64,000 nucleotides of DNA, from positions 2,232,001 through 2,296,000 of the forward strand of contig NZ_CP070353.1 in the NCBI RefSeq assembly GCF_016919405.1. Reading direction: 5' to 3'. The notes beneath the pieces were generated by a model. That model worked only from the letters and a program-made list of their open reading frames with translations, had not been told where the DNA came from and did no database searches. The first letter of the stretch is position 1. Each line of letters begins with the position of its first letter. The stretch is from Ensifer sp. PDNC004. GTDB taxonomy: Bacteria; Pseudomonadota; Alphaproteobacteria; Rhizobiales; Rhizobiaceae. Position numbers and translations under genes: made by a program. Below are positions 1 through 64,000 of the stretch, piece by piece.

Positions 1-1
1 C

Positions 2-409
2 AAGATGAAGTGCTACCACGCGCTGAACACGATGGGCGACGCCTTCCCGGCGATCGGTATCGTCGCGGCCGTTCTCGGCGTCATCAAGGCGATGGGCGCG
101 ATCAGCGAGGCGCCCGAAGTTCTCGGCGCCAAGATCGCGGCCGCTCTCGTCGGCACACTGCTCGGCGTGTTTCTCTCCTATTCGATCGTCGCGCCGCTCG
201 TGGCCAACGTCAAATCGGTGCGCGAGAAGCAGAACCGGCTCTACATCATCGTCAAGCAGACACTACTTGCCTACATGAACGGCTCGGTTCCGCAGGTCGC
301 TCTCGAATATGGCCGCAAGACCATTTCGGCCTACGAGCGTCCGTCGATCGACGCGGTCGAGCAGGAAATGATGAACCCCGGCGGCGGCGGCGAAAGCAAG
401 GCGGCTTGA
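2..409 (+). CDS. motA: Flagellar motor stator protein MotA (C-terminal part, 5' end outside window)
   Basis: About 135 C-terminal residues of MotA, the proton-channel stator subunit of the flagellar motor in the inner membrane. Two hydrophobic segments are visible: the helix after [18 protein letters not shown] and a second one, [18 protein letters not shown], matching the last two membrane helices of the family. They are followed by a cytoplasmic tail ending in a Gly-rich stretch. The reading frame is open to the left edge, so the true start lies outside. It is followed 4 nt later by fliM, as in other rhizobial motility clusters. Identification is firm from sequence pattern and context. Confidence 0.93.
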
Positions 410-413
410 TCTG

Positions 414-1349
414 ATGACCTCCAATGTTCACGCATTCGACCGCAAGCTCCTCGCGCGTATGACCGGCGCGCTCGGCGACGACCGGGTGATCGGCCGGCTG
501 GCCCTCGAACTCGGCCAGGTCTTCGGCGAATTCCTGCCGGACATGTGCCGGGCGGAGACGGGTCTCGACATCACCATCGGCTATGCCGGCCACCGGACCG
601 GGATGCGCCGCGACTTGATCTCGTCGATGGGCACGGGCGTGCTGATCAGCGAGGTTTCGCTGCGCAACTGGTGCACGGACTTTCAGATCGGCTGCGACAG
701 CCCGATCATCATCGCTCTGGTGGAGGCGCTGCTCGGCGCCGAGCCCGCCGGCATCGAGGAGCCGCAGCCGCGCGCTCTTTCCCAGATCGAAATCGACGTG
801 GCCGTGCCGCTGTTCGAGAAGATCGCCGACGTGCTCAGGACCGCCGTCAATGCGCCTGGCAGCTTCGAGCCGATCGTCGAACGCCCGATCAACAGCGTCG
901 CGCGCCCCAAGCCCGATCCGATGATCGAGGACGTTCACGCCGGCGCGATCGACATGACGATCGGCTTCGGCCCCGTGCTTTCCACCTTCTCGATCATCGT
1001 TCCGCAAAGCGTGCTTCTGAAGACGACGATCGTCTTCCCCAAGGGAAGCGGACAGCAGCGCAAGGCGAAGGCCGAGTGGACGGAACAGCTGGAGGAGCAG
1101 GTTCGCCGTTCGGCGGTGACGATCGAGGCACGTATCCGGCTCGAAAGCCTGACGCTCGACACGATCAGCCGTCTGCAACCGGGCGACGTCATTCCCTTCC
1201 TCGACGCCCAGGACGTTCGCGTCGACGTCAACGCCAATGGCCGCGACCTCTATGTCTGCGAATTCGGGCGCGCCGGATCGAAATACACGGTTCGGGTCAA
1301 GGATACGCACGGATCCGAACAGGACATCCTTCGCCACATCATGAGTTAA
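414..1349 (+). CDS. fliM: Flagellar motor switch protein FliM
   Basis: 311-residue FliM, a C-ring switch component that receives the chemotaxis signal and controls rotation direction. The middle part carries the FliM/CheC-like core (DMTIGFGPVLSTFSIIVPQS) and the C-terminus a SpoA-type domain (LDTISRLQPGDVIPF...VRVDVNANG). The ATG lies 4 nt after the motA stop. Oddity: the usual N-terminal CheY-binding peptide of the EIDALL type is not visible; the N-terminus reads TSNVHAFDRKLLARMT. The identity rests on the C-terminal domain and the motA-fliM-fliN-fliG order. Confidence 0.9.
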   Translation: MTSNVHAFDRKLLARMTGALGDDRVIGRLALELGQVFGEFLPDMCRAETGLDITIGYAGHRTGMRRDLISSMGTGVLISEVSLRNWCTDFQIGCDSPIIIALVEALLGAEPAGIEEPQPRALSQIEIDVAVPLFEKIADVLRTAVNAPGSFEPIVERPINSVARPKPDPMIEDVHAGAIDMTIGFGPVLSTFSIIVPQSVLLKTTIVFPKGSGQQRKAKAEWTEQLEEQVRRSAVTIEARIRLESLTLDTISRLQPGDVIPFLDAQDVRVDVNANGRDLYVCEFGRAGSKYTVRVKDTHGSEQDILRHIMS

Positions 1350-1409
1350 ATCGGCCTGCCGCGCGCTCGCAGCATGCCTGAGGCAAGCTTCAACTGGAAT
1401 AGTTCTCAC

Positions 1410-2018
1410 ATGGCACCCAAAAAAGCACCCATCAACGAACAGGCCGAAGTCGCTGTCGGAGATATGGAACTCGACCAGGCGATTAACGATCTGCGCGGTG
1501 TCCTGAAGCAGGATTCCGACACGCCTGATGCTTTCGGCTCCGAATTCGGCGGCGAAGCGCTTGGCACCACCGATTTCGGCAGTGATTTTGGCGCACCGGC
1601 CGCTGGCGGCCTCGACGCATTCGGCGGCGATTTCGGCTCCAGCGACTTCGGCGCCGATCTCGGCGGCGCGGCCGCGACGAGCGATTTCGGCGGCACGGAT
1701 TTTGCCGCGACGTCCTTCGACAGCGCTGATGCGGCCGTCGATACGCCGCCCGGCAGCGGCATGAACGCCAATCTCGATCTGATCATGGACATTCCGATCG
1801 ACGTGCAGATCGTGCTCGGCTCGAGCCGGATGCAGGTCTCGGGCCTCATGAACCTCAGCGAAGGCGCAACGATCGCGCTGGATCGCCGCATCGGCGAGCC
1901 GGTGGAGATCATGGTCAACGGTCGCGTGATCGGCCGTGGCGAAATTACCGTTCTCGAAGGCGACGATACCCGCTTCGGCGTCAAACTCATCGAGATCAAG
2001 GGCAATAAGAAGTCATAG
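1410..2018 (+). CDS. fliN: Flagellar motor switch protein FliN
   Basis: 202 residues from the ATG giving [11 protein letters not shown]; an in-frame ATG at 1374 would add 12 residues but lacks a better ribosome-binding site. The C-terminal 80 residues form the SpoA domain ([24 protein letters not shown] through [20 protein letters not shown]) that builds the bottom of the C-ring. The region between about residues 45 and 105 is low complexity, built of repeated D/E-F-G units such as DFGSDFG and DFGSSDFG. This makes the protein longer than the minimal FliN of enterobacteria. It sits between fliM and fliG. Confidence 0.92.
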
Positions 2019-2047
2019 GGCCCAATGATTGGGCGAAGGATGAATCC

Positions 2048-3079
2048 ATGATGGATTTCGAAAGTTTCGAGGCTCAGGCGCTATCAAGGCCGCTCAGCCA
2101 GACGGACAAGGCGGCGGCCGTTCTGCTTGCGATGGGCAAGGGCGTCGCCAGCAAGCTGTTGAAGTTCTTCACCCAGAGCGAACTGCAGTCGATCATCGCC
2201 TCGGCGCAGTCGCTACGCGCCATTCCGCCGCATGAGCTCGAAGCCCTCGTCAATGAGTTCGAAGACCTCTTCACCGAGGGCGCTGGCCTCATGGACAACG
2301 CCAAGGCGATTGAGAGCATTCTCGAGGAAGGCCTGACGCCGGACGAAGTCGACGGCCTTCTCGGCCGACGCGCCACGTTCCAGTCTTACGAAGCCAACAT
2401 CTGGGATCGCCTGCAGGAATGCGACCCGGTCGCCGTTTCCGTCCAGCTTGCCAAGGAACATGCACAGACGATCGCTTACGTGCTGTCGATGATGCCTTCG
2501 AGCTTCGGTGCCAAGGTGCTGCTGCAGCTGTCGGAAGAACAGCGCCCGGACATCCTGAAGCGCGCCGTCAACATGAAGGACGTCAACCCGAAGGCCGCCG
2601 CAATCATCGAAAACCGCGTCATGGAAATGATCGGCGAGATGGAAGCGGAGCGCAATTCGGCAGGCCCGGCGAAGATCGCCGAGGTGATGAACGAACTCGA
2701 CAAGCCGCAGGTCGATACGCTGCTTGCCTCGCTCGAATCGCTCAGCACCGCGTCGGCCAACAAGGTTCGTCCGAAGATCTTTCTCTTCGACGACGTGCTC
2801 TACATGCCGCAGCGCAGCCGCGTTCAGCTCTTCAACGACGTGTCGACCGACATCATCACGATGGCGCTGCGCGGCTCGACGTCGGAACTGCGCGAATCGG
2901 TGCTTGCTTCCATCGGCGCGCGCCAGCGCCGCATGATCGAGTCCGATCTCGCCATGGGCGATGCCGGCATCAACCCGCGCGATATCGCCATCGCACGGCG
3001 TTCGATCACGCAGGAAGCCATCAGGCTGGCTGCGAACGGGCAGCTCGAGCTCAAGGAAAAGGATGTGCAGGCCGCCTGA
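2048..3079 (+). CDS. fliG: Flagellar motor switch protein FliG
   Basis: 343-residue FliG, the rotor protein that binds FliF and contacts MotA. The N-terminal domain starts LSQTDKAAAVLLAMGKGVASKLL. The middle domain includes ECDPVAVSVQLAKEHAQTIAYVLSMM, and the C-terminal torque domain shows the charged helix around DDVLYMPQRSRVQLFNDV and ALRGSTSELRESVLA. The start is ATG 2048 or the next codon, also ATG. It is 29 nt after fliN, within the same plus-strand group, and is followed by two strong hairpins before flhB. Confidence 0.95.
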   Translation: MMDFESFEAQALSRPLSQTDKAAAVLLAMGKGVASKLLKFFTQSELQSIIASAQSLRAIPPHELEALVNEFEDLFTEGAGLMDNAKAIESILEEGLTPDEVDGLLGRRATFQSYEANIWDRLQECDPVAVSVQLAKEHAQTIAYVLSMMPSSFGAKVLLQLSEEQRPDILKRAVNMKDVNPKAAAIIENRVMEMIGEMEAERNSAGPAKIAEVMNELDKPQVDTLLASLESLSTASANKVRPKIFLFDDVLYMPQRSRVQLFNDVSTDIITMALRGSTSELRESVLASIGARQRRMIESDLAMGDAGINPRDIAIARRSITQEAIRLAANGQLELKEKDVQAA

Positions 3080-3090
3080 GGCGTGCCTCC

Positions 3091-3121
3091 GTCCAACGGG
3101 CCGCGCAACGCGGCCAACGGA
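3091..3121 (+). terminator. Hairpin after fliG (first of two)
   Basis: GGCCGCG and CGCGGCC pair around the loop CAA at 3099-3115, and outer GTCC/GGAC arms extend the structure across a small internal loop. It starts 11 nt after the fliG stop. There is no T-run behind it, so it may be a 3'-end stabiliser or pause structure instead of a complete intrinsic terminator. Confidence 0.45.
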
Positions 3122-3144
3122 CCGCTCCCCGAAGGGTAATTTCT

Positions 3145-3174
3145 GTTGAGCCCCGGCGAATGCCGGGGCTCAAC
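3145..3174 (+). terminator. Perfect 13-bp hairpin between fliG and flhB
   Basis: GTTGAGCCCCGGC at 3145-3157 pairs perfectly with GCCGGGGCTCAAC at 3162-3174 around the loop GAAT, followed by TCTTGCC. The stem is very GC-rich and lies between fliG and flhB, which are co-directional. It could end or attenuate transcription between the switch genes and flhB. Confidence 0.6.
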
Positions 3175-3277
3175 TCTTGCCTGGTTCCCGCGCTGGGTCC
3201 ACTACAGGAGGCGCAATGCAGGGCGTATGTCCGTCGGACGCGCGTCACTGTAGAGGAACTGGGAGCCGTCCTGTCTC

Positions 3278-4354
3278 ATGTCGGACGATCAGGATAAAGA
3301 CAGCAAAACAGAAGCCCCGTCAGAGAAGAAGATCTCGGACGCCGCCGAGAAGGGTAATGTGCCCTTTTCACGCGAAGCCACGATGTTCGCATCGACGCTC
3401 GCGATCTACATTTTCTTCGTCTTCTTCCTGACAGACGGCGTCGCCACCCTCACCGAGGCGCTCAAGGATATCTTCGAGCAACCCGAGGCCTGGCGGCTGG
3501 AAAACGCCACCGACGTCGTGGCCCTGATCACCCATCTGATCTGGAAATCGACGGCTCTGGTTGTCCCGGTTTTCGTCCTGCTGATCGTCTTCGGCGTCGG
3601 CGCCTCCATCTTCCAGAACTTGCCCCTGCCGGTTCTCGACCGCATCCAGCCCAAGCTCAATCGGGTTTCACCGATGGCGGGGCTCAAGCGGATCTTCGGC
3701 ATCCAGGGCCTGGTCGAATTCGGCAAGTCGCTGTTCAAGATCATCATCGTGTCGGTCGTCGTCGTTCTGGTGCTTTGGAACGACTATTTCGCCACGCTCG
3801 ACCTGATGTTTTCCGATCCGGTCACGATGTTCTCGACGATGGCGAGCGACCTCAACCAGATCATGATCGTCATTCTGCTGTCGACCGCAGTGCTGGCGAT
3901 CGCCGACCTCTTTTGGTCGCGGCACCATTGGTACACCGAACTGATGATGACCAAGCAGGAAGTGAAGGAAGAAATGAAGCAGGCGCAGGGCGACCCGATC
4001 GTCAAGTCGCGCCTGCGCTCGATGCAGCGTGATCGGGCGCGCAAGCGCATGATCTCGTCGGTGCCGCGCGCCACGCTGGTCATCGCCAACCCGACCCACT
4101 ATGCCGTCGCCTTGCGTTATGTCCGCGAGGAGAGCGACGCGCCTATCGTCGTGGCAATGGGCCAGGACCTGGTTGCCCTCAAGATCCGTGAAATCGCAGA
4201 GAAAAACGGCATTCCCGTCTTCGAGGACCCGCCGCTTGCACGCTCCATGTTTGCACAAGTCTCGGTCGATAGTGTGATTCCACCGGTGTTTTACAAGGCT
4301 GTTGCCGAACTCATTCACCGCGTGCATGCGTCGCAACCAAAACGGATGACATAA
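3278..4354 (+). CDS. flhB: Flagellar export switch protein FlhB
   Basis: 358-residue FlhB, an inner-membrane component of the flagellar type III export gate that switches substrate class. After a charged N-terminus ([17 protein letters not shown]) there are hydrophobic segments near residues 35-55, 90-115, 150-170 and 190-212. The autocleavage motif NPTH is at residues 271-274 within [14 protein letters not shown], and the cytoplasmic tail ends [10 protein letters not shown]...[12 protein letters not shown]. All family hallmarks are present. It is separated from fliG by 198 nt containing two hairpins. Confidence 0.96.
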
Positions 4355-4359
4355 CTCCG

Positions 4360-4800
4360 ATGAAAAAGTGCGAATTCTCCGAGAAACGAGAACAGATCGT
4401 AGCTGAAGCAATTCGCCCTGTGGCGACCGAACTGCGCCTCATCGACGCCGCCGATTTCATCGCGCTATTGCGGTTCGAGTCCTATGCCAGCCTCGCTGAC
4501 CTCGTCGAATCGGCAGCGGAGCTCTATTTTCTGCCCGGCACGGTCAATTTCGGCCTCGGCGGTAACTACAATCTGGATTGGGACAGCGAGCCGGAAATCG
4601 TGCTCGACCTCGAACTGAAGCCCCGCGGCGTGACCATCTATGTCCGCCTGTCGCTCGGCAACGAGACGGCCGGGATCGAAATCAGCCACATCAATTTCCA
4701 GAACCCGTCGTCCGACCCGGACGAGAACACGGCCTTCCTGGCGCGGAGCCTCGCAGAGGCGAAATTCATCAAGTCCTATGAGTTGCCGCTGGCGAGTTGA
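4360..4800 (+). CDS. Conserved hypothetical protein downstream of flhB
   Basis: 146 residues, starting 5 nt after the flhB stop and so probably co-transcribed. No signal peptide or membrane helix is visible. The sequence alternates helical and beta-rich parts with many Asp/Glu (WDSEPEIVLDLELKP, IEISHINFQNPSSDPDEN). I do not recognise a characterised domain. A gene at this place is typical of Sinorhizobium motility clusters, which suggests but does not prove a motility-related role. It converges on visR, whose stop lies about 100 nt away. Confidence 0.75.
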   Translation: MKKCEFSEKREQIVAEAIRPVATELRLIDAADFIALLRFESYASLADLVESAAELYFLPGTVNFGLGGNYNLDWDSEPEIVLDLELKPRGVTIYVRLSLGNETAGIEISHINFQNPSSDPDENTAFLARSLAEAKFIKSYELPLAS

Positions 4801-4906
4801 AAGCGCCGCTCGGACGGATCTCGTCTTGGCGTGCGATTGACGCTGGCAAGTTAAATTCCCTCGGCTCCGCCGCTCAAAAGGCCGGCGCGGTCCGTCGTGT
4901 CCGGAG

Positions 4907-5653
4907 CTAGCTGATGTAGCCGAGGCGGATCGCCTTGGCGATCGCCTGGATGCGGTTGACCGAATCGAGCTTGGTGGTCGCAGCCCCCAGATAGGCGTTG
5001 ACCGTGTGGACCGAAAGTCCCATGCGCTCCGCGATCTCTTCGCTGATGTGACCGTCGCCCGCCATCTGCAGGCAGGCGATCTCGCGGTCGCTCAAGGTTT
5101 CCGCCGGGGCGACGCGCTTCTCGTCGGCCGCCAGAAGATCGGTCATGATCATGCAGCTGCGGCCGTGCAGATCGACCACCTGTTCCGTGGAGGCGTCGAC
5201 GTAGCTGCCGGCGAAGACGACGTAACCGTTGCCCTGGGCGCCGAGCCTGACGGGGAAAGCAATGCCAGAATAGGGAAGCTTGCGGCCCTTCAGGCGATGC
5301 GCGAAAGGCGCAAGCTCGGAAAGCTCGGCCGCCTGGTGCTCGCCGGCTCCATCCCAAAGGATCGGCAGCAGCGACTGGTCGAGATGCGCGACCAGTTCTT
5401 CGCCATAAGCGTTGACGAGATCATGGGCGTTGGCTTCCGCGGCTACGCCCCAGTTGTCGAGGACGCAGGTGAGCTTTCGGGCGCTGCCGGTTCCCTTGCT
5501 GTTGAGGCGCAAGACTGCGAAGTGCTTGGCGTTGATCTGACGCTGCATGGCCTGCAGGCGCGTGACCAAGGTGGCCGCTCGCGCGGCGCGGTTGCCGTTT
5601 CTTGCGAGCTTCTGCTCGTCCTCGATCCGCCCGCCGCCAAGAAAATGCGTCAT
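4907..5653 (-). CDS. visR: LuxR-family motility regulator VisR
   Basis: 248 residues: an N-terminal domain of about 180 residues of the autoinducer-binding-like type and a C-terminal LuxR helix-turn-helix (from about residue 186: LSDREIACLQMAGDGHISEEIA...LSVHTVNAYLG). In Sinorhizobium VisN and VisR act together as the global activator at the top of the flagellar and chemotaxis cascade. It follows visN on the minus strand after a 12-nt gap, so the two form an operon. The assignment rests on family, pairing and position between flhB and fliF. Confidence 0.9.
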   Translation of the reverse strand: MTHFLGGGRIEDEQKLARNGNRAARAATLVTRLQAMQRQINAKHFAVLRLNSKGTGSARKLTCVLDNWGVAAEANAHDLVNAYGEELVAHLDQSLLPILWDGAGEHQAAELSELAPFAHRLKGRKLPYSGIAFPVRLGAQGNGYVVFAGSYVDASTEQVVDLHGRSCMIMTDLLAADEKRVAPAETLSDREIACLQMAGDGHISEEIAERMGLSVHTVNAYLGAATTKLDSVNRIQAIAKAIRLGYIS

Positions 5654-5665
5654 CGCGCCCGTTCC

Positions 5666-6406
5666 TTACACAAGATTATTGCGCACCGCGTAGGCAATCG
5701 CTTCGGACCGTGTCCGGGTCGCGGTCTTGCGCATGACGCTGGTGATGTAGTTGTTGATGGTGTTGCGCGAGATGCCGAGGATCACAGCGATCTCTTCGCT
5801 CGTCTTGCCTTCGGCAATCCAGAACAGGCACTCCAGTTCGCGCTCGGTCAGCTCGAAGTCGCGGTCATGGCGGACTTCGGCGCGCGTGGTGAAGCTTGCC
5901 AGATAGCCCGCCAGAAGCGTGACGTCACGCAGGCTCTCCTGCGACAGGATCACGTCGTCCGGGACCAGCAGCATCAGGGAGAAACGCAGGCGCCCGACAT
6001 TGAAGGTGATCGCGCAGTATTCGCGGCTGATGCCGCGCGGCAACTCGGCATTGTCGGGCAGCGCATGAAAACACGGCTGCAGCACCGCGAGGCACTTTTC
6101 CAGTTCCGTCGTCTTGGCATGAAGCGCAGTGATCACGCCGGAAAGCCGCCGGACGACGTCGAACGGCCAATCAGAGCAGACCACGTGGTCGAGTCCGCTG
6201 TCCTGCGACAGATCATAACGCGCCAACAGATAATGGCTCGCTCCGACATATTCCGTCAGAGCCGAAAGGCCGCTTCCGAGACCGCCGCGCCCGGCGACTT
6301 CGCCCAGTCGTCGCAAAAGCTGCTCGCGCGAAAACCCGCCGCCGCGTGCGCGTGTCGGTGCCGTCGGCAAAGGCCAGACAGCAATGTCTGCTTGCGAAAT
6401 GTCCAT
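5666..6406 (-). CDS. visN: LuxR-family motility regulator VisN
   Basis: 246 residues with an N-terminal ligand-binding-like domain and a C-terminal LuxR helix-turn-helix (LTERELECLFWIAEGKTSEEIA...ISRNTINNYITSVM). It is the partner of VisR for activation of flagellar genes, and is first in the visN-visR operon. Upstream lies an unusually long AT-rich spacer that probably carries its promoter. The start is ATG 6406 (MDISQADIAV); the sequence offers no strong alternative. Confidence 0.9.
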   Translation of the reverse strand: MDISQADIAVWPLPTAPTRARGGGFSREQLLRRLGEVAGRGGLGSGLSALTEYVGASHYLLARYDLSQDSGLDHVVCSDWPFDVVRRLSGVITALHAKTTELEKCLAVLQPCFHALPDNAELPRGISREYCAITFNVGRLRFSLMLLVPDDVILSQESLRDVTLLAGYLASFTTRAEVRHDRDFELTERELECLFWIAEGKTSEEIAVILGISRNTINNYITSVMRKTATRTRSEAIAYAVRNNLV

Positions 6407-7194
6407 GAGTTCAGCCCCTGTGCCGGATCCACATCCCGGAACTGCATTTGCGCTGCCGCCGCCAACAGCCGGCCGAAGCCGAATATTACCACCAGTCGCA
6501 GATCAGGACGCGAATCAACTGCTAAAAATGTACATCGACGCGAGAAAAAAAACATCGCCCTCTTCTGGCTATTTACTTCGTATCGCCGGCATGTCGCGAT
6601 TCGCAATCGCACGCCCCCTGCCAACACCCATCTGTTGCGGACAGGACCGACAAAGAGCCGCAATACCTTGAAAGAAAAAGCCTTTTCTCTTGAAAATCGG
6701 CGATTTTCGCGCGGCGAACGAGAAGGAGGGCGGCGTTGCGAGTGGAAAACGATGGGATCTCATCCCAAAAAAGGACGGTTTTTCGCGCACAGAGAATTTC
6801 GAATGCGCGCGATATTATACTTTGTTTTCATAGCTGTTGCTCAAATGCACCAGCCTATTTTCAGACCTCCCTCATTTTACCGATATATAAATTGTGAAAC
6901 TCAAAGAATAAATTTCGAGAGCAATAATGTTATATTTGCAATGAACTCTGTATAGCCCGAATCCGGAATAGTAGATAGCAACGCGGAATGCACGCCATGC
7001 GGGCGGGCCGAATCTATAAATTAAGATATCGTTAAAATATTACCATCTGGGTAACCGCCGGGACTCCGCCGGACTCCCTTGGAAACTTGAAGCAATTTCG
7101 GCGCCAGATGAAATATGACGGCCGAACTCCGACAATATTTGACCTGAACACCAAAACCCACCGCAGGCCCGATGAGGCGTGGCGGCGACAAGAA
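6407..7194. other. Long intergenic region between visN and fliF, AT-rich in the middle
   Basis: Nearly 800 nt without a convincing gene. The part around 6810-6970 is clearly AT-rich compared with the surroundings (for example GATATATAAATTG and AATAATGTTATATTTGC). Open frames here are antisense extensions or lack a ribosome-binding site and family resemblance. It should contain the visN promoter. I see no tRNA-like or other recognisable RNA fold. Confidence 0.5.
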
Positions 7195-7219
7195 AAATCC
7201 CGCCACAAGGGCGGGATTT
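7195..7219 (-). terminator. Intrinsic terminator downstream of fliF
   Basis: AAATCCCGCC (7195-7204) pairs perfectly with GGCGGGATTT (7210-7219) around ACAAG. Read on the minus strand the stem is followed by TTTTTCTTG. It lies 30 nt beyond the fliF stop and would end minus-strand transcripts coming from fliF. Confidence 0.85.
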
Positions 7220-7249
7220 GCAAGAAGTTCCAGGGCCGTTTTCTGTCCG

Positions 7250-8926
7250 TCAGGCCGCCTTGTCGAGAGCCCACTTGCGCAGGATCTTCGCCGCGCGCTC
7301 TTCGCTGATCTCGACCATGCGGGCCAGGCGCCGCTCCGGCCCTTCCTTAACGCGGCGATTGAAGCTGCCGCTGTCGTCGCCCATGCTGAGCAGGTCGTCG
7401 GTGCTGTCGAAGCCGAAGTCCGAGCCGAAGCCTTCCATGAGCGCGCCGCCGGCGCCGGCAGTGGCCGGAGAGAAGTCGGGCAGTTCGAGGCCAGCGGCTT
7501 CGCCCTGGATCTGGCCGGCGCCGCCGCCGAGACCGAGCTGGCGTGCCAGCGGTCGCATGCCCATCCAGACCACCAGGAAGGCGACCACGATGAAGGCGAG
7601 CGCGTTGATGATGCCGCCGAGGTTGCGGGTAAGCGTTTCCATGACACCCGGGCCGGCAACCGCCTGGTCGAGCAGCTGCGTCTCGACGAAGTCCATGGCG
7701 GTCAAGGTCACGATATCGCCGCGGCTGGTGTCGAGGCCTGCAGCCGAGGCGACGATCTTCTGCATGTCGGCGAGATAGGCGTCGATCTTGGCCTGGTCGG
7801 CAGGCTCGCCCACCATCGCTGCCAGGCGACCACGGTTGACGACGACGGCAACGGAGAGCCGCTCGACGGTGTAGCTGTTCTTGACGGTGGCGATCGTCTT
7901 GCTGTTGATTTCGTAGTTGGTCTGCTCTTCCTTCTTCTCGGCCTGGTCGCTCGACTGCGGGCCGGCACCGCCCTTCGGGGCGGCCTGAGGAATGTTCTGC
8001 TGTACCGTCGCGGCATTGTCCGGCTGCTGCTGGCTGGACTTCTGCTCTTCCTTGGTCACACGGGTCGAGCGCTCGACGCGCGATTCCGGATCGAAGACCG
8101 TTTCCTGGATCTGCTGCGTGTCGGTGTTCAGACGTGCCGTGACGCTCGAGCGGAAGTTGTCCATGCCGAGGAACGGAGCAAGCGCATTGTCGATCTTCTT
8201 CTCAAGCTCGGTCTGCACGTTCTGGACAACGCCGAGCGACTGGTTGAGGGCGCTGTTGGCCGGGTCGTCGCCGGAGGCGAGAAGCTGCCCGGTCGAATCG
8301 AGCACGGTCACGTCATCGACGTCGAGCCCCGGTACGGACGAGGCGACGAGATGACGGATCGAAGCGGCGGCGCTGCGGCCGACCGTGGCGCTGGCGCGGA
8401 TCATGACCGAGGCGGTGGGGTTCTGGTCTGCCTTGCGGAAGCTGCCGCGCTCCGGCATCACGATGTGGACGCGGGCGGCGGCGATACCGGAAATCTGCTG
8501 GATGGTGCGGCCGATTTCACCTTCGAGGGCACGCACGCGGGTCACTTCCTGCATGAAGGAGGTGAGGCCGAGCGAACCGACATTGTCGAAGAGTTCATAG
8601 CCGGCATTTGCGCTGCTCGGCAGGCCACGCTCTGCGAGCAGCAGGCGCGCCTTGCTGGTCATGCCGACCGGAACCTGCAAACTGGCACCGTCAGCCCCGA
8701 CATTGAAATCGATGTTGGCCTCAGCCAGCGCGATGCTGATCTGGGTGACATCGCTGCGTTCGAGCCCGACATAGAGCGTCTCGAACGAGGGTCTGTTGAC
8801 GTAAATTCCAGCCCCGAGCACCATGCCGACCGCAACAATGCCAGCCGCCGCCAACGCGATCAGCTTGCCTTGCCCGAGACTGCTCAGGTTCTTCGTGAAC
8901 GTCGAGAGTTGATCCAACAGACTCAT
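7250..8926 (-). CDS. fliF: Flagellar MS-ring protein FliF
   Basis: 558-residue FliF, which forms the MS ring of the flagellar basal body in the inner membrane. An N-terminal membrane helix (LIALAAAGIVAVGMVLGAGI, about residues 22-43) is followed by the periplasmic ring-building motifs, including FETLYVGLERSDVTQI and RVHIVMPERGSF. A second helix lies near residues 440-460 (NALAFIVVAFLVVWMGM), and a short C-terminal FliG-binding tail ends RAAKILRKWALDKAA. Length and architecture are normal. It follows cheT on the same strand after a 358-nt gap and ends at a strong terminator. Confidence 0.96.
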   Translation of the reverse strand: MSLLDQLSTFTKNLSSLGQGKLIALAAAGIVAVGMVLGAGIYVNRPSFETLYVGLERSDVTQISIALAEANIDFNVGADGASLQVPVGMTSKARLLLAERGLPSSANAGYELFDNVGSLGLTSFMQEVTRVRALEGEIGRTIQQISGIAAARVHIVMPERGSFRKADQNPTASVMIRASATVGRSAAASIRHLVASSVPGLDVDDVTVLDSTGQLLASGDDPANSALNQSLGVVQNVQTELEKKIDNALAPFLGMDNFRSSVTARLNTDTQQIQETVFDPESRVERSTRVTKEEQKSSQQQPDNAATVQQNIPQAAPKGGAGPQSSDQAEKKEEQTNYEINSKTIATVKNSYTVERLSVAVVVNRGRLAAMVGEPADQAKIDAYLADMQKIVASAAGLDTSRGDIVTLTAMDFVETQLLDQAVAGPGVMETLTRNLGGIINALAFIVVAFLVVWMGMRPLARQLGLGGGAGQIQGEAAGLELPDFSPATAGAGGALMEGFGSDFGFDSTDDLLSMGDDSGSFNRRVKEGPERRLARMVEISEERAAKILRKWALDKAA

Positions 8927-9284
8927 TCTGTTTCCGCACCCAGTATCGCAAGGTCATCGGGCCGATCATCGGCCGAGCGCCCTGCGCAGTTCCAACATTC
9001 GGGTTTTCTGGGTATCGACATGCCGAGTATCGACTTCCAATGCAGGCGAATCCACCAGTCCCGATCCGGACCGTAGGAAACGAAACTTGCGCGAACTTGG
9101 CTTGATGAGCCCAATCGAAGCGGCGGAAGCCTCGCCAAAAAACTTATCCACCGGCGCGAAGCGGGCCGTCGGGCGCAGCCAAGCCTCGCCGCAGAACTGC
9201 GGCGGCATCGGGACACGCTGCAGCAAGCTGCTGAATATAAAAGGATATTCTCAGACGCGCGCCCTGAAGCGCGCTTCGCAAGCG
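8927..9284. other. Intergenic spacer between cheT and fliF
   Basis: 358 nt with no supported gene. A minus-strand open frame across 8966-9226 has no family resemblance or ribosome-binding site. Short inverted repeats occur next to the cheT stop: the palindrome GAAGCGCGCTTC at 9266-9277, and AAGCGT/ACGCTT just after it. The region probably holds the fliF promoter, but I cannot point to its elements. Confidence 0.4.
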
Positions 9285-9677
9285 TCAGAACGCTTCGAAA
9301 TCGCCGGCCGCCTTCGTCAGCGGCTGGGAGTGGCCGCGGCGCAACATGCCGTTGCCAAGTGCCTTTTTCATATCGGCAAGCTTCACCAGATTGACGGCCG
9401 TGGTGACGTCGACCATCCAGGCGTCCGGGATCGATGCGGTAATCGTGTCGATGAATTCGGCCAGCCCGCGGGTCTTCTGCACGGCAAGGTCGATGCCCTG
9501 CAGCACCATCATCTTGTCGGGATTGGCAAGCGCATCGGCGCCATGGTCACCGGCAAGCTGCGGCTCGATCCGCTCGATCAGATAGGCGACGTCGTGCAAT
9601 TCGGTGACGATGCGCATCAGCACTTCGGGGAGCGCTTCTTCCACGTGCGGCATGTGGGCCTGGTAGTCGGTCTGCAT
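9285..9677 (-). CDS. cheT: Chemotaxis protein CheT
   Basis: 130 residues, the last gene of the rhizobial chemotaxis operon, where the gene is known as cheT. It is predicted to be cytoplasmic and all-helical. The segment MVLQGIDLAVQKTRGL contains D63-x-x-x-Q67, the spacing used by CheZ-type CheY-P phosphatases (D-L-x-x-Q in CheZ). That supports, but does not prove, a role in removing phosphate from a CheY. It follows cheD after 73 nt. Confidence is high for the gene and moderate for the phosphatase reading. Confidence 0.8.
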   Translation of the reverse strand: MQTDYQAHMPHVEEALPEVLMRIVTELHDVAYLIERIEPQLAGDHGADALANPDKMMVLQGIDLAVQKTRGLAEFIDTITASIPDAWMVDVTTAVNLVKLADMKKALGNGMLRRGHSQPLTKAAGDFEAF

Positions 9678-9750
9678 GTGTATGTCTCACGTGGCTCGGG
9701 GCTGCGGTAGAAGTCGTATTTCGGGCCTGCGAGGCGCCTGCCTCGCAGTA

Positions 9751-10305
9751 TCAGAAGAATTCGATGGAGCTTTCGGCCGGCTTCGGCGCGACGATCGGGC
9801 GTTCCTCCAGTTGCACCGTGCGTTGCGTTTCGACGCCGGTCAGGGCATATTGCCGGGCGCGGCCGGACGACGGCCAGTATTCGAGCTTGCGACCGTGCTC
9901 GCCGCCGGTGCTCTCGCCGACGATGCGGATGCCCTCGTCGAGCAGGAACTGGCGCGCGAAGGCGGCGTTCTGTTCTCCGACATTGGAAAACCGCGCGATC
10001 GTCTTGGCGCCCCCGAAGATCTTGGCTTCGAGACGATCTCGCCGGGCGCCCTGTTTCAGGAGGCCGTTGATGAGCAACTCCATGAGGTGGACCCCGTAGC
10101 GGGTCGCGTCGCCGCCGGATGTGGGCGACGTCGCGGAACCTGGCAGCAGGAAGTGATTCATGCCGCCGACGCCGACCACGGGATCGCGCATGCAGGCTGC
10201 CACACAGGAGCCGAGAATGGTCGACAGAACGATGTTCGGATCGTTGAAGACCTTGTACTCGCCCTGAATGACATGCACGCGCTTGCCGGCGGCTTCCATG
10301 TTCAT
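9751..10305 (-). CDS. cheD: Chemoreceptor glutamine deamidase CheD
   Basis: 184 residues. The catalytic Cys is seen in [13 protein letters not shown] (C34) and the catalytic His in [10 protein letters not shown] (H51), as in the CheD family, which deamidates glutamines of methyl-accepting receptors. The start codon overlaps the cheY2 stop by 4 nt, indicating translational coupling within the che operon. The C-terminus carries a short extension ([10 protein letters not shown]). Nothing is missing from the family pattern. Confidence 0.95.
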
Positions 10306-10691
10306 TTGAGCGCCCCGAATACGGCTTCGATCGCAGCCTTCATCTTTTCGATGGTGAAGGGCTTGGCCAGAACGTTGTTGGCACCGAGGGCCGCTGCCTT
10401 CTGAACCAGGGCACGGTCGCCCTGGGCCGTCAGGATGATGAAGGCCGCCTTCTTGGTCGCCGGGTTCGAACGGACAGCCTGCAGCAGGCCGAGCCCGTCC
10501 ATCTTCGGCATGTTGAAGTCGGAGATCACCAGGTGGTGCGGGTTCTGAGCCATGATCTTCATGCCCTGCTCCCCGTCACCGGCGGCGGTGATCTGCTTGA
10601 AGCCGAGCTGCTGCAGGGCGTCACCCAGGAGCAGGCGGCTCGTCACCTGATCGTCAACGATCAGAACTTTGATTTTTTCGGCGATGGACAT
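10302..10691 (-). CDS. cheY2: Chemotaxis response regulator CheY2
   Basis: 129-residue single receiver domain. The acidic pocket is DD near residues 13-14, the phosphoacceptor is D58 in [12 protein letters not shown], and the conserved Lys lies in NVLAKPFT. In S. meliloti the second CheY of this operon is the one that acts on the flagellar motor. It overlaps or abuts cheB and cheD in the operon. The name follows its position between cheB and cheD. Confidence 0.93.
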
Positions 10692-11749
10692 TATTCGCTT
10701 CCTTCCTTGCGGAGCGCCGCTGCTTTCAGGACCTCCTCCCCGATGGATCCGAGGGGGAGCTGGGTTTCAACGGCGCCCAATTCATAGGCGACTCTCGGCA
10801 TGCCGTAGACGACACATGTCTTTTCGTTCTGGCCGAAGGTCTTTGCTCCGGCATGCCGCATTTTCAGGAGACCGGAGGCGCCGTCGCGCCCCATGCCGGT
10901 CAGAATGACACCGATCGCATTGCGTCCGGCAAGCTCGGCGACCGAATCGAACAGCACGTCGACCGAAGGCCGATGTCCGTTGACCGGGTCGCGGTCCACC
11001 AGGCGGCAGCAGGGTGCCGTCGGGTTGGCGACCTGCAGATGGCGCTCGCCACCGGGCGCCAGGTAGACCTTGCCGATTTCGAGCCGCGCGCCGTCCGTCG
11101 CCTCCTGCACCGCCGGCGCGCAGAGACGGTTCAGCCGCTCCGCGAAGCTCTTGGTGAAGGTGTGCGGCATGTGCTGCGTGATGACCGTCGGCGGGCAATT
11201 GGCCGGGAACTTCTGCAGGACCGTGATCAGGGCTTCGACACCACCGGTCGAGGCGCCGATGGCGATGATCTTGCGGCCGGCCCGGTACTCGGACGCCATA
11301 TTCGCATTGGCCGGAGCCGGCGCCGCGACCTTATTGCCGGTGATGATGAACTTGCGCTGCGAGCGAGCCGCAGCCTTCACCTTGTCGACGAGGCCGGCAA
11401 AGGGATGCGGGTCGCCGGGATGCGGCTTGCCGACGCAATCGAAGGCGCCGATCTCGAGTGCTGCGATCGTGGCTTCAGCGCCCTTGTGGGTAAGCGTCGA
11501 GACCATGATGACCGGCATTGGCCGCAGCCGCATGATCTTGTCGAGGAATTCGAGGCCGTTCATGTTCGGCATTTCGATGTCGAGGGTGACGACATCGGGA
11601 TCGAGCTGCTTAATCGCCTGGCGCGCTTCCATGGCGTCGGCCGCCTGGCCGACGACGGTCACGTCTGGATCCGCGTTGAGCACGGCTGTAATCAGGCCAC
11701 GCATTGTGGCGGAGTCGTCAACGACGAGAACGCGAGCGGGAGTGGTCAT
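10691..11749 (-). CDS. cheB: Chemotaxis protein-glutamate methylesterase CheB
   Basis: 352 residues: an N-terminal receiver domain with phosphoacceptor D57 ([13 protein letters not shown]) and a C-terminal methylesterase domain. The catalytic Ser region is [10 protein letters not shown], the His is in [17 protein letters not shown], and the Asp is in [15 protein letters not shown]. It removes methyl groups from chemoreceptors after phosphorylation by CheA. Its start overlaps the end of cheR by 4 nt, and cheY2 follows directly. Confidence 0.97.
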
Positions 11750-12654
11750 GCCCGTCCTCCATGAAATTTGCCGGTGTGGCGGTAGGTGGTGATGCCGATG
11801 TTGTCGAAGTGCGCCTTTGCGTCACCGGACACACGTTCGGAATGGCCGATATAAAGGTGACCGTCGGTGTTCAGCATGCCGGCGAAGCGCGACCAGATCT
11901 TCATCTGCGTCGGCTCGTCGAAATAGATGACGACGTTGCGGCAGAAGATGACATCGAAAGGGCCCTTGAACGGCCACTGCGCCATCAGGTTCAGTTCGTT
12001 GAAGGTGATCAGCCGCTTGACGCGATCATCGACCTGCCACTTGAAGCGGCCACCGCTGTTGACCTCGGAGAAATATTGCTTGCGCATGGCCGGATTGACG
12101 GTTTCGAGCGCGGTCGCGTCGTAGGCACCGGCGCGAGCGAGCGCCAGGATCTTCGGGTCGATGTCGGTCGCAAGGATCCGGAAATCGTAGTCGGCCGCGT
12201 TCGGCAGCAGCGACAGGACCGTCAGTGCGATCGAATAGGGCTCCTGCCCGTCCGAGCAGGCGGCCGACCAGATGCGCACCCGGCCACCGGCCTTGGCCCG
12301 TGCGATCAGGTCCGGCAGCACGTCGGTCTTCAGGTGCTCGAAGTGATGGTTCTCGCGGAAGAAGCGCGTGAAGTTCGTCGTCAGGTGCGAAAGCATGTCG
12401 CGCCGTGCGGCCGCACCGGCGGGCGAAGCGACCAGCTGGCAATACTCGCGGAAGCCTTTGAGCCCGAGATTGCGAATGTGCTTCGACAGCCGCGAATAGA
12501 CGAGCGACGCCTTGGTCTCGTTGAGGTAGATGCCGGCATCCGCATAGATCATCGCGGCGATCTCGGTAAGATCGCGACGGGTCAACGGATACTCGCCGCT
12601 CGCCAGGCACTCGTCCGGCGACAGTTTCTGTTCGGCGATGATCTGGCTTCTCAT
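11746..12654 (-). CDS. cheR: Chemotaxis protein methyltransferase CheR
   Basis: 302 residues. The SAM-binding motif is [19 protein letters not shown] (usually CSTGEEPYS). The small N-terminal helical domain and the [25 protein letters not shown] segment are typical of CheR, which methylates glutamates on chemoreceptors. The start overlaps the cheW stop by 4 nt. The family and operon position are unambiguous. Confidence 0.97.
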
Positions 12655-13127
12655 GCGGCTTCCCTTTCTTCCTGCGGGAAGATCGCTTCCAGTTCAATAA
12701 GACAGATCATCCGGCCTTCGATCGCGAGCACGCCGCGCGCAAAGCTCTTTTCGAACTCCGACGAGATGACATCCGGCGTCGGCTGGATCTTGTCGTCTGT
12801 GATCGTCAGGATGTCGGAGACAGCGTCGACCAGAAGGCCGACGACCTGGCTCTTGACCTGTGCGACGATGATGACGTGGCGCACGTTCGGTTCGGCCGGT
12901 TTCATGCCGAGCCGGGCCGAGAGATCGACGATCGGCAGCACCGCGCCGCGAAGGTTGATGACACCCAGCACATAGGATGGCGCATGCGGCATGGATGTCG
13001 CAGGCGTCCAGCCACGGATCTCGCGCACCTGCATGATGTTTACGCAGAATTCCTGATCACCGACGCGGAAAGCGATCAGCTCCCGTCCGTCCGTCGTCAG
13101 ATTTTTTGCGGCATAGGTCATTGTCAT
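12651..13127 (-). CDS. cheW: Chemotaxis coupling protein CheW
   Basis: 158 residues forming one CheW/SH3-like domain ([59 protein letters not shown]). It couples CheA to receptors. The first codons are ATG ACA ATG, so the start is 13127 or 13121. It lies between cheA and cheR, with cheA ending at the cheW start. Confidence 0.96.
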
Positions 13128-15418
13128 TATCCGACTGCAGCAAGTGACATTTCAGGTTTCAGCGAATGCCCGCGCGAGGCGGCGACGATCGCGTCGACAT
13201 CGAGGATGAGCGCCACGCGGCCGTCACCGAGAATGGTCGCGGCGGCGATGCCCGGCACGTGGGTGTAGTTGGCTTCCAGGCTCTTGATCACCACCTGGCG
13301 CTGCCCCTGGATCGCATCGACCATCAAAGCGCGCTGGCCGCCACCTTCCGATTCCACCAAGAGCGCGACGCCCTCGACCGGGTTCGCCTGGATGGCGCGG
13401 AAGTTGAGGATGCGACCGACGTCGACGAGCGGGCAGAACGAGTTGCGGATCGAGATAAGCCGCTGGTTGGAGCCGAAGGAGTGGATCGCCGAGGCTTCCG
13501 GCTGCAGCGTTTCGACGATCGCTGTCAGCGGCACAACCAGCGTCTGGTTGGCAACGGTGACCACCATGCCGTCGAGGACGGCGAGCGTCAGCGGCAGGCT
13601 CATGGTGAAGACCGAACCGTGGCCCGGTTTCGACGAAATGTTGATGCGACCGCCGAGCGCCTGGATCGAGCGTTTGACCACGTCCATGCCGACGCCGCGG
13701 CCGGAAATGTCGGAGATCTTGTCAGCCGTCGAGAAGCCGGCGTGGAAGATCAGGTTGTCGATCTCTTCGTCCGACAGGTTGGCATCGGCGGCGATCAGGT
13801 CGTTGTCGATCGCCTTCTGGCGCACCTTCTCGCGGTTGATGCCCGCGCCGTCGTCGGCAAGCTCGATGACGATGCGGCCGGAACGGTGCTTCGCCGTCAG
13901 GCGCACGGTGCCTTCGGCGCTCTTGCCAGCGGCGAGGCGCTTTTCCGGCGTTTCGAGGCCGTGGTCGACCGCGTTGCGGATCATGTGGGTCAGCGGCTCG
14001 GCGAGCTTGTCGATGACCGTCTTGTCGACTTCGGTGTTCTCGCCTTCGGTGATGAGGCGGACCGACTTGCCGGTCATGTCGGCGATTTCGCGAACGATAC
14101 GCGACATGCGCTGGAAGACCGGCTTCACCGGCTGGGCGCGGATCGCCATCACCGAATCCTGGATCTCGCGGGTGAGCTGCTGCAGCTCTTCGAGGCCCAT
14201 GTTGATCGAGGACGTACCGTTGGTGTCGTTCTCGACGACGCTCTGCGAGAGCATCGCCTGGTTGATCACGAGTTCGCCGACAAGGTTGATCAGGCGGTCG
14301 ACGCGATCGAGATCGACGCGGATGGTCGGCGTTGCAGCCGATGCGGCAGCCTGTTGCGCGGCAGCGCTCTGGGCAGCGGCACTGGCAGCCGGTGCCGCCT
14401 TTTCGGCCGGTCCGCGGGCGGCGGACTGCGCCATCTGCAAGACGTTGCTTGCCGTGCCGGCAGCAGAAACCGCGGCGTCGCGATCCTGCTGCTGGGAGGC
14501 AAGCTGTTCTTCTTCCTCGACGACACCGACCGATACCGCCGGTTCGTCATCAAGGATCGACAGGTCGAAGGGAACCGGCTGCATCGGCAGCTCTTCGCCC
14601 GACTGCGTAGCCTCGTCTTCGATCCGCGAAATCTCCAGGTCGCAATCCCACTCGGCGAATTCGAAGACGGTGCGGATCGCTTCCTCGCCCTTGTCGGTCT
14701 TGAGCGAGATCTTCCAGAAGAAGTAAGCGCTTTCCGGGCTCAGCCGATCGAGCGTCGGCAGTGCGCCCATGTCGCAATGGATGCTCATCTCGCCGAGGCG
14801 CGAGAGGTCGCGCAGAAGCAGCGTTGCCTCGTTGCCCTTGGCGTAGAGATCGGACTTCGGCTTGAAGACGATCTCGTAGGTGGGCATTTCCATCAGCGGC
14901 GGCTCTTCGGCCGCGTCGAAGTCATCGAAGGAGAAGGCGACAGGCTGGAAGCCTTCGTCGTTGACCGGCGGCGGCGCCACGGCGGCGACGGGCTTGGCAA
15001 CCGCTTCGGCCGGTGCTGCCGACGCCTGCGGCACTTCGCCGTTTGCGAGTGCCTCGAGTTCCTTGATCAGCTGGCGGCTGCGCGCCTCGTCGACGCTGCC
15101 GCCATCGCGCGCAGCGTTGGTGAGGTCGGCGAGCACGTCGGCCGACTTCAGCATCACCTTCAGAACTTCCGGACCGGGATCGAGCCTGTTGGAACGAACG
15201 CAATCAAGGGTCGTCTCGAACACGTGCGCGAAGGAGACCAGGTCGTCCAGCCCGAAGGCGCCGGCGCCACCCTTGATGGAGTGCACCGCACGGAAAACGG
15301 CATTGACCGTTTCCGGGTCGCGGTCGCCATCATTGAGCTTCAGCAGACCCGATTCCAGTTCGGCGAGTTGTTCCTCGCATTCCTGGAAGAAGATCTCTTT
15401 GATTTCGTTCATATCCAT
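13127..15418 (-). CDS. cheA: Chemotaxis histidine kinase CheA
   Basis: 763 residues. Domains in order: HPt with phospho-His H46 ([14 protein letters not shown]), a CheY-binding P2 region, an Ala-rich linker, the dimerisation helices ([18 protein letters not shown]), and the ATPase. The ATPase has N box [12 protein letters not shown] and G boxes ELADDGAGI and [10 protein letters not shown]. The CheW-like P5 domain is at the C-terminus ([18 protein letters not shown]). It phosphorylates CheY1, CheY2 and CheB. All catalytic boxes are intact and the length is normal for rhizobial CheA. Confidence 0.97.
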
Positions 15419-15437
15419 TGGAGGCTATCCCCGGACT

Positions 15438-15803
15438 TCAGGCCGTTACGCGCTCGATTGCATCGATGAGTTTGGTCGGGTCGAACGGCTTGACGATCCA
15501 GCCGGTTGCACCCGCCTGACGCGCGCGGTTCTTCTTCTCCGCGTCGCTTTCAGTGGTCAGTACCAGGATCGGAATGGCGCGGTAGCGATCGTTCTTGCGC
15601 ACGCCCTCGATGAAGCCGAAACCGTCGAGACGCGGCATGTTGATGTCGGTGACGATCACGTCCGGATTGGCTTCCTCCAGGACCTCAAGGCCCTCCACGC
15701 CGTCCTCGGCCTGGATCGTTTCGAAACCGGCATTGTTCAACGTGACCAGCAGCATGTTTCGGATCGTCCGTGAGTCGTCGACCGTCAGAACTCGCTTCTT
15801 CAT
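15438..15803 (-). CDS. cheY1: Chemotaxis response regulator CheY1
   Basis: 121-residue receiver domain: DD at residues 9-10, phosphoacceptor D53 in VIVTDINMPRLDG, switch Thr in VLTTESD, conserved Lys in GWIVKPFDP. In S. meliloti the CheY placed before cheA serves as a phosphate sink that drains CheY2-P, helped by CheS. It lies between cheS and cheA with short gaps. The numbering follows operon position. Confidence 0.94.
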   Translation of the reverse strand: MKKRVLTVDDSRTIRNMLLVTLNNAGFETIQAEDGVEGLEVLEEANPDVIVTDINMPRLDGFGFIEGVRKNDRYRAIPILVLTTESDAEKKNRARQAGATGWIVKPFDPTKLIDAIERVTA

Positions 15804-15806
15804 TTC

Positions 15807-16100
15807 TCAAATCTCCTTTGCCATCAGGTGGTCGATCTCGACCCCGATGAGCTGTGTCGTTTTGTCGAAAGCGTCCGACACCTTGCTGAAGGTGAAAGAC
15901 AAATGATCCTCTTCCCAGGTCTTGGCGCCGGCCATCAGCACCTGGACACAAAGCGTCCCGACCCGCTCGACCGCGGAAGCGTCGATCACGATGTGGCTGC
16001 CCTTGAGCGCGAGCAGCTTCTCGTGCAGTGCCGTCGCCTCGTTCAGGTCCAAAACCGGAGCGAGGCTAAGCGTCTTCTGAGCGGTCTTCTTGCTGGCCAT
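15807..16100 (-). CDS. cheS: STAS-domain protein CheS
   Basis: 97 residues with a STAS-like fold pattern (LSLAPVLDLNEATALHEKLLAL, HIVIDASAVERVGTLCVQVLM). In Sinorhizobium the gene between icpA and cheY1 is cheS, whose product promotes CheA-dependent dephosphorylation through CheY1. It is 3 nt upstream of cheY1. Naming is from position plus domain. Confidence 0.85.
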   Translation of the reverse strand: MASKKTAQKTLSLAPVLDLNEATALHEKLLALKGSHIVIDASAVERVGTLCVQVLMAGAKTWEEDHLSFTFSKVSDAFDKTTQLIGVEIDHLMAKEI

Positions 16101-16141
16101 TCCTGTCTTCCTCGACTGCTAACTCTTTACTGCCCTAAAAA

Positions 16142-17758
16142 TCAGCGCTGCCAACCGGCGAGCTGCCGCTGCGGCCCCTCGTCAAACAGCGGTGCGGCCG
16201 GCTCGTCGGCAACGGCGGCCGATGCGTGACGGAAGGGCTCGCGACCGGTGCGTGCCGATGCGGCCGGATGGCGGCGCTCCAGGCGGAACTGACGGATGGT
16301 CTCGCCGAGTTCGACGATGACTGTGTGAAGATCGTCCGACGAGCGGACGGTATCGCCGGCGAGCGCGGCACTTGCCTCGACGCCCCTGGAGATCGTGCCG
16401 ATCTCGGTCGCGACGCCGCGGAGGTCGCCGACCTGCTGCTCCGCCTCGCGGGCGATGCCGGAGACGGCGGAATTGATCGACGTGACCTGCTCGACGATGC
16501 TGCTGATCGCGTCCTGGGTGCGGCCGACAATCTCGACGCCGGTCTCGACCTGCGCCTTGGTGCCGGAAACGAGTTGCTTGATTTCGCGCGCCGCTTCGCC
16601 GGAGCGCTGTGCCAGCGCGCGCACTTCCTGGGCAACGACGGCAAAACCGCGACCGCTGTCGCCGGCGCGCGCCGCTTCGATGCCGGCGTTGAGCGCCAGG
16701 AGATTGGTCTGGAAGGCGATCTCGTCGATGACGCCGATGATCTGGCCGATCTTTTCGGCCGACGCCTCGATGTCGGCCATGGCGGAAATCGCCTGGCCGG
16801 CGATCTCGCCGCTGCGCTCGACGGCAATGCGGGTCTCGTTGGCCTTCGTTTCCGTGGCGCTGATCCGGCCGGAACCGGTCGCCATGCGTCCGGCCATGTC
16901 GGAGAGCACGGCAAGCTGCCCGGAAAGCGCGTCGGCTTCAGCGCTCGCCTTGTCCGTGAAGGCTGTCGCGCCGTCGCGCATGCGGTCGACCAGTACCCCG
17001 GCGGCCTGGTTGCGCTGATCGGAGGCCTGAAGACTTTGCTGGATCTGTTCGAGTGCCGCGTTCAGGCTCGCCACGATCGGCTGATAGGCTTCGACCGCCG
17101 TTTCCGGCAACCGCGCGCCGAGATCACCCTGGCTCACGCCTTCGGCAAAGTCGCCGAAGAGCGCCTTGACCTCCAGCTCGTCGGCGCTGCGCTGCTCGGC
17201 GAGCTGCCGCTGGTGCTGCTGGCGAAGGGCGTTGAAGCGAAGCGAAACGCCGATCTCGCTGTCGACGAAGGTCGTGCGCACCAGAGCGGCGACGAGGTCG
17301 CAAAGTTCGCGGCGGCGCGCCTTGCCCATCGGCAGGAAAGATCGCGGCCAGGCGTCTTCGATGAGCCCGACGATGAGATGTTCGAGTACGACAGCATGGC
17401 TTGCCATCTGCCAGCGCGGGTCGAGGCCCATGCGGCTTGCGGTGTCTGCGAGCACCTTGATGCGCTCGGCATAGAGCCCGTCAAAGCGTGCGTCGGTCAG
17501 CACGTTCCAGTGCGACGACTGAAGATCCTGGAGGCGATCGATCTGTCGGTCGCTGTCGAAATGGCGGGCGGCGTCGGGATAGGTCTGGAGGCGCTGGAAG
17601 AGGTCGCGAAGCGCCTGATCGATCCGGGGAGAAAGCTTTTGCCTGTGATCGCGGACGCGGTTGCAGCTCTCGTCATCGAGCCCGGCAAAGCGCAGGCGCT
17701 CCAGCAGGCTGCCTGCCTGGCCCTTTTTTGCCTGTTCTGACGATGCTTCCTGCCTCAA
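16142..17758 (-). CDS. icpA: Soluble globin-coupled chemotaxis transducer, IcpA-like
   Basis: About 538 residues from a TTG at 17758, preceded by GGGGATCAGCG; an in-frame upstream start at 17833 would give 563. There is no membrane segment, so the receptor is cytoplasmic. The N-terminal 180 residues resemble a protoglobin sensor, with a candidate proximal His (H83 in LQSSHWNVL). A HAMP-like linker follows, then a methyl-accepting signalling domain with the hairpin tip [21 protein letters not shown]. In S. meliloti this first che-operon gene is icpA. The ligand is not evident from the sequence. Confidence 0.88.
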
Positions 17759-18270
17759 CGCTGATCCCCGGTGTGCACGTTCGGAACTTGCCTGGGGAGC
17801 ATCAGGGAGGGCCACGGTCCACCGGACGTGCACGCCACATCGATGAGATCAGCCTCCGCCGAAAAGCGTCTGCTGTCGTTCATCCCGCAAGTAAATTCGG
17901 TGAAGAATGGATACCGGACCGGAACCGGTACGGCGGGGCGGCATCATGCCTTGAGGAGACTTGTGAATTATCCCATTCCGACGTGTGGGACCATGTTTAT
18001 GGTTAATTCCTTGCTTGAAGGTTAACGGTCCCTCACCTCTAATCGGAATCACTAAAATTCACAGGGTGTTTTCACGCGCCATTTTTGCGCTGCAACAAAA
18101 CTGTAATAAACGCCCCTGAAACCAACAGGTTCTCAATCACAAGAGTTTAGAATTGTACTTCGACTTGCGCTCGCGTATCGAAGCGAAAGTGAAGTGGGCG
18201 CTGCATGCGCGAAGAAACCTTCGCATCACGCAAAGCGACATCATGACGATGCGCTTACAGGAAACGAACA
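17759..18270. other. Intergenic region upstream of the chemotaxis operon
   Basis: About 500 nt between divergent transcription units. It must contain the promoter of the icpA-cheS-cheY1 operon on the minus strand and that of the small plus-strand gene beginning at 18271. Several AT-rich hexamers occur but none forms a convincing -35/-10 pair. No RNA gene is recognised. Confidence 0.4.
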
Positions 18271-18384
18271 ATGATTGTTCTTGGCATTGGCGCCGCACTC
18301 ACAGCAATCCTGACAATGATGGCAGTATCGATCGTTCTCAACATCGAGCACAACCGGTCGGCAAAGCGCAGTTCTGTGTTTTGA
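18271..18384 (+). CDS. Small single-pass membrane protein (37 aa)
   Basis: ATG at 18271 is preceded by the purine-rich stretch AGGAAACGAACA, a plausible ribosome-binding site. The product is MIVLGIGAALTAILTMMAVS followed by IVLNIEHNRSAKRSSVF: one hydrophobic helix of about 22 residues and a short basic C-terminal tail. It is followed by a hairpin with a T-rich tail. I recognise no family. The combination of ribosome-binding site, membrane helix, positive-inside tail and terminator makes it a believable small protein gene. Confidence 0.5.
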   Translation: MIVLGIGAALTAILTMMAVSIVLNIEHNRSAKRSSVF

Positions 18385-18427
18385 TAGGGCTTTAGCCCGT
18401 CTCTTACTGACACAACCAGGCATCTCT

Positions 18428-18463
18428 GCGGCCGGGGACGGATGTTCTACGGCCGCTTTTCTT
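18428..18463 (+). terminator. Hairpin with T-rich tail at the end of rhaK
   Basis: GCGGCCG (18428-18434) pairs with CGGCCGC (18450-18456), followed by TTTTCTTT on the plus strand. It overlaps the last codons of rhaK, so it can serve the plus-strand small gene. On the minus strand no T-run follows. The 15-nt loop is long. Confidence 0.4.
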
Positions 18464-19835
18464 TGCCCACATGGTCCTGCGTCGCCTTTTGCCATGCCTG
18501 CGCATAGGCGGCGAAGCTCTTCTTGATCTCACCCGCAAGCGGCGTGACCCCGGACCGGACCGCGGATCCCTTAACGAGGCACGCAGCACCGAGGCTCGTA
18601 CCCGTTATATTGTTGGGATCGGCAAAGACCGGCCGGCCGGTCGCTGCCGCAAGCATGCGCAGATAGGTCCCGTTGGAAGCAAAGGGCCCTTCGACGACGA
18701 TGTCGCCGCGGGCTCCGATCAGGTCGAGACAGGTGGCCGTCATCAGCGCCAGGTGGAACGAGACGACGACGAAACGTTCGGCGGGGTCAAGCTCCTCCTC
18801 GTCCGTCGTCCAGATCGCCTTTGCGGCCGGAAAGGGACCGGATCCCTCGGGAATGGACGGCAGCAGCATGTGGCCGGTGGTGGCCACGGCCTCTTCCGTT
18901 TCCGGCGACACAGGGACCGCCCCCTCCCCCAACAGAAGCTGGAAGGCGCGGCCACCCATGAAGCGGGCGGAGGGTACGGGATCGCCAAGCGCGTTGACGT
19001 TTACAAGCGTGTCGCGGTGTTCGTCGAGCGCCTTCGCCTCGGCGCCGACCGCGAGCATCACCACCCAGGTGCCGGTGGAGACCACCGAGAAGGGCGCGGC
19101 CCGCGTCAGCAGATGCGGCAGCAGCGAGGCATTGGAATCATGAATGCCGCAATAGACCGGGGTCCCTGATGCGATGCCCGTTGCAGCACAGAGCTCCGGC
19201 CGCAGAGCACCGGCGATATCGCTCGCCTTCAACACCGGTGCGAAAAGGGGCGCCCACCCCTGGCGTTCGACCAGGGTCGAGAACGCGCCGGCCCGCGGAT
19301 TCCAGAGATCGGTGTGGCAACCGAGCGAGGTCAGCTCGTTGCAAAGCGTGCCGGTCAGCCGATAGGTCCAGTATTGCGCATAGGTGAGGATCGAGGCGAC
19401 CCTGTCGAAGGCGTCGGGAAATGTCTTCTGCTGCCAATGGAGTTGGGCGCCGACATTGAGCCCCATCGGCAGCCGCGCGGAACCGGTCTCGGAAAAGGGC
19501 GGCCTCACTTCATCATACTCGGCGGCGAGGCTGTCGGGGCCGGCATGTTCATAGTCAAGCACCGGAAGCGCCAGATTGCCTGATGCATCGAGCACGACGG
19601 CGGTCGCGCCATGGGTGGTGATCGAGATCGCCTCGAAGGCGTGTTCGGCATGGAGTGCTGCGAGGCTTTCGAGCAGGAAGGCCCAGAGACGTTCGACATC
19701 GAAATGCGGATAAGGACCATCGGTCAGCACCGCATTCGCCGTCTTACGGACGGCGATCTCCTCGAAACGGTCGAGATCGACTGCCGCAACCTTGGCATTG
19801 GTCTTGCCGATATCGATAACGCCAACAACCCGCAT
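18447..19835 (-). CDS. rhaK: L-rhamnulose kinase RhaK (FGGY family)
   Basis: 462-residue sugar kinase of the FGGY fold. The N-terminal phosphate loop is DIGKTNAKV, an ITTHGATAVVLD segment follows, and substrate and ATP motifs include GIHDSNASLLPHLL, STGTWVVML and the C-terminal TGTSLGAACL. In rhizobia this kinase phosphorylates rhamnulose and has also been linked to function of the rhamnose transporter. It is the last gene of the minus-strand rhaRSTPQUK unit, 4 nt after rhaU. The assignment rests on the fold plus the complete surrounding pathway. Confidence 0.92.
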   Translation of the reverse strand: MRVVGVIDIGKTNAKVAAVDLDRFEEIAVRKTANAVLTDGPYPHFDVERLWAFLLESLAALHAEHAFEAISITTHGATAVVLDASGNLALPVLDYEHAGPDSLAAEYDEVRPPFSETGSARLPMGLNVGAQLHWQQKTFPDAFDRVASILTYAQYWTYRLTGTLCNELTSLGCHTDLWNPRAGAFSTLVERQGWAPLFAPVLKASDIAGALRPELCAATGIASGTPVYCGIHDSNASLLPHLLTRAAPFSVVSTGTWVVMLAVGAEAKALDEHRDTLVNVNALGDPVPSARFMGGRAFQLLLGEGAVPVSPETEEAVATTGHMLLPSIPEGSGPFPAAKAIWTTDEEELDPAERFVVVSFHLALMTATCLDLIGARGDIVVEGPFASNGTYLRMLAAATGRPVFADPNNITGTSLGAACLVKGSAVRSGVTPLAGEIKKSFAAYAQAWQKATQDHVGKEKRP

Positions 19836-19839
19836 GCGA

Positions 19840-20154
19840 TCATTCCATATGAAAGACGGTCTTGAGCGGCACCGCGACCGGTTCGTTATCGGCCTTGGTT
19901 TCCATGATATCAGCCATATGCGCCCACCATCTCTGCATGATGGGATGGGATGGCAGCTCGGCCATGCGATGGTCGTCCGTTCGCCAGAGCACGCCGAAGA
20001 GCAGATCGCTCTCCTCGTCCAGATGGATGGAGTAGTCGGAGACGCCGGCCTCCTTCAGCAGGGTGGCCAGTTCCGGCCAGATGGCATCGTGCCGCGCCTT
20101 GTATTCGGCGGCCATGCCCGGGTTCAAGCGCATGCGGAAGGCGTATTTTTCCAT
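19840..20154 (-). CDS. rhaU: L-rhamnose mutarotase RhaU
   Basis: 104 residues from the ATG giving [13 protein letters not shown]; an upstream in-frame start at 20199 is less likely. Family features are the Arg-rich start, the [22 protein letters not shown] segment and the WWAHMADIM motif. It interconverts anomers of L-rhamnose. It begins 7 nt after the rhaQ stop and ends 4 nt before rhaK. Confidence 0.92.
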
Positions 20155-20161
20155 CAGATCC

Positions 20162-21166
20162 TCAATGTGCGAGACGCTGGCGGGCGCGCCGCCAGACAAT
20201 GGGGAGCGCGATCACCGAGATCAGCAGCAGGCCGATGAAGATCGACATGACGATGCCCGGCACGTTGAGCAGGCCGAAACCGAAGGTCACCATACCCATG
20301 ATCAGGGCGGCCAGCACGACGCCCGGGATGGTGCCGGAGCCACCGAGAATGTTGACGCCGCCAAGCACCACCATCGTTACCACCTCCAGCTCCCAGCCGA
20401 GCGCGATCGACGGGCGCGTCGAGCCGAGGCGCGAGGTCAGGCAGATCGAGGCGAGCCCGGCCATCAACCCGGTGAAAAGAAACAGGATGAACTTGATGCG
20501 CGCAACGCGGATGCCGGAGAAGAGCGCTGCCGTCTGGTTGTTGCCGATGGCATAGACCGCACGGCCGAAATTGGTCTTGTGCAGGACGACGCCATAGACG
20601 ACCGCAAGGGCAACGAAGAGCGTGAACTCGAAGGAGAACACCCACCAGACATAACCCTGGCCGAACCAGGAGAAGCTGTCGGGATAACCGGTGAAAGCCT
20701 GGTCGCCGAGAATGATGAAGGAGAGCCCGCGGAAAAGGCTCATGGTGCCGATCGTCACCACGATCGACGGCAGCCCGAGACCGGTAATCAACAAGCCGTT
20801 GATCGCCCCGCAAATGAGCCCGACGGAGAGGCCGATCAGCACCAGCGCCGGCGTGTCGAAGCCGAGTTGCACGGCATAGCCCATCGCCGTCGAGGCGAGC
20901 GCGATGATCGAGGCCACCGACAGATCGATCTCGCCGGAAATGATCACCAGCGCCATGGCGAAGGCGATCATCGCCTTTTCGGTGAAGTTGAAGGTCGCGT
21001 CCGAAAGGTTCCACGGGTCGAGGAAGTAGGGCGAGGCCAGCGAGTTGCCGAGAAAGATGAGGCAGGCAACGACGAGCAGCAGGCTTTCCCAGCTCTTCAG
21101 CAACCGCGCGCCTCGGCCTTCCAGCCGGTCGGGAATATGGCGTGGGGTAAGGTGGGTCTCGGCCAT
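20162..21166 (-). CDS. rhaQ: Rhamnose ABC transporter permease RhaQ
   Basis: 334 residues starting at [10 protein letters not shown]; the start codon overlaps the rhaP stop as ATGA. Many hydrophobic helices are present, together with the sugar-permease motifs [16 protein letters not shown] and [15 protein letters not shown] of the ribose/rhamnose-type membrane component family. Two permeases, RhaP and RhaQ, form the membrane channel of the importer. The open frame continues upstream but that part is an antisense-like shadow of rhaP and is not included. Confidence 0.92.
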
Positions 21167-22143
21167 CAGACAGCCTCCGCCTTTCTCAAGATGACGCGGC
21201 CCTTGCGCCGCTCGGCGCGGGCGTTGACGGCAACAGCGACAATGATAACCAAGCCCGAAATCGCCAATTGGGCGAAGGGCGAGATATTGACGACCGGCAA
21301 GGCGTTCTTGATCACGCCAAGGAACAGCGCACCGAGCACCGCGCCTGCTACCGTGCCGATGCCGCCGGCGATCGATATGCCGCCGATGACGCAGGCTGCG
21401 ATGATGTCGAGTTCGAAGCCGGCGGCGATGTCGACATAGGCGACGGCATAACGCGACACCCAAAGATAACCCGAGAGCCCGGCGAGCGCGCCCGAAAGGC
21501 AATAGGCGAAGAAGCGGGTGCGGCCGACATCGATGCCGGTGTAGACCGCCGCATGCGGATTGCCGCCGACCGCATAGAAGGCGCGTCCGAGGGCCGTGCG
21601 GCTCATCAACAGGAAGACGAGCGCGATCATCACCAGCGAGAGCCAGGAGAGAACCGGGAAACCAAGGAGTTCGTCGCGCGGCAAGGCCTTGAAGGCGTCG
21701 CTCATCTGGTGGGCGTTGATCCACTTGCCGCCGCTCAGGAGAAAGATCATGCCGCGATAGATGGTGAGTGTGCCGAGGGTTACGACGATCGGCGGAATGT
21801 CGAGCTTCCAGACGAGTGCGCCGTTGATCATGCCGAGCAGCGTGCCGAGCGCGACCGCCGCAAGGATGATCAGCGGGATCGGCAGGCCCGGAAAGGCGGC
21901 GTTCAGCATTGCCGCCACCATGCCCGAGAGCGCGAGGTTGGCGGCCATCGAAAGATCGATGCAGCGTGTCAGGATCACCGCCATCTGGCCAAGCGCCAGA
22001 ATGATCAGGATCGACGTGTCGTTATAGACGCGTGCGAGGTTCGCCGGCACGACGAAGGGCGGGAAACGCCAGGTGATCAGCGCCAGCAGCACGGCGATCG
22101 CGCCGACCAGCAACAGTTCGCGGTTCCTGAGGATGTTTGCCAT
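21166..22143 (-). CDS. rhaP: Rhamnose ABC transporter permease RhaP
   Basis: 325 residues with about eight to ten hydrophobic segments and the motifs LTRCIDLSMAANLAL and GGISIAGGIGTVAGAVLGALFLG typical of monosaccharide importer permeases. The ATG at 22143 shares its A with the rhaT stop codon, indicating coupled translation. It pairs with RhaQ. P/Q naming follows the rhizobial order rhaR-S-T-P-Q-U-K. Confidence 0.92.
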   Translation of the reverse strand: MANILRNRELLLVGAIAVLLALITWRFPPFVVPANLARVYNDTSILIILALGQMAVILTRCIDLSMAANLALSGMVAAMLNAAFPGLPIPLIILAAVALGTLLGMINGALVWKLDIPPIVVTLGTLTIYRGMIFLLSGGKWINAHQMSDAFKALPRDELLGFPVLSWLSLVMIALVFLLMSRTALGRAFYAVGGNPHAAVYTGIDVGRTRFFAYCLSGALAGLSGYLWVSRYAVAYVDIAAGFELDIIAACVIGGISIAGGIGTVAGAVLGALFLGVIKNALPVVNISPFAQLAISGLVIIVAVAVNARAERRKGRVILRKAEAV

Positions 22144-23639
22144 CACGCGGCCTCCTGAATGCCGGCAGCGGCACGCACCAGCTTTTCCGCCGTCAGATCC
22201 GCGCGCTCGAAGCGCCCGGCGATCCGCCCCTCGCGCATGACGATGACCCGATCAGACATGCCCATGATCTCCGGGATTTCCGAGGAGACCATGATGACGC
22301 TGAGGCCCTGCGCCGCCAGTTCGCTCATGAAGGCGTGGACCGCTGCCTTGGAGCCGATGTCGATGCCCTTGGTCGGCTCGTCGAGGATGATCACCTTCGG
22401 CTTCGTCGCCAGCCACTTGGCGATGACGACCTTCTGCTGGTTACCGCCCGAAAGCGTGCCGACGTCCTGATCGAGCGAGGCGGCGCGAAGGTCGAGGCGC
22501 GCGGTGTATTCGCGGGCGAGCGCGAACTCGTTGGCGAGTTGCAGAAAGCCTGAGCGCGAGGTGCGCGACAGCGAGGGCAAGGTGACGTTCTGGAAGATCG
22601 GCAGGCCGATGATCGCACCCTGGCGGCCGCGCTCTTCCGGCACATAGACGATACCAGCCCGGATCGCTTCAGACGGGCTGCGGATCACCAGCACCTCGCC
22701 ATCGAGCCGGACGGCGCCGGCCGATGGCCGGGTGACGCCGATCAGCGACTGCATGAATTCGGAACGGCCAGCGCCGACGAGGCCGTAGAAGCCAAGGATC
22801 TCGCCACGACGCAGCTCGAAATTGATGTCCTCGAACTCGGTCGGATGGCGATAGCCCGAAACGGTAAGCACCGGTTCGCCGATCGCTACGTCCTTCTTCG
22901 GGTAGACCGAGCCGACGGCGCGGCCGACCATGAGGCGCACCAGTTCGTCCTGGCTGACATCGGCGATCAGCCCTTCATCGACCATCGTTCCGTCGCGAAA
23001 CACCGTGTAGCGGTCGGCGATGCGGAAGATCTCATCGAACTTGTGGCTGATGAACAGGATCGCCTTGCCGTCTGCCTTCAGCCGTTCGACGAGGGCATAG
23101 AGTTCGTGGATTTCCTTGTGCGACAGGGCGGCCGTCGGCTCGTCCATGATCACCACCTGCGCATCGATCGACAGCGCGCGGGCGATCGCGACCAGATGTT
23201 TCTTGGCGATGCCGAGATCGCGTAGGCGGATGGTCGGATCGAGATCGGCGCCGGCGCGCGCAAGCAGCGCGCGTGCATCGGCATTGAGCTTCTTCCAGTC
23301 GATCAGCCCGAAGCGATTGCGCGGAGCGTGGCCGAGAAAGATGTTCTCGGCGACCGAGAGCTCGTCGAAGAGGACGGTTTCCTGGTGGATCGCGGTGACG
23401 CCGGCGCGGGCGGCCGCAAGCGCCGTCGGGAAATGAACCTCCTGGTCACTGACGGAGATCGTGCCCTCGTCCGGCTGGTAGATTCCGGTCAGGATCTTCA
23501 CCAGCGTCGACTTTCCGGCACCGTTTTCGCCGATCAGCGCGGTCACCGATCCCGGATAGAGCGCCAGCGAAACATCGGAGAGCGCCTTCACGCCGGGAAA
23601 GGACTTCGAAATCCCCTCGAGCGCAATGGCGGGCTTCAT
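22143..23639 (-). CDS. rhaT: Rhamnose ABC transporter ATPase RhaT
   Basis: 498 residues from the ATG reading MKPAIALEGISKSFPG; an in-frame start at 23681 would add 14. Two fused nucleotide-binding halves are present. The first has a canonical Walker A GENGAGKST and a Walker B with VVIMDEPTAALS. The second has the degenerate Walker A GLVGAGRSE and the signature LSGGNQQKVVIAKWL. This double-cassette design is standard for monosaccharide importers. It powers RhaPQ with the binding protein RhaS. Confidence 0.94.
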   Translation of the reverse strand: MKPAIALEGISKSFPGVKALSDVSLALYPGSVTALIGENGAGKSTLVKILTGIYQPDEGTISVSDQEVHFPTALAAARAGVTAIHQETVLFDELSVAENIFLGHAPRNRFGLIDWKKLNADARALLARAGADLDPTIRLRDLGIAKKHLVAIARALSIDAQVVIMDEPTAALSHKEIHELYALVERLKADGKAILFISHKFDEIFRIADRYTVFRDGTMVDEGLIADVSQDELVRLMVGRAVGSVYPKKDVAIGEPVLTVSGYRHPTEFEDINFELRRGEILGFYGLVGAGRSEFMQSLIGVTRPSAGAVRLDGEVLVIRSPSEAIRAGIVYVPEERGRQGAIIGLPIFQNVTLPSLSRTSRSGFLQLANEFALAREYTARLDLRAASLDQDVGTLSGGNQQKVVIAKWLATKPKVIILDEPTKGIDIGSKAAVHAFMSELAAQGLSVIMVSSEIPEIMGMSDRVIVMREGRIAGRFERADLTAEKLVRAAAGIQEAA

Positions 23640-23737
23640 CCGCGATGTGAGCGTATCCTGCAGCAAGAGACAGTCCACCATTCAGTCGTTTCGATTATGC
23701 AAAGCTTGTCGAGGCGACGGTTACGCCGCGCGAGGTT

Positions 23738-23886
23738 GCCCCTCACCCTGCCCTCTCTCCGCGAACGGAGACAGGGAACGAGTATGCCGCACGCCTCCCA
23801 CGTCGTCGGGAAGGGGGCAAACCGTTGCCGCTTGTCCCTTCTCCCCGTCGAACGGGGAGAAGGTGCCGGCAGCTGGATGAGGGGCT
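23738..23886. repeat. RIME1-like intergenic palindromic repeat
   Basis: About 149 nt between rhaS and rhaT with near-inverted ends (GCCCCTCACCCTG and GGATGAGGGGC) enclosing two palindromes. CCTTCTCCCCGT/ACGGGGAGAAGG is perfect, with a 3-nt loop, at 23838-23864. CCCTCTCTCCG/CGGAGACAGGG has one mismatch. This two-palindrome layout matches the Rhizobium intergenic mosaic element RIME1. In the rhaS-rhaT spacer it may act as a processing or partial termination site that makes rhaS more abundant than the ATPase and permeases. Confidence 0.8.
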
Positions 23887-23895
23887 TTCGCCGGA

Positions 23896-24885
23896 TCAGA
23901 AGATCTTGGCGAATTCCTCGACATTCTTGGCATCGTAGACGAACGGGTCGGCCATCGCGCCTTCGTTGTTGTCGTCGAGCTTGACGGCCCCCATGCGGCC
24001 CATCTTCAGTTCAGCACCGGGCTTCGCTTCGGCACCGTTGATCAGGTCGTAGGCAATCATCGTTGCGGAGTAGCCGAGATCGATCGGGTTCCAGATCGCG
24101 AAGGACTTGGAGGCGCCCGACTTCACGTGGCCTGCCATTTCCGAGGGAAGGCCGAGACCGGTGACGTTGATCTGGCCGATCTTGCCGGCGTCGGTGACGG
24201 CCTGGGCGGCTGCGACAATGCCGACAGAGGTCGGCGCGATGATCGCCTTCAGGTTCGGATAGGACTGAATGAGGCCTTGCGTTTCGCGGTAGGACTTGTC
24301 GGCGAGGTCGTCGCCGTAGACGGTCGCGACGACATTGATGCCCTTGTAGTTGCCCTCAACCTTCTTCATCTCGGCGATCCAGGTGTTCTGGTTGGTCGAG
24401 GTCGCCGTTGCCGACAGCACCGCAACGTCGCCGCCTTCAGGCAGGTTGTCGGCGGCGAGCTTGATAATCATGTTGCCGATCAGCGGGCTCGACGACGGGT
24501 TGAGGTGCATCAGGCGGCCATCCTTGGCGACGCCCGAGTCCCAGGAGATGACCTTGATGCCGCGATCCATCGCCTTCTTCAGCGCCGGAACGAGGGCGTC
24601 GGTGTCGTTGGCGGAAACGGCGATGGCATCAACCTTTTGAGCGATCAGCGAGTTGATCACCTCGATCTGGCCTTCGGCGGTCGTCGTCGTCGGGCCGGTA
24701 TAGATCACCTCGACGTCGCCCAGCTCCTTGGCGGCTTCCTGCGCGCCCTTGTTGGCGGCTTCGAAGAAGCCGATGCCGAGCGCCTTGACCACGAGCGCGA
24801 TCTTCTTGTTTTCCGCATGCGCGGCATTGGCCATCAGCGCCAGCGAAACGGCGGCCGTGACCATCAGTGACTTCAGGATCTTCAT
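23896..24885 (-). CDS. rhaS: Rhamnose ABC transporter periplasmic binding protein RhaS
   Basis: 329 residues starting MKILKSLMVTAAV; this ATG lies 8 nt after GGAGGAA, better placed than the ATG two codons upstream. A classic signal peptide ends at NAAHA-ENKK. The mature protein is a ribose-type periplasmic binding domain (KIALVVKALGIGFFEAANKGAQ, DAIAVSANDTDAL, VISWDSGV, AIIAPTSVGIVAAAQAV). It captures L-rhamnose for RhaTPQ. It lies 115 nt after rhaR. Confidence 0.94.
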   Translation of the reverse strand: MKILKSLMVTAAVSLALMANAAHAENKKIALVVKALGIGFFEAANKGAQEAAKELGDVEVIYTGPTTTTAEGQIEVINSLIAQKVDAIAVSANDTDALVPALKKAMDRGIKVISWDSGVAKDGRLMHLNPSSSPLIGNMIIKLAADNLPEGGDVAVLSATATSTNQNTWIAEMKKVEGNYKGINVVATVYGDDLADKSYRETQGLIQSYPNLKAIIAPTSVGIVAAAQAVTDAGKIGQINVTGLGLPSEMAGHVKSGASKSFAIWNPIDLGYSATMIAYDLINGAEAKPGAELKMGRMGAVKLDDNNEGAMADPFVYDAKNVEEFAKIF

Positions 24886-25000
24886 GCTCATTTCCTCCCA
24901 ATGACCGGCACGCGACAAGCGTCACCGGCGCGATTTCCTCCATTGGCGATGCCCCGGCCCCTCCGGTCGTGAGCGTCACCTTCCCCTCTCCTCGCCTGCC

Positions 25001-25813
25001 TCAGGCGGACGAGGACATGTTCTCCGCATCTGCGCCGGCTCTCGAGCTGGCAACGACCAGCCGCACGCCGGCATTCTCGAGCATCGCGGCATGCCTGTCC
25101 TCGATGCCCGAATCCGTGATGACAGTGGCGATCCGCTTCAATCCGCACAGGATCAGGCTGGAACGCTTGTGAAATTTCGAGGAGTCGACCAGCACGACGA
25201 GTTCGTCGGCCTGGTCGATCAGTTTCTGCTCCGCCTGGATCAACAGCGGATCCGCCTCCATCAGGCCGAGCGGGCCGAGGCCCTGCGCGCCCATGAACAT
25301 GCGGCGCGCATAGAAATTGCGCGTCACGTCATTGTCGAAGGGGCTGAGGATGATGTTCTGCTCGCGGTAGATCGTGCCGCCCGACAGCATTACCGTGTTC
25401 TTCGAGTGCTTCAGAAGATGCTCGGCGATCGGAAACGAATTGGTGAAAACCTGCATCCGGCGATTGCTGAGGAAATGCACCATCTGAAAGGTGGTGGTGC
25501 CACCATTGATGATGATCGGTTCGCCGTCCTCGCAAAGCGCCACTGCTTCCTTGGCGATCGCCTGCTTCTCACGGGCATGCAGGCCTTCGTTGACCTTGAA
25601 CGGCCGGCCGGCGAGCCCGACGAATTGCGGCGGGTTGATCGCCTCGGCGCCGCCGCGCACCCGGCGCAGCTTCTTCTGCACGTGGAGGGCTGCAATATCG
25701 CGCCGGATCGTCGCCTCGGAACTGTCGGTCAGATCGACCAGTTCCTGGACGGTGACGACGGGTTTTTCCTGAACCGCCGACTGAATGATCCGGTGTCTTT
25801 CTTTCTCGTGCAT
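25001..25813 (-). CDS. rhaR: DeoR-family rhamnose repressor RhaR
   Basis: 270 residues: an N-terminal DeoR winged helix (VQELVDLTDSSEATIRRDIAAL, then KKLRRVRGGAEAI) and a C-terminal sugar-phosphate-sensing domain (INGGTTTFQMVHFLSNR, VMLSGGTIYREQNI, GAQGLGPLGLMEADPLLIQAEQKL, VLVDSSKFHKRS). In rhizobia RhaR represses both rha transcription units. It is first in the minus-strand operon and divergent from rhaD, as expected for a local regulator. Confidence 0.92.
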   Translation of the reverse strand: MHEKERHRIIQSAVQEKPVVTVQELVDLTDSSEATIRRDIAALHVQKKLRRVRGGAEAINPPQFVGLAGRPFKVNEGLHAREKQAIAKEAVALCEDGEPIIINGGTTTFQMVHFLSNRRMQVFTNSFPIAEHLLKHSKNTVMLSGGTIYREQNIILSPFDNDVTRNFYARRMFMGAQGLGPLGLMEADPLLIQAEQKLIDQADELVVLVDSSKFHKRSSLILCGLKRIATVITDSGIEDRHAAMLENAGVRLVVASSRAGADAENMSSSA

Positions 25814-25857
25814 GCGTTCCTCCGATGGCGTTCATGCTTCCATCACGATCGACCATT

Positions 25858-25928
25858 GTCAATCACAAACAATCATATTTTTTCATTGTGCAGCGCAATA
25901 TGCGCGAACTTGATCGTTTTTGATTGAC
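25858..25928. promoter_or_regulatory. Candidate RhaR operator pair between rhaR and rhaD
   Basis: GTCAATCACAAACAATCA at 25858-25875 and, inverted, TGATCGTTTTTGATTGAC at 25911-25928 (complement GTCAATCAAAAACGATCA) agree at 16 of 18 positions. They flank the AT-rich centre of the 202-nt divergent spacer. A TTGACT hexamer at 25924-25929 overlapping the second copy could be the -35 of rhaD. The arrangement suits a DeoR-type repressor controlling both directions. The binding protein is inferred from position only. Confidence 0.6.
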
Positions 25929-26015
25929 TTTAACGCTCAAGTCCTGTGATCTGATGCCAACCACATCTCTGCGCGGTCGCCAAGCCGCGCGACATCAGAC
26001 CGGGAGGAAATCGAG

Positions 26016-28115
26016 ATGCTCGACAAGCAGCAGGGTGCGCGACTTGCAAACCTTTGGGACGAGGCAAAGGCTGCCGGCATGAGCGAATCCGAGCGCTTGC
26101 TCTATCGCTCCAACCTGCTCGGCTCCGACAAGCGCATCACCAATTACGGCGGCGGCAACACCTCGGCCAAGGTGATGGAGAAGGACCCGCTTGGGGGCGG
26201 CACGGTCGAGGTTCTCTGGGTCAAAGGTTCGGGCGGCGACGTCGGAACGATCAAGCTCGACGGCTTTGCCACGCTCTATATGGACAAGCTCAACGCGCTG
26301 AAGTCGATCTATCGCGGCGTCGCGTTCGAAGACGAGATGGTCGGCTACCTGCCGCACTGCACCTTCAACCTCAATCCGCGCGCCGCCTCGATCGACACGC
26401 CCCTGCATGCCTATGTGCCGAAGAAGCATGTCGACCACATGCACCCCGACGCGATCATCGCGATTGCCGCAGCCAAGAACAGCCGTGAACTGACGGCAAA
26501 GATTTTTGGCGACGACATCGGCTGGCTGCCGTGGAAGCGCCCGGGCTACGAGCTCGGCCTGTGGCTCGAAAAATTCTGCCTGGAAAATCCCCGGGCGCGC
26601 GGTGTCGTGCTTGAAAGCCATGGCCTCTTCACCTGGGGCGACACGGCGAAAGAAGCCTACGGGACCACGGTCGAGATCATCAACAAGGCAATCGCCTGGT
26701 TCGAGGCCGAGAACGCCAAGCCGGCCTTTGGCGGTGCGGTTAGGCCGGCGCTCGACGCGGCGGCCCGCGCCGACGTCGCGCGCAAGCTGATGCCGGTCAT
26801 CCGCGGCCTGATCAGCGCCGACGAGAAGAAGGTCGGCCATTTCGACGACAGCCAGGCCGTGCTCGATTTCGTCACGTCGATGGATCTGAAGCCGCTGGCC
26901 GCCCTCGGCACGAGCTGCCCCGACCACTTCCTGCGCACCAAGATCCGGCCGCTGGTGGTCGATTTCGACGCGGCCAGCCCCGATGTCGACAAGACGTTGG
27001 CGGCACTTCCCGACGCGATCGCGGCTTACCGCGCCGACTACGCCGCCTATTACGAGCGCTGCAAACATGCCGACAGCCCGGCGATGCGCGATCCGAATGC
27101 AGTGGTCTATCTCGTGCCCGGCGTCGGCATGATCACCTTTGCCAAGGACAAGGCGACCGCCCGCATCTCCGGCGAGTTCTATGTCAACGCCATCAACGTC
27201 ATGCGCGGCGCCTCCGGCGTCTCAACCTATGTCGGCCTGCCGGAACAGGAAGCCTTCGACATCGAATACTGGCTGCTTGAGGAAGCAAAGCTCCAGCGCA
27301 TGCCGAAGCCGAAGAGCCTCGCCGGCCGGATCGCGCTCGTCACCGGCGGCGCCGGCGGTATCGGCAAGGCGACGGCCAACCGGCTGATGCAGGAGGGCGC
27401 CTGCGTCGTGCTCGCCGATATCGACGAGACCGCGCTTGCGGCGGCCGAAGGCGAACTCTCCAAGCGCTACGGCAAGGATTTCGTCCGCTCCGTCAGCATG
27501 AACGTCACCAGAGAGACGGCGGTCGAGGGCGGCTTTGCCGACGCGCTGCTCGCCTTCGGCGGCCTCGATATCCTCGTTTCCAATGCCGGCCTCGCCTCGT
27601 CTGCCGCGATCGAAGACACGACGCTGGCGCTCTGGACCAAGAACATCGACATCCTGACGACAGGCTATTTCCTCGTCTCGCGAGAAGCCTTCCGCATCTT
27701 CCGCCAGCAGAAGGCCGGCGGCAACGTCGTCTTCGTCGCCTCCAAGAACGGTCTTGCCGCCTCCCCCGGCGCATCGGCCTATTGCACCGCCAAGGCGGCG
27801 GAGATCCACCTCGCCCGCTGCCTGGCGCTCGAAGGCGCTTCCGCCCAGATCCGCGTCAACGTCGTCAATCCGGACGCGGTGCTGCGCGGCTCGAAGATTT
27901 GGACCGGCGAGTGGAAGGAACAGCGCGCCGCCGCCTACAAGATGGATGTCGACGACCTCGAGGCGCATTATCGCGAGCGCTCGATGCTGAAGCTCAGCGT
28001 CTTTCCCGAGGATATCGCCGAGGCGATCTACTTCCTTTCATCCGACATGTCGGCGAAATCGACCGGCAACATCATCAATGTCGACGCGGGCAACGCCCAG
28101 TCGTTTACCCGCTGA
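26016..28115 (+). CDS. rhaD: Bifunctional rhamnulose-1-phosphate aldolase / short-chain dehydrogenase RhaD
   Basis: 699 residues in two parts. The first ~430 form a class II aldolase domain (NYGGGNTSAKVME, HVDHMHPDAIIAI with metal-binding His residues, VVLESHGLFTWGD), which cleaves rhamnulose 1-phosphate into DHAP and lactaldehyde. The C-terminal ~250 form an NAD-dependent short-chain dehydrogenase (Rossmann motif TGGAGGIGKA, catalytic Y-x-x-x-K in AYCTAKAAE), expected to oxidise lactaldehyde. This fusion is the standard rhizobial form. It is preceded by GGGAGGAA and diverges from rhaR. Confidence 0.94.
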   Translation: MLDKQQGARLANLWDEAKAAGMSESERLLYRSNLLGSDKRITNYGGGNTSAKVMEKDPLGGGTVEVLWVKGSGGDVGTIKLDGFATLYMDKLNALKSIYRGVAFEDEMVGYLPHCTFNLNPRAASIDTPLHAYVPKKHVDHMHPDAIIAIAAAKNSRELTAKIFGDDIGWLPWKRPGYELGLWLEKFCLENPRARGVVLESHGLFTWGDTAKEAYGTTVEIINKAIAWFEAENAKPAFGGAVRPALDAAARADVARKLMPVIRGLISADEKKVGHFDDSQAVLDFVTSMDLKPLAALGTSCPDHFLRTKIRPLVVDFDAASPDVDKTLAALPDAIAAYRADYAAYYERCKHADSPAMRDPNAVVYLVPGVGMITFAKDKATARISGEFYVNAINVMRGASGVSTYVGLPEQEAFDIEYWLLEEAKLQRMPKPKSLAGRIALVTGGAGGIGKATANRLMQEGACVVLADIDETALAAAEGELSKRYGKDFVRSVSMNVTRETAVEGGFADALLAFGGLDILVSNAGLASSAAIEDTTLALWTKNIDILTTGYFLVSREAFRIFRQQKAGGNVVFVASKNGLAASPGASAYCTAKAAEIHLARCLALEGASAQIRVNVVNPDAVLRGSKIWTGEWKEQRAAAYKMDVDDLEAHYRERSMLKLSVFPEDIAEAIYFLSSDMSAKSTGNIINVDAGNAQSFTR

Positions 28116-28129
28116 TCAAGGAGAGTTTC

Positions 28130-29425
28130 ATGACGACCACCATGATCAGCCAGGCGACGGTCGAGGCCGAGAATGAAAGCCGGCTCAGCGCACTTCGCCG
28201 GGACTATGAAAGCCTCGGCGAGAGGCTTGGCCGGCGCGGCATCGCGATCGACGAGATCAAGCGCAAGGTCGCCGCCTACGGCGTTGCCGTTCCTTCCTGG
28301 GGTGTCGGCACCGGCGGCACGCGCTTTGCTCGCTTCCCCGGCAAGGGCGAGCCGCGCAACATCTTCGACAAGCTCGAAGATTGCGCCGTCATCCAGCAAC
28401 TGACGCGGGCGACGCCGACCGTGTCGCTGCATATCCCCTGGGACAAGGTGAACGACATTTCCGAACTGAAAGAGAAGGGCACGTCGCTCGGCCTCGGTTT
28501 CGATGCGATGAACTCCAATACCTTCTCCGATGCGCCGGGCCAGGAACATTCCTACAAGTTCGGCTCGCTGTCGCATGCCGACGCCGCCACGCGCGCCCAA
28601 GCGGTAGAGCACAATCTCGAATGCATCGAGATCGGCCGGCAGCTCGGCTCCAAGGCGCTGACGGTCTGGGTCGGCGACGGCTCCAACTTCCCCGGCCAGA
28701 GCAACTTCACCCGCGCTTTCGAGCGTTATCTCGATGCGATGAAATCGGTCTATGCGGCGCTGCCGGATGACTGGCGCGTTTACACCGAACACAAGATGTT
28801 CGAGCCGGCCTTCTACTCGACCGTCGTCCAGGACTGGGGCAGCAACTACCTGATCGCCCAGGAACTCGGCCCCAAGGCCTTCTGCCTCGTCGATCTTGGC
28901 CACCATGCGCCGAACGTCAACATCGAGATGATCGTCGCCCGCCTCATCCAGTTCCGCAAGCTCGGCGGCTTCCACTTCAACGATTCGAAGTACGGTGACG
29001 ACGATCTCGACACCGGCTCGATCGATCCCTACCGGCTGTTCCTCGTCTTCAACGAACTCGTCGATGCGGAGACCCGCAAGGCCAAGGGGTTCCAGCCGGC
29101 GCACATGCTCGACCAGAGCCACAACGTCACCGACTCGATCGAAAGCCTGGTGACGAGCGCCACCGAGGTCTGCCGCGCCTATGCCCAGGCGCTGATCGTC
29201 GACCGCCAGGCGCTCGCAGGCTACCAGGACGACAATGATGCGCTGATGGCAAGCGAGACGCTGAAGGTAGCCTTCCGCACTGATGTCGAGCCGATCCTCG
29301 CAATGGCGCGGCTCGACGGCGGCGGCGCAATCGCACCTGTTGCAACCTACCGCAAGAGCGGTTACCGCGCAAAAGTCGCGGCTGAGCGCCCGGCCGTTGC
29401 CGGCGGCGGGGGCGGTATCGTCTAA
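28130..29425 (+). CDS. rhaI: L-rhamnose isomerase RhaI
   Basis: 431 residues from the ATG preceded by AAGGAGAG. It is a TIM-barrel sugar isomerase of the rhizobial/pseudomonad L-rhamnose isomerase family: SWGVGTGGTRFARFPGKGEP near the N-terminus, metal-ligand regions EHKMFEPAFYS, LVDLGHHAPNVNIE and GGFHFNDSKYGDDDLDTGS. It converts L-rhamnose to L-rhamnulose. It follows rhaD by 14 nt, forming the rhaDI operon. The C-terminal end is Ala/Gly-rich. Confidence 0.94.
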   Translation: MTTTMISQATVEAENESRLSALRRDYESLGERLGRRGIAIDEIKRKVAAYGVAVPSWGVGTGGTRFARFPGKGEPRNIFDKLEDCAVIQQLTRATPTVSLHIPWDKVNDISELKEKGTSLGLGFDAMNSNTFSDAPGQEHSYKFGSLSHADAATRAQAVEHNLECIEIGRQLGSKALTVWVGDGSNFPGQSNFTRAFERYLDAMKSVYAALPDDWRVYTEHKMFEPAFYSTVVQDWGSNYLIAQELGPKAFCLVDLGHHAPNVNIEMIVARLIQFRKLGGFHFNDSKYGDDDLDTGSIDPYRLFLVFNELVDAETRKAKGFQPAHMLDQSHNVTDSIESLVTSATEVCRAYAQALIVDRQALAGYQDDNDALMASETLKVAFRTDVEPILAMARLDGGGAIAPVATYRKSGYRAKVAAERPAVAGGGGGIV

Positions 29426-29438
29426 CCCTGAACCAAGC

Positions 29439-29469
29439 GGCACCGGGCTGCCATTTGAGGCCCGGCGCC
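29439..29469 (+). terminator. GC-rich hairpin after rhaI
   Basis: GGCACCGGGC and GCCCGGCGCC form a stem with one mismatch around an 11-nt loop, 14 nt after the rhaI stop. No T-run follows, so it is at best a rho-assisted or 3'-protecting structure. Confidence 0.35.
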
Positions 29470-29581
29470 GCATCCCACCCTCGACAGCTCAAAAAATCGC
29501 TGCGCGATGAAATTGCCCCCTATCTGATTTCAATTCCTGATCTATCTTTCCCTTGGAGATCCAACGGAAAGGGACCCGTTC

Positions 29582-29836
29582 ATGGGCATTGAAAGCATTC
29601 TTGTCTTCCTGATCGTCGGCGCGGTCGCCGGCTGGCTCGCCGGGCTCATCGTCAAGGGCGGCGGTTTCGGCCTCATCGGCAATATGGTCGTCGGCATCAT
29701 CGGCGCCTTCATCGCCGGTTTCCTCTTCCCGGCGATCGGCATCAGTCTCGGAACCGGCATCCTCTCGGCGATCCTGCACGCGACGATCGGCGCCGTCATC
29801 CTTCTGGTGCTGATCCGCATCGTCAAACAAGCCTGA
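29582..29836 (+). CDS. GlsB/YeaQ/YmgE family stress-response membrane protein
   Basis: 84 residues, almost entirely hydrophobic with Gly-rich turns: three predicted membrane helices (ILVFLIVGAVAGWLAGLIV, FGLIGNMVVGIIGAFIAGFLF, IGAVILLVLIRIV). This matches the transglycosylase-associated/GlsB-type small membrane protein family, often induced by stress but of unclear mechanism. A GGAAAGGGA purine tract precedes the ATG. It stands alone. Confidence 0.88.
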   Translation: MGIESILVFLIVGAVAGWLAGLIVKGGGFGLIGNMVVGIIGAFIAGFLFPAIGISLGTGILSAILHATIGAVILLVLIRIVKQA

Positions 29837-29963
29837 CCCATCGCCGGCGGCGGTACCCTTCGCGCCCGGGATGTCCCCGGTCGTTCCATCTGGACGCGCG
29901 AAGGGCGCTGTAGCACTGTGATCTGCCGGACGGGACATCGCATTTAGCCAGACGGAGGCGAGC

Positions 29964-30152
29964 ATGAACGCGCTTTACACCGACAAGATCGAAACGGCGC
30001 TCAAGTCGTTCATTGCCGATCACCCGGGAATGCAGACACGGGATCAGGCGATTATCGCGATCCTCGAAAACTGGTTCACCAATCACGGCTACCTGCCACC
30101 GCAGCAGGAAGGTCTGCGTCCGGAAGACCTTGACGCTTCCAACGACGATTGA
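29964..30152 (+). CDS. Small conserved hypothetical protein (62 aa)
   Basis: 62 residues, soluble, predicted mostly helical, with an acidic C-terminal tail (RPEDLDASNDD). The segment TRDQAIIAILENWFTNHGYLPP is the most structured part. The ATG follows GGAGGCGAGC, a good ribosome-binding site. No domain is recognised. It lies alone between the GlsB-like gene and the deacylase gene. Confidence 0.65.
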   Translation: MNALYTDKIETALKSFIADHPGMQTRDQAIIAILENWFTNHGYLPPQQEGLRPEDLDASNDD

Positions 30153-30239
30153 GAGATTTGCGCGCCCGGCAACAAGATCATCGCGCTCTTCGCGCCGCGG
30201 CCGACCGCCATTGCCTTTCAATAACGTGAACTGTTCGCC

Positions 30240-30701
30240 ATGAGCCTGACCTCCGTCAAAGACTTTTTCTCAGAGCATGCCCCCGACATCGACGTCATCG
30301 AGCTTCAGCAAAGCACCGCAACGGTCGCGCTCGCGGCCGAGGGCCATGGTGTCGAGCCGGCGCAAATTGCCAAGACGCTGGCGCTTCGCGTCGGCGACGA
30401 CGTGATCCTGATCGTCACGCGCGGCGACGCCCGCCTCGACAACAAGAAATACAAGGCCCGCTTCGGCACAAAGGCGCGCATGCTCGGCTTCGACGAGGTG
30501 GAGGCCGAAACCGGCCATCCAGTCGGCGGCGTCTGCCCCTTCGGTCTTGCCAAGCCGCACAGCATCTATTGCGACATGTCGCTGAAGGCCTACGACATCG
30601 TCGTGCCGGCCGCCGGCGCCACCAATGCGGCTGTGCACATCAGCCCGACCCGCATCGCCGAACTGACCGGCGCCGAGTGGATCGACGTATCCGAAACGTA
30701 G
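30240..30701 (+). CDS. YbaK/EbsC-family aminoacyl-tRNA deacylase-like protein
   Basis: 153 residues of the YbaK editing-domain family, whose members hydrolyse misacylated tRNAs (Cys-tRNA-Pro, Ala-tRNA-Pro and others). Visible motifs are the AQIAKTLALRVGDDVILIVTRGD core with its conserved Lys, VGGVCPFGLAK (the GGxxPFG loop) and AAGATNAAVHISPTRIAEL. It is a free-standing trans-editing factor, not attached to a synthetase. Which tRNA it edits cannot be read from the sequence. Confidence 0.85.
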   Translation: MSLTSVKDFFSEHAPDIDVIELQQSTATVALAAEGHGVEPAQIAKTLALRVGDDVILIVTRGDARLDNKKYKARFGTKARMLGFDEVEAETGHPVGGVCPFGLAKPHSIYCDMSLKAYDIVVPAAGATNAAVHISPTRIAELTGAEWIDVSET

Positions 30702-30820
30702 TTTGCCGTTTCGGAAACGCGGCCTGCCTTGGAATGGCCACAAAGCTTAACTGAAACCGCTGGCGCGTCCCGGCAGTGATTTGCTGGGTCCGTCCTTCCG
30801 TTGCCAGGAGTCCGTCAAGC

Positions 30821-31207
30821 ATGAAGCTACTCGCGTACCCGCTCATCTTCGCCGCCACGTTTTCCCCGGCGCTGGCGATGGATCAGTCCCTGGTACGCCA
30901 GTTCGAGAAGCTCGATCCGCAGACCCGTCTGGAGCAGCGCTGTGACACCGAAGCGATGGAGCGCATCAACGCCGACAAGTCGAGCTTCAAACCGGACAAA
31001 GTGATTGCCTATACTTTCGCCGAACCGGTCGTGAAGGAAGACAAGATGAAGGCGCCGGGCGCCGTGTTCCGCAGCAAGGGGGAATGGTACAAGCTGAAGT
31101 TCAAGTGCCTCACCGACGCCGAGCACCTGGATGTCCTGTCTTTCGAATACAAGATCGGCGAGTTGGTGCCGCACGAGAGCTGGGACGAATTCTACCTCTA
31201 CCCCTGA
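30821..31207 (+). CDS. Secreted DUF930-type protein
   Basis: 128 residues with a signal peptide (KLLAYPLIFAATFSPALA, cleavage before MDQSLV) and a conserved periplasmic domain of the DUF930 type common in rhizobia (KLDPQTRLEQRCDTEAMERI, KVIAYTFAEPVV, WYKLKFKCLTDAEHLDVLSFEYKIG). Two Cys residues could form a disulfide. Function is unknown. The ATG at 30821 follows CCAGGAG. It is monocistronic as far as can be seen. Confidence 0.8.
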   Translation: MKLLAYPLIFAATFSPALAMDQSLVRQFEKLDPQTRLEQRCDTEAMERINADKSSFKPDKVIAYTFAEPVVKEDKMKAPGAVFRSKGEWYKLKFKCLTDAEHLDVLSFEYKIGELVPHESWDEFYLYP

Positions 31208-31644
31208 CGGACGTCGAAGGACGCGGCGGCGTTAAAGGTGGCAGCCCTAAAGGATGGCCACGAGAAAGAGCAGCGAGCCGAACGACAACGCCGCCATGAT
31301 GCTCATCAGCATTTTCATCATGTGCTCTGCCATATCACCCTTACCTCGCCACCATCGGAACGACCGCGACAGTGTATCCCGTCCGCCGCTTAGATCCGTC
31401 GGACAAAGAGCGGCGTGAGCCTGATCCGAGAGTGCGCCCGCATGGTTAACAAAGCGTTAATTCGAGCGATGCCGAGAGAGGTCGGGCATACCCTATCCAA
31501 GACAAGGCTCACACAAGATCGACGCGGAATAACGAATGGGCAGGGGGAGTTCCCTGCATGCGCGGTTTCCCCGCGTCTTGCGGCAGCCCCAGGGCTGGCA
31601 ATGCGGGCAACGGGCAACGTCCGAGCGACGAGAAATCGCGCGAA
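31208..31644. other. Intergenic region with one possible small gene
   Basis: About 440 nt between the DUF930 gene and the glycosyltransferase gene. Apart from the 28-codon minus-strand frame listed separately, I see no gene. TTAACAAAGCGTTAA at 31444-31458 is a near-palindromic AT-rich stretch that could belong to a promoter. Longer open frames here overlap the glycosyltransferase start antisense and are not supported. Confidence 0.4.
31247..31333 (-). CDS. Possible 28-aa membrane peptide
   Basis: Minus-strand ATG at 31333, preceded by AAGGGTGAT, encodes MAEHMMKMLMSIMAALSFGS followed by LLFLVAIL and a stop. It is a short amphipathic Met-rich start leading into a single hydrophobic helix. It is convergent with the DUF930 gene. 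No family is recognised; the call rests only on the ribosome-binding site and hydrophobicity. Confidence 0.4.
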   Translation of the reverse strand: MAEHMMKMLMSIMAALSFGSLLFLVAIL

Positions 31645-32913
31645 ATGAGCACCATGGAGAGGCGCGTGAGCCAGGTTAAGCTGAGCATTTGCATTCCAAC
31701 CTACAATCGCGCGGCGTTTCTCGAAAAGGCGCTCGCCTATTTCGTCGACCTTTACCAATTCTCGTATAAGTACGAGATCATCATCTCCGACAACGCGTCG
31801 ACGGACGACACGCGCGACGTGGCCGAGTGCTTCATCGCCAAGGGCTTGCCGATTCGTTATCTCCGGCAGGCGGAAAACTACGGTTCGGGCGCAAACGTCG
31901 TCAGCGCCTTCAGCCGCGCGACCGGCGAATATGTGCTCTACCTTGCCGACGACGACATCCTGATCAACGACGGCTTGCGCGAGGCGATCCGCTACCTGGA
32001 TCTCAATCCGGAAGTCACCGCTTGCTACGCGCCCTGGTACACGCATGACGAAGTCGAGGAGCGCGATGATCCGCCGTTCTACATCGTCGACAAGGACACG
32101 AAGTTCAAGAAGCGCGCTTCCGAGGAAGTGTTCGACTTCCTCTGCGAGCGACACGTGTTTCCGGAAATCGGCATCTACCGGGCGTCGGCGCTACGGTCGG
32201 CCTGGGTGCCCAGGAACTTCGCCTACTGGGCCTTCGCCTATCTCGCCCATTTTCTGGAGCAGGGCGCCGTCGCCTTCCTGAGAAAGCCGTTCTACCGACA
32301 GGTCACCCGTTCGAAGATTGCCCGCGACCGGCCGCAAGCCGGCCATGCCGACGTGCTCACCGCCTGGGACAGCTACCGCGGCGGCCTTGAATATTTCCTC
32401 TATTCCGGCGCCAAGCGCGGCGCCGTGCGGCTGACGCCCGACCGCCGGGCCTATCTCGATGCGCAGGTGCGGGATTTCACCATGCTGCGCATGACGGTCG
32501 CGCTGCGCATGTGGATCGCGAAGAAGGACTACATCCGAGCCTATGAGCTTTATACCCGTCTGATGCTCGGCGGCTTCGAACACCATCCCGAACTGCAGCG
32601 GTCAAAGGGCGTTCTGCCGCTCATGGTCGCCCTGCAGACGGTGATGTGGCATACGAACGCGGTCGCCGAGATCGATCGCCTGGTGCTGCACGGCGTCGAA
32701 GACCATGGTGCGATCGAAGAGCTGTTGCGTGACCTTGGCCTGCGCTCCCATATCGCCGTCGTTCCCGGTACAACGGAACTCACGCCGGACGAAATTGCCC
32801 GCACCGCCGTCTTCGTCACGGCAGACAGCGACCGCAAGCACTATCTTCGCAAGGGGCATCTGCCGAACCTGGTGGTCAGCGAAAGCGACATCCTCAACCA
32901 CGTTCTGCTTTAA
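31645..32913 (+). CDS. Family 2 glycosyltransferase
   Basis: 422 residues from MSTMERRVSQ (an ATG three codons later is equally possible). The N-terminal GT-A domain shows ICIPTYNRAAFLEKAL, IIISDNASTDDTRDV and the metal-binding DxD motif in VLYLADDDILIND, all typical of family GT2. The C-terminal 200 residues are a helical region without recognised domain. No membrane helix is present, so it works in the cytoplasm on an unknown acceptor. A strong terminator follows. The flagellin gene nearby raises the possibility of flagellin or surface-polysaccharide glycosylation; this is inference. Confidence 0.85.
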   Translation: MSTMERRVSQVKLSICIPTYNRAAFLEKALAYFVDLYQFSYKYEIIISDNASTDDTRDVAECFIAKGLPIRYLRQAENYGSGANVVSAFSRATGEYVLYLADDDILINDGLREAIRYLDLNPEVTACYAPWYTHDEVEERDDPPFYIVDKDTKFKKRASEEVFDFLCERHVFPEIGIYRASALRSAWVPRNFAYWAFAYLAHFLEQGAVAFLRKPFYRQVTRSKIARDRPQAGHADVLTAWDSYRGGLEYFLYSGAKRGAVRLTPDRRAYLDAQVRDFTMLRMTVALRMWIAKKDYIRAYELYTRLMLGGFEHHPELQRSKGVLPLMVALQTVMWHTNAVAEIDRLVLHGVEDHGAIEELLRDLGLRSHIAVVPGTTELTPDEIARTAVFVTADSDRKHYLRKGHLPNLVVSESDILNHVLL

Positions 32914-32921
32914 AATATAAA

Positions 32922-32950
32922 AGGGCGCCGCTGGCGCCCTCGTTTGTTTC
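32922..32950 (+). terminator. Intrinsic terminator after the glycosyltransferase gene
   Basis: AGGGCGCC (32922-32929) pairs perfectly with GGCGCCCT (32933-32940) around GCT, followed by CGTTTGTTT. It sits 9 nt after the stop codon and is preceded by an A-rich stretch. Confidence 0.85.
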
Positions 32951-33018
32951 GCAGGTTATGCCGGGTAGCGCGACGGGCAAAAAGGCCGCTTGACCACGCA
33001 CGCCCCACGGATACCGCA

Positions 33019-33240
33019 TTACTTGCGCATGATGCCCTTGTAATAGGCGCCGTTGCGCGGCGGTGGGCGGTTCACGACCTTGGCCTCAGGGTTGTACTTC
33101 TCGCTCTTGTGGCCTTCGTTGATGGGCGTTGTCGATACGCCCTTGTAGTAGCTTCCGCCGGCAAATGCCGGAGCAACGCCGACCACGGCGACCGTCGCAG
33201 TCACCAAAGCTGCCAGAGAGAGTGTCGCAAGTTTACGCAT
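33019..33240 (-). CDS. Small secreted protein with two YYKG motifs
   Basis: 73 residues with a signal peptide (RKLATLSLAALVTATVAVVG... cleaved after APAFA). The mature part is about 46 residues and begins GGSYYKGVSTT and ends NGAYYKGIMRK, so the YYKG motif is repeated at both ends around a basic, Pro-rich linker (VVNRPPPRNG). It is convergent with the glycosyltransferase gene. No domain is recognised. Confidence 0.65.
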   Translation of the reverse strand: MRKLATLSLAALVTATVAVVGVAPAFAGGSYYKGVSTTPINEGHKSEKYNPEAKVVNRPPPRNGAYYKGIMRK

Positions 33241-33497
33241 GTCTAATCCTCGTTGACCCGGCCGCGCCCCCGTTTTTTCCGGATGTCGCGGCCTAAATTG
33301 TGCGGCGACGAACTGCGCCGCTCAGGTCCTCCCGCGCGCCAGAATAGGCAGAAGCTGCGACACGCCTGTAACGCAGGTGACAGCCGGGGAATCTTGGCTG
33401 GGTTAAGCCTCGGGGTCAGTCGAAGCCGGATCCGCACGGGGGACGGATTTCTCCCCTCCCTGAATCAACCCCTCCAGATCGGCCGCTGCGACTTGTC

Positions 33498-35261
33498 TCA
33501 GCGGAAAAGCTGCAGAATGTTCTGAGCGTCGGAATTGGCGATCTGCAAAGCCTGGATGCCGAGCTGCTCCTGCGACTGCAGGGCCTTCAGCCGTGTCGAC
33601 GCTTCATTCATTTCGGCATCCACCAGACGACCGACACCCTTGTCGATCGTCGCCATCAGCGTCTGTGCGAAGGTTGTCTGCATGTCGATGCGCGACAGCA
33701 TCGAGCCAAGTGCTGCGGCGCCATCGATGGTCCGCTGCAGGACGACCTCGATGTATTGGAGATAGGAATCGACCGATTGCGGGTTCGCCGCGATATCGAC
33801 GTCAAGGAAGTTTCTGCGGGCGATCGGTTCGATGTTCACATCGATGTTGGTGAAGCCGATAAAGGTTCCGGCACCGGATTTCCGATCGGCGGCCGGATCG
33901 GACTTTATCAGGATCCCGCCTGACCCGTTGTTCTGGATGATCGTGTCGGGCCGGGTGATGAGCGACTGAAGCACCATCACCATTTCGTCCACCGTCTCGA
34001 TCTTGCCCGTATCCTTGCCAAGCAGTGCATTGACCTGGTTGCGATCGAAGGCGTGGGTGCTCGGCGCCTCGCCGTTCACCGAAAAATTGAACGACACGAC
34101 AACGTCCTTGTAGACCTCGAACTGCTCGAAGGTCAGCGTCATCTCCGATCCGCGCGTTCCGAAACCGGCATTGGGCGAAAGCCCTCCGGCACCTCCGGTC
34201 GTCGTGTTGATGACCAAGTTGGAGACCTCGACATAGGATCCGTTAAGCCCGGAATTCTGCAGCGTCTTGAAGCCGATCTGATCGATGATCGGCGGATAGG
34301 GCTCATAATCGTGCCGGTACGTCTGCACCGTGGCGCCGGTTCCGGCCTGCTCGACCGCATGTTTCAGGACGGCGGCATACTGCGTGTAGTCCGATATCAC
34401 GCCGTTGGCGCCGGCTCCGAGCACGGTATCGACCGTCGCCCGATCCACGGTGACGCCGATCGTCTTGCCCGTATGCAGCGGCAGGGACAGGCCCTGGGAG
34501 GGGCTATCCTTGTCGACGGTGGCGTCGAAGGTGATTGTGTCGCCGGGGCTCGCAAAGCTGATCGGTCCGGCAAAATGGAACACGAATTCGCCGGCCTGGC
34601 CCGCCCGGTTGTTGTAGTTGCTGTTGGTCGTGTAACCATCGACATCGACCGAGGTCACGAAGCGGATGCCGCCGACCGTTCTCAGATCCCGCGTATCGGC
34701 CTGCAGGATGCCGCCGCCGGTGCTGTTGAACAGCGAGGAGTCCCGCAGGAAAAAGTCGGCCGTGTTCAGCGACACGCCGTTTTGGGCGTCTCTCGAAAAC
34801 GAGGAGGCGACGGAAGTGCGGTTCAGGTCGCTGTCATTGATGTCGGAGACGCTGGTTCTCAGCCAGTTCTGTCCGCTGAAGCTCGCCGAATCCGCGATGC
34901 TCAGGATCTGTTGCTTGAGCTGGTCAAGTTCCTTCTGGAGCTTGCCCTTGTCGACGCCGGGCTCCCTCGCCGTCACCAGCCTGGCCTTGAACTCGCTGAG
35001 AATATCGGTAACGGCATCCATCGCCGCATAGGCCGTTTCGACCTTGGCCGCTCCAAGCCCGAGCGCGTCCTGAACCGCGGACACGGCCTTGGCGTCGGAG
35101 CGCATGGTTGTCGAAATCGACCAATAGGCGGCGTTGTCCGCCGCTGTCTGAATTCTGAGGCCGGAGTTCAGTTGCCCGCGTACCTCGGCCATGCCGGAAT
35201 TGATCGTACGCAGAGTCTGGAGCGCAGAAATCGCCCCAGCGTTCGTGAGAATGCTGACCAT
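33498..35261 (-). CDS. Flagellin with large variable domain (587 aa)
   Basis: N- and C-terminal flagellin domains are clear: SILTNAGAISALQTLRTINS, LNSGLRIQTAADNAAYWSIS and KVETAYAAMDAVTDILSEF at the start, SRIDMQTTFAQTLMATIDKG and EQLGIQALQIANSDAQNIL at the end. The central part, about residues 150-500, is a long beta-rich variable region. This makes it roughly 200 residues longer than the ~390-residue flagellins of the Sinorhizobium flagellar cluster. It stands alone, well away from the motility genes, with no chaperone beside it. It is exported by the flagellar type III system. Confidence 0.9.
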   Translation of the reverse strand: MVSILTNAGAISALQTLRTINSGMAEVRGQLNSGLRIQTAADNAAYWSISTTMRSDAKAVSAVQDALGLGAAKVETAYAAMDAVTDILSEFKARLVTAREPGVDKGKLQKELDQLKQQILSIADSASFSGQNWLRTSVSDINDSDLNRTSVASSFSRDAQNGVSLNTADFFLRDSSLFNSTGGGILQADTRDLRTVGGIRFVTSVDVDGYTTNSNYNNRAGQAGEFVFHFAGPISFASPGDTITFDATVDKDSPSQGLSLPLHTGKTIGVTVDRATVDTVLGAGANGVISDYTQYAAVLKHAVEQAGTGATVQTYRHDYEPYPPIIDQIGFKTLQNSGLNGSYVEVSNLVINTTTGGAGGLSPNAGFGTRGSEMTLTFEQFEVYKDVVVSFNFSVNGEAPSTHAFDRNQVNALLGKDTGKIETVDEMVMVLQSLITRPDTIIQNNGSGGILIKSDPAADRKSGAGTFIGFTNIDVNIEPIARRNFLDVDIAANPQSVDSYLQYIEVVLQRTIDGAAALGSMLSRIDMQTTFAQTLMATIDKGVGRLVDAEMNEASTRLKALQSQEQLGIQALQIANSDAQNILQLFR

Positions 35262-35441
35262 ATTAGTGACATCTTAAAATTGAAAAATTCCCATCATGGG
35301 CCGCTGTGATTGTGGCGATACAATCAAATACGTGGTTAACACGGACTTAAGAAACCCGCCTCGACGCGCAAATATTGCGTCGGCGCTTCTGGTCGTTCGC
35401 AAAAATTGCGCCCCCTGCTCCGGCCCGTCCCATAGCCGGGG

Positions 35442-36488
35442 TCAGGCACGCTCGGCGGCAAGCGGCACCGGCTGGGTTACCGGGAACAGGGCTTTCAGGG
35501 CGTCGAAGTGCTTTTCCACCAGATGCCAGGAAATCGTCGCGACGATCACGGTGATGGTGCTCATGACGAGGAATGTCATCGGCCCTGCCTTGTAGAGCGC
35601 CGGCCACTGCTCCGCGACCAGCCACCAGAGCGCCATATGGTACACATAGGTGGCGTAGCTGACCCGGCTGAGGAAGCGCGTGACGGGGTTTGCCAGGAGA
35701 TAGGCGGACACGCCCTTGTATCCGATGTAGGAGCTCAGAACGATTGACGCCAGCGCGTAGATGCAAAGCAACTTATAGGTTTCCGAGTGGCCGAACTTGA
35801 TACCGACGAAGAGGGGCGACGCGATGATGGCGACCGACGCGAGGTTGTTGAGTTTGCTCGTCAGGACCGCCCGCACGTCGGCATTGTCCTTGACCAGCGC
35901 CAGGATGGCCCCGGCCGCCACGGGGTCGAAGGCAAGAACGATGTTTGACCAGGCGAGAAGACCGAGCTCGTCGCTATAGGTCCGCGCGATCACCGACATC
36001 GTGAAGATGAGGACATAGGCCACGAATATATGCCGCCGGCTCAGGAAGATGATGATCAGCGGAGCGGTCAGGTAGAACTGCTCGACGATGTTGAGGCTCC
36101 AGAGATGCGCGGCAACCCAGGGCTCCCAGTCCTGGGTGATGGCGAAATACAGGCTCGACATCTGAAACGTGTGCCACACAAGGCTGTTGCGTATGCCGTC
36201 CATGTTGAACAACGCCGCCACGAACAGCATCAGGAACAGGGCCGGAAGCAGGCGGAGCGATCGGCGAATGTAGAAGTTGGTGACGTTGATCGTTGCCTGG
36301 GTGTCTTTTGCCGACAGCAGGATCACCCCGATCAGGAAGCCGCTGATGATGAAGAAGAGTGAAACTCGAACCGATTCAAGTGTGGGATGCTCGTTCCAGT
36401 AATGAACGTACAATACCCCCGTCATGGCGATCACGCGAAGCCCGTCAATTTGCTCCCGCCTGTCGCCGCGCGCTCCCGTCGCAGCCAT
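35442..36488 (-). CDS. Acyltransferase family 3 membrane protein
   Basis: 348 residues with about ten hydrophobic helices. N-terminal motifs QIDGLRVIAMTGVLYVHYW and RVSLFFIISGFLIG, then FYIRRSLRLLPALF and HLWSLNIVEQFYL, are the signature of the acyltransferase-3/OafA family, which O-acetylates exopolysaccharide, lipopolysaccharide or Nod factors. The conserved H (VHYW) and R residues are present. The substrate is unknown. It lies 180 nt downstream of the flagellin start on the same strand. Confidence 0.88.
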   Translation of the reverse strand: MAATGARGDRREQIDGLRVIAMTGVLYVHYWNEHPTLESVRVSLFFIISGFLIGVILLSAKDTQATINVTNFYIRRSLRLLPALFLMLFVAALFNMDGIRNSLVWHTFQMSSLYFAITQDWEPWVAAHLWSLNIVEQFYLTAPLIIIFLSRRHIFVAYVLIFTMSVIARTYSDELGLLAWSNIVLAFDPVAAGAILALVKDNADVRAVLTSKLNNLASVAIIASPLFVGIKFGHSETYKLLCIYALASIVLSSYIGYKGVSAYLLANPVTRFLSRVSYATYVYHMALWWLVAEQWPALYKAGPMTFLVMSTITVIVATISWHLVEKHFDALKALFPVTQPVPLAAERA

Positions 36489-36633
36489 TCCTTTGTCCCC
36501 GCAGGATATAATACTTAAATTATTTCTACTTAAGAATATCCTTGGAGATTACGCCGCTTCCGCGCACTTGTGAAGAGGAGCGATGTTCTTGATCGACCAG
36601 AGGCGATACCTCTTCCGCCGACCCGAAAACAAA

Positions 36634-36666
36634 AAAGGCCACGGGCGCGGCACGCCCATGGCCTTT
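36634..36666 (-). terminator. Intrinsic terminator downstream of the tctA remnant
   Basis: A 14-bp stem with one mismatch (AAAGGCCACGGGCG / CGCCCATGGCCTTT) around CGGCA; on the minus strand it is followed by TTTTTTGTT. It lies 21 nt beyond the tctA stop and would have ended the original tct operon. Confidence 0.85.
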
Positions 36667-36687
36667 ACCAAGGTTTCAAACCAAGCC

Positions 36688-38180
36688 CTAGGCTTCCTTG
36701 AAGACCTCGTCGCGGTTTCGCCGCATCGACGGCGAGATGGCGACCACGAGCGCCATAACGGCGATCGCAAGCAGAATGGCCGACAGTGGCGATTGCAGGA
36801 AGGTCAGCGGGCTGCCGCCGGAGATGATCAGTGACTGGCGCAGCTTCTCCTCGAGCAAGCGGCCGAGCACGAAGCCGAGCGCCAGCGGCGCAGGCTCGAA
36901 TTCGAGCTTGTAGAGAGCGTAACCGATGATCCCGAACAGGGCGGCCATCATCACCTGGGCGGCATCGTTGGCGATCGAATAGAGGCCGATGCAGCAGAAG
37001 CAGACGATCGCCGGAAACAGCAGGCGATAGGGCACGCGCAGCAGCTTCACCCAGAGCCCGATCAGCGGCAGGTTGATGATGACCAGCATGAGGTTGCCGA
37101 TCCACATCGAGGCGATGAGCCCCCAGAACAGTTCCGGATTGCGCTCGATCACCTGTGGCCCAGGCACGATGCCCTGGATCATCATCGCGCCGACCATCAG
37201 CGCCATCACCGCATTCGGCGGCAGGCCGAGGGTGAGAAGCGGGATGAAGGAGGTCTGCGCGCCGGCATTGTTGGCGCTTTCCGGGCCGGCGACCGCCGCC
37301 GGCGCGCCATGGCCGAAGTCCCGCGGCCGCTTCGACATGCGCTTTTCCACCGCATAGCTGGCAAAGGGGCCGAGGATCGCGCCGTTGCCCGGCAGAACGC
37401 CAAGGACCGAGCCGAGGAAGGTGCCGCACAGGATCGGCGGGAAGTTTTCCTTCAGCTCCCTTGGCGTTGACCACAGGCGGCCGATGCGGCTGCGCACGAC
37501 ATCTTGGGATTCCGGGTCGGCAAGGTTCTTGAAGATCTCGCCGAAGCCAAAGATACCCATGGCCAGCACGACGAATTCGATGCCGTCCTGAAGCATCTCA
37601 ATGCCGAAGGTCATGCGCCCACGGCCCGTCTCCATGTCGGCGCCGACGCAGGAAAGAAGCACGCCGACGAGGATCATCGACACCGCCTTCAGGAGCGAGC
37701 CGTGCGCCAGCACGACGGCGAAGACGAGACCCATGATCATCAGCGAGAAATACTCGGTCGGGCCGAAGAGAAGGCCCATGCGCGTCATCGGAACGCCGAG
37801 GGTGGCAATCACGATGTGGCAACCGTGCCGGCAAAGAACGAACCGATCGCCGCCAGGCCGAGCACAAGCCCTGCCTGGCCCTTCTGCGCCATCTTGTGAC
37901 CGTCGATGGCGGTGACGACCGATGTCGCTTCGCCGGGAATGTTGACGAGGATGGCCGTGGTCGAGCCGCCGTACTGGGCGCCGTAATAGATGCCGGCGAG
38001 CATGATCAGCGAGCCGGTCGGATCGAGCGAGAGGGTGACCGGCAGGAGGATTGCGATGGTGGAGACCGGGCCGACGCCGGGCAACACGCCCACCAGCGTG
38101 CCGATGAGACAGCCGATAAAGCAGAGCGCGATGTTCTGCAGGGTAAACGCCACGGTCATGCCGAGGCCGAGGTCGCCCAA
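36688..38180 (-). pseudogene. tctA: tctA, tripartite tricarboxylate transporter large permease (frameshifted and 5'-truncated)
   Basis: Two frames together spell a TctA-family permease. 37812-38180 encodes the N-terminal part (IGTLVGVLPGVGPVSTIAI, GIYYGAQYGGSTTAILVNIPG). 36688-37812 encodes the rest (GTFLGSVLGVLPGNGAILG, GPESANNAGAQTSFIPLLTLG). At about 37810 one base is missing: FFAGTVAT runs into a stop while the next frame continues IVIATLGVPMTR. The first codons are also lost at the junction with a decayed integrase near 38170-38190, and no tctB or tctC is present in the window. The importer is therefore not functional. The frameshift alone could be a sequencing error; the truncation could not. 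Confidence 0.88.
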
Positions 38181-38693
38181 TTTAAGACACGCCATCCGAT
38201 CGGCACCAAGGCAAGACTTGCGCTCGCGCTGATGATCTACACGACGCAGAGGCGTAGCGACATCGTGCTCTTTGGCAAGCAGCACATATCCAACGGCTGG
38301 TTCAATTTCACCCAGTTCAAGAACCGCCGGCACAAACCCGTAAAACTCGCCATCCCAATCCACCCCACCCTCGCCGACATCATCGAAAAGAGCCCGTGCG
38401 GAGACCTGACGTTGTTGGTGACCGAGTTTAACAAGCCCTTCACGTCGAACGGTTTCGGCAACTGGTTCCGCAAACGCTGCAACGAAGCGGGGCTGCTTCA
38501 TTGCTCTGCGCACGGCTTGCGCAAGGCGGCCGCAGCTCGCCTCGCCGATCGCGGCGCAAGTGAACATCAGATCATGTCGATGACCGGTCACACGACCTCG
38601 AAAGAGGTCACGCGACACACGAAAGCCGCCCGCCAGAAATTGCTGGCAAAGGCGGCTGTGGCTATCTTCGACAATGATGCAATCGACGACTGA
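38181..38693 (+). pseudogene. Decayed tyrosine integrase (C-terminal half, catalytic Tyr changed to His)
   Basis: About 170 codons of a phage/island integrase catalytic domain: HPIGTKARLALALMIYTTQRRSD (catalytic Arg present), SAHGLRKAAAARLADRGAS (H-x-x-R box present) and MTGHTTSKEVTRHTKAARQ. The residue expected to be the nucleophilic Tyr (R-Y-T in relatives) is His, from a CAC codon. There is no N-terminal half or start codon. It stops 107 nt before the left copy of the tRNA-Phe att repeat, the geometry of an integrase next to its own att site. It is a relic of an older island. Confidence 0.85.
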
Positions 38694-38799
38694 CACGCGC
38701 TCAAAGCGGGAACAAAAGTGTCCACCTTTTTAAGGTGATGTAGATTTTCTGGACGTTTAGGGCGAGAAACCACAATAAAATCAAAGGTTGATTTTAGTG

Positions 38800-38848
38800 A
38801 TGGTGCCCGGAGGCGGATTTGAACCACCGACACGCGGATTTTCAATCC
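38800..38848. repeat. Left att repeat (displaced 3' end of tRNA-Phe)
   Basis: 49 bp identical to 56831-56879: from ATGGTGCCCGGAGGCGG to GATTTTCAATCC. It covers the CCA end, acceptor 3' strand, T arm, variable loop and the anticodon arm of tRNA-Phe on the minus strand. The rest of the tRNA is absent here, so this is the junction farther from the functional tRNA. Confidence 0.95.
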
Positions 38849-39094
38849 AGTGTCATTCAGGCCATTTCAGTACCTTGCAGCGAAAAATCTGTCAAACCTG
38901 ACACCGAAGATCAATCACTTAAGACCGATTTGTCAAACGTCAGCAGCGCTGTTGTCGATGCTGCTCGATGGCTTTCCTTGCACCGAGATGAGTGCGTCGG
39001 GCGCATCGTTCCCACGCTGAAAGAACACTTCGGCTTGCGTGCGATTGAGGCCGTACAGGCCATGGTGATGGCACGCGAGGGCGGCCACGCGTAG
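38819..39094 (+). CDS. Small conserved phage/island protein (start uncertain)
   Basis: Up to 91 residues. The conserved-looking part is the C-terminal ~55 (TDLSNVSSAVVDAARWLSLH, RIVPTLKEHFGLRAIEAVQAMV), a pattern seen in small proteins placed before replication genes in rhizobial elements. In-frame starts are TTG at 38819, which lies inside the att repeat, or TTG at 38930; no ATG or GTG is available before the conserved part. The stop is 1 nt before the next ATG, so the two are coupled. Function is unknown. Confidence 0.6.
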   Translation: MNHRHADFQSSVIQAISVPCSEKSVKPDTEDQSLKTDLSNVSSAVVDAARWLSLHRDECVGRIVPTLKEHFGLRAIEAVQAMVMAREGGHA

Positions 39095-39095
39095 C

Positions 39096-39899
39096 ATGGC
39101 GATCCTCGAGGAGAATGACATCCTGTTCGCGCACAAGGCGCTGAACATCATGACCGGATTGACCGAGGCAACGAAGCGTGTCGCTGCCGCGATCATCGAC
39201 CATTTCAACAAACGCACGGGTCAATGCGATCCCGGCATTGATCGCCTGGCTACGATGCTGGGCATTGATCGTGCGACGGTTATCCGTGCCACAGAGAAGC
39301 TTCACGATCTCGAATTGATCGATAAGGCCAGCCATGGCGGCAAGTCCCATCGCGCAGCATACCGGCCGAACTGGGACCGTTTCCGTGCTGTCGTCGAGGA
39401 CTGGGATGCTCGAATGAAGACCGGTGCAAGCCCGGATGAACAGCCTGCAAAGGTCGCAAGCGTGCGACGTTCAAGGTCGCAAGCGTGCGACGTTAAACGT
39501 CGCAGCCCTGCGACCCAAACCCTTCGAAGTAACCCATCGAATAAACCCATCGAACCGGAGCGAGTGGAAACGCGGCCGGATAAGCCGCAGCCACAGGCGC
39601 CGCAGCGAGCGCAGCAGGGGCTTGGGAGAGGGAGAGAGCGGCCCGCGCAGAGACCCTTGCTGTTGCCGATCAGCGGAGGCAGGAGCGTGAGCCATGCGGA
39701 TGCAGCACGCGCAGCAGCCGAACGGCGCTGGTATGCGCAGCTCCACCGACTTGGCGAAGCGGCCGAGGTCGAGGTGTTGAACTGGATCACGGCAGATCGG
39801 CAGGATGCCGCAACCGAGGCGGAGATGGCGCGGAAAGGTGGTGGACTGGCCTTCATCGTGGCCGCCATGCACCAAGACCGAAGGCAGGCCGCCGGCTGA
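39096..39899 (+). CDS. Winged-helix protein, candidate replication initiator of the element
   Basis: 267 residues. The N-terminal ~90 form a helix-turn-helix/winged helix of the kind seen in phage and plasmid initiators (TKRVAAAIIDHFNKRTGQCD, IDRLATMLGIDRATVIRATEKL, ELIDKASHGGKSHRAAYRPN). A basic, low-complexity middle (residues ~115-200) is encoded by the repeat arrays at 39453-39556. The C-terminal ~60 residues are helical and Ala/Arg-rich. It is the only replication-type candidate in the element. By analogy with initiator genes that contain their own origin, it may bind these repeats. The initiator role is inference. Confidence 0.7.
   Translation: MAILEENDILFAHKALNIMTGLTEATKRVAAAIIDHFNKRTGQCDPGIDRLATMLGIDRATVIRATEKLHDLELIDKASHGGKSHRAAYRPNWDRFRAVVEDWDARMKTGASPDEQPAKVASVRRSRSQACDVKRRSPATQTLRSNPSNKPIEPERVETRPDKPQPQAPQRAQQGLGRGRERPAQRPLLLPISGGRSVSHADAARAAAERRWYAQLHRLGEAAEVEVLNWITADRQDAATEAEMARKGGGLAFIVAAMHQDRRQAAG
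39453..39521. repeat. Three palindromic repeats with exact 23-bp period
   Basis: GTCGCAnnnnTGCGAC occurs at 39453, 39476 and 39499, each followed by a 7-nt spacer, so the period is exactly 23 bp. The first two copies are identical in the 16-bp core (GTCGCAAGCGTGCGAC). They lie inside the winged-helix gene. Because 23 is not a multiple of 3, the copies are read in different frames, so the conservation is at the DNA level. Confidence 0.85.
39518..39556. repeat. Three 13-bp direct repeats adjoining the palindrome array
   Basis: AACCCTTCGAAGT, AACCCATCGAATA and AACCCATCGAACC follow each other without gaps at 39518, 39531 and 39544. The common core is AACCCWTCGAA. They start where the 23-bp array ends, and 13 is likewise not a multiple of 3. 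The layout resembles the iteron-plus-13-mer organisation of replication origins, although these 13-mers are only moderately AT-rich. Confidence 0.8.
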
Positions 39900-40079
39900 G
39901 GGTGCGGCGGGGGGTGGTCTCCGTCTTTCGGCCCTTGGGCGGGACCGGCGGGGGAAGGTTCGCTCTATATTTTTTCTAATTAGGAGCAATTTTCTGTTTT
40001 ATACCAATGAGTTAGGTTGATTTTGAGTGTCCGCAGTTGGCTAATTTCGGAAAAATCTACCCTCTGGCATAAAATCGGA

Positions 40080-41273
40080 ATGCTGAATTGGTTCCGAAAA
40101 TCACCCGCCCTTGAGACCCGCGACAGCTCGTTCGCGTCTCCCGATGAAATGATGCTCGCGCTTTGGACCGGAACGGCCCCCGGCGCGCTCTCGGTCTCCG
40201 GTGTCGCAGCCTTGAAAGTGCCGGCCGTGTCGGCCGCTGTCCGGGTAATTTCGGAGGCCGCCGCTACGCTCGATGTCTGTGTCGTCGAGGTCATGGACGG
40301 CGGCGCCGAAGTGGCCCGCCCGGATCATCCGGTTTCCAGTCTTCTGCGCGGAGAGGCAAATCCTTGGACTTCGGGTTTTGAGCTGATCCGCGACCTGGTT
40401 GCCGATGCGCTGACGCGTAACGAAGGCGGGCTGGCGTGGGTCAACCGCGTGGGTGATGAAGTCCGTGAGGTCATCCGCTACCAGCACAGCGCCATGAGCG
40501 TCGCCTATGACACCATGACGCGCGAGCCGACCTATCGGCTGAACGGCAGCGTTATCAGCGCTCGCAACGTGGTCCACGTCCGGAGCCCCTTCGACGGCTC
40601 CCCGGTATCCCTGGCCGCCAAGGCGATCGGTGTGCTCGCGATCATGGAAACCTATGCGGGCAAGCTCTTCCAGAACGGCGCCAAGCCTTCGGGCGTGATC
40701 GAGATGGAAAAGGATCTCGGGGACGAAGGCAACAAGCGGATGCGCAAGGGCTGGCGGGAGAGCCATGAAGGCTCTGACAACGCCGGCAAGACGGCCATTC
40801 TTTGGGGAGGCGCTACGTTCCGCCCGCTCACGATGGCCTCGACCGACGCGCAGTTTCATGAGCTGCGCACCTTCCAAATCCTCGAAGTCGCGCGCGCCTT
40901 CCGGGTGCCGCCGTCGATGCTCTTCGAACTGGAGCGGGCCACCTGGTCGAACTCCGAACAGATGGGCCGTGAGTTCCTGACCTACACGCTGGAGCCGTGG
41001 TTGCGGACGCTCGAAGGCTCGCTCGGAAGGGCGCTGCTGACGCGCGAAGAGCGCAAGCGGTTCCGCATCGTCTTCGACCGCGACGACCTTACGCGCGCGG
41101 ATCTGGGCGAGCGCGCGTCGGCCTATTCGAGCCTGATTTCGGCGCGCGTCATCAACCCGAACCAAGCCCGCAAGTGGGAAGGCCTGCCGCCCTACGAGGG
41201 CGGCAACGAGTACGTGAACCCGAACATCAGCGCCGCTACGGGCGACGAAACCACCGGAGAAACCGAGGAATGA
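40080..41273 (+). CDS. HK97-type portal protein
   Basis: 397 residues from the ATG reading MLNWFRKS; an upstream in-frame start at 40017 would add 21. It is an HK97/lambda-type portal: SGVAALKVPAVSAAVRVISEAAATL, HPVSSLLRGEANPWTSGFELIRD, FQILEVARAFRVPPSMLFELERATWSNSEQ and a C-terminal FDRDDLTRADLGERASAYSSLI. It forms the dodecameric DNA gate at one capsid vertex. Its stop overlaps the next start (ATGA). Confidence 0.93.
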   Translation: MLNWFRKSPALETRDSSFASPDEMMLALWTGTAPGALSVSGVAALKVPAVSAAVRVISEAAATLDVCVVEVMDGGAEVARPDHPVSSLLRGEANPWTSGFELIRDLVADALTRNEGGLAWVNRVGDEVREVIRYQHSAMSVAYDTMTREPTYRLNGSVISARNVVHVRSPFDGSPVSLAAKAIGVLAIMETYAGKLFQNGAKPSGVIEMEKDLGDEGNKRMRKGWRESHEGSDNAGKTAILWGGATFRPLTMASTDAQFHELRTFQILEVARAFRVPPSMLFELERATWSNSEQMGREFLTYTLEPWLRTLEGSLGRALLTREERKRFRIVFDRDDLTRADLGERASAYSSLISARVINPNQARKWEGLPPYEGGNEYVNPNISAATGDETTGETEE

Positions 41274-41662
41274 AAGATCTCGATGACATCCTCGCCAATG
41301 TCGAGGATCAGGATCGCGGCGCCGAAATGCAGCTCCGCAATCCGGCGACCGGAGAACTGACAGGCCTGATGCTGACGCTTGCAGGTCCGGATTCTCTGAC
41401 GCAGCGCCGCTCGCGGCTTCAGATGGCCGACGATCTGGCTGACCTGGCGCAAGCCGATGGCACCATTACCGCCGAGGTCCGCGAGCGCGTCGCGATCGCA
41501 TCTCTGGCGCGCTGTGTCCTGCGGTGGAAGGTCATGCAGGGCGGCGTCGAGTTGCCTTGCAGCCACACCCACATCATCCGCGTTTTGTCGGTTCCGTGGG
41601 TGCGCGAACAGGTCGATGCCTTTGCCGGTGACCGCACCAAGTTCATGGCGGCGGCGCGATGA
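41270..41662 (+). CDS. Conserved phage protein, tail-chaperone-like
   Basis: 130 residues, translationally coupled to portal (ATGA) and to the protease gene (4-nt overlap). The N-terminus contains a beta-rich part (MQLRNPATGELTGLMLTLAGPD) and the C-terminus a WVREQVDAFAGDRTKF motif preceded by ARCVLRWKVMQGG. This C-terminal pattern recurs in phage proteins near capsid and tail genes that are sometimes described as tail assembly chaperones. I am sure of the gene and unsure of the role; the place between portal and protease is unusual for a chaperone. Confidence 0.7.
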   Translation: MKDLDDILANVEDQDRGAEMQLRNPATGELTGLMLTLAGPDSLTQRRSRLQMADDLADLAQADGTITAEVRERVAIASLARCVLRWKVMQGGVELPCSHTHIIRVLSVPWVREQVDAFAGDRTKFMAAAR

Positions 41663-42204
41663 ACCACCTCGGCCTTTCCACCCGCTATGAGCCGCCGAGC
41701 GATGCCGGCGAGTTTTCCGGCTATGCCGTCATCTGGGGCCAGCGCAACGGCCACAATGAGGTTGTCCAGCGCGGCGCGTTCGCCCGGTCTCTCGCGGTTC
41801 ACCAGCGAGCCGGCACCAAGCCGTTGATGCTCTGGGCGCATGATCCGTCCGAAATCATCGGCGTTTGGTCCGAGATCCGCGAAGACGACACCGGCCTTTT
41901 CGTGCGCGGCAATCTGATCCTCGACATCGACGAGGGCCGTAAGGCGCATGTCCGCCTGAAGGCCGGCGCCGTCAACGGCCTCTCGATCGGGTTCCGTGTA
42001 TCGCCTGGCGGCGAGAAGCGGGGAGCCGGCGGCGTCCGCCTCCTGTCCGCGATTGATATCGCCGAAATCTCCATCGTCGGTCTGCCGAGCGCCAGCGGCG
42101 CGCGGATCACTGACATTCGCAGCTCTGGCCGCTTGAACGAGAGCGCAGCGGCCTTCGTCAAAGCTTGCCGTGAGGCAACGCGCTCTCTTCAGCCAAGGAA
42201 GTGA
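41659..42204 (+). CDS. HK97-family prohead protease
   Basis: 181 residues. Typical caseinolytic-herpes-like fold motifs: FSGYAVIWGQRNGHNEVVQRGAF, catalytic His region PLMLWAHDPSEIIGVW, catalytic Ser in NGLSIGFRV, and IAEISIVGLPS. It cleaves scaffold/capsid precursors during head maturation. It lies directly before the capsid gene, and its stop is 2 nt from the capsid ATG. Confidence 0.92.
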   Translation: MNHLGLSTRYEPPSDAGEFSGYAVIWGQRNGHNEVVQRGAFARSLAVHQRAGTKPLMLWAHDPSEIIGVWSEIREDDTGLFVRGNLILDIDEGRKAHVRLKAGAVNGLSIGFRVSPGGEKRGAGGVRLLSAIDIAEISIVGLPSASGARITDIRSSGRLNESAAAFVKACREATRSLQPRK

Positions 42205-42206
42205 CC

Positions 42207-43358
42207 ATGAAAAACACAGTGCTCGAAACCCGTTCCGAACCGAATGATGCCGATGCGCTCGCCGCTGCATCGGCCGCCGTAGCTGCAATGCAAGCCGGCT
42301 GGACGGATTTTCAGACCCGCGCCGAACAGCAGCTCGGCGGCATCGCGGCTCTTACGACGCGCCTCGATGACATCGAGACCCGCATGAACCGCCCTGGCGG
42401 CTCCGGTGGCGCAACCAGCGACGACGAACGGCCGATTGAACAGCGCGCGTTTTCCAACTTCCTGCGCATGGGCCGTGAGCCGATGGAAGCCGAAGAGATC
42501 CGCGCTCTCATCGTCGGCGATGACACCAAGGGCGGTTATCTCGCGCCGACCGAGTTCGTTGCGGAAGTGGTCAAGGGCCTCGTCGAGCTTTCGCCGGTTC
42601 GTCAGGCCGCCCGCGTCGGCAGCACTTCTTCCGGCGGCGTCATCCTGCCGAAACGCACGGGCCGTCCGACCGCCCATTGGGTCGGTGAGGATGAGGAGCG
42701 CAAGGAAACCGGCTCCAGCTACGGCCAGCTCGAAATCCCGGTCCATGAGGCCGCCTGCTATGTCGACGTGAGCCTGCGTCTCCTCGAAGACAGCGCCATC
42801 AACGTCGATGCTGAAGTGGCTTCGGACCTGTCGGAAGAGTTCGGTCGCATCGAAGGGCCGGCCTTCATCAGCGGCGACGGCGTGAAGAAGCCGGAAGGCT
42901 TCATGCAGGCGGCCGGCATTAAGGAGTTCAAGAACGGCCACGTCGCGAACATCCAGCCCGATGCCCTGGTCAAGATGATGTATTCGCTGCCGGAAGCCTA
43001 CCGCAACAGCGCGTCCTGGATGCTCAACGGCACCTCACTCGGCATCATCCGCACGCTGAAAGACGGACAGGGCAACTATCTCTGGCAGCCTTCCTACCAG
43101 GCCGGCCAGCCGTCCACGCTTCTCGGTCGCCCTGTCATCGACGCCGTGGACATGCCCGATATCGCCGAGAACGCTTTCCCGATCGTCTTTGGCGATTTCA
43201 ACCGCGCCTATCGGATCTACGACCGCGTGCAGCTCAGCGTCCTGCGCGATCCCTACACCATGGCTCACAAGGGCCTTGTCCGCTTCCATGCCCGCCGTCG
43301 TGTTGGTGGCGGCACGGTGCTCGGTGAGGCTCTGCGCAAGCTCAAGATGGCGGCTTGA
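42207..43358 (+). CDS. Major capsid protein (HK97 fold)
   Basis: 383 residues from ATG 42207, preceded by AAGGAAGTG. The first ~95 residues are charged and helical, the expected scaffolding delta domain removed by the protease. Then the HK97 core follows: GGYLAPTEFVAEVVKGLVELSPVRQ, VGEDEERKETGSSYGQLEIPVHE, LLEDSAINVDAEVASDLSEEFG, SWMLNGTSLGIIRTLKDGQGNYLW and the C-terminal FHARRRVGGGTVL. Length and motif order are normal for the family. Confidence 0.95.
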   Translation: MKNTVLETRSEPNDADALAAASAAVAAMQAGWTDFQTRAEQQLGGIAALTTRLDDIETRMNRPGGSGGATSDDERPIEQRAFSNFLRMGREPMEAEEIRALIVGDDTKGGYLAPTEFVAEVVKGLVELSPVRQAARVGSTSSGGVILPKRTGRPTAHWVGEDEERKETGSSYGQLEIPVHEAACYVDVSLRLLEDSAINVDAEVASDLSEEFGRIEGPAFISGDGVKKPEGFMQAAGIKEFKNGHVANIQPDALVKMMYSLPEAYRNSASWMLNGTSLGIIRTLKDGQGNYLWQPSYQAGQPSTLLGRPVIDAVDMPDIAENAFPIVFGDFNRAYRIYDRVQLSVLRDPYTMAHKGLVRFHARRRVGGGTVLGEALRKLKMAA

Positions 43359-43390
43359 GCCCGTCGCCCTTTCCAACGGAGATCAACGAC

Positions 43391-43777
43391 ATGCGGGACA
43401 TCGTCCACAACCTCAAGATCGTGCAGGCCATCGCGCCGGCCGTACTTGCCGCTACCACCGAAGGCGCGGCCATCGACCTCAAGGGCGTCGAGAGTATCGC
43501 CCTGGTCATCAATTCCGGCGCGATCGTCGGGGCTGGCGACTTCACGGCCAAGCTTCAGGAAAGCGATACGACCACGCCGGCGGATTTCACCGACGTTCCG
43601 GACGACTACGTTCTCGGCGAGCTGCCGGAAGATCTTGCGGCCAACAGCGTCGCCAAGGTCGGCTATCGCGGCCACAAACGTTACGTGCGCCTGGTGCTGA
43701 CCAAGAACGGCGGCACCTCGATCGCAGCCGGCGCCGTCGCTGTCATGGGCGGCGTTCACGATCGGCCGGTGGCCTGA
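43391..43777 (+). CDS. Capsid-adjacent phage protein
   Basis: 128 residues from ATG 43391, preceded by GGAGATCAACGAC. It is predicted beta-rich with no signal peptide (ESIALVINSGAIVGAGDFTAKL, YRGHKRYVRLVLTKNGGTSI). Proteins of this size right after the capsid gene are often minor head or decoration proteins, but I do not recognise a family. Its stop overlaps the ATG of the HNH gene by 1 nt. Confidence 0.75.
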   Translation: MRDIVHNLKIVQAIAPAVLAATTEGAAIDLKGVESIALVINSGAIVGAGDFTAKLQESDTTTPADFTDVPDDYVLGELPEDLAANSVAKVGYRGHKRYVRLVLTKNGGTSIAAGAVAVMGGVHDRPVA

Positions 43778-44133
43778 TGCCGGTTAAGGGGTCTCGCATA
43801 TGCGGTTGTGGGCGTCTGGTGCCGTCCGGAACCGCCTGCGCATGCGAGATCCGACGCGCTCGCGAGCGGAAAGCTCGGCATGACGCCAAGCGTCCGACCG
43901 CTCGCGAGCGTGGTTATACGGCGGAATGGGAGCGCGAGAGCAAGGCGTTTCTGAGGGAATGCCCCGCCTGCCGGCGCTGCGGCGCCCCTGCCACCCTCGT
44001 CGACCATATCCAGCCTCACAAGGGCAACCAGCGGCTCTTTTGGAACCGCGCCAATTGGCAGCCTCTCTGCCGTCCCTGCCACAACAGCGCCAAGCAATCG
44101 GAAGAGCGGCGCAACCAGCAAAAGGATTACTGA
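43777..44133 (+). CDS. HNH endonuclease
   Basis: 118 residues. Zinc-binding and catalytic motifs are visible: CPACRRCGAPATLVDHIQPH (Cys pair plus the catalytic D-H), FWNRANWQPLCRPCHNSAK (N and second Cys pair). The basic N-terminus also has Cys pairs (CGCGRLV, CACE). HNH proteins of this type in cos-packaging phages cooperate with the terminase for DNA cutting. It is embedded in the head gene operon. Confidence 0.92.
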   Translation: MPVKGSRICGCGRLVPSGTACACEIRRARERKARHDAKRPTARERGYTAEWERESKAFLRECPACRRCGAPATLVDHIQPHKGNQRLFWNRANWQPLCRPCHNSAKQSEERRNQQKDY

Positions 44134-44134
44134 C

Positions 44135-44623
44135 ATGCCTATTGTCGCGACTGCCGGAAGCAAGGTGTTCATCGGCGAGGCGCTTGCCGCCAAGAACGTC
44201 GATTTTGTCGCTGCTGACTTTACCGACATCGACTGGACCGAGATCGGCTCGATGGAGAACATCGGTTCGCTCGGCGACACCAGCGCAGAGATCACCTTTG
44301 ACGACATCGGCAAGAACCGGACGCAGAAGCTCAAGGGCACGCGCAACGCCGGAAACTGCGAACTGGTGATGGGTATCGACTATGCCGACGCCGGTCAGGT
44401 CGCATTGCTTGCCGCCGAAAAGACGCCGCACGATTACGCCTTCAAGATCGAGTTCAACGATAAGCCGGCCACTGGCGCCAGCCCGAAGAACTCGCAGCGC
44501 CTGTTCATTGCCAAGGTGATGAGCGCGGCCGAAGCGCTCGACCAGGCGAACAACGTCATGAAGCTGAACGCGACGCTGGGCATCAACTCCAACGTCGTTC
44601 GCGTCAACGCATCGGCCGCCTAA
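44135..44623 (+). CDS. Phage tail tube-like protein
   Basis: 162 residues of the beta-rich tail-tube type (VDFVAADFTDIDWTEIGSMENIG, AEITFDDIGKNRTQKLKGTRNAG, VMSAAEALDQANNVMKLNATLGIN). The pattern resembles lambda-V/HK97-type tube proteins. It begins 1 nt after the HNH stop. Its placement before the connector genes, instead of after them, is unusual. A minor head role cannot be excluded. Confidence 0.7.
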   Translation: MPIVATAGSKVFIGEALAAKNVDFVAADFTDIDWTEIGSMENIGSLGDTSAEITFDDIGKNRTQKLKGTRNAGNCELVMGIDYADAGQVALLAAEKTPHDYAFKIEFNDKPATGASPKNSQRLFIAKVMSAAEALDQANNVMKLNATLGINSNVVRVNASAA

Positions 44624-44624
44624 A

Positions 44625-44921
44625 ATGATCGTCGATCTCGCGCACGTGAAAGAAAACCTCAACATCGTCAGCAATGACGATGACGCCCTGCTCAGGCGGC
44701 AGATCGAGGCGGCGGAAGCGCACATCAACCGGTTGCTCGGCTTCAAAATGGACGTCGAGTTTCCGGGCGATACCGTTCCGGCCGATCTCAAACAGGCCAT
44801 CTTCCAGCTCGTCGGGCATTGGTACGAAAACCGCGAAACGTCTCTGGTCGGCGTGAGCATCGTCGAGGTGCCTTTCAGCGTGCGCGAGATCGTTCGCGAA
44901 CATCGTAATTGGACCTTCTGA
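44625..44921 (+). CDS. Head-tail connector protein (gp6-like)
   Basis: 98 residues: VDLAHVKENLNIVSNDDDALLRRQIEAAEAHINRLLG is the standard helical start of HK97 gp6-like adaptors that bind below the portal, followed by ADLKQAIFQLVGHWYENRE. The stop overlaps the start of the gp10-like gene by 1 nt. Confidence 0.9.
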   Translation: MIVDLAHVKENLNIVSNDDDALLRRQIEAAEAHINRLLGFKMDVEFPGDTVPADLKQAIFQLVGHWYENRETSLVGVSIVEVPFSVREIVREHRNWTF

Positions 44922-45346
44922 TGGCGAACGACGGCGGCCTTTCCCGCATCCAGCAGCGGCTGAATGCCATTCCGAAGAAGATCAAGGAAGCGGTCTATCC
45001 GGAGGTTGTGAAGGCCGCCGAGGATATCGCTGACGACATGCGCCATATCGCGCTCCAGTCGAAAGATACGGGCGACCTGATCGAGAGCATCACCGTCACG
45101 CCGGCCGGTCAGACGACGCCGCCCTACTCGCAGCCGGGCGGCTCGACGATGGTGCCTGAAGGTGCCGCGAAGGTGACGGTCGGCAATGACGGCGTGCGCT
45201 ATCCGCACCTGGTCGAATACGGGACCGCCGAGACTGACGCGCAGCCGTTCTTCTGGCCCGCCGTTCGGATCAACAAAAAGAAGACCAGCGGGCGCATCAA
45301 TCGCGCCATCCGCAAAGCCATCCGCCAGAACTGGGGAAGCAAATGA
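44921..45346 (+). CDS. HK97 gp10-like tail component
   Basis: 141 residues from ATG 44921. The start ANDGGLSRIQQRLNAIPKKIKEAV and the late motif HLVEYGTAETDAQPFFWPAV are hallmarks of the HK97 gp10-like family, which joins head and tail. It overlaps both neighbours by 1-4 nt in the structural operon. Confidence 0.9.
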   Translation: MANDGGLSRIQQRLNAIPKKIKEAVYPEVVKAAEDIADDMRHIALQSKDTGDLIESITVTPAGQTTPPYSQPGGSTMVPEGAAKVTVGNDGVRYPHLVEYGTAETDAQPFFWPAVRINKKKTSGRINRAIRKAIRQNWGSK

Positions 45347-45756
45347 GCATTGAGACCGCCGTGCAGGTCGGCATCCGGTCGCGTCTCGCTGGCACGGCCG
45401 GCGTTACCGCTTTGGTGCCGGCCGGCAAGATCCTCGACCGCAGCCAACGTCCGATCATCGACCCCTCCATTATTCTCGGCGAGGGCCACTCGATCGAAGA
45501 CGAAGACGCTTTGGCACGCGATCGTTGGCGCGTCGTGTTCACGGTGCACGTCTGGAAAAAAGAACCCGGCTTAGCCGGCGTGCGCTCGATCACCTGGGCG
45601 ATCCGAACGGCCATTCGGCCGGCTCGTATTGAGCTTGGGGCAGACTTTCATTGCGTCGATTGCCACGTGACCGACGTTCGGCATTTGCGAGATCCAGACG
45701 GCGAAACCGCCCATGGCGTCGTGACGATCGAAACGCTGGTGGAGATCGTCGAATGA
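45343..45756 (+). CDS. DUF3168-type tail completion protein
   Basis: 137 residues: SIETAVQVGIRSRLAGTAGVTALV, RPIIDPSIILGEG, RWRVVFTVHVWKKEPG and a C-terminal GVVTIETLVEIVE match the DUF3168 tail-terminator-like family. Its place after gp10 and overlap with the next gene fit the role. Confidence 0.88.
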   Translation: MSIETAVQVGIRSRLAGTAGVTALVPAGKILDRSQRPIIDPSIILGEGHSIEDEDALARDRWRVVFTVHVWKKEPGLAGVRSITWAIRTAIRPARIELGADFHCVDCHVTDVRHLRDPDGETAHGVVTIETLVEIVE

Positions 45757-46073
45757 GAGCCGGCCGCCTCGATCGCACGATTGCCATCCAGCGCTCTACC
45801 TACGAAGTCGATCCCGCCGGCACGCCGCAATACACCTGGACAACGATCGCCACGGTGCGGGCCGAGATCGTGCAGGCGAGCACGGAGGAATTCATGCGCA
45901 GTTACGGCGCCAGCGATGAAACGCTGGTCATTTTTCGCCTGCGCTACATCGACGGCATCAGCAACGCCGATCGCGTCGTGTTCGAGGATCAGAACCACAA
46001 CATCAAGGAAGTGAAGGAAATCCGGCGCCGCCGGGGTCTGGAGCTTCGAACCGTGGCGGTGGCAGGCACATGA
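45753..46073 (+). CDS. Head-tail adaptor / head closure protein
   Basis: 106 residues from ATG 45753. RAGRLDRTIAIQRSTYEVDPAGTPQYTWTTI at the start and VFEDQNHNIKEVKEI near the end are typical of the phage head-tail joining (SPP1 gp16-like stopper) family. It closes the portal channel after packaging. Overlaps of 4 nt with both neighbours support one operon. Confidence 0.88.
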   Translation: MRAGRLDRTIAIQRSTYEVDPAGTPQYTWTTIATVRAEIVQASTEEFMRSYGASDETLVIFRLRYIDGISNADRVVFEDQNHNIKEVKEIRRRRGLELRTVAVAGT

Positions 46074-46516
46074 GCACGCGCGGACGAAAGGCGGATCTCG
46101 TAGTGATCGAAGGCGGGCTGGAGGAAATACCGGACGTGCCGGCGCATATCCCGGCAGGGATGCATCAGGAATGGCTCGATGTCGTTGACGATCTGCGCAA
46201 GCGAAAGCTGCTGACGGACGCGATGCTTGGCAGCGTCGAGGCCTACGTGATGGCCCTGCACAACATGCGCCTCGCGCAGAAGGCGATCGATGATTTCGGC
46301 GCGGTCATCGCCAGCCCGAAGGGCGTCCCTGTGAAAAACCCCGCCGTCACACTGCACGGCAAAGCGCAATCGACCGTTTCCCGCCTCGCGGCCGAACTCG
46401 GCCTGACGCCGGCCGCCCGCTCGCGTCCGAAGATGCGCGGCGACGGCGGTGGCGAAGCAGGGGGCGGCGAACGTCAGCAGATGGAGGATCTCTTTGGACA
46501 ACTCGTGGATATTTGA
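46070..46516 (+). CDS. Terminase small subunit (P27 family)
   Basis: 148 residues. GRKADLVVIEGG, PAGMHQEWLDVVDDLRKRKLL, VEAYVMALHNMRLAQKAI and RLAAELGLTPAARSR follow the P27-type small terminase pattern, which recognises the packaging site on phage DNA. The C-terminus is Gly-rich. It overlaps the large-subunit frame. Unusually, it lies downstream of the connectors. Confidence 0.9.
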   Translation: MSTRGRKADLVVIEGGLEEIPDVPAHIPAGMHQEWLDVVDDLRKRKLLTDAMLGSVEAYVMALHNMRLAQKAIDDFGAVIASPKGVPVKNPAVTLHGKAQSTVSRLAAELGLTPAARSRPKMRGDGGGEAGGGERQQMEDLFGQLVDI

Positions 46517-48086
46517 CGACAGCCCGATCGATGATCCGATGGGCTACGGCGAGCGAGCTGTGCAGTTCCTGCGCGTTCTCAAGCACCCGAAATCGACGCT
46601 GCCAAATAAGGCGTTTCAGCTCGATCGCTGGCAAGAGCGTATTGTGCGCCGGATCTATGGTCCCCGTCATCCAGACGGTCGCCGCGTCATCCGCACCGTT
46701 GCGATGATGCTGCCGCGCGGCAATCGCAAAACCTCGCTCGGCGCCGCTCTGTCGCTGTTGCACACCATCGGGCCTGAGAGCACGCCTCGCGCCGAGAACA
46801 TGGTCGCAGCCTCCGACAGGTCGCAGGCGCGCATCGCCTATGAAGAGGCCTATAGCATCCTGAAGGCCGAAGAGCGGTTCGACGGCAAGCTGCGGATGAC
46901 GGACAGTAAGAACCGCATCCAGAACCCGAAAACAGGTGCATGGTTCGAGGCGATCTCGGCCGACGCGCGCGTTGCTCATGGCCATACGCCCGCTTTCGCT
47001 CTCTGCGATGAGATCCACGCGTGGCCGAAACGCGACCTATGGGAGGCGATCGAAAGCGGCCTGATCAAAGTTCCGAACTCCCTCGTGATGGTCATCAGCA
47101 CGGCCGGCCGAGGCACGGAAAACGTCGCTTGGGAGTTCTTTGACTACGCGCGCAAGGTGGCGCGCGGTGAGAAGATTGACGAGACGGTATTGCCGATTCT
47201 CTTCGAAACGTCGCGCGATGCCGATTGGGAAGATGAGGCGGTGTGGTTCGCAGCCAATCCGGGTATGTCTTGCGGTTATCCCGACATTGCCGGCATGCGG
47301 GTTCTTGCGCGCAAGGCAAAGGAAGTGCCGGCGGCCCGAACCTCGTTCCAGCAGCTCAACCTTAATGTCTGGCTGGACGGCTCGGCAGATCCTTTCGTTG
47401 ACATGCTGGTTTATGACGAGGGCAAATTCCCGGTCGACATCGACGATTTGGAAGGCGAACCTTGTTGGCTTGCAGTTGACCTTTCATCGGTCAACGATCT
47501 CTCGGTTATCGTTGCTTGCTGGCGCGACGGTGCGGACGGCTACATCGTCCATCCATGGTTTTTCTGCCCGGAAGACAATCTGCGCGGCCGCGCCGATCGC
47601 GATGGCGTCCCTTATCCGACCTGGGCGGAAGAAGAATTGATCACGGCGACGCCTGGCAACGTTGTCGATTATCGTATCGTCGAAGATCAGATCCGGGAGC
47701 TTTGCGCTCGCTTCGAGGTGCGCGAGATCGCCTTCGATCCGCATATGGCGCGGAACATCATGAACAACCTGCTGGAGGACAACTTGCCGGTCGTAGAGAT
47801 GCGACAAGGCTGGGTGACGATGGCGCCGGCCATCAAGGAGTTGGAGCGCGCCATTCTCGGCCGGCGCTTCCGTCACGGCGGCCACCCAATTCTCCGCTGG
47901 AACTTCGAAAACATTCACGTGCACGTCGATAGCGCCGGCAACAAGGCGTTCCACAAGGGCAAGAGCAAGGATCGCATCGACGGCGCTGTTGCGGCCGCCA
48001 TGGCGGTAGCGCGCTGCGCTGCCGGGGAAACCGGCCTGTCCATCTACGATTCGGACGATTGGTCCGACGACATGGCGTATTTCTAG
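46449..48086 (+). CDS. Terminase large subunit
   Basis: 545 residues if the GTG at 46449 is used; a start nearer 46494-46540 is also possible. ATPase motifs: Walker A-like MLPRGNRKTS, Walker B FALCDEIHAW and coupling motif VMVISTAGRG. Nuclease motifs: LAVDLSSVNDLSVIV, EIAFDPHMARN and KSKDRIDGAVAAAM with the expected Asp residues. It is the motor and headful or cos nuclease of packaging. All catalytic motifs look intact, so packaging may still work. Confidence 0.93.
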   Translation: MAKQGAANVSRWRISLDNSWIFDDSPIDDPMGYGERAVQFLRVLKHPKSTLPNKAFQLDRWQERIVRRIYGPRHPDGRRVIRTVAMMLPRGNRKTSLGAALSLLHTIGPESTPRAENMVAASDRSQARIAYEEAYSILKAEERFDGKLRMTDSKNRIQNPKTGAWFEAISADARVAHGHTPAFALCDEIHAWPKRDLWEAIESGLIKVPNSLVMVISTAGRGTENVAWEFFDYARKVARGEKIDETVLPILFETSRDADWEDEAVWFAANPGMSCGYPDIAGMRVLARKAKEVPAARTSFQQLNLNVWLDGSADPFVDMLVYDEGKFPVDIDDLEGEPCWLAVDLSSVNDLSVIVACWRDGADGYIVHPWFFCPEDNLRGRADRDGVPYPTWAEEELITATPGNVVDYRIVEDQIRELCARFEVREIAFDPHMARNIMNNLLEDNLPVVEMRQGWVTMAPAIKELERAILGRRFRHGGHPILRWNFENIHVHVDSAGNKAFHKGKSKDRIDGAVAAAMAVARCAAGETGLSIYDSDDWSDDMAYF

Positions 48087-48095
48087 GAGATCACG

Positions 48096-50510
48096 ATGGC
48101 CGAAGGCGGCGAAGAGCAACTGGCGATCGAGGTTATCGCCAAACTGAACGCGCTGGAAAAGCAGATGGCGAAGGCCTCGGGCATCACGGCCAAGGCCTAC
48201 CGCGAAATGTCGCAAGGATCTCGGCGCGCGACGCGCCAGATGGAAGACGACGCCATTCGCTCGACGGCACGGATCAACCAGGCGCTGGCATCAACCTCGG
48301 CGCGGATCGGCGTCTATAGTAAGGCGGCCATGGCGTCGGTCGGGGGTCTGACGGCGGCGCTTGGTGTTGGTGAGGTCGCGGCCTACGCCGATGCTTGGAC
48401 CGAAGCCGGCAACAAGATCCGGGCGGCGGCGGCATCGACCGGCGTGCAGGTTCGTTCGCTCGATCAGTTGAAGGACGGCGCGAACGCGGCGCGGGCCAGC
48501 CTGGAGGATTATGTTGATCTCTACGCCCGCCTGGTGCGCTCGGCCTCTGGTGTTGCCAAGAGCGAGCAGGAGATTGCCCTTGCGACCGATATCGTCGCCA
48601 AGGCCTTCAAGGCGGGCGGCGCATCGGCGAGCGAACAGGCCGCCGGCATCCTGCAGCTCGGGCAAGCGCTCGGCTCTGGCGTGCTGCAGGGGGACGAACT
48701 GCGGTCGCTACGCGAGAACGCGCCTATCCTCGCACAAGCGATTGCCGATGAGTTCGGGGTGACGATCGCGCAGCTCAAGGATCTCGGCGCGGAAGGCAAG
48801 CTGACGTCTGACCGTGTCTTCCGGGCGATCATCAACGCACAGAAGCCGATCGAGGCGCAGTTCCGGGCGAAGAACTCGACGATCAAGGATGCGATGACGC
48901 GCATCAACAACGAGTTCACGGCCTACATCGGGCACGCCGACAGCTCGGCCGGTGCCAGCGCCAAGCTCGTCGAGGCCCTGCAATTCCTTGCCGACAACTT
49001 CAAGGATACGGCGGATGCCATCGTGCAGTTCGCGACGATCATCATCAGCGCGCTTGCCGGCCGCGCTATCCTCGGTTTCGTCGCCGGCATCGGGAATGCC
49101 GTTATAGCGCTCGGCACGTTGCTGACGGCTTTTCGCGCTGGCACGCTCGCGGCCGGCGCCTTTACTACGGCGCTGGGGCCGATCGGGCTGCTGGTTGGCG
49201 CAGCGTCGGCCGCGATCTTCCTCTTGAGCGACAGCGCATCGGCGGCCGAAAAGGCCATGATCGACGCCGAAGGTGCGATCCACCAGCACGCCGCGGCACT
49301 CGATGTGGCCCGCAAATCGTCCGAGGGTTACACGGCTTCGCTGCGCAACCAGATCGCCATGCAGATGGAGGCGGTCAAAGCAGCGTCGATCGCCCATGAT
49401 GCGGAAATAACGCTGGCCTTCGACCGTGCCATGGCTTTCCGCAAGATGACGAAGGACATGACCGGCACGGAAATGCGCTTTGCGCCGCTCGAATACGATG
49501 CGGATGTGAAGCTTGCGCAGGGCAAGGCGCTCTATCGGCAATACCAACTGTTGGCGGCGCAGCTCGCCGAAGTGGACAAGAACCAAAAGCCCACGTCTGG
49601 CGGCGGCAGTGGTGGCGGCGTGTCGGTGGGCTCCAAAGGCGGCGGGTCCGATAGTGACGTGTTCGCGCGTGAGGTCGAGCAAATCGAGCGACGCACCACG
49701 GCAGTTCTGGCGGAAGCCGACGCGCAACGTGCCGTCAATCCGTTGGTCGATGACTACGGCTTTGCCGTCGAAAAGGCAGCGGCGCAACAGGATCTGCTGA
49801 ACGCCGCGCAAGAGGCCGGTTTGATCAAGACCGCCGATATGAAGTCGGCGACGCCGGAGCTGCGCAATCAGATCGATGCCCTTTCGACAGCCTATGCGCA
49901 GGCCTCGGCCGAGGCGCAGCAGCTCGCCGAGGAACAGGACAAGGCGCGGGACGCATTCCAGTTCAGCAAAGACACGCAGCGCAGCGCCCTGGGCGATCTC
50001 AAGGATGCGCTCTCTGATGGCAAGCTCGATTGGCAGGAAATGGGCGACGTCGCCATCAACACGCTCGATCGCATCACCGACAAGATCCTCGACGACCTCG
50101 TTGACGCCTTCAACCAGGTCGGCGGCAAAGGCGGCGGCGGTTTCCTCTCGATGCTCTTCGGCGGAGGGGGATTTCTGCCGATCGGGCGGCAGGCCAACAT
50201 AGCGGCAAGCGGCAGTATCGGACTGTTTGCCAAGGGTGGCATCTCCGACGAGCCGGCGATTTTTGCCGAGGCGGGTCCGGAAGCCGCCGTTCCCTTGCCC
50301 GATGGCCGGCGCATTCCTGTCGATCTGCGCGGTGCAGCTCCGGAAGGAAGTGAGCCCCGCGAGATCCTGCTGCGTGTCATCACCGAGGAAGGGCCGATGT
50401 TTCGCACCACGATCCGCAGCGAGAGCGAGAATGTCTCGACCAGCATGCTCAACCAGTATCAACGCAACCGCCGGGAACTGAACCGCATTGGAGGCAATCC
50501 GGATGATTAA
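48096..50510 (+). CDS. Tail tape measure protein
   Basis: 804 residues. The N-terminal ~250 match the tape-measure domain (KAYREMSQGSRRATRQMED, GVQVRSLDQLKDGANAARAS, QGDELRSLRENAPILAQAIAD). A hydrophobic centre (residues ~305-385, ALAGRAILGFVAGIGNAVIAL, GPIGLLVGAASAAIFLL) is followed by helical and Gly-rich parts. The C-terminus has FAKGGISDEPAIFAEAGPEAAVPLPDG, common to tape measures. By the usual length rule it implies a flexible tail of roughly 120 nm. It is preceded directly by the terminase. Confidence 0.93.
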   Translation: MAEGGEEQLAIEVIAKLNALEKQMAKASGITAKAYREMSQGSRRATRQMEDDAIRSTARINQALASTSARIGVYSKAAMASVGGLTAALGVGEVAAYADAWTEAGNKIRAAAASTGVQVRSLDQLKDGANAARASLEDYVDLYARLVRSASGVAKSEQEIALATDIVAKAFKAGGASASEQAAGILQLGQALGSGVLQGDELRSLRENAPILAQAIADEFGVTIAQLKDLGAEGKLTSDRVFRAIINAQKPIEAQFRAKNSTIKDAMTRINNEFTAYIGHADSSAGASAKLVEALQFLADNFKDTADAIVQFATIIISALAGRAILGFVAGIGNAVIALGTLLTAFRAGTLAAGAFTTALGPIGLLVGAASAAIFLLSDSASAAEKAMIDAEGAIHQHAAALDVARKSSEGYTASLRNQIAMQMEAVKAASIAHDAEITLAFDRAMAFRKMTKDMTGTEMRFAPLEYDADVKLAQGKALYRQYQLLAAQLAEVDKNQKPTSGGGSGGGVSVGSKGGGSDSDVFAREVEQIERRTTAVLAEADAQRAVNPLVDDYGFAVEKAAAQQDLLNAAQEAGLIKTADMKSATPELRNQIDALSTAYAQASAEAQQLAEEQDKARDAFQFSKDTQRSALGDLKDALSDGKLDWQEMGDVAINTLDRITDKILDDLVDAFNQVGGKGGGGFLSMLFGGGGFLPIGRQANIAASGSIGLFAKGGISDEPAIFAEAGPEAAVPLPDGRRIPVDLRGAAPEGSEPREILLRVITEEGPMFRTTIRSESENVSTSMLNQYQRNRRELNRIGGNPDD

Positions 50511-51153
50511 CCCGCTCTCCCTTCCTGACCTGCCTTGGCGTGAGTGTGAGTTCAACCCCAACGATCCGGTCTCAACCGAGCGCATGCAGGGTCGTCGAAC
50601 AGAAATGGTCACGTTCGGAACGCCCTGGTGGACAGCAACCTTCTCGACGAACTTCCTCGAGCCGCAACAGTACGGCGCGGCCGATGCGTTCACGATGAAG
50701 GCCGGCGCTCGAGGCGCGTTCCTTGGTTACGATGTCTTTCGGCCGAGACCGATTGCCTACGACAACGGCCGGCCTCTTGCCTTGGTCAAGGCGGCCGGCG
50801 GCCCGTTCACCGGCGATGCGTCCCTGTCTCAGATCATCGACAGTCGAACGGTTATGGTCTCGGGTCTGCCTGCCGGCTTCACCCTGATCGAGGGCGACTA
50901 TGTGGCTTTCAGCATGACGGCGCTTAAACGCTCGCTTCATCGCGTCATGCAGGTAGCCGTTGCGAACAGTGCAGGGGTCGCCACGCTCAGCATCCTTTTC
51001 CCGCTGGACCTGCAACATTTCACGCTCGCCTCGGCGGTGCATTTCGAGAAGCCGTCCACGGTCATGATGATCGATCCCGGAAGCCTCTCGGCGCCGAAGG
51101 GTTGGAACAACCGCTCTGTGACCTTTTCTGCAACGGAGATGTTTTTCTCATGA
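50503..51153 (+). CDS. Phage distal tail protein (putative)
   Basis: 216 residues from ATG 50503, overlapping the tape-measure stop by 8 nt. It is a beta-rich soluble protein (TEMVTFGTPWWTATFSTNFL, MVSGLPAGFTLIEGDYVAFSM, HRVMQVAVANSAGVATLSI). Position after the tape measure and beta content suggest a tail-tip component. I do not recognise a named family with certainty. Confidence 0.75.
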   Translation: MINPLSLPDLPWRECEFNPNDPVSTERMQGRRTEMVTFGTPWWTATFSTNFLEPQQYGAADAFTMKAGARGAFLGYDVFRPRPIAYDNGRPLALVKAAGGPFTGDASLSQIIDSRTVMVSGLPAGFTLIEGDYVAFSMTALKRSLHRVMQVAVANSAGVATLSILFPLDLQHFTLASAVHFEKPSTVMMIDPGSLSAPKGWNNRSVTFSATEMFFS

Positions 51154-51737
51154 TCACTAATCCCGACCTTTTGAATGCTCTTGAAGGTGGCCGCCTGGCG
51201 GCGCTGGAGCTGGTGCGTTTCGACCTGCCCGGTCGGTCGGTCGGCTACCATCGCGGTGGCCGACCCTACACCTACAACGGCCTGGTCTATCTTCCCAATC
51301 GTTGGCTCCAGTCCGGAGGCATGAACTCTTCGGTTGGGACTGCCGTAGGGACGCGAACACTTGTTTTCTCGAACATTCCGACGAGCAATCCGGAGGATGC
51401 GATGGCGGCGATCGAACTGCTGGAATACCAGAACTCGACCGTTATCGTCTCAGTTCTGGCCGGCGTTCCGGAATCGGATGAGGTGCTGGGCGTCCTCGTT
51501 TCACACATCTACGAAATTGATCAGATCCGCTACGAAGATGGTCCGCTCAATGGTGCCGAGCGATCCATGACGATGATGATCGACCTTCAGCCTCCCGGTC
51601 GGTCTGCGCGTGGACAGACGTTGGTTAAGCGGTCGACTGCGGAACAACAGTTTGACAATGACGAAACAGACACGGGCCTCGAATACGTTGCCACGGTCGG
51701 TTCCGTCCCTGAAGAGTGGGGGCAGATCAGCCGATGA
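51150..51737 (+). CDS. Phage tail-tip protein (putative, DUF2163-like)
   Basis: 195 residues. The start NPDLLNALEGGRLAALELVRFDL and GGRPYTYNGLVYLPN recall baseplate or hub-associated proteins of alphaproteobacterial siphoviruses (DUF2163 type). The C-terminal part includes RGQTLVKRSTAEQQF. The start overlaps the previous stop (ATGA) and the stop overlaps the next start. No hub, peptidase or fibre gene follows, so the tail module ends early here. Confidence 0.7.
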   Translation: MITNPDLLNALEGGRLAALELVRFDLPGRSVGYHRGGRPYTYNGLVYLPNRWLQSGGMNSSVGTAVGTRTLVFSNIPTSNPEDAMAAIELLEYQNSTVIVSVLAGVPESDEVLGVLVSHIYEIDQIRYEDGPLNGAERSMTMMIDLQPPGRSARGQTLVKRSTAEQQFDNDETDTGLEYVATVGSVPEEWGQISR

Positions 51738-52120
51738 GGTTCGACCCCTACTTGAAGCGGCTGTCCAAGGCTATGCGCCGCTCGCTGGCAACGGGCAAGA
51801 AGCCCGATCTGCCGGCTGGCGCCGGTCTCTATTGGTCCTGGTTTCGCGAGTTGTCGGCCGCAAGAACGTGGCATGCCTCGGGGCCAAATCCCATTAGCCA
51901 TTCCGAGATCCTGTCTTGGGCGACGGCGTTCGGTTGGCCGATTGGCCCACGGCACGTTGCCATCATCCGCGCCCTCGACGATGCGTGGATCGAGCATTTC
52001 CACACGAAGCGCCGCCCGACAAAGGACACATCAAAGTCCTTGCCGGATGGAACCAAGACCTTACCGCCGCGCTCGAAACATCCAGTTTCGCCAGCGCTAT
52101 TCGACGCTATGTTTGGGTGA
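51734..52120 (+). CDS. Conserved phage protein with C-terminal LFDxMF motif
   Basis: 128 residues. SEILSWATAFGWPIGPRHVAIIRALDDAWIEHF has the pattern of small phage proteins in tail modules where a W-E/H-V-x-x-I-R-x-L-D core is conserved. The C-terminus after a Ser/Lys/Pro-rich linker is SPALFDAMFG. The same short motif ends the neighbouring protein. The start overlaps the preceding stop by 4 nt. The role is unknown; tail assembly is a guess from position. Confidence 0.7.
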   Translation: MRFDPYLKRLSKAMRRSLATGKKPDLPAGAGLYWSWFRELSAARTWHASGPNPISHSEILSWATAFGWPIGPRHVAIIRALDDAWIEHFHTKRRPTKDTSKSLPDGTKTLPPRSKHPVSPALFDAMFG

Positions 52121-52124
52121 TTTC

Positions 52125-52916
52125 ATGAAGGGCAATGCGCTTTGGGCTATCTATCGACATGGAAAGCCAACGGCTCCGAAAACCGAGGCCATCTTCAAGG
52201 GCGCGGCGCGCAAGCCCGTCATTTCGCGAGTGATGGACGTGATGCGCGATTGGCGCTCGACCCCGTTCGAAAATGAAGGCTCCACCATCGCCGGCCTACG
52301 GAGCGGATTGTGCTCTCAGGGTTATGGCTGGGCCAGTGCCGATCGAGAGGCGCGCTCGATCGTGGCGGATTGCTTGCGCTATCTCGGGGCAGTTCGTCCG
52401 AACTGGGACCAGGGCCAGCCGGAATTCACGGTGTCCGATGAGAACTGCAAATGGTGTTCAGCGGAGCTGCCACCAGAAGCCTCGGAAGGGCTGCGCCAGT
52501 TCCGGTTCTGCTCGACCGAGTGCGCCAAGGCCGCGATTGCACAGCGATCGGCCGACAACTGGCTGCGCAACAGCAACATCGCCTGGTCCGCCTATCGTAT
52601 GGTGCTCAAGTCCCGCATGCCTCAGCGGGTATGTGAGGCGTGCGGTATCAGATACTCGACGGTGCGGGAGAAGTCGGAATCCAAGTATTGTTCGAAGGCA
52701 TGCTACAACAAGGGGCGACTGAAGTACGTTCCGAAGACCTGCCCGACGTGCAAGCAGGGCTTCCAGCCCATCCGCGCCACGTCAGTCTACTGCTCTGTTG
52801 CCTGCAAACACCCCAAAGCGACAATCGTTTTGACGCCCCGCCTTTTCGATCGCATGTTTAAGCAATCAATGAGCAACGGGGCTCAAAGCTCCGAACACAT
52901 TCGCGGCACTGGCTAA
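52125..52916 (+). CDS. Protein with three Cys4 zinc clusters and LFDxMF motif
   Basis: 263 residues from ATG 52125. The N-terminal ~100 are of unknown fold. Then come three C-x2-C...C-x3-C clusters: C108/C111-C129/C133, C170/C173-C189/C193 and C206/C209-C223/C227, each with a FCS/YCS-type second half (FCSTEC, YCSKAC, YCSVAC). They resemble treble-clef or FCS-like zinc fingers. Near the C-terminus TPRLFDRMF repeats the motif of the previous protein. It is probably nucleic-acid- or protein-binding. I know no characterised relative. Confidence 0.7.
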   Translation: MKGNALWAIYRHGKPTAPKTEAIFKGAARKPVISRVMDVMRDWRSTPFENEGSTIAGLRSGLCSQGYGWASADREARSIVADCLRYLGAVRPNWDQGQPEFTVSDENCKWCSAELPPEASEGLRQFRFCSTECAKAAIAQRSADNWLRNSNIAWSAYRMVLKSRMPQRVCEACGIRYSTVREKSESKYCSKACYNKGRLKYVPKTCPTCKQGFQPIRATSVYCSVACKHPKATIVLTPRLFDRMFKQSMSNGAQSSEHIRGTG

Positions 52917-53414
52917 AAGTGCCCAGAGTGCAAGAACTCCGGCGAACGCTGCCAGCAGGCGCGTAGCACCAACGGCGTCAGTCTTCCGGGGTTGGGGGTT
53001 CTGATCGGTGCGGTAAACCATGAGAGGGTTGGCCCAGTCGTCATAAACGTCTGCCGCCGACTGAAAGTTAATCCACGCCATGAGGCCGGCGAAGAGAACG
53101 AACGCGATGCCTGCAATATTCCATTTTGCAGCCAGTAGCAGCGCCATCATCAGCTCGGGACGCGCCGGATCCTTGAGTGAATTTATCGCGTAGATTGCGC
53201 CACCGTGGACGGCCAGACCTGAAGCGAGAAGCCATTTTCCGTAATCGATATTGGCCTTGAAACTCATCTCCCGAGCCGACTTGTAAAATTCGTACTTTTC
53301 GCGAGCGTAGTATTGATATCGCTCCCGCCTGGCCGGGTCCGACCATTCCTCTACCAACACTGATTCATCATCGAACTGTCGTGATGCTGGAGGATTGCTT
53401 TCGTTGTTGTTCAT
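52866..53414 (-). CDS. Three-helix membrane protein, possible accessory (moron) gene
   Basis: 182 residues. A charged, Tyr-rich N-terminus of about 60 residues (ERYQYYAREKYEFYKSAREM) precedes three membrane helices at about 61-80, 98-117 and 152-173. It is minus-strand in a mostly plus-strand element, and its 3' end overlaps the zinc-cluster gene by 51 nt. Such genes beside prophage regulators are often lysogenic-conversion or superinfection-exclusion genes. That is a contextual inference only; no family is recognised. Confidence 0.7.
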   Translation of the reverse strand: MNNNESNPPASRQFDDESVLVEEWSDPARRERYQYYAREKYEFYKSAREMSFKANIDYGKWLLASGLAVHGGAIYAINSLKDPARPELMMALLLAAKWNIAGIAFVLFAGLMAWINFQSAADVYDDWANPLMVYRTDQNPQPRKTDAVGATRLLAAFAGVLALWALLASAANVFGALSPVAH

Positions 53415-53462
53415 GCTCCCCCCAACGCGTCAGGATGAAATAAATGTCCGCGTTGCGGACAT

Positions 53463-53942
53463 TTATTCGTTGTCTTTGGTATCGTTACGAGGCCTGTCGG
53501 TAGTGTCTTCTACCGCCCATATTTCTTTGGCGTCTGCGATGATCTTTTTCAGGTCTTCGTCACTTTTGAAGTTGTTCGCGACCCCGACCAGCGAACGCAC
53601 CAAAAGCACCATCCGGGTAAGTTCCGTCAGCGCCTTTGCACTGGCTGACGTCAGTTGACGTTCAAGACTTGTGGCTTCTCCGCTTTGCACTCTCGCGATC
53701 ACTTCATGCGACAAGGGAAGAGTCTTGGTCGCTGCGTCGTACGCGCTCTTGAACTTTTCGTTCAACTCGGCCCGATGCTCGTCGAACATCAGGCCAATCT
53801 GGCAAAGCCGTCTAATGGCCTCGCCTCTGGATCTGATGCGATGCTGAAATGACCAATCATCTATGGCGCTGACCTCGCTCGGGGTCATCATGATCGGAAC
53901 CCGCTGGTCTTTCAGCTCTCTGCTTTCGGTGTCGTCAGTCAT
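53463..53942 (-). CDS. Ribbon-helix-helix-type regulator A
   Basis: 159 residues from ATG 53942 (MTDDTESRELKDQ); an in-frame start at 54011 would cross the operator region. Residues ~15-50, VPIMMTPSEVSAIDDWSFQH plus RIRSRGEAIRRLCQIGL, look like a ribbon-helix-helix (Arc/MetJ-like) DNA-binding domain. The C-terminal ~100 residues are helical and may oligomerise. It is divergent from a shorter protein with a clearly related domain. The role as element repressor is inferred. Confidence 0.75.
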   Translation of the reverse strand: MTDDTESRELKDQRVPIMMTPSEVSAIDDWSFQHRIRSRGEAIRRLCQIGLMFDEHRAELNEKFKSAYDAATKTLPLSHEVIARVQSGEATSLERQLTSASAKALTELTRMVLLVRSLVGVANNFKSDEDLKKIIADAKEIWAVEDTTDRPRNDTKDNE

Positions 53943-53971
53943 GTTTTGGCCGCCCGTTTGGGAATATGGAC

Positions 53972-54038
53972 AAGTTGCACAACTTTTCAGTTGACGCAAG
54001 CACGGACTCACTCATATTAACTTGTGCAACTTGCACAA
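53972..54038. promoter_or_regulatory. Divergent control region with TTGCACAA operators
   Basis: TTGTGCAA-C-TTGCACAA at 54022-54038 is a perfect 17-bp palindrome, and AAGTTG-CA-CAACTT at 53972-53985 contains a third TTGCACAA octamer. Between them lies TTGACG (53991-53996), followed 17 nt later by ATATTA (54014-54019), a fair sigma-70 promoter for the plus-strand gene. The palindrome would cover its start point. The first site overlies the likely promoter region of the minus-strand gene. Confidence 0.75.
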
Positions 54039-54055
54039 ACATGGAGGTGAGAGAC

Positions 54056-54247
54056 GTGCGTGAAAAGCCACGCGTGCCAAAAACGGAACGCATTCCGATC
54101 ATGTTCGAGAAGGAACTGATTGAGCAGGTCGACGAATTCAGTTTCCAGCGGCGCATCCGAACCCGCGCTGCCACCCTGCGTCTCCTGGTCAAAATTGGAC
54201 TAGCAGCGGCAAGCATTGAAACAGAAAAAGGCTCCGTCTCGGCCTAG
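54056..54247 (+). CDS. Ribbon-helix-helix-type regulator B (63 aa)
   Basis: GTG 54056 is chosen because GGAGGTGAG lies 8 nt before it; the ATG at 54041 lacks a ribosome-binding site and abuts the operator. The protein is essentially one ribbon-helix-helix domain (IPIMFEKELIEQVDEFSFQR, then RIRTRAATLRLLVKIGL), closely parallel to regulator A: PIM...SFQxRIRxR...R.L..IGL. It is the size of Arc-like phage repressors. A terminator overlaps its stop, so it is expressed alone. Confidence 0.75.
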   Translation: MREKPRVPKTERIPIMFEKELIEQVDEFSFQRRIRTRAATLRLLVKIGLAAASIETEKGSVSA

Positions 54248-54268
54248 AGAACCGACGGAGCCTTTCTT
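54230..54268. terminator. Bidirectional intrinsic terminator after regulator B
   Basis: GGCTCCGTC (54230-54238) pairs with GACGGAGCC (54254-54262). TTTCTT follows on the plus strand and, read on the minus strand, TTTTTC follows. It overlaps the last codons of regulator B. Confidence 0.8.
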
Positions 54269-54288
54269 GCACCAGAAAGGAAATCTGA

Positions 54289-54534
54289 ATGCCCCAACAG
54301 ACTACACTACTGGCGAAGTCCTGCGCAAGAAGCGCAACGGATGCAGCAATCCGCGCAGACGACGCCATTGCCATTCTCCGGGTTGTGCTCCTCGCAATGC
54401 GCGGTGAAGCCGCGCCACTCTCTGAATTCAACTGGGATGGGCTCCGAGGCTCCATAGGCCTTGCGCTGGACAACGTTCTGGAAACCCGCGATTTCGCGCT
54501 AGAAATTGTGGCGGAGGCCGAGCAGCATGGGTAA
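54289..54534 (+). CDS. Small hypothetical element protein (81 aa)
   Basis: 81 residues, soluble and mostly helical (RADDAIAILRVVLLAMRGEA, GLRGSIGLALDNVLETRDFALEIVAEAEQHG). The ATG follows AGAAAGGAAATCTGA. The C-terminal half has the character of small phage regulatory or accessory proteins. It overlaps the next gene by 8 nt. No domain is recognised. Confidence 0.6.
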   Translation: MPQQTTLLAKSCARSATDAAIRADDAIAILRVVLLAMRGEAAPLSEFNWDGLRGSIGLALDNVLETRDFALEIVAEAEQHG

Positions 54535-55180
54535 CGCTCTTTCCCGCCGCGCCTTACTGGCGGCTCCACTATTGGTAACGGCATGTGCCGCTGCGCCGGC
54601 TGTTGCAGCACCCGTGTCAATCAGCGACGAACTCAAGTGGCTCATCGGCACCTATGATGACATCGCGGCACAGCGCGACACTATACGTGCTGAAATCGTG
54701 CGGATTATCGATTTGCCCGACCAGCCATGCCCGGCGGAACTCGTCTTGAGCGAGATCGCCACACGTGAGATGGACTATTCTCCGGACTGGCGGGACAAGC
54801 CGCTTTACTCCGAGGCGGGGATCCAGAAGTACTTTACCTGGGCGACCAGCATGGTTTGGCTTCCGGAGCGGTCGAGATACTTGGACCGGATGGCTGCTGA
54901 CCGAGATAAAGCGCTCTCACTCTACCGCATGCGTCGGCAGGCACGAGCCCAATGGCTTGCCGAAACCGGCATGGAAGCGCTCGAAGATCAGCACAGCGCC
55001 CTCGACGGTAAACTTCATGAAATCGAGAAGTGGTTGCGGGCTTACACCTGCCGATCTCTCGGCGACGTGATCGCCATCGCCGCATTTGCAGACCGATGGC
55101 TTCCCGACGACGAACTAGACATCGACGCCCGCAGTGACCTGTTGCGGGCCATCTCAGCTTACGCAACGGCGGCGGCTTGA
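54527..55180 (+). CDS. Exported lipoprotein-like protein of the element
   Basis: 217 residues from ATG 54527. The N-terminus has a twin Arg (SRRALLAAPLLVTACAAAPA) with a hydrophobic stretch and a lipobox-like VTAC, so a lipoprotein or Tat-type signal peptide is likely. The mature part is helical and rich in Trp and Arg (DDIAAQRDTIRAEIVRIID, MRRQARAQWLAETGMEALED). It is coupled to the upstream 81-aa gene. An exported protein in a prophage accessory position could alter the host envelope. The function is unknown. Confidence 0.65.
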   Translation: MGNALSRRALLAAPLLVTACAAAPAVAAPVSISDELKWLIGTYDDIAAQRDTIRAEIVRIIDLPDQPCPAELVLSEIATREMDYSPDWRDKPLYSEAGIQKYFTWATSMVWLPERSRYLDRMAADRDKALSLYRMRRQARAQWLAETGMEALEDQHSALDGKLHEIEKWLRAYTCRSLGDVIAIAAFADRWLPDDELDIDARSDLLRAISAYATAAA

Positions 55181-55186
55181 GCGGAC

Positions 55187-55212
55187 AAGGGTCGGCAAAT
55201 CTGCCGACCCTT
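55187..55212 (+). terminator. Hairpin upstream of the excision/integration genes
   Basis: AAGGGTCGGCA (55187-55197) pairs perfectly with TGCCGACCCTT (55202-55212) around AATC; CACCAGTTTTC follows. It separates the accessory gene from the HTH-HTH-integrase group and may end upstream transcription. Confidence 0.7.
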
Positions 55213-55236
55213 CACCAGTTTTCAACGAGGATGGAT

Positions 55237-55434
55237 ATGGCGACGGACGGAAAGCGGCCACTGGGCATCAAGGAAATCGCGCACGAACTCGGGTGCAGCA
55301 CGCGGACAATCCGCCGCTATCACGCCGAGGGCAAAATCGGCACGTACAAGATCGGGGCCAATACCAGCCCGATCAAAATGCGGCGTGCGGATCTCTCCAA
55401 GTTCATCCGGAAAAGAGGAAGTGAGGAACGCTGA
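55237..55434 (+). CDS. Small MerR/excisionase-like DNA-binding protein
   Basis: 65 residues from ATG 55237, which is better spaced from the GAGG at 55226 than the ATG at 55231. One winged helix-turn-helix: PLGIKEIAHELGCSTRTIRR, YHAEGKIGTYKIG, MRRADLSKFIRK. This is the size and pattern of excisionase or MerR-type phage proteins. It overlaps the start of the next gene by 1 nt, in an operon with the integrase. Confidence 0.8.
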   Translation: MATDGKRPLGIKEIAHELGCSTRTIRRYHAEGKIGTYKIGANTSPIKMRRADLSKFIRKRGSEER

Positions 55435-55670
55435 TGGCGACCGCCACGCTCAATCTCAAGGTATCACCTCGGCGGATGCTCTCCCTGAAGGAGGCTGCCG
55501 ATTATTGCGGTTTGACCGCAAAGCGTTTCCCAGCCGAGTGCCGGGTTTCGCCGGTCGCTATGCCATCAGGCACCCGCCTGTATGACATGCGCGACCTCGA
55601 TGGCTGGTTGGATGCGCTCAAGGATGGCGTGGCCGATAGCGACGATGAAATCCTCGGGAAGCTCGGCTGA
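55434..55670 (+). CDS. AlpA-like helix-turn-helix protein
   Basis: 78 residues: MLSLKEAADYCGLTAKRFPAEC, PSGTRLYDMRDLDGWLDALK. This is the pattern of AlpA/excisionase-type helix-turn-helix proteins that bind near attachment sites or activate integrase genes. It shares 1 nt with both neighbours (TGATG junction with the integrase). Either this or the preceding gene could be the recombination directionality factor. Confidence 0.8.
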   Translation: MATATLNLKVSPRRMLSLKEAADYCGLTAKRFPAECRVSPVAMPSGTRLYDMRDLDGWLDALKDGVADSDDEILGKLG

Positions 55671-56761
55671 TGGCAGATCGCGAGAAACGGCAGAACAAGT
55701 ACAAGGGCTGGCAGATATTTCGGGACAAAAAGCCGCCCTTTGAGTGGCGCGCATATCACCGCAAGAGCCGCGAGAAGATCGACTGCACGAAGTTCGAGCC
55801 TTACACGCTCGCCTTCGATGTCGAAGTGCATCGGATCAACGAGCTGCATAAGGTCAAGGAAGCAAAGCCGGGAACCCTCGGCATGCTCATCAAGAAGTAT
55901 CGCGCCAGCCCCAAATTTCAGAAACGCGCCAAGCGGACGCAGAGCGACTACCAGAAGGTGTTCGATTGGCTGAAGCCGATTGAGGACACACCGCTGGAGC
56001 GGTTCACACGAAGCTTTGTCGCGAAGATCCGCGACAAGGCCGAACTCCAGCACAAATTCCGGTTTGCCAACCATGTCCGCTCGGTCCTGTCGATTATCTT
56101 CAACTGGGGCCTTGAGTACGACTATGTGAAGGAGAACCCGGTCGAAGCTGTGAGCGTTGCCGAGCGCCCGCGAAGCCTGGGGGACGCAAACAGGCCGTGG
56201 ACCGATGCCGAGCGCGATACCGTGCTTGCCGCCCTGCCCGCGCATATGAGCCTGCCGATCGGCCTCATGATGTTCTACGGCCTCGATCCTCAAGATGCGT
56301 TGGCGCTGCCGAAGACGGCCGTAGTATCGGCCGGGATCGACACGCGCCGGCACAAGACAGGCCAGCCCGTTTATCTCCCGATCTTCGAGCCGGTAGCGGA
56401 TGCCTTGGCGAAGGGGCCGAAGCATGACGCGATTACGCTCTGCGCCAACAGCCGAGGCCAGCCGTGGACCTACAACGGCTTCAGCACGAACTGGGACAAG
56501 CTGAAGAAGAAGCTGGAGAAGGCCGGGACGGTTCAGCCGGGGCTGACGCTCAAGGGGCTTCGTCACACGGTAGGGACGATCCTTGCCGAGATGGGCAAGG
56601 ACAACGGCACCATCGCTCTCGTGCTCGGCCACGCGACCGAAGCCATGGCAAAGCACTACTCAAGGCGGGCCGATCGCACGCGTCAGACCACTGCCGCTGT
56701 CGCCGATTTTGAGGCCGAACTGAACAAACGAAAAACGAAGGTTGTCAAACCAGCTTCGTAA
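55670..56761 (+). CDS. int: Tyrosine-type site-specific integrase
   Basis: 363 residues: an N-terminal DNA-binding arm (KYKGWQIFRDKKPPFEWRAYHRK), a core-binding domain around 85-165 and a C-terminal catalytic domain. Visible active-site parts are LKGLRHTVGTILAEMG (R present, with Lys where His is usual), LGHATEAM (His) and HYSRRAD (nucleophilic Tyr). At the first catalytic-Arg position the sequence reads FYGLDPQDALALP, with Asp where G-L/T-R is expected. It ends 70 nt from tRNA-Phe, its target. The identification is firm; the active-site differences are noted separately. Confidence 0.93.
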   Translation: MADREKRQNKYKGWQIFRDKKPPFEWRAYHRKSREKIDCTKFEPYTLAFDVEVHRINELHKVKEAKPGTLGMLIKKYRASPKFQKRAKRTQSDYQKVFDWLKPIEDTPLERFTRSFVAKIRDKAELQHKFRFANHVRSVLSIIFNWGLEYDYVKENPVEAVSVAERPRSLGDANRPWTDAERDTVLAALPAHMSLPIGLMMFYGLDPQDALALPKTAVVSAGIDTRRHKTGQPVYLPIFEPVADALAKGPKHDAITLCANSRGQPWTYNGFSTNWDKLKKKLEKAGTVQPGLTLKGLRHTVGTILAEMGKDNGTIALVLGHATEAMAKHYSRRADRTRQTTAAVADFEAELNKRKTKVVKPAS

Positions 56762-56830
56762 CTCTGTCAAACCGGATTACATGAGAAGGAATGCAGATAT
56801 GGGAAAATCTAGGCGCAACAAGGGCTTAGA

Positions 56831-56879
56831 ATGGTGCCCGGAGGCGGATTTGAACCACCGACACGCGGATTTTCAATCC
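56831..56879. repeat. Right att repeat (3' part of the intact tRNA-Phe)
   Basis: 49 bp identical to 38800-38848. Here the repeat continues into the 5' part of tRNA-Phe (to 56907), so the integrated element restores the complete tRNA. Confidence 0.95.
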
Positions 56880-56907
56880 GCTGCTCTACCAACTGAGCTA
56901 TCCGGGC
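56832..56907 (-). tRNA. tRNA-Phe (GAA)
   Basis: 76 nt including encoded CCA. The acceptor stem GCCCGGA/TCCGGGC is perfect. The D arm contains AGCTCAGTTGGTAGAGC, the anticodon loop is TTGAAAA with anticodon GAA, and the T arm is GGTTCAAATCC. It is the integration target of the element on its left. Confidence 0.97.
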
Positions 56908-57211
56908 ATCCTGCCGTTTTGGGCATCGGCTCCTTTCGGAACCATCGGGGCGCTTGTGTGTGCCCCGGGAACGAGCGGGGTTATAGCATCTTGTTCGGCG
57001 GTGTCCAGCGCCAAATGAAAGTTTTTTGACCGAAATCCTGTGGACAATCGAATGACCGAAAAAGCCAGGAGTTTCAGAGAGATCGCATCCTCTGCCTCGT
57101 CCATTTTTCGTGGAAAGCGATCGTTGGAAGCCGAAAAAGATGATCGCACGCACGCGGTGGCGCGAGGATCTTCAAGGCGTCGTCCGTGGCAAGAGGATGT
57201 GGCGAAGGAAA
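56908..57211. other. Intergenic region between tRNA-Phe and yacG
   Basis: About 300 nt without a supported gene. It carries the presumed promoter of tRNA-Phe close to 56910-56960 on the minus strand. Open frames through it have no family resemblance. Confidence 0.4.
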
Positions 57212-57231
57212 GCCGGACCGGCGGGTCCGGC
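57212..57231 (-). terminator. Intrinsic terminator after yacG
   Basis: GCCGGACC (57212-57219) pairs with GGTCCGGC (57224-57231) around GGCG; on the minus strand TTTCCTT follows. It lies 13 nt after the yacG stop. Confidence 0.75.
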
Positions 57232-57244
57232 CGTAGCGGCACGC

Positions 57245-57457
57245 TTAGCGGTCGTCGCCGTCGTCGGCCTTCGCCTCGTCGTCAGCGACCGGAATAGCGT
57301 AGGAGCCGGAGAGCCAACGGTTGAGGTCGACATTGCGGCAGCGATCGGAGCAGAAGGGGTAGTGTTCGCGGTGCGACGGCCGGCCACATTCCGGGCACGG
57401 GCGCGGTGCGCGCAGGGGCGCGACGTTCGAAGCGCTTTTCTTCGTTTCGTCGGTCAC
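57245..57457 (-). CDS. yacG: DNA gyrase inhibitor YacG
   Basis: 70 residues from a GTG at 57457, 4 nt after the maf stop. The zinc-binding core is CPECGRPSHREHYPFCSDRC (C-x2-C and C-x3-C), followed by VDLNRWLSGSYAIP, which is the YacG signature. The protein binds the gyrase B subunit and inhibits supercoiling. The acidic tail (DDEAKADDGDDR) is usual. The maf-yacG order is common in rhizobia. Confidence 0.93.
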   Translation of the reverse strand: MTDETKKSASNVAPLRAPRPCPECGRPSHREHYPFCSDRCRNVDLNRWLSGSYAIPVADDEAKADDGDDR

Positions 57458-57461
57458 TCGT

Positions 57462-58082
57462 TCAGCCTTCCAGCCAACGATTGTGCACGTCATAGCCTTC
57501 GCCGACAAGCAGGCTGACGGTTTCGTAGAGCGGCAGGCCGACGACGTTGCTGTAGGAGCCGACGAGCTTGACGACGAAGCTGCCGGCGATGCCCTGGATG
57601 CCGTAGCCGCCCGCCTTGCCACGCCATTGGCCCGACGCGAGGTAGCTCTCGATATCGAAGCCGGACAGGCGCTTGAAGCGCACCTTGGTGTCGACGACCT
57701 TCTGGCGCACGGTCTTGTCCGGAGTGATCAGGCAGACGCCGGTATAGACGCGATGGCTGCGGCCGGAAAGAAGATGCAGCGCGCTCGAGGCCTCGCTGAC
57801 AAGTTCCGGCTTCGGCAGGATACGGCGGCCAACACAGACGACCGTATCGGCCGCCAGGATGTAGCTTCCGTCCCAGCCGGCCTCGCCTTTGACCGCAGCA
57901 AGCGCCGCCCGCGCCTTTTCGGCCGACAGGCGCCGTGCGAGCGAACGTGGATGTTCGGCACGCTTCGGCGTCTCATCAAGATCCATCGGCATCAGGCGCG
58001 CGGGCTCGATGCCGGCTTGCGCCAGAAGCTCGACGCGACGCGGCGAACCGGACGCAAGTATCAGTTTCTTGGCCACTGTCAT
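57462..58082 (-). CDS. maf: Maf-family nucleotide pyrophosphatase
   Basis: 206 residues. [15 protein letters not shown] (the S-x-S-x-R-R phosphate-binding loop), [17 protein letters not shown] and the later [13 protein letters not shown] are Maf-family motifs. Members hydrolyse non-canonical nucleoside triphosphates and are associated with septation. It lies upstream of yacG in the same direction. Confidence 0.94.
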
Positions 58083-58160
58083 CGGAACGAGCCGTCACTC
58101 CAAAGCAATTCCAGCAAAATGCGATAGGCGGTTTACGGAATTGCAATCCAACCAAAGGTT

Positions 58161-58200
58161 AGAGCGTTTTCGCGATTCGAAGAAGAAGCGGAAATGCTCC
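58161..58200. repeat. Imperfect palindromic intergenic repeat
   Basis: AGAGCGTTTTCGC and GCGGAAATGCTCC form a large imperfect inverted repeat around GATTCGAAGAAGAA, between infA and maf. Similar GAGCGTTTTCGC...GCGGAAATGCTC palindromes occur in many Rhizobiales intergenic regions. Here it may contribute to ending infA transcription. Confidence 0.5.
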
Positions 58201-58225
58201 AGGAATTGCTAAGAGCCGGAGCGGC

Positions 58226-58444
58226 TTACTTGAAGCGGTAGGTGATACGGCCCTTGGTAAGGTCGTACGGGGTCATTTCAACGAGAACCTTGTCGCCGGC
58301 AAGCACGCGGATGCGGTTCTTGCGCATACGGCCAGCCGTGTGAGCGATAATCTCATGCTCGTTTTCGAGCTTCACGCGGAAGGTCGCATTCGGAAGCAAT
58401 TCGGTGACCACGCCCGGAAATTCAAGGACTTCTTCTTTCGCCAT
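58226..58444 (-). CDS. infA: Translation initiation factor IF-1
   Basis: 72 residues of the OB-fold protein IF-1: [64 protein letters not shown]. Length and sequence are nearly invariant across bacteria. It stands as its own unit upstream of maf. Confidence 0.98.
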
Positions 58445-58713
58445 GTAGGACTGTTCTTTCTATCTTTGTTTAGGGAACCGTCAGGTATCCCGAAAAATTC
58501 GCCGGAAACTACACAATCGACGAGGATTTGTGAACCATCTAAGACCGGCTTTTGCGCTTTTGTGACGGGCTACTGTGCCGCGCGTCGGATCAGAAGTGCG
58601 AAGCCGCTATAGCACTTCGTACCGCTCCATGTCTCTAGTCTTAAATCGATCGGGATTTAAGCGGGCATGGAAACGTCTTGGGCTGGAACCGCCCGCGGAT
58701 TTTCGGCAAAGCC

Positions 58714-59181
58714 TCAGATGTCTTCCGACTTCTTCGAGCCGACCAACCGATGATTGATAAGCGTCGACAGGTGATCGCGCACGGCGCGATAGGCATCGAC
58801 GATCTGCTCGCGCGTGCCGGCGGCCACCGTCGGATCCGGCGTCGGCCAGTAGACAACGTCGACGGCCATGGAACGCGTCAATTCGAGCGCCTTGTGATGG
58901 GCTTCCGGCGCCAGCGTGACGATGAGGTCGAAGTAGTCGTCCTCCAATTCGTCCAGCGTATGTGGCTGATGGCGACCGAGGCCCAGGCCCACTTCGGCCA
59001 TGACCACGTCGACAAAGGGATCGCGCTCCCCATGCCGCACACCCGCTGAGGCAACATAGGTTCCGGCCGGCAGCGCCGCCTTGGCAAGCGCCTCGGCCAT
59101 CGGCGAGCGGATGGCGTTCATGCCGCACATGAAGAGGACCGAGCGGGGCATTTTCAAGCGCTGAGCCTCGGTTCCCGCCAT
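58714..59181 (-). CDS. Low-molecular-weight phosphotyrosine phosphatase-like protein
   Basis: 155 residues from MAGTEAQRLK; a GTG at 59199 overlapping the UPF0262 stop, or the ATG giving MPRSVLFM, are alternatives. The P-loop is VLFMCGMNAIRSPMAEAL, which keeps C-x5-R-S, and the general acid region is YWPTPDPT. This identifies the LMW phosphatase/arsenate reductase fold. The substrate is not evident. It is part of the hisD-UPF0262-phosphatase group, where genes overlap or nearly touch. Confidence 0.88.
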   Translation of the reverse strand: MAGTEAQRLKMPRSVLFMCGMNAIRSPMAEALAKAALPAGTYVASAGVRHGERDPFVDVVMAEVGLGLGRHQPHTLDELEDDYFDLIVTLAPEAHHKALELTRSMAVDVVYWPTPDPTVAAGTREQIVDAYRAVRDHLSTLINHRLVGSKKSEDI

Positions 59182-59195
59182 GCCGGTCGCCGCCC

Positions 59196-59672
59196 TCACC
59201 CGCGCCAGTAGAGCACGCAGACGAGCGTGAACAGGCGGCGGGCGGTGTCGAAATCCAGCCGGATCTTGCCGGAGAGGCGATCCATCAGCGTCTGCGAACC
59301 TTCATTATGGATGCCACGGCGCCCCATGTCGATCGCCTCGATCTGGCTCGGCGTCGCCGAGCGGATCGCTTCGTAGTAGCTCTCGCAGATCATGAAGTAG
59401 TCCTTCACGATCCGGCGGAACGGGGTCAACGACAGGATATGGGTGGCGACATCGTCGCCGTTCTCGGTCGAGATCGCGAAAACCAGCTTCGCATCGACGA
59501 GCGAGAGATTGAGCTTGTAGGGGCCGCCAGGATGGCCGGCGGGCTCGAACAGGTTTTCTTCGAGCAAGTCGAAGATCGCAACCGCGCGCTCATGCTCCAC
59601 ATCAGGGGTCGAGCGGCCGATGGTCTCGTCCAGAACGACATCGCAGAGACGCTGGTTGCGGTCCGCCTTCAT
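59196..59672 (-). CDS. UPF0262 family protein
   Basis: 158 residues matching the UPF0262 family of Rhizobiales: [49 protein letters not shown] and [21 protein letters not shown]. Cytoplasmic, function unknown. It overlaps hisD by 4 nt (ATGA), so it is co-translated with it. Confidence 0.9.
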
Positions 59673-60973
59673 CCAGCATCACCGAGATTGAGGCGAATAG
59701 CGACGGAGCGCGCATGGGCCTCAAGGCCCTCGGATTTTGCCAGCACGATCGCCGCCGGCCCGAGGATCCGCAACTGTTCGGCGTCAAGCCGCAGGATCGA
59801 CGTCCGCTTCATATAATCGAGCACGCCGAGGCCGGAGGAGAAGCGCGCCGAGCGGGCGGTCGGCAGCACGTGGTTGGAGCCGCCGACATAGTCGCCGATG
59901 ACCTCGGGCGTATGGCGGCCAACGAAAATCGCGCCGGCATTGCGGATCTTGGCGACCATCGGTTCGGGGTCGGTAAGCGCCAGCTCGAGATGCTCGGCGG
60001 CAATACGGTTCGCGAGCGGCACGGCCTCTGCAAGATCGGGCACGAGGATGACGGCGCCAAAATCGCGCCAGCTTGCCGACGCCGTTTCGGCGCGCGGCAG
60101 CGTCTTCAATTGCCGCTCGACCGCGTTCTCGACCGCCTGGCCGAATTCCGCATCGTCGGTGATCAGGATCGACTGGGCGCCGACATCGTGCTCGGCCTGG
60201 GCGAGCAAATCAGCGGCGATCCAGTCCGGATCGTTGTGCTTGTCGGCAATAACAAGCACTTCGGAGGGTCCGGCGATCATGTCGATACCGACCGTGCCGA
60301 AAACCTGGCGCTTGGCCGCAGCCACATAGGCATTGCCTGGGCCGACGATCTTGGCGACCGGCGCAATCGTCTCGGTGCCATAGGCAAGGGCGGCCACAGC
60401 CTGCGCGCCGCCGATGCGATAGATTTCCTCGACGCCGGCAAGCCGTGCCGCAGCCAATACTGCCGGATTGATCACACCGCCCATTGCCGGCACCACCATG
60501 ACGATGCGGGGAACGCCCGCCACTTTCGCTGGCAGCGCGTTCATCAGCACCGAGCTTGGATAGCTCGCGGTCCCGCCGGGCACATAGAGGCCAACGGCAT
60601 CGACCGCCGTCCAGCGCGAACCGAGGCCGACGCCCATGGAGTCCTCGTAAATATCGTCCTTCGGGCGCTGGCGGGCATGGTGCGCCTCGATACGGGTGGC
60701 GGCGACCTTAAGCGCGCCGAGAACCTCCGGCTCGACTTCCTGGATCGCCGCATCGATCTCGGCGGCGCTGACGGCCATCGGCGTCACCAAGAAATCGACG
60801 CCATCAAAACGCTTGGAGTATTCGGCAAGCGCCGCATCGCCGCGCAGCCGCACGTCGTCGATGATCGCCTTGACCACCGCATTGACGTCCTCGGACACCT
60901 CACGCTTGGTCGTCAGGAATGACGCGAACTTTTGTTCGAAGTCACCGTCGAGAAAATTGAGCCTGATTGCCAA
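59669..60973 (-). CDS. hisD: Histidinol dehydrogenase
   Basis: 434 residues. HisD motifs: [88 protein letters not shown] and [19 protein letters not shown]. It oxidises histidinol to histidine in two NAD-dependent steps, the last of histidine biosynthesis. A complete enzyme of normal length. Confidence 0.97.
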
Positions 60974-61028
60974 AGGGGACGTCCTCGTATGCCAGTGTCA
61001 CATGCCGGTGTGGGCGGGTCGATCAGCG

Positions 61029-61469
61029 TCAAGCGCCTTCGGGGTGCTTGGGCTTGAAAGCGGTTTCCCACGCCCCGCCAGTATCCGCAAGCTGCGTTTC
61101 GATGCATTCGACGTCAAGCGCGATCGAGGCGTCGCCAGCCAGAACCAGCTCCAGCGTGCCTTCCGGCCCCTCGCCCTCCACCGTGAACTTCAGCGTCAGC
61201 AGATCGAGCACCGCTTCGCTGTCGCGCCGGTCGAAGCCGACGGAACGCACCGCATTCACCCGCTTGAAGAGGAGCAGCGCCCGCCGGCGCTCGAAGGAGC
61301 GGCGCTTGCCATCGGCCGTTTCCCAGACGAAGCGGTTGACGATGAGCGAAAACTGCTTGCGGCGCGCGTCGTATTCCAGGCCCGAAACCTTGAACACGGC
61401 ATCCTGGACGTGGGCGGAGACGACAGCGAGATCCTCCTCGTCAAGCGCCAGCAGCTTCAATCCGGTCAT
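61029..61469 (-). CDS. DUF2948 family protein
   Basis: 146 residues from MTGLKLLALDEEDLAVV; this ATG is 9 nt after AAAGGA. ATGs at 61478 and farther upstream are alternatives. Motifs HVQDAVFKVSGLEYDARRKQFSLIVNRFVWE and RRRALLLFKRVNAVRSVGFDR are those of the DUF2948 family found beside hisD and murA in alphaproteobacteria. Function is unknown. It lies about 55 nt upstream of hisD. Confidence 0.87.
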   Translation of the reverse strand: MTGLKLLALDEEDLAVVSAHVQDAVFKVSGLEYDARRKQFSLIVNRFVWETADGKRRSFERRRALLLFKRVNAVRSVGFDRRDSEAVLDLLTLKFTVEGEGPEGTLELVLAGDASIALDVECIETQLADTGGAWETAFKPKHPEGA

Positions 61470-61575
61470 GCCATCCATTCCTTTCGTTTCGCCGCACATC
61501 TTGCCGTGCCACAATTGAAATGGACATAGGATGTTGCGCCTGAAACCGCAACGGTATCAGGCGCAACCGAAGAAA

Positions 61576-62868
61576 TCAGTCGCTGACGCGCTCCACGTGC
61601 GCGCCGCAACGGGTGAGCTTCTCTTCGAGCCGTTCGAAGCCGCGGTCGAGGTGGTAGACGCGCGAGACCATGGTTTCGCCTTCGGCGGCAAGGCCGGCGA
61701 TGACGAGCGAGACCGAGGCGCGAAGGTCGGTCGCCATAACAGGCGCACCCTTCAGGCGGCTGACACCCTCGATCTTGGCCGTCTGGCCCGAGAGCGAGAT
61801 CTTCGCGCCAAGGCGGGCGAGCTCCTGCACGTGCATGAAGCGGTTCTCGAAGATCGTCTCGGTGATGTGCGAGGTGCCCTTCGCCATCGTCATCAGGCCC
61901 ATGAACTGCGCCTGCAGGTCGGTCGGGAAGCCGGGGAAGGGATCGGTGACGATATCCACCGGCTTGATGCCGGCGCCATTGCGCACGATGCGGATGCCGC
62001 TGTTGGTCTCGGTGATCTCGGCGCCAGCGCGGCGGATCGCTTCGAGAGCCGTGTCGAGCAGGGCCATGTCGGTGTCTTCGAGGATGACGTCGCCGCCGGT
62101 CATGGCAACGGCCATGGCATAGGTGCCGGTCTCGATGCGATCCGGCAAGACGCGGTGGCGCGCGCCGGAAAGCGAACGTACGCCTTCAATCGTGATCGTC
62201 GGCGTGCCCTGGCCGGTGACCTTGGCGCCCATGGCGTTGAGGCAGTTGGCGAGATCGACGACCTCGGGCTCGCGGGCGGCGTTGCCGAGCACCGTGGTGC
62301 CGTTGGCAAGGGTCGCAGCCATCATCAGAACGTGGGTGGCGCCGACCGACACTTTCGGGAAGGTGTAACGCGCGCCGATCAAGCCGCCGGCGGGCGCCGT
62401 CGCGTTGACGTAGCCGCCATCGATCTCGATGTTGGCGGAAAGCGCCTTGAGGCCCTCGATGAAAAGATCGACCGGACGCGTGCCGATGGCGCAGCCGCCC
62501 GGTAGCGAAACCCGCGCCTTGCCTTCACGGGCGAGCAGCGGGCCGATGACCCAGAAGCTGGCACGCATCTTCGAAACCAGCTCGTAAGGGGCGGTCGTAT
62601 CGACGATGTTGCGGCAGGTGAAGTGGATGGTGCGGGCGTAGCTCTCGCCCTGGCGCTCGCGGCGGCCGTTGACGGAGATATCCGCGCCATGATTGCCGAG
62701 GATGCGGATCAGCTGCTCGACGTCGGCCAGATGCGGCACGTTTTCGAGCGTCAGCGTGTCGTCGGTCAGAAGCGACGCAATCATCAGCGGCAGGGCCGCA
62801 TTCTTGGCGCCCGAAATCGGGATGACGCCATTGAGCTTGTTGCCGCCTACAATCCTGATGCGATCCAT
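61576..62868 (-). CDS. murA: UDP-N-acetylglucosamine 1-carboxyvinyltransferase MurA
   Basis: 430 residues from [14 protein letters not shown]; the open frame upstream is not part of the family. [46 protein letters not shown] with the active-site Cys, and the closing [20 protein letters not shown] are typical. It catalyses the first committed step of peptidoglycan synthesis; the Cys is the fosfomycin target. Length is normal. Confidence 0.97.
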
Positions 62869-63130
62869 GAGGCCTCTCGAACGGGCTTGGCCCGCCTTTC
62901 CAAAATAATCCGATGTTGTCTGAAGGCGCCTCTTTAGTGGAGACGCCGCGAAATTAGAAGTACCTTGAACGCCGCGCATCCGTTCAGACGCCTGGCGCTG
63001 TAATATTTAGGTCGCTGCACAGCTTTCCCCCGCGATCGGTCCCGATTTACGGACCTGTGCATTCGTACGGCCGATGGCCATGCCGCCGGCAAATTGAAAA
63101 CGAAGCGGCGGATACCGCTTCCCGCCCGTA

Positions 63131-63376
63131 CTAATCTTGGGATTCGTCCGTTTTTGCGGCAGGAAGACCGCTGACTTCATCAGCAGCGCCGGATCGGCGC
63201 GCCCGCATCTGCTGCTTGCGGCGCATGAGGTTGTCGCGCAAGTTCCTGGCAAGGCGCGCCTTTTTCAGGTCCGCCTCGGTCGTATCCTTTATCTTTTTCT
63301 GGCGCACCTTGCCGTCCGCCTGCCGCTCGTCAGGCGTGGACACGGCCTTGCCGCTTTCTTCGTCGTCTGTTTGCAT
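63131..63376 (-). CDS. Small conserved charged protein
   Basis: 81 residues from MQTDDEESGK; ATGs at 63382 and 63394 are alternatives. It is very rich in Lys, Arg, Asp and Glu, with a helical basic core (KIKDTTEADLKKARLARNLR, DNLMRRKQQMRARR). No membrane or signal segment is visible. It resembles small conserved rhizobial proteins upstream of murA. Function is unknown. Confidence 0.65.
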   Translation of the reverse strand: MQTDDEESGKAVSTPDERQADGKVRQKKIKDTTEADLKKARLARNLRDNLMRRKQQMRARRSGAADEVSGLPAAKTDESQD

Positions 63377-63533
63377 GCCCATGCCATAGCGCAAAACCAG
63401 GGTCTTCGGAAGCGCCAGCGACTTTTCTCACAGCTCTTCACGAAAAACTTCGAAAACCTGCTTGCACTCCCCGCTCAGCTATGGCAATAGCCCCCTCGCT
63501 TGATGCGGCTGACACACGAACCGGCCGCCAGAT

Positions 63534-63608
63534 GCTGCTATAGCTCAGGGGTAGAGCACTCCCTTGGTAAGGGAGAGGCCGAGAGTTCAAATCTCTCTAG
63601 CAGCACCA
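63534..63608 (+). tRNA. tRNA-Thr (GGT)
   Basis: 75 nt with encoded CCA. The acceptor GCTGCTA/TAGCAGC is perfect. The anticodon stem CTCCC/GGGAG closes the loop TTGGTAA with anticodon GGT, and the T arm is AGAGTTCAAATCTCT. A tRNA-Thr decoding ACC and ACU. Confidence 0.97.
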
Positions 63609-63933
63609 GTTTTCTCTCAAGAGATACAATCGGTTATTCGCGTGCGAAGCGCTTCGCAATGCTCCGTCGGTTGCCATCTGCAAGCCGCCTCATCCGAACA
63701 TTTGACCGCATCATCCGTGGCGGGTCAGTAGCTCACGCCTTACCCTTTTCGGTCCACCGACAGCCGTTCACCTGGTACGTCCTCTGCGCTACACTTCGAT
63801 TCGGGCGCGCCCACGCCTCCCCCCTCCTATCGGGAAAGCAGATTTCATGCGGGGCCATCCATCATCGAACCGACTGTTCGAGCATTGCGCATAAGGAGGG
63901 ATTGCGAAGGTTGCTCGCATCAGGAGGTTACGG
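63609..63933. other. Intergenic region after tRNA-Thr
   Basis: 325 nt in which I see no supported gene, strong hairpin or att-like copy of the tRNA end. An open frame spanning the tRNA and this region is not credible, because it crosses the tRNA. Confidence 0.4.
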
Positions 63934-64000
63934 ATGAAACTGACTGCGCCGATCTACCATCTGAAACGCAAGGCGAAACGCCTATGCCGCGGCGAAGCCA
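63934..64000 (+). CDS. Start of a conserved hypothetical gene (continues beyond window)
   Basis: ATG at 63934 with AGGAGG 6 nt upstream, a strong ribosome-binding site. The 22 visible residues begin MKLTAPIYHLKRKAKRLCRG, a start found in conserved rhizobial hypothetical proteins. Too little is present to assign a function. Confidence 0.7.
   Translation, partial: MKLTAPIYHLKRKAKRLCRGEA

What the first reader, a model, noticed from the sequence alone, without database searches (positions are those of the whole stretch)
38800..56879. Very compact capsid- and tail-encoding element without recognisable lysis, polymerase or fibre genes
Between perfect 49-bp tRNA-Phe repeats lie about 18 kb holding portal, protease, capsid, HNH, connectors, both terminases, tail tube, tape measure, two tail proteins, a candidate initiator with origin-like repeats, regulators, AlpA-like protein and integrase. 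Every structural gene looks intact, with 1-8 nt overlaps, so it does not look decayed. Yet I find no endolysin, holin, spanin, helicase, polymerase or receptor-binding protein. Capsid-forming phage satellites (PICI-like) combine int, an AlpA-like regulator, their own replication module and capsid/terminase genes while borrowing other functions. This element resembles them but also carries tail genes, so it could be a satellite type that keeps its own tail, or a minimal prophage.
Basis: partly seen in the sequence, partly recalled or inferred. Interest (0 to 1): 0.85.

Follow-up and report, generated by a model that had tools for sequence, protein, structure and literature searches.

The report
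Tail-building phage satellite lacking its tip
This 18-kb piece of bacterial DNA looks like one member of a widespread, apparently undescribed group of phage parasites that make their own head and tail tube but seem to rely on another phage for the receptor-binding tail tip and for breaking the cell open.

Summary
In detail: a 49-bp tRNA-Phe duplication bounds an 18.0-kb element with intact head, packaging, neck, tail-tube and tape-measure genes, an O-like initiator with iterons, excisionase-like proteins and an integrase, and no recognisable central tail fibre (J), fibre or lysis gene.

It is not a lone deletion. The backbone recurs across Alphaproteobacteria (94 non-redundant TerL groups); complete copies are 15.5-19 kb (18 of 26 at 17-18.2 kb) at ten kinds of tRNA. 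A J profile that recovers J in two independent rhizobial phages hits 1 of 132 loci, a rearranged contig end. Pfam finds no lysis or J domain in 126 accessory proteins of complete relatives. Some relatives are head-only, like capsid-forming PICIs.

The two 'tail proteins' are a distal tail protein (T5 Dit fold) and a probable hub, 49% and 66% identical to phi2LM21 genes that stand just before DUF6950 and J. The element stops there. In relatives this slot is empty, or holds Dit, gpM-like or other genes; a second tube-protein paralogue occurs only with an empty slot.

Best reading: a satellite that builds head and tail and borrows the receptor-binding tip and lysis. Helper dependence is inferred, not shown.

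The parts
38800..38848 (.). attL, 49-nt copy of the tRNA-Phe 3' part
38819..39094 (+). small ORF, 91 aa if the TTG is used; start uncertain; phrog_24797, unknown
   Evidence: related ORF in the same region of some relatives
39096..39899 (+). replication initiator, HTH_36 / lambda O-like
   Evidence: PF13730 2.5e-7; phrog_391/345 O-like
39449..39554 (.). iteron-like repeats inside the initiator gene (23 bp x2.4; 13 bp x2.9), candidate origin
40077..41273 (+). portal protein
   Evidence: PF04860 3.5e-84
41270..41662 (+). tail-assembly-chaperone-like protein (phrog_313)
41659..42204 (+). prohead protease S78
   Evidence: PF04586 5e-26
42201..43358 (+). major capsid protein (Phage_capsid)
   Evidence: PF05065 1.5e-84
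43388..43777 (+). phrog_5707, unknown; conserved between capsid and HNH genes in relatives
43771..44133 (+). HNH endonuclease, probably of the packaging module
   Evidence: PF01844 4.5e-7
44135..44623 (+). tail tube protein
   Evidence: phrog_158 3.4e-22
44625..44921 (+). gp6-like head-tail connector
   Evidence: PF05135
44909..45346 (+). HK97 gp10-like neck/tail protein
   Evidence: PF04883
45343..45756 (+). gp17-like tail completion protein
   Evidence: PF11367
45753..46073 (+). head completion protein
   Evidence: PF05521
46070..46516 (+). small terminase (Terminase_4)
   Evidence: PF05119
46449..48086 (+). large terminase; first possible start taken, the true start may lie downstream
   Evidence: PF20441, PF03354
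48096..50510 (+). tape measure protein, 804 aa; C-terminal part resembles TMPs of some hub-carrying rhizobial phages
50503..51153 (+). distal tail protein (Dit ring), first gene of the TMP-to-chaperone slot (ORF open from 50488)
   Evidence: phrog_1302; model pLDDT 91, best PDB matches T5-type Dit
51150..51737 (+). probable tail hub protein, second gene of the slot
   Evidence: phrog_11779/2048; 53-66% to phage homologues that precede DUF6950 and J; residues 1-150 match tail-tip chains of T5 and other siphophages
51740..52120 (+). tail assembly chaperone (Phage_TAC_18)
   Evidence: PF23812 8e-14
52122..52916 (+). HNH/zinc-type nuclease-like protein, common after the chaperone in relatives
   Evidence: phrog_1271
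52866..53414 (-). membrane protein, three hydrophobic stretches by eye, function unknown
   Evidence: DUF4395 below cut-off; 21 proteins listed, the query included, none with a named function
53463..54011 (-). ribbon-helix-helix-type regulator (weak)
   Evidence: phrog_4738 0.0036 and unknown families
53966..54247 (+). transcriptional repressor-like, ribbon-helix-helix type (fold label recalled)
   Evidence: phrog_4738 1.3e-7
54289..54534 (+). small protein, no family hit
54527..55180 (+). protein with a possible Tat-like signal (by eye), no family hit; start uncertain (54614 by the gene caller)
55177..55434 (+). AlpA/MerR-like regulator, excisionase candidate
   Evidence: PF00376, PF12728; phrog_66
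55434..55670 (+). second small protein before the integrase, xis-like by position only
   Evidence: phrog_7338, unknown function, 0.0014
55670..56761 (+). tyrosine integrase
   Evidence: PF00589 1.2e-9; phrog_1
56831..56879 (.). attR, overlapping tRNA-Phe 56832-56907 (-)

Best explanation
The element is an integrative phage satellite. SHOWN: it encodes its own head, packaging, neck, tail tube, tape measure, distal ring and a probable hub protein, and its gene order ends where full-length phages continue with DUF6950, the central fibre J, fibres and lysis. The same backbone recurs as 15.5-19-kb tRNA-integrated units without those genes. INFERRED: on helper induction it excises, replicates from its O-like initiator/iterons, packages its DNA into its own capsid, and its tape measure, chaperones and distal ring dock onto a tail-tip (J) complex made by a helper phage; the tube then polymerises to the length set by its own tape measure, and helper lysis frees the particles. 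So it would steal the receptor-binding tip and lysis, where capsid-forming PICIs steal the whole tail. The TMP-to-chaperone slot (empty, Dit, gpM-like, or Dit plus hub) would be an exchangeable adaptor fitting different helper tips.
For: Recurrence: TerL relatives at E<=1e-100 in 56 of 394 genomes of the same family and 8 of 385 of the class, own genome included (TerL only). 131 loci with a called TerL (window included; L093 of the 131 fetched has none) form 94 groups; of 72 with portal+capsid on >=12 kb, 49 carry >=4 of 6 tail genes, 13 none of that set, 10 one to three. Size and ends: 15.5-19.0 kb between tRNA-type repeats in 25 relatives plus the window. No tip/lysis: J and DUF6950 profiles give 1 and 0 hits in 132 loci; in three independent phages the J profile finds 2, DUF6950 1. 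Pfam on 126 accessory proteins: no lysis or J domain, but primase/helicase-type replication domains, TAC_11, gp17 and gpM. Largest non-core gene, tape measures aside, 612 aa against 758-1543 aa for J. Truncation point: hub homologue followed by DUF6950 and J in 9 of 9 prophages, phi2LM21 and 10 of 11 viral contigs, sets that overlap. Folds: Dit, hub. dN/dS 0.05-0.34 for tail genes in three pairs of relatives (dS above 1 in two pairs). Adaptor pattern in 39 non-redundant elements: slot gene 13, none with a second gene behind the tube gene; slot empty 26, of which 13 have a tube paralogue and one an unassigned gene (Fisher p 0.0014, or 0.0009 with that one). L169/L172 share 97% of TerL, yet one has Dit and the other the paralogue. 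Two resident, apparently full prophages with Dit, hub-family, DUF6950, J and endolysin genes.
Against: No induction, particle or transfer data. No resident phage carries a close hub homologue (one search finds only the element itself; resident hubs are 16-18% identical), so the helper is not identified. 12-13 of 39 elements have neither adaptor form. The exclusion pattern is not significant after correcting for kinship (median p 0.0625, or 0.125 with L146 recoded; never in the same direction). The hub model is weak in residues 153-195. The endolysin profile found 1 of 3 independent phages and the holin profile was mixed with an endolysin piece, so lysis absence rests on Pfam; J or lysis genes of unknown families would be missed. 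Genes in relatives were called by a simple home-made caller that misses some.
Confidence: 0.67

Rival explanations
1. A minimal self-sufficient prophage: one of the unassigned genes is a novel small receptor-binding protein and lysis is achieved by unknown small genes or by host death.
For: All head and tail-tube genes are intact; the element has its own initiator and integrase; several accessory genes have no family.
Against: No conserved unassigned structural gene follows the tape measure: in 26 of 39 non-redundant relatives the chaperone follows it within 134 nt; no non-core gene above 612 aa in complete elements, tape measures aside; the gene after the chaperone is HNH-like; accessory genes vary between elements.
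Confidence: 0.16
2. A decayed prophage that recently lost J, fibres and lysis by deletion.
For: Dit and hub are 49% and 66% identical to phi2LM21 genes that stand next to DUF6950 and J; a decayed relative exists (L054, no head genes, transposase gene upstream of TerS).
Against: Many relatives in several bacterial families lack the same genes with similar size and tRNA ends; tail genes of relatives are under purifying selection; no window head gene matched phi2LM21 at the cut-off used.
Confidence: 0.05
3. A capsid-forming satellite that uses complete helper tails, the tail genes being used for something else (interference with helper tail assembly) or only in some hosts.
For: Relatives with the same terminase and no recognised tail gene exist (L050-L052, L153, L159, L160); cf-PICIs take whole tails (PMC10690885, passages).
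Against: A full tube-building set (tube, tape measure, two chaperone-like genes, gp10, gp17, head completion) is kept intact and, in relatives, under purifying selection; interference would hardly need all of them.
Confidence: 0.1

Closest known systems
[quoted passage not shown] Alqurainy et al. 2023, not held, known here through passages of PMC10690885 and PMC10803314)
   Same: Integrase, AlpA-like regulator, own replication gene, own portal, protease, capsid, connectors, HNH, TerS and TerL; direct-repeat ends at a specific site; under 20 kb; no lysis genes found.
   Different: Adds tail tube, tape measure, tail chaperones, tail completion, Dit and hub; 18 kb against a 14-kb average; lies in Alphaproteobacteria, not among the main cf-PICI hosts listed in PMC10803314.
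Streptomyces satellites MulchRoom and MiniFlayer (PMC10690885)
   Same: Small satellites (14.8 and 17.4 kb) with their own capsid and packaging genes.
   Different: Direct terminal repeats and virulent helpers; no primase-type replication genes; no tail-tube genes reported in the parts read (the long MulchRoom tail is attributed to the helper), whereas here tube and tape measure are encoded.
Sinorhizobium phage phi2LM21 and related rhizobial siphoprophages
   Same: TMP-Dit-hub gene order, 49% (Dit) and 66% (hub) identity; the record also gives a tRNA-Phe attachment site.
   Different: Continue with DUF6950, J, fibres, chitinase and putative holin; different capsid, portal and terminase types; 46.6 kb.
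Gene transfer agents such as RcGTA
   Same: Compact head and tail gene set in Alphaproteobacteria; hub fold similarity (6tba).
   Different: Recalled: RcGTA has no integrase or att sites and encodes its own distal fibre protein; the element has an integrase, att repeats and no such protein.

Membership tests
cf-PICI | own capsid, protease, portal, connectors, TerS, TerL and HNH | tested here: met
cf-PICI | integrase, AlpA-like regulator, own replication gene | tested here: met
   the AlpA-like protein hits HTH_17/MerR, not an AlpA-named family, and no primase was found in the window (primase-type domains occur in relatives)
cf-PICI | no tail genes (whole tail taken from the helper) | tested here: not met
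   tube, tape measure, gp10, gp17, chaperones, Dit and hub present
cf-PICI | induction and mobilisation by a helper phage | not testable with these tools
   needs induction and transfer assays
complete temperate siphophage | central tail fibre/receptor-binding protein | tested here: not met
complete temperate siphophage | lysis module | tested here: not met
   PHROGs finds an endolysin in one resident prophage and a holin in the other
phage satellite (general) | recurs as a discrete integrated unit with its own ends | tested here: met
phage satellite (general) | spreads only with a helper | not testable with these tools
   inferred from missing tip and lysis genes
gene transfer agent | no integrase or attachment sites (recalled) | tested here: not met
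   integrase and 49-bp att repeats

The most novel reading that the evidence does not exclude
An alphaproteobacteria-wide lineage of 'tip-stealing' satellites: they build head, tube and a tail of their own length, take only the J receptor-binding complex and lysis from a helper, and adapt to different helper tips by swapping a ring protein (Dit, gpM-like or a tube paralogue, sometimes with the hub) at fixed adaptor positions.
Probability: 0.5. Interest if true: 0.87.

Novelty: new variant of a known kind. Interest (0 to 1): 0.76.

Why it matters
Known satellites are sorted by what they steal: whole particles, capsid parts, or the whole tail. A common class that makes head and tail and lacks only the receptor-binding tip would fill the gap between capsid-forming islands and true phages, would show where a siphophage tail can be cut and still be completed in trans, and may explain many ~17-kb 'incomplete prophages' in rhizobia, roseobacters and sphingomonads. 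The adaptor slot makes a testable prediction about which helper phage each satellite uses.

Tried and rejected
DNA-level search of the whole element: no match in phages; plasmid hits cover 1% of the query, the repeat at its two ends. TerL and tape measure against phages give only remote hits, all under 60% identity. Dit in viral contigs found nothing by pattern scan.

Accessory proteins of 25 complete relatives (24 distinct; L117 duplicates L085): 162 cluster representatives of >=70 aa were listed. 148 were scanned by PHROGs (only the first 25 of 124 families are displayed, so single-member hits there are mostly unseen); 14 were left out, 6 because scanned and 8 because short. By Pfam: 58 of 60 downstream representatives of >=125 aa (an integrase-like and a tape-measure protein left out) and 26 upstream ones plus 42 of the shorter downstream ones (all 15 and 23 families displayed). 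Some entries of the complete set rest on short repeats (L082 16, L132 16, L079 18, L056 19 nt).

Controls of the profile search: the five control loci had given sequences to the profiles, so they are not independent; one search added three independent phages: J found in 2 (Mesorhizobium phage vB_MseS-P1, Rhizobium phage RHph_X2_26; not Pseudomonas phage Jack), DUF6950 in 1, endolysin in 1; the holin profile held an endolysin piece and is of little value. A J profile without the two resident prophages still finds them (E about 3e-34).

Several relatives first taken as tailless carry other tape measures (L055, L082 by PHROGs; L058 by cluster), so 'no tail gene of this set' (13 groups) is not 'tailless', and two of the 13 (L094, L096) are remote phage-like loci. 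A clean match of TMP C-terminus to helper type was sought and is only suggestive. The lone J hit, L173, lies on the opposite strand at the contig start beside a cut capsid gene. In four hub-carrying phage loci (L178, L179, L197, L201) an ORF of about 230 aa stands between hub and DUF6950 genes. In one search I first counted 14 second genes; one (L146) is not in the tube-protein cluster, so 13 are paralogues. HNH2 as a receptor-binding protein: not supported, HNH-type hits. The membrane protein as a holin: not supported.

Literature: searches showed no description of satellites with their own tail tube in the listings (some listings cut); most subscription papers are not held. Seen as passages: PMC11389934, PMC10803314, PMC10721106, PMC4936722, PMC13345588; PMC10690885 as outline, first part of Results and passages. 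All others: listing and abstract start only.
Full report
Observation. The window carries an 18.0-kb element between perfect 49-nt repeats, the right one overlapping an intact tRNA-Phe gene. Families assigned by Pfam and PHROGs: O-like initiator, portal, tail-chaperone-like protein, protease, capsid, phrog_5707, HNH, tail tube, connector, gp10, gp17, head completion, TerS, TerL, tape measure, distal tail protein, a second tail protein, TAC_18 chaperone, HNH-like protein, membrane protein, repressor-like proteins, excisionase-like proteins and integrase. No lysis, J, fibre, polymerase or helicase family was hit. The iterons inside the initiator gene are real.

It is a recurring entity. TerL relatives (E<=1e-100) occur in 56 of 394 genomes of the same family, in 35 of 109 genera, and in 8 of 385 genomes of the class, the own genome included (TerL alone, gene order not checked in all). 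With the window, 131 of these 132 have a called TerL (L093 has none) and fall into 94 groups at 98% TerL identity. A few are remote phage-like loci (L094-L097). Of 72 groups with portal and capsid on at least 12 kb, 49 carry at least four of six tail genes (tube, gp10, gp17, tape measure, TAC_18, phrog_313 chaperone), 13 none, 10 one to three. The usual order is portal-chaperone-protease-capsid-phrog_5707-HNH-tube-connector-gp10-gp17-head completion-TerS-TerL-tape measure-(slot)-TAC_18-HNH2-regulators-xis-int. Twenty-five copies with repeats at tRNA genes, plus the window, are 15.5-19.0 kb long, 18 of the 26 at 17.0-18.2 kb, at tRNA genes for Gln, Thr, Arg, Val, Gly, Ser, Cys, Leu, Glu and Phe.

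No tip, no lysis. Profiles from 22 J proteins (first 620 residues) and 23 DUF6950 proteins were run on all ORFs of 131 related loci plus the window: 1 and 0 hits; endolysin and holin profiles gave 0 and 0. The control loci in that call had helped to build the profiles. In three independent phages the J profile found the J/megatron of two rhizobial phages and missed Pseudomonas phage Jack, DUF6950 was found in one, endolysin in one, and the holin profile proved to be mixed. The J hit (L173) is at a contig start, on the opposite strand, next to a cut capsid gene. The broader test is Pfam: in 126 accessory proteins of complete relatives it finds regulators, primase, AAA and DnaB-type replication domains, ParE, Fic, DUF4365, DUF4747, a TAC_11, a gp17, a connector and a gpM, and no lysis or J domain. 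J proteins of reference phages are 758-1543 aa; the largest non-core gene of complete elements, tape measures aside, is 612 aa.

Where the element stops. Its Dit is 49% and its second tail protein 66% identical to phi2LM21 genes (63% over the whole protein). In nine prophages of related genomes (L178-L186), in phi2LM21, and in 10 of 11 viral contigs the second protein is followed by DUF6950 and a J, in four loci with one ORF of about 230 aa in between (the eleventh locus ends inside DUF6950; the sets overlap). Mesorhizobium phage vB_MseS-P1 is annotated in the analogous order tape measure, distal tail protein, hub protein, peptidase, megatron. A model of the Dit (pLDDT 91) matches T5-type Dit chains (TM by query 0.52-0.69, E 2e-9 to 2e-5); the second protein (pLDDT 67, residues 1-150 useful) matches tail-tip chains of T5, DT57C, R4C, T1, JBD30, Chi, Sf11 and RcGTA (E 5e-7 to 5e-4, TM by query 0.38-0.57). 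That the T5 chain is the hub pb3 is recalled; so this protein is probably the hub. In lambda the distal ring gpM joins tube and tip, the hub gpL and J form the last ring, the tape-measure C-terminus lies in the tip, and tape measure plus chaperones start tube polymerisation (PMC10721106, passages). The element thus ends at the ring/hub level and lacks DUF6950 and J.

An adaptor slot. Between tape measure and TAC_18, 26 of 39 non-redundant relatives with all markers have no gene (gap up to 134 nt) and 13 have one or two: seven of the Dit family (window included), three gpM-like, three other. Among the TerL loci, Dit plus hub occurs in the window and in L054 only. Between tube and connector 14 of the 26 slot-empty elements have a second gene, 13 of them a tube-protein paralogue and one (L146) unassigned; none of the 13 with a slot gene has one (Fisher p 0.0014, or 0.0009 counting L146; rows are not independent). 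On the TerL tree the slot state changes at least 12 times and the paralogue at least 10; in independent pairs that differ in the slot the paralogue never goes the same way (mean 4.2 opposite, 3.8 no difference; median p 0.125; with L146 counted 5.2, 2.8 and 0.0625), so the pattern is consistent but not proven. L169 and L172 share 97% TerL, 94% portal, 93% capsid, yet one has Dit and the other the paralogue. I read these as alternative distal-ring adaptors; those with neither may use the helper's ring. Tail genes show dN/dS 0.05-0.34 in three pairs of relatives (dS saturated in part), so they are maintained; this was not measured for the window itself.

Helper candidates. The genome holds two apparently full prophages, judged by gene content (C2 about 988-1014 kb, and C2 about 4134 kb running over the contig ends to about 10 kb), each with a Dit-like gene, a phrog_2048 protein, a DUF6950-type gene, a 1292-aa J and an endolysin-like gene; a holin was identified by family in one. 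Their hub proteins are only 16-18% identical to the element's. Hub-type phages like phi2LM21 are closer in the tip; hub homologues occur in 5 of 15 other genomes of the same genus. One pair of viral contigs with the same genome identifier holds a satellite (L098) and a hub-type prophage (L206).

Mechanism and status. Shown: gene set, ends, recurrence, no recognised tip or lysis gene, folds of Dit and (moderately) hub, maintenance of tail genes in relatives. Inferred: helper induction, docking on helper J, own tail length, helper lysis. It works like a capsid-forming PICI but fails that family's defining 'no tail' feature, so I file it as a new variant of capsid-encoding satellites, not as a cf-PICI.

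Noticed in passing
window 37896-38693: C-terminal part of another tyrosine integrase (PF00589) ends 107 bp left of attL: likely remnant of an older island at the same tRNA-Phe.
   Followed up: partly
G000 C2:980000-1019999 and C2:4130000-4152503 plus 1-20000 (L192-L196): Two resident siphoprophages with very similar distal tail modules (1292-aa J, endolysin-like gene); the second runs over the ends of the contig, which suggests a circular chromosome cut inside a prophage.
   Followed up: partly
L098 and L206 (viral contigs of genome identifier 2643221626): A tailed satellite and a hub-type full-length prophage in the same genome; the last residues of the satellite's tape measure resemble phi2LM21-type tape measures.
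   Followed up: partly
L050, L051, L153, L159, L160: Relatives with the same terminase but no recognised tail genes, cf-PICI-like, in Alphaproteobacteria; L050/L051 sit in the same Martelella genome as a tailed one (L049).
   Followed up: partly
L054 (Neorhizobium sp. SOG26): The only other Dit-plus-hub element among the TerL loci; its head genes are missing and a Mu-type transposase gene lies directly upstream of TerS.
   Followed up: partly
L050, L063, L115 and other relatives: Accessory genes with DUF4365, DUF4747, Fic, P63C, ParE and HTH plus Peptidase_M78 domains, possible defence or toxin-antitoxin cargo.
   Followed up: no
L178, L179, L197, L201: In some hub-type phages an ORF of about 230 aa is inserted between the hub and DUF6950 genes, on either strand.
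   Followed up: no
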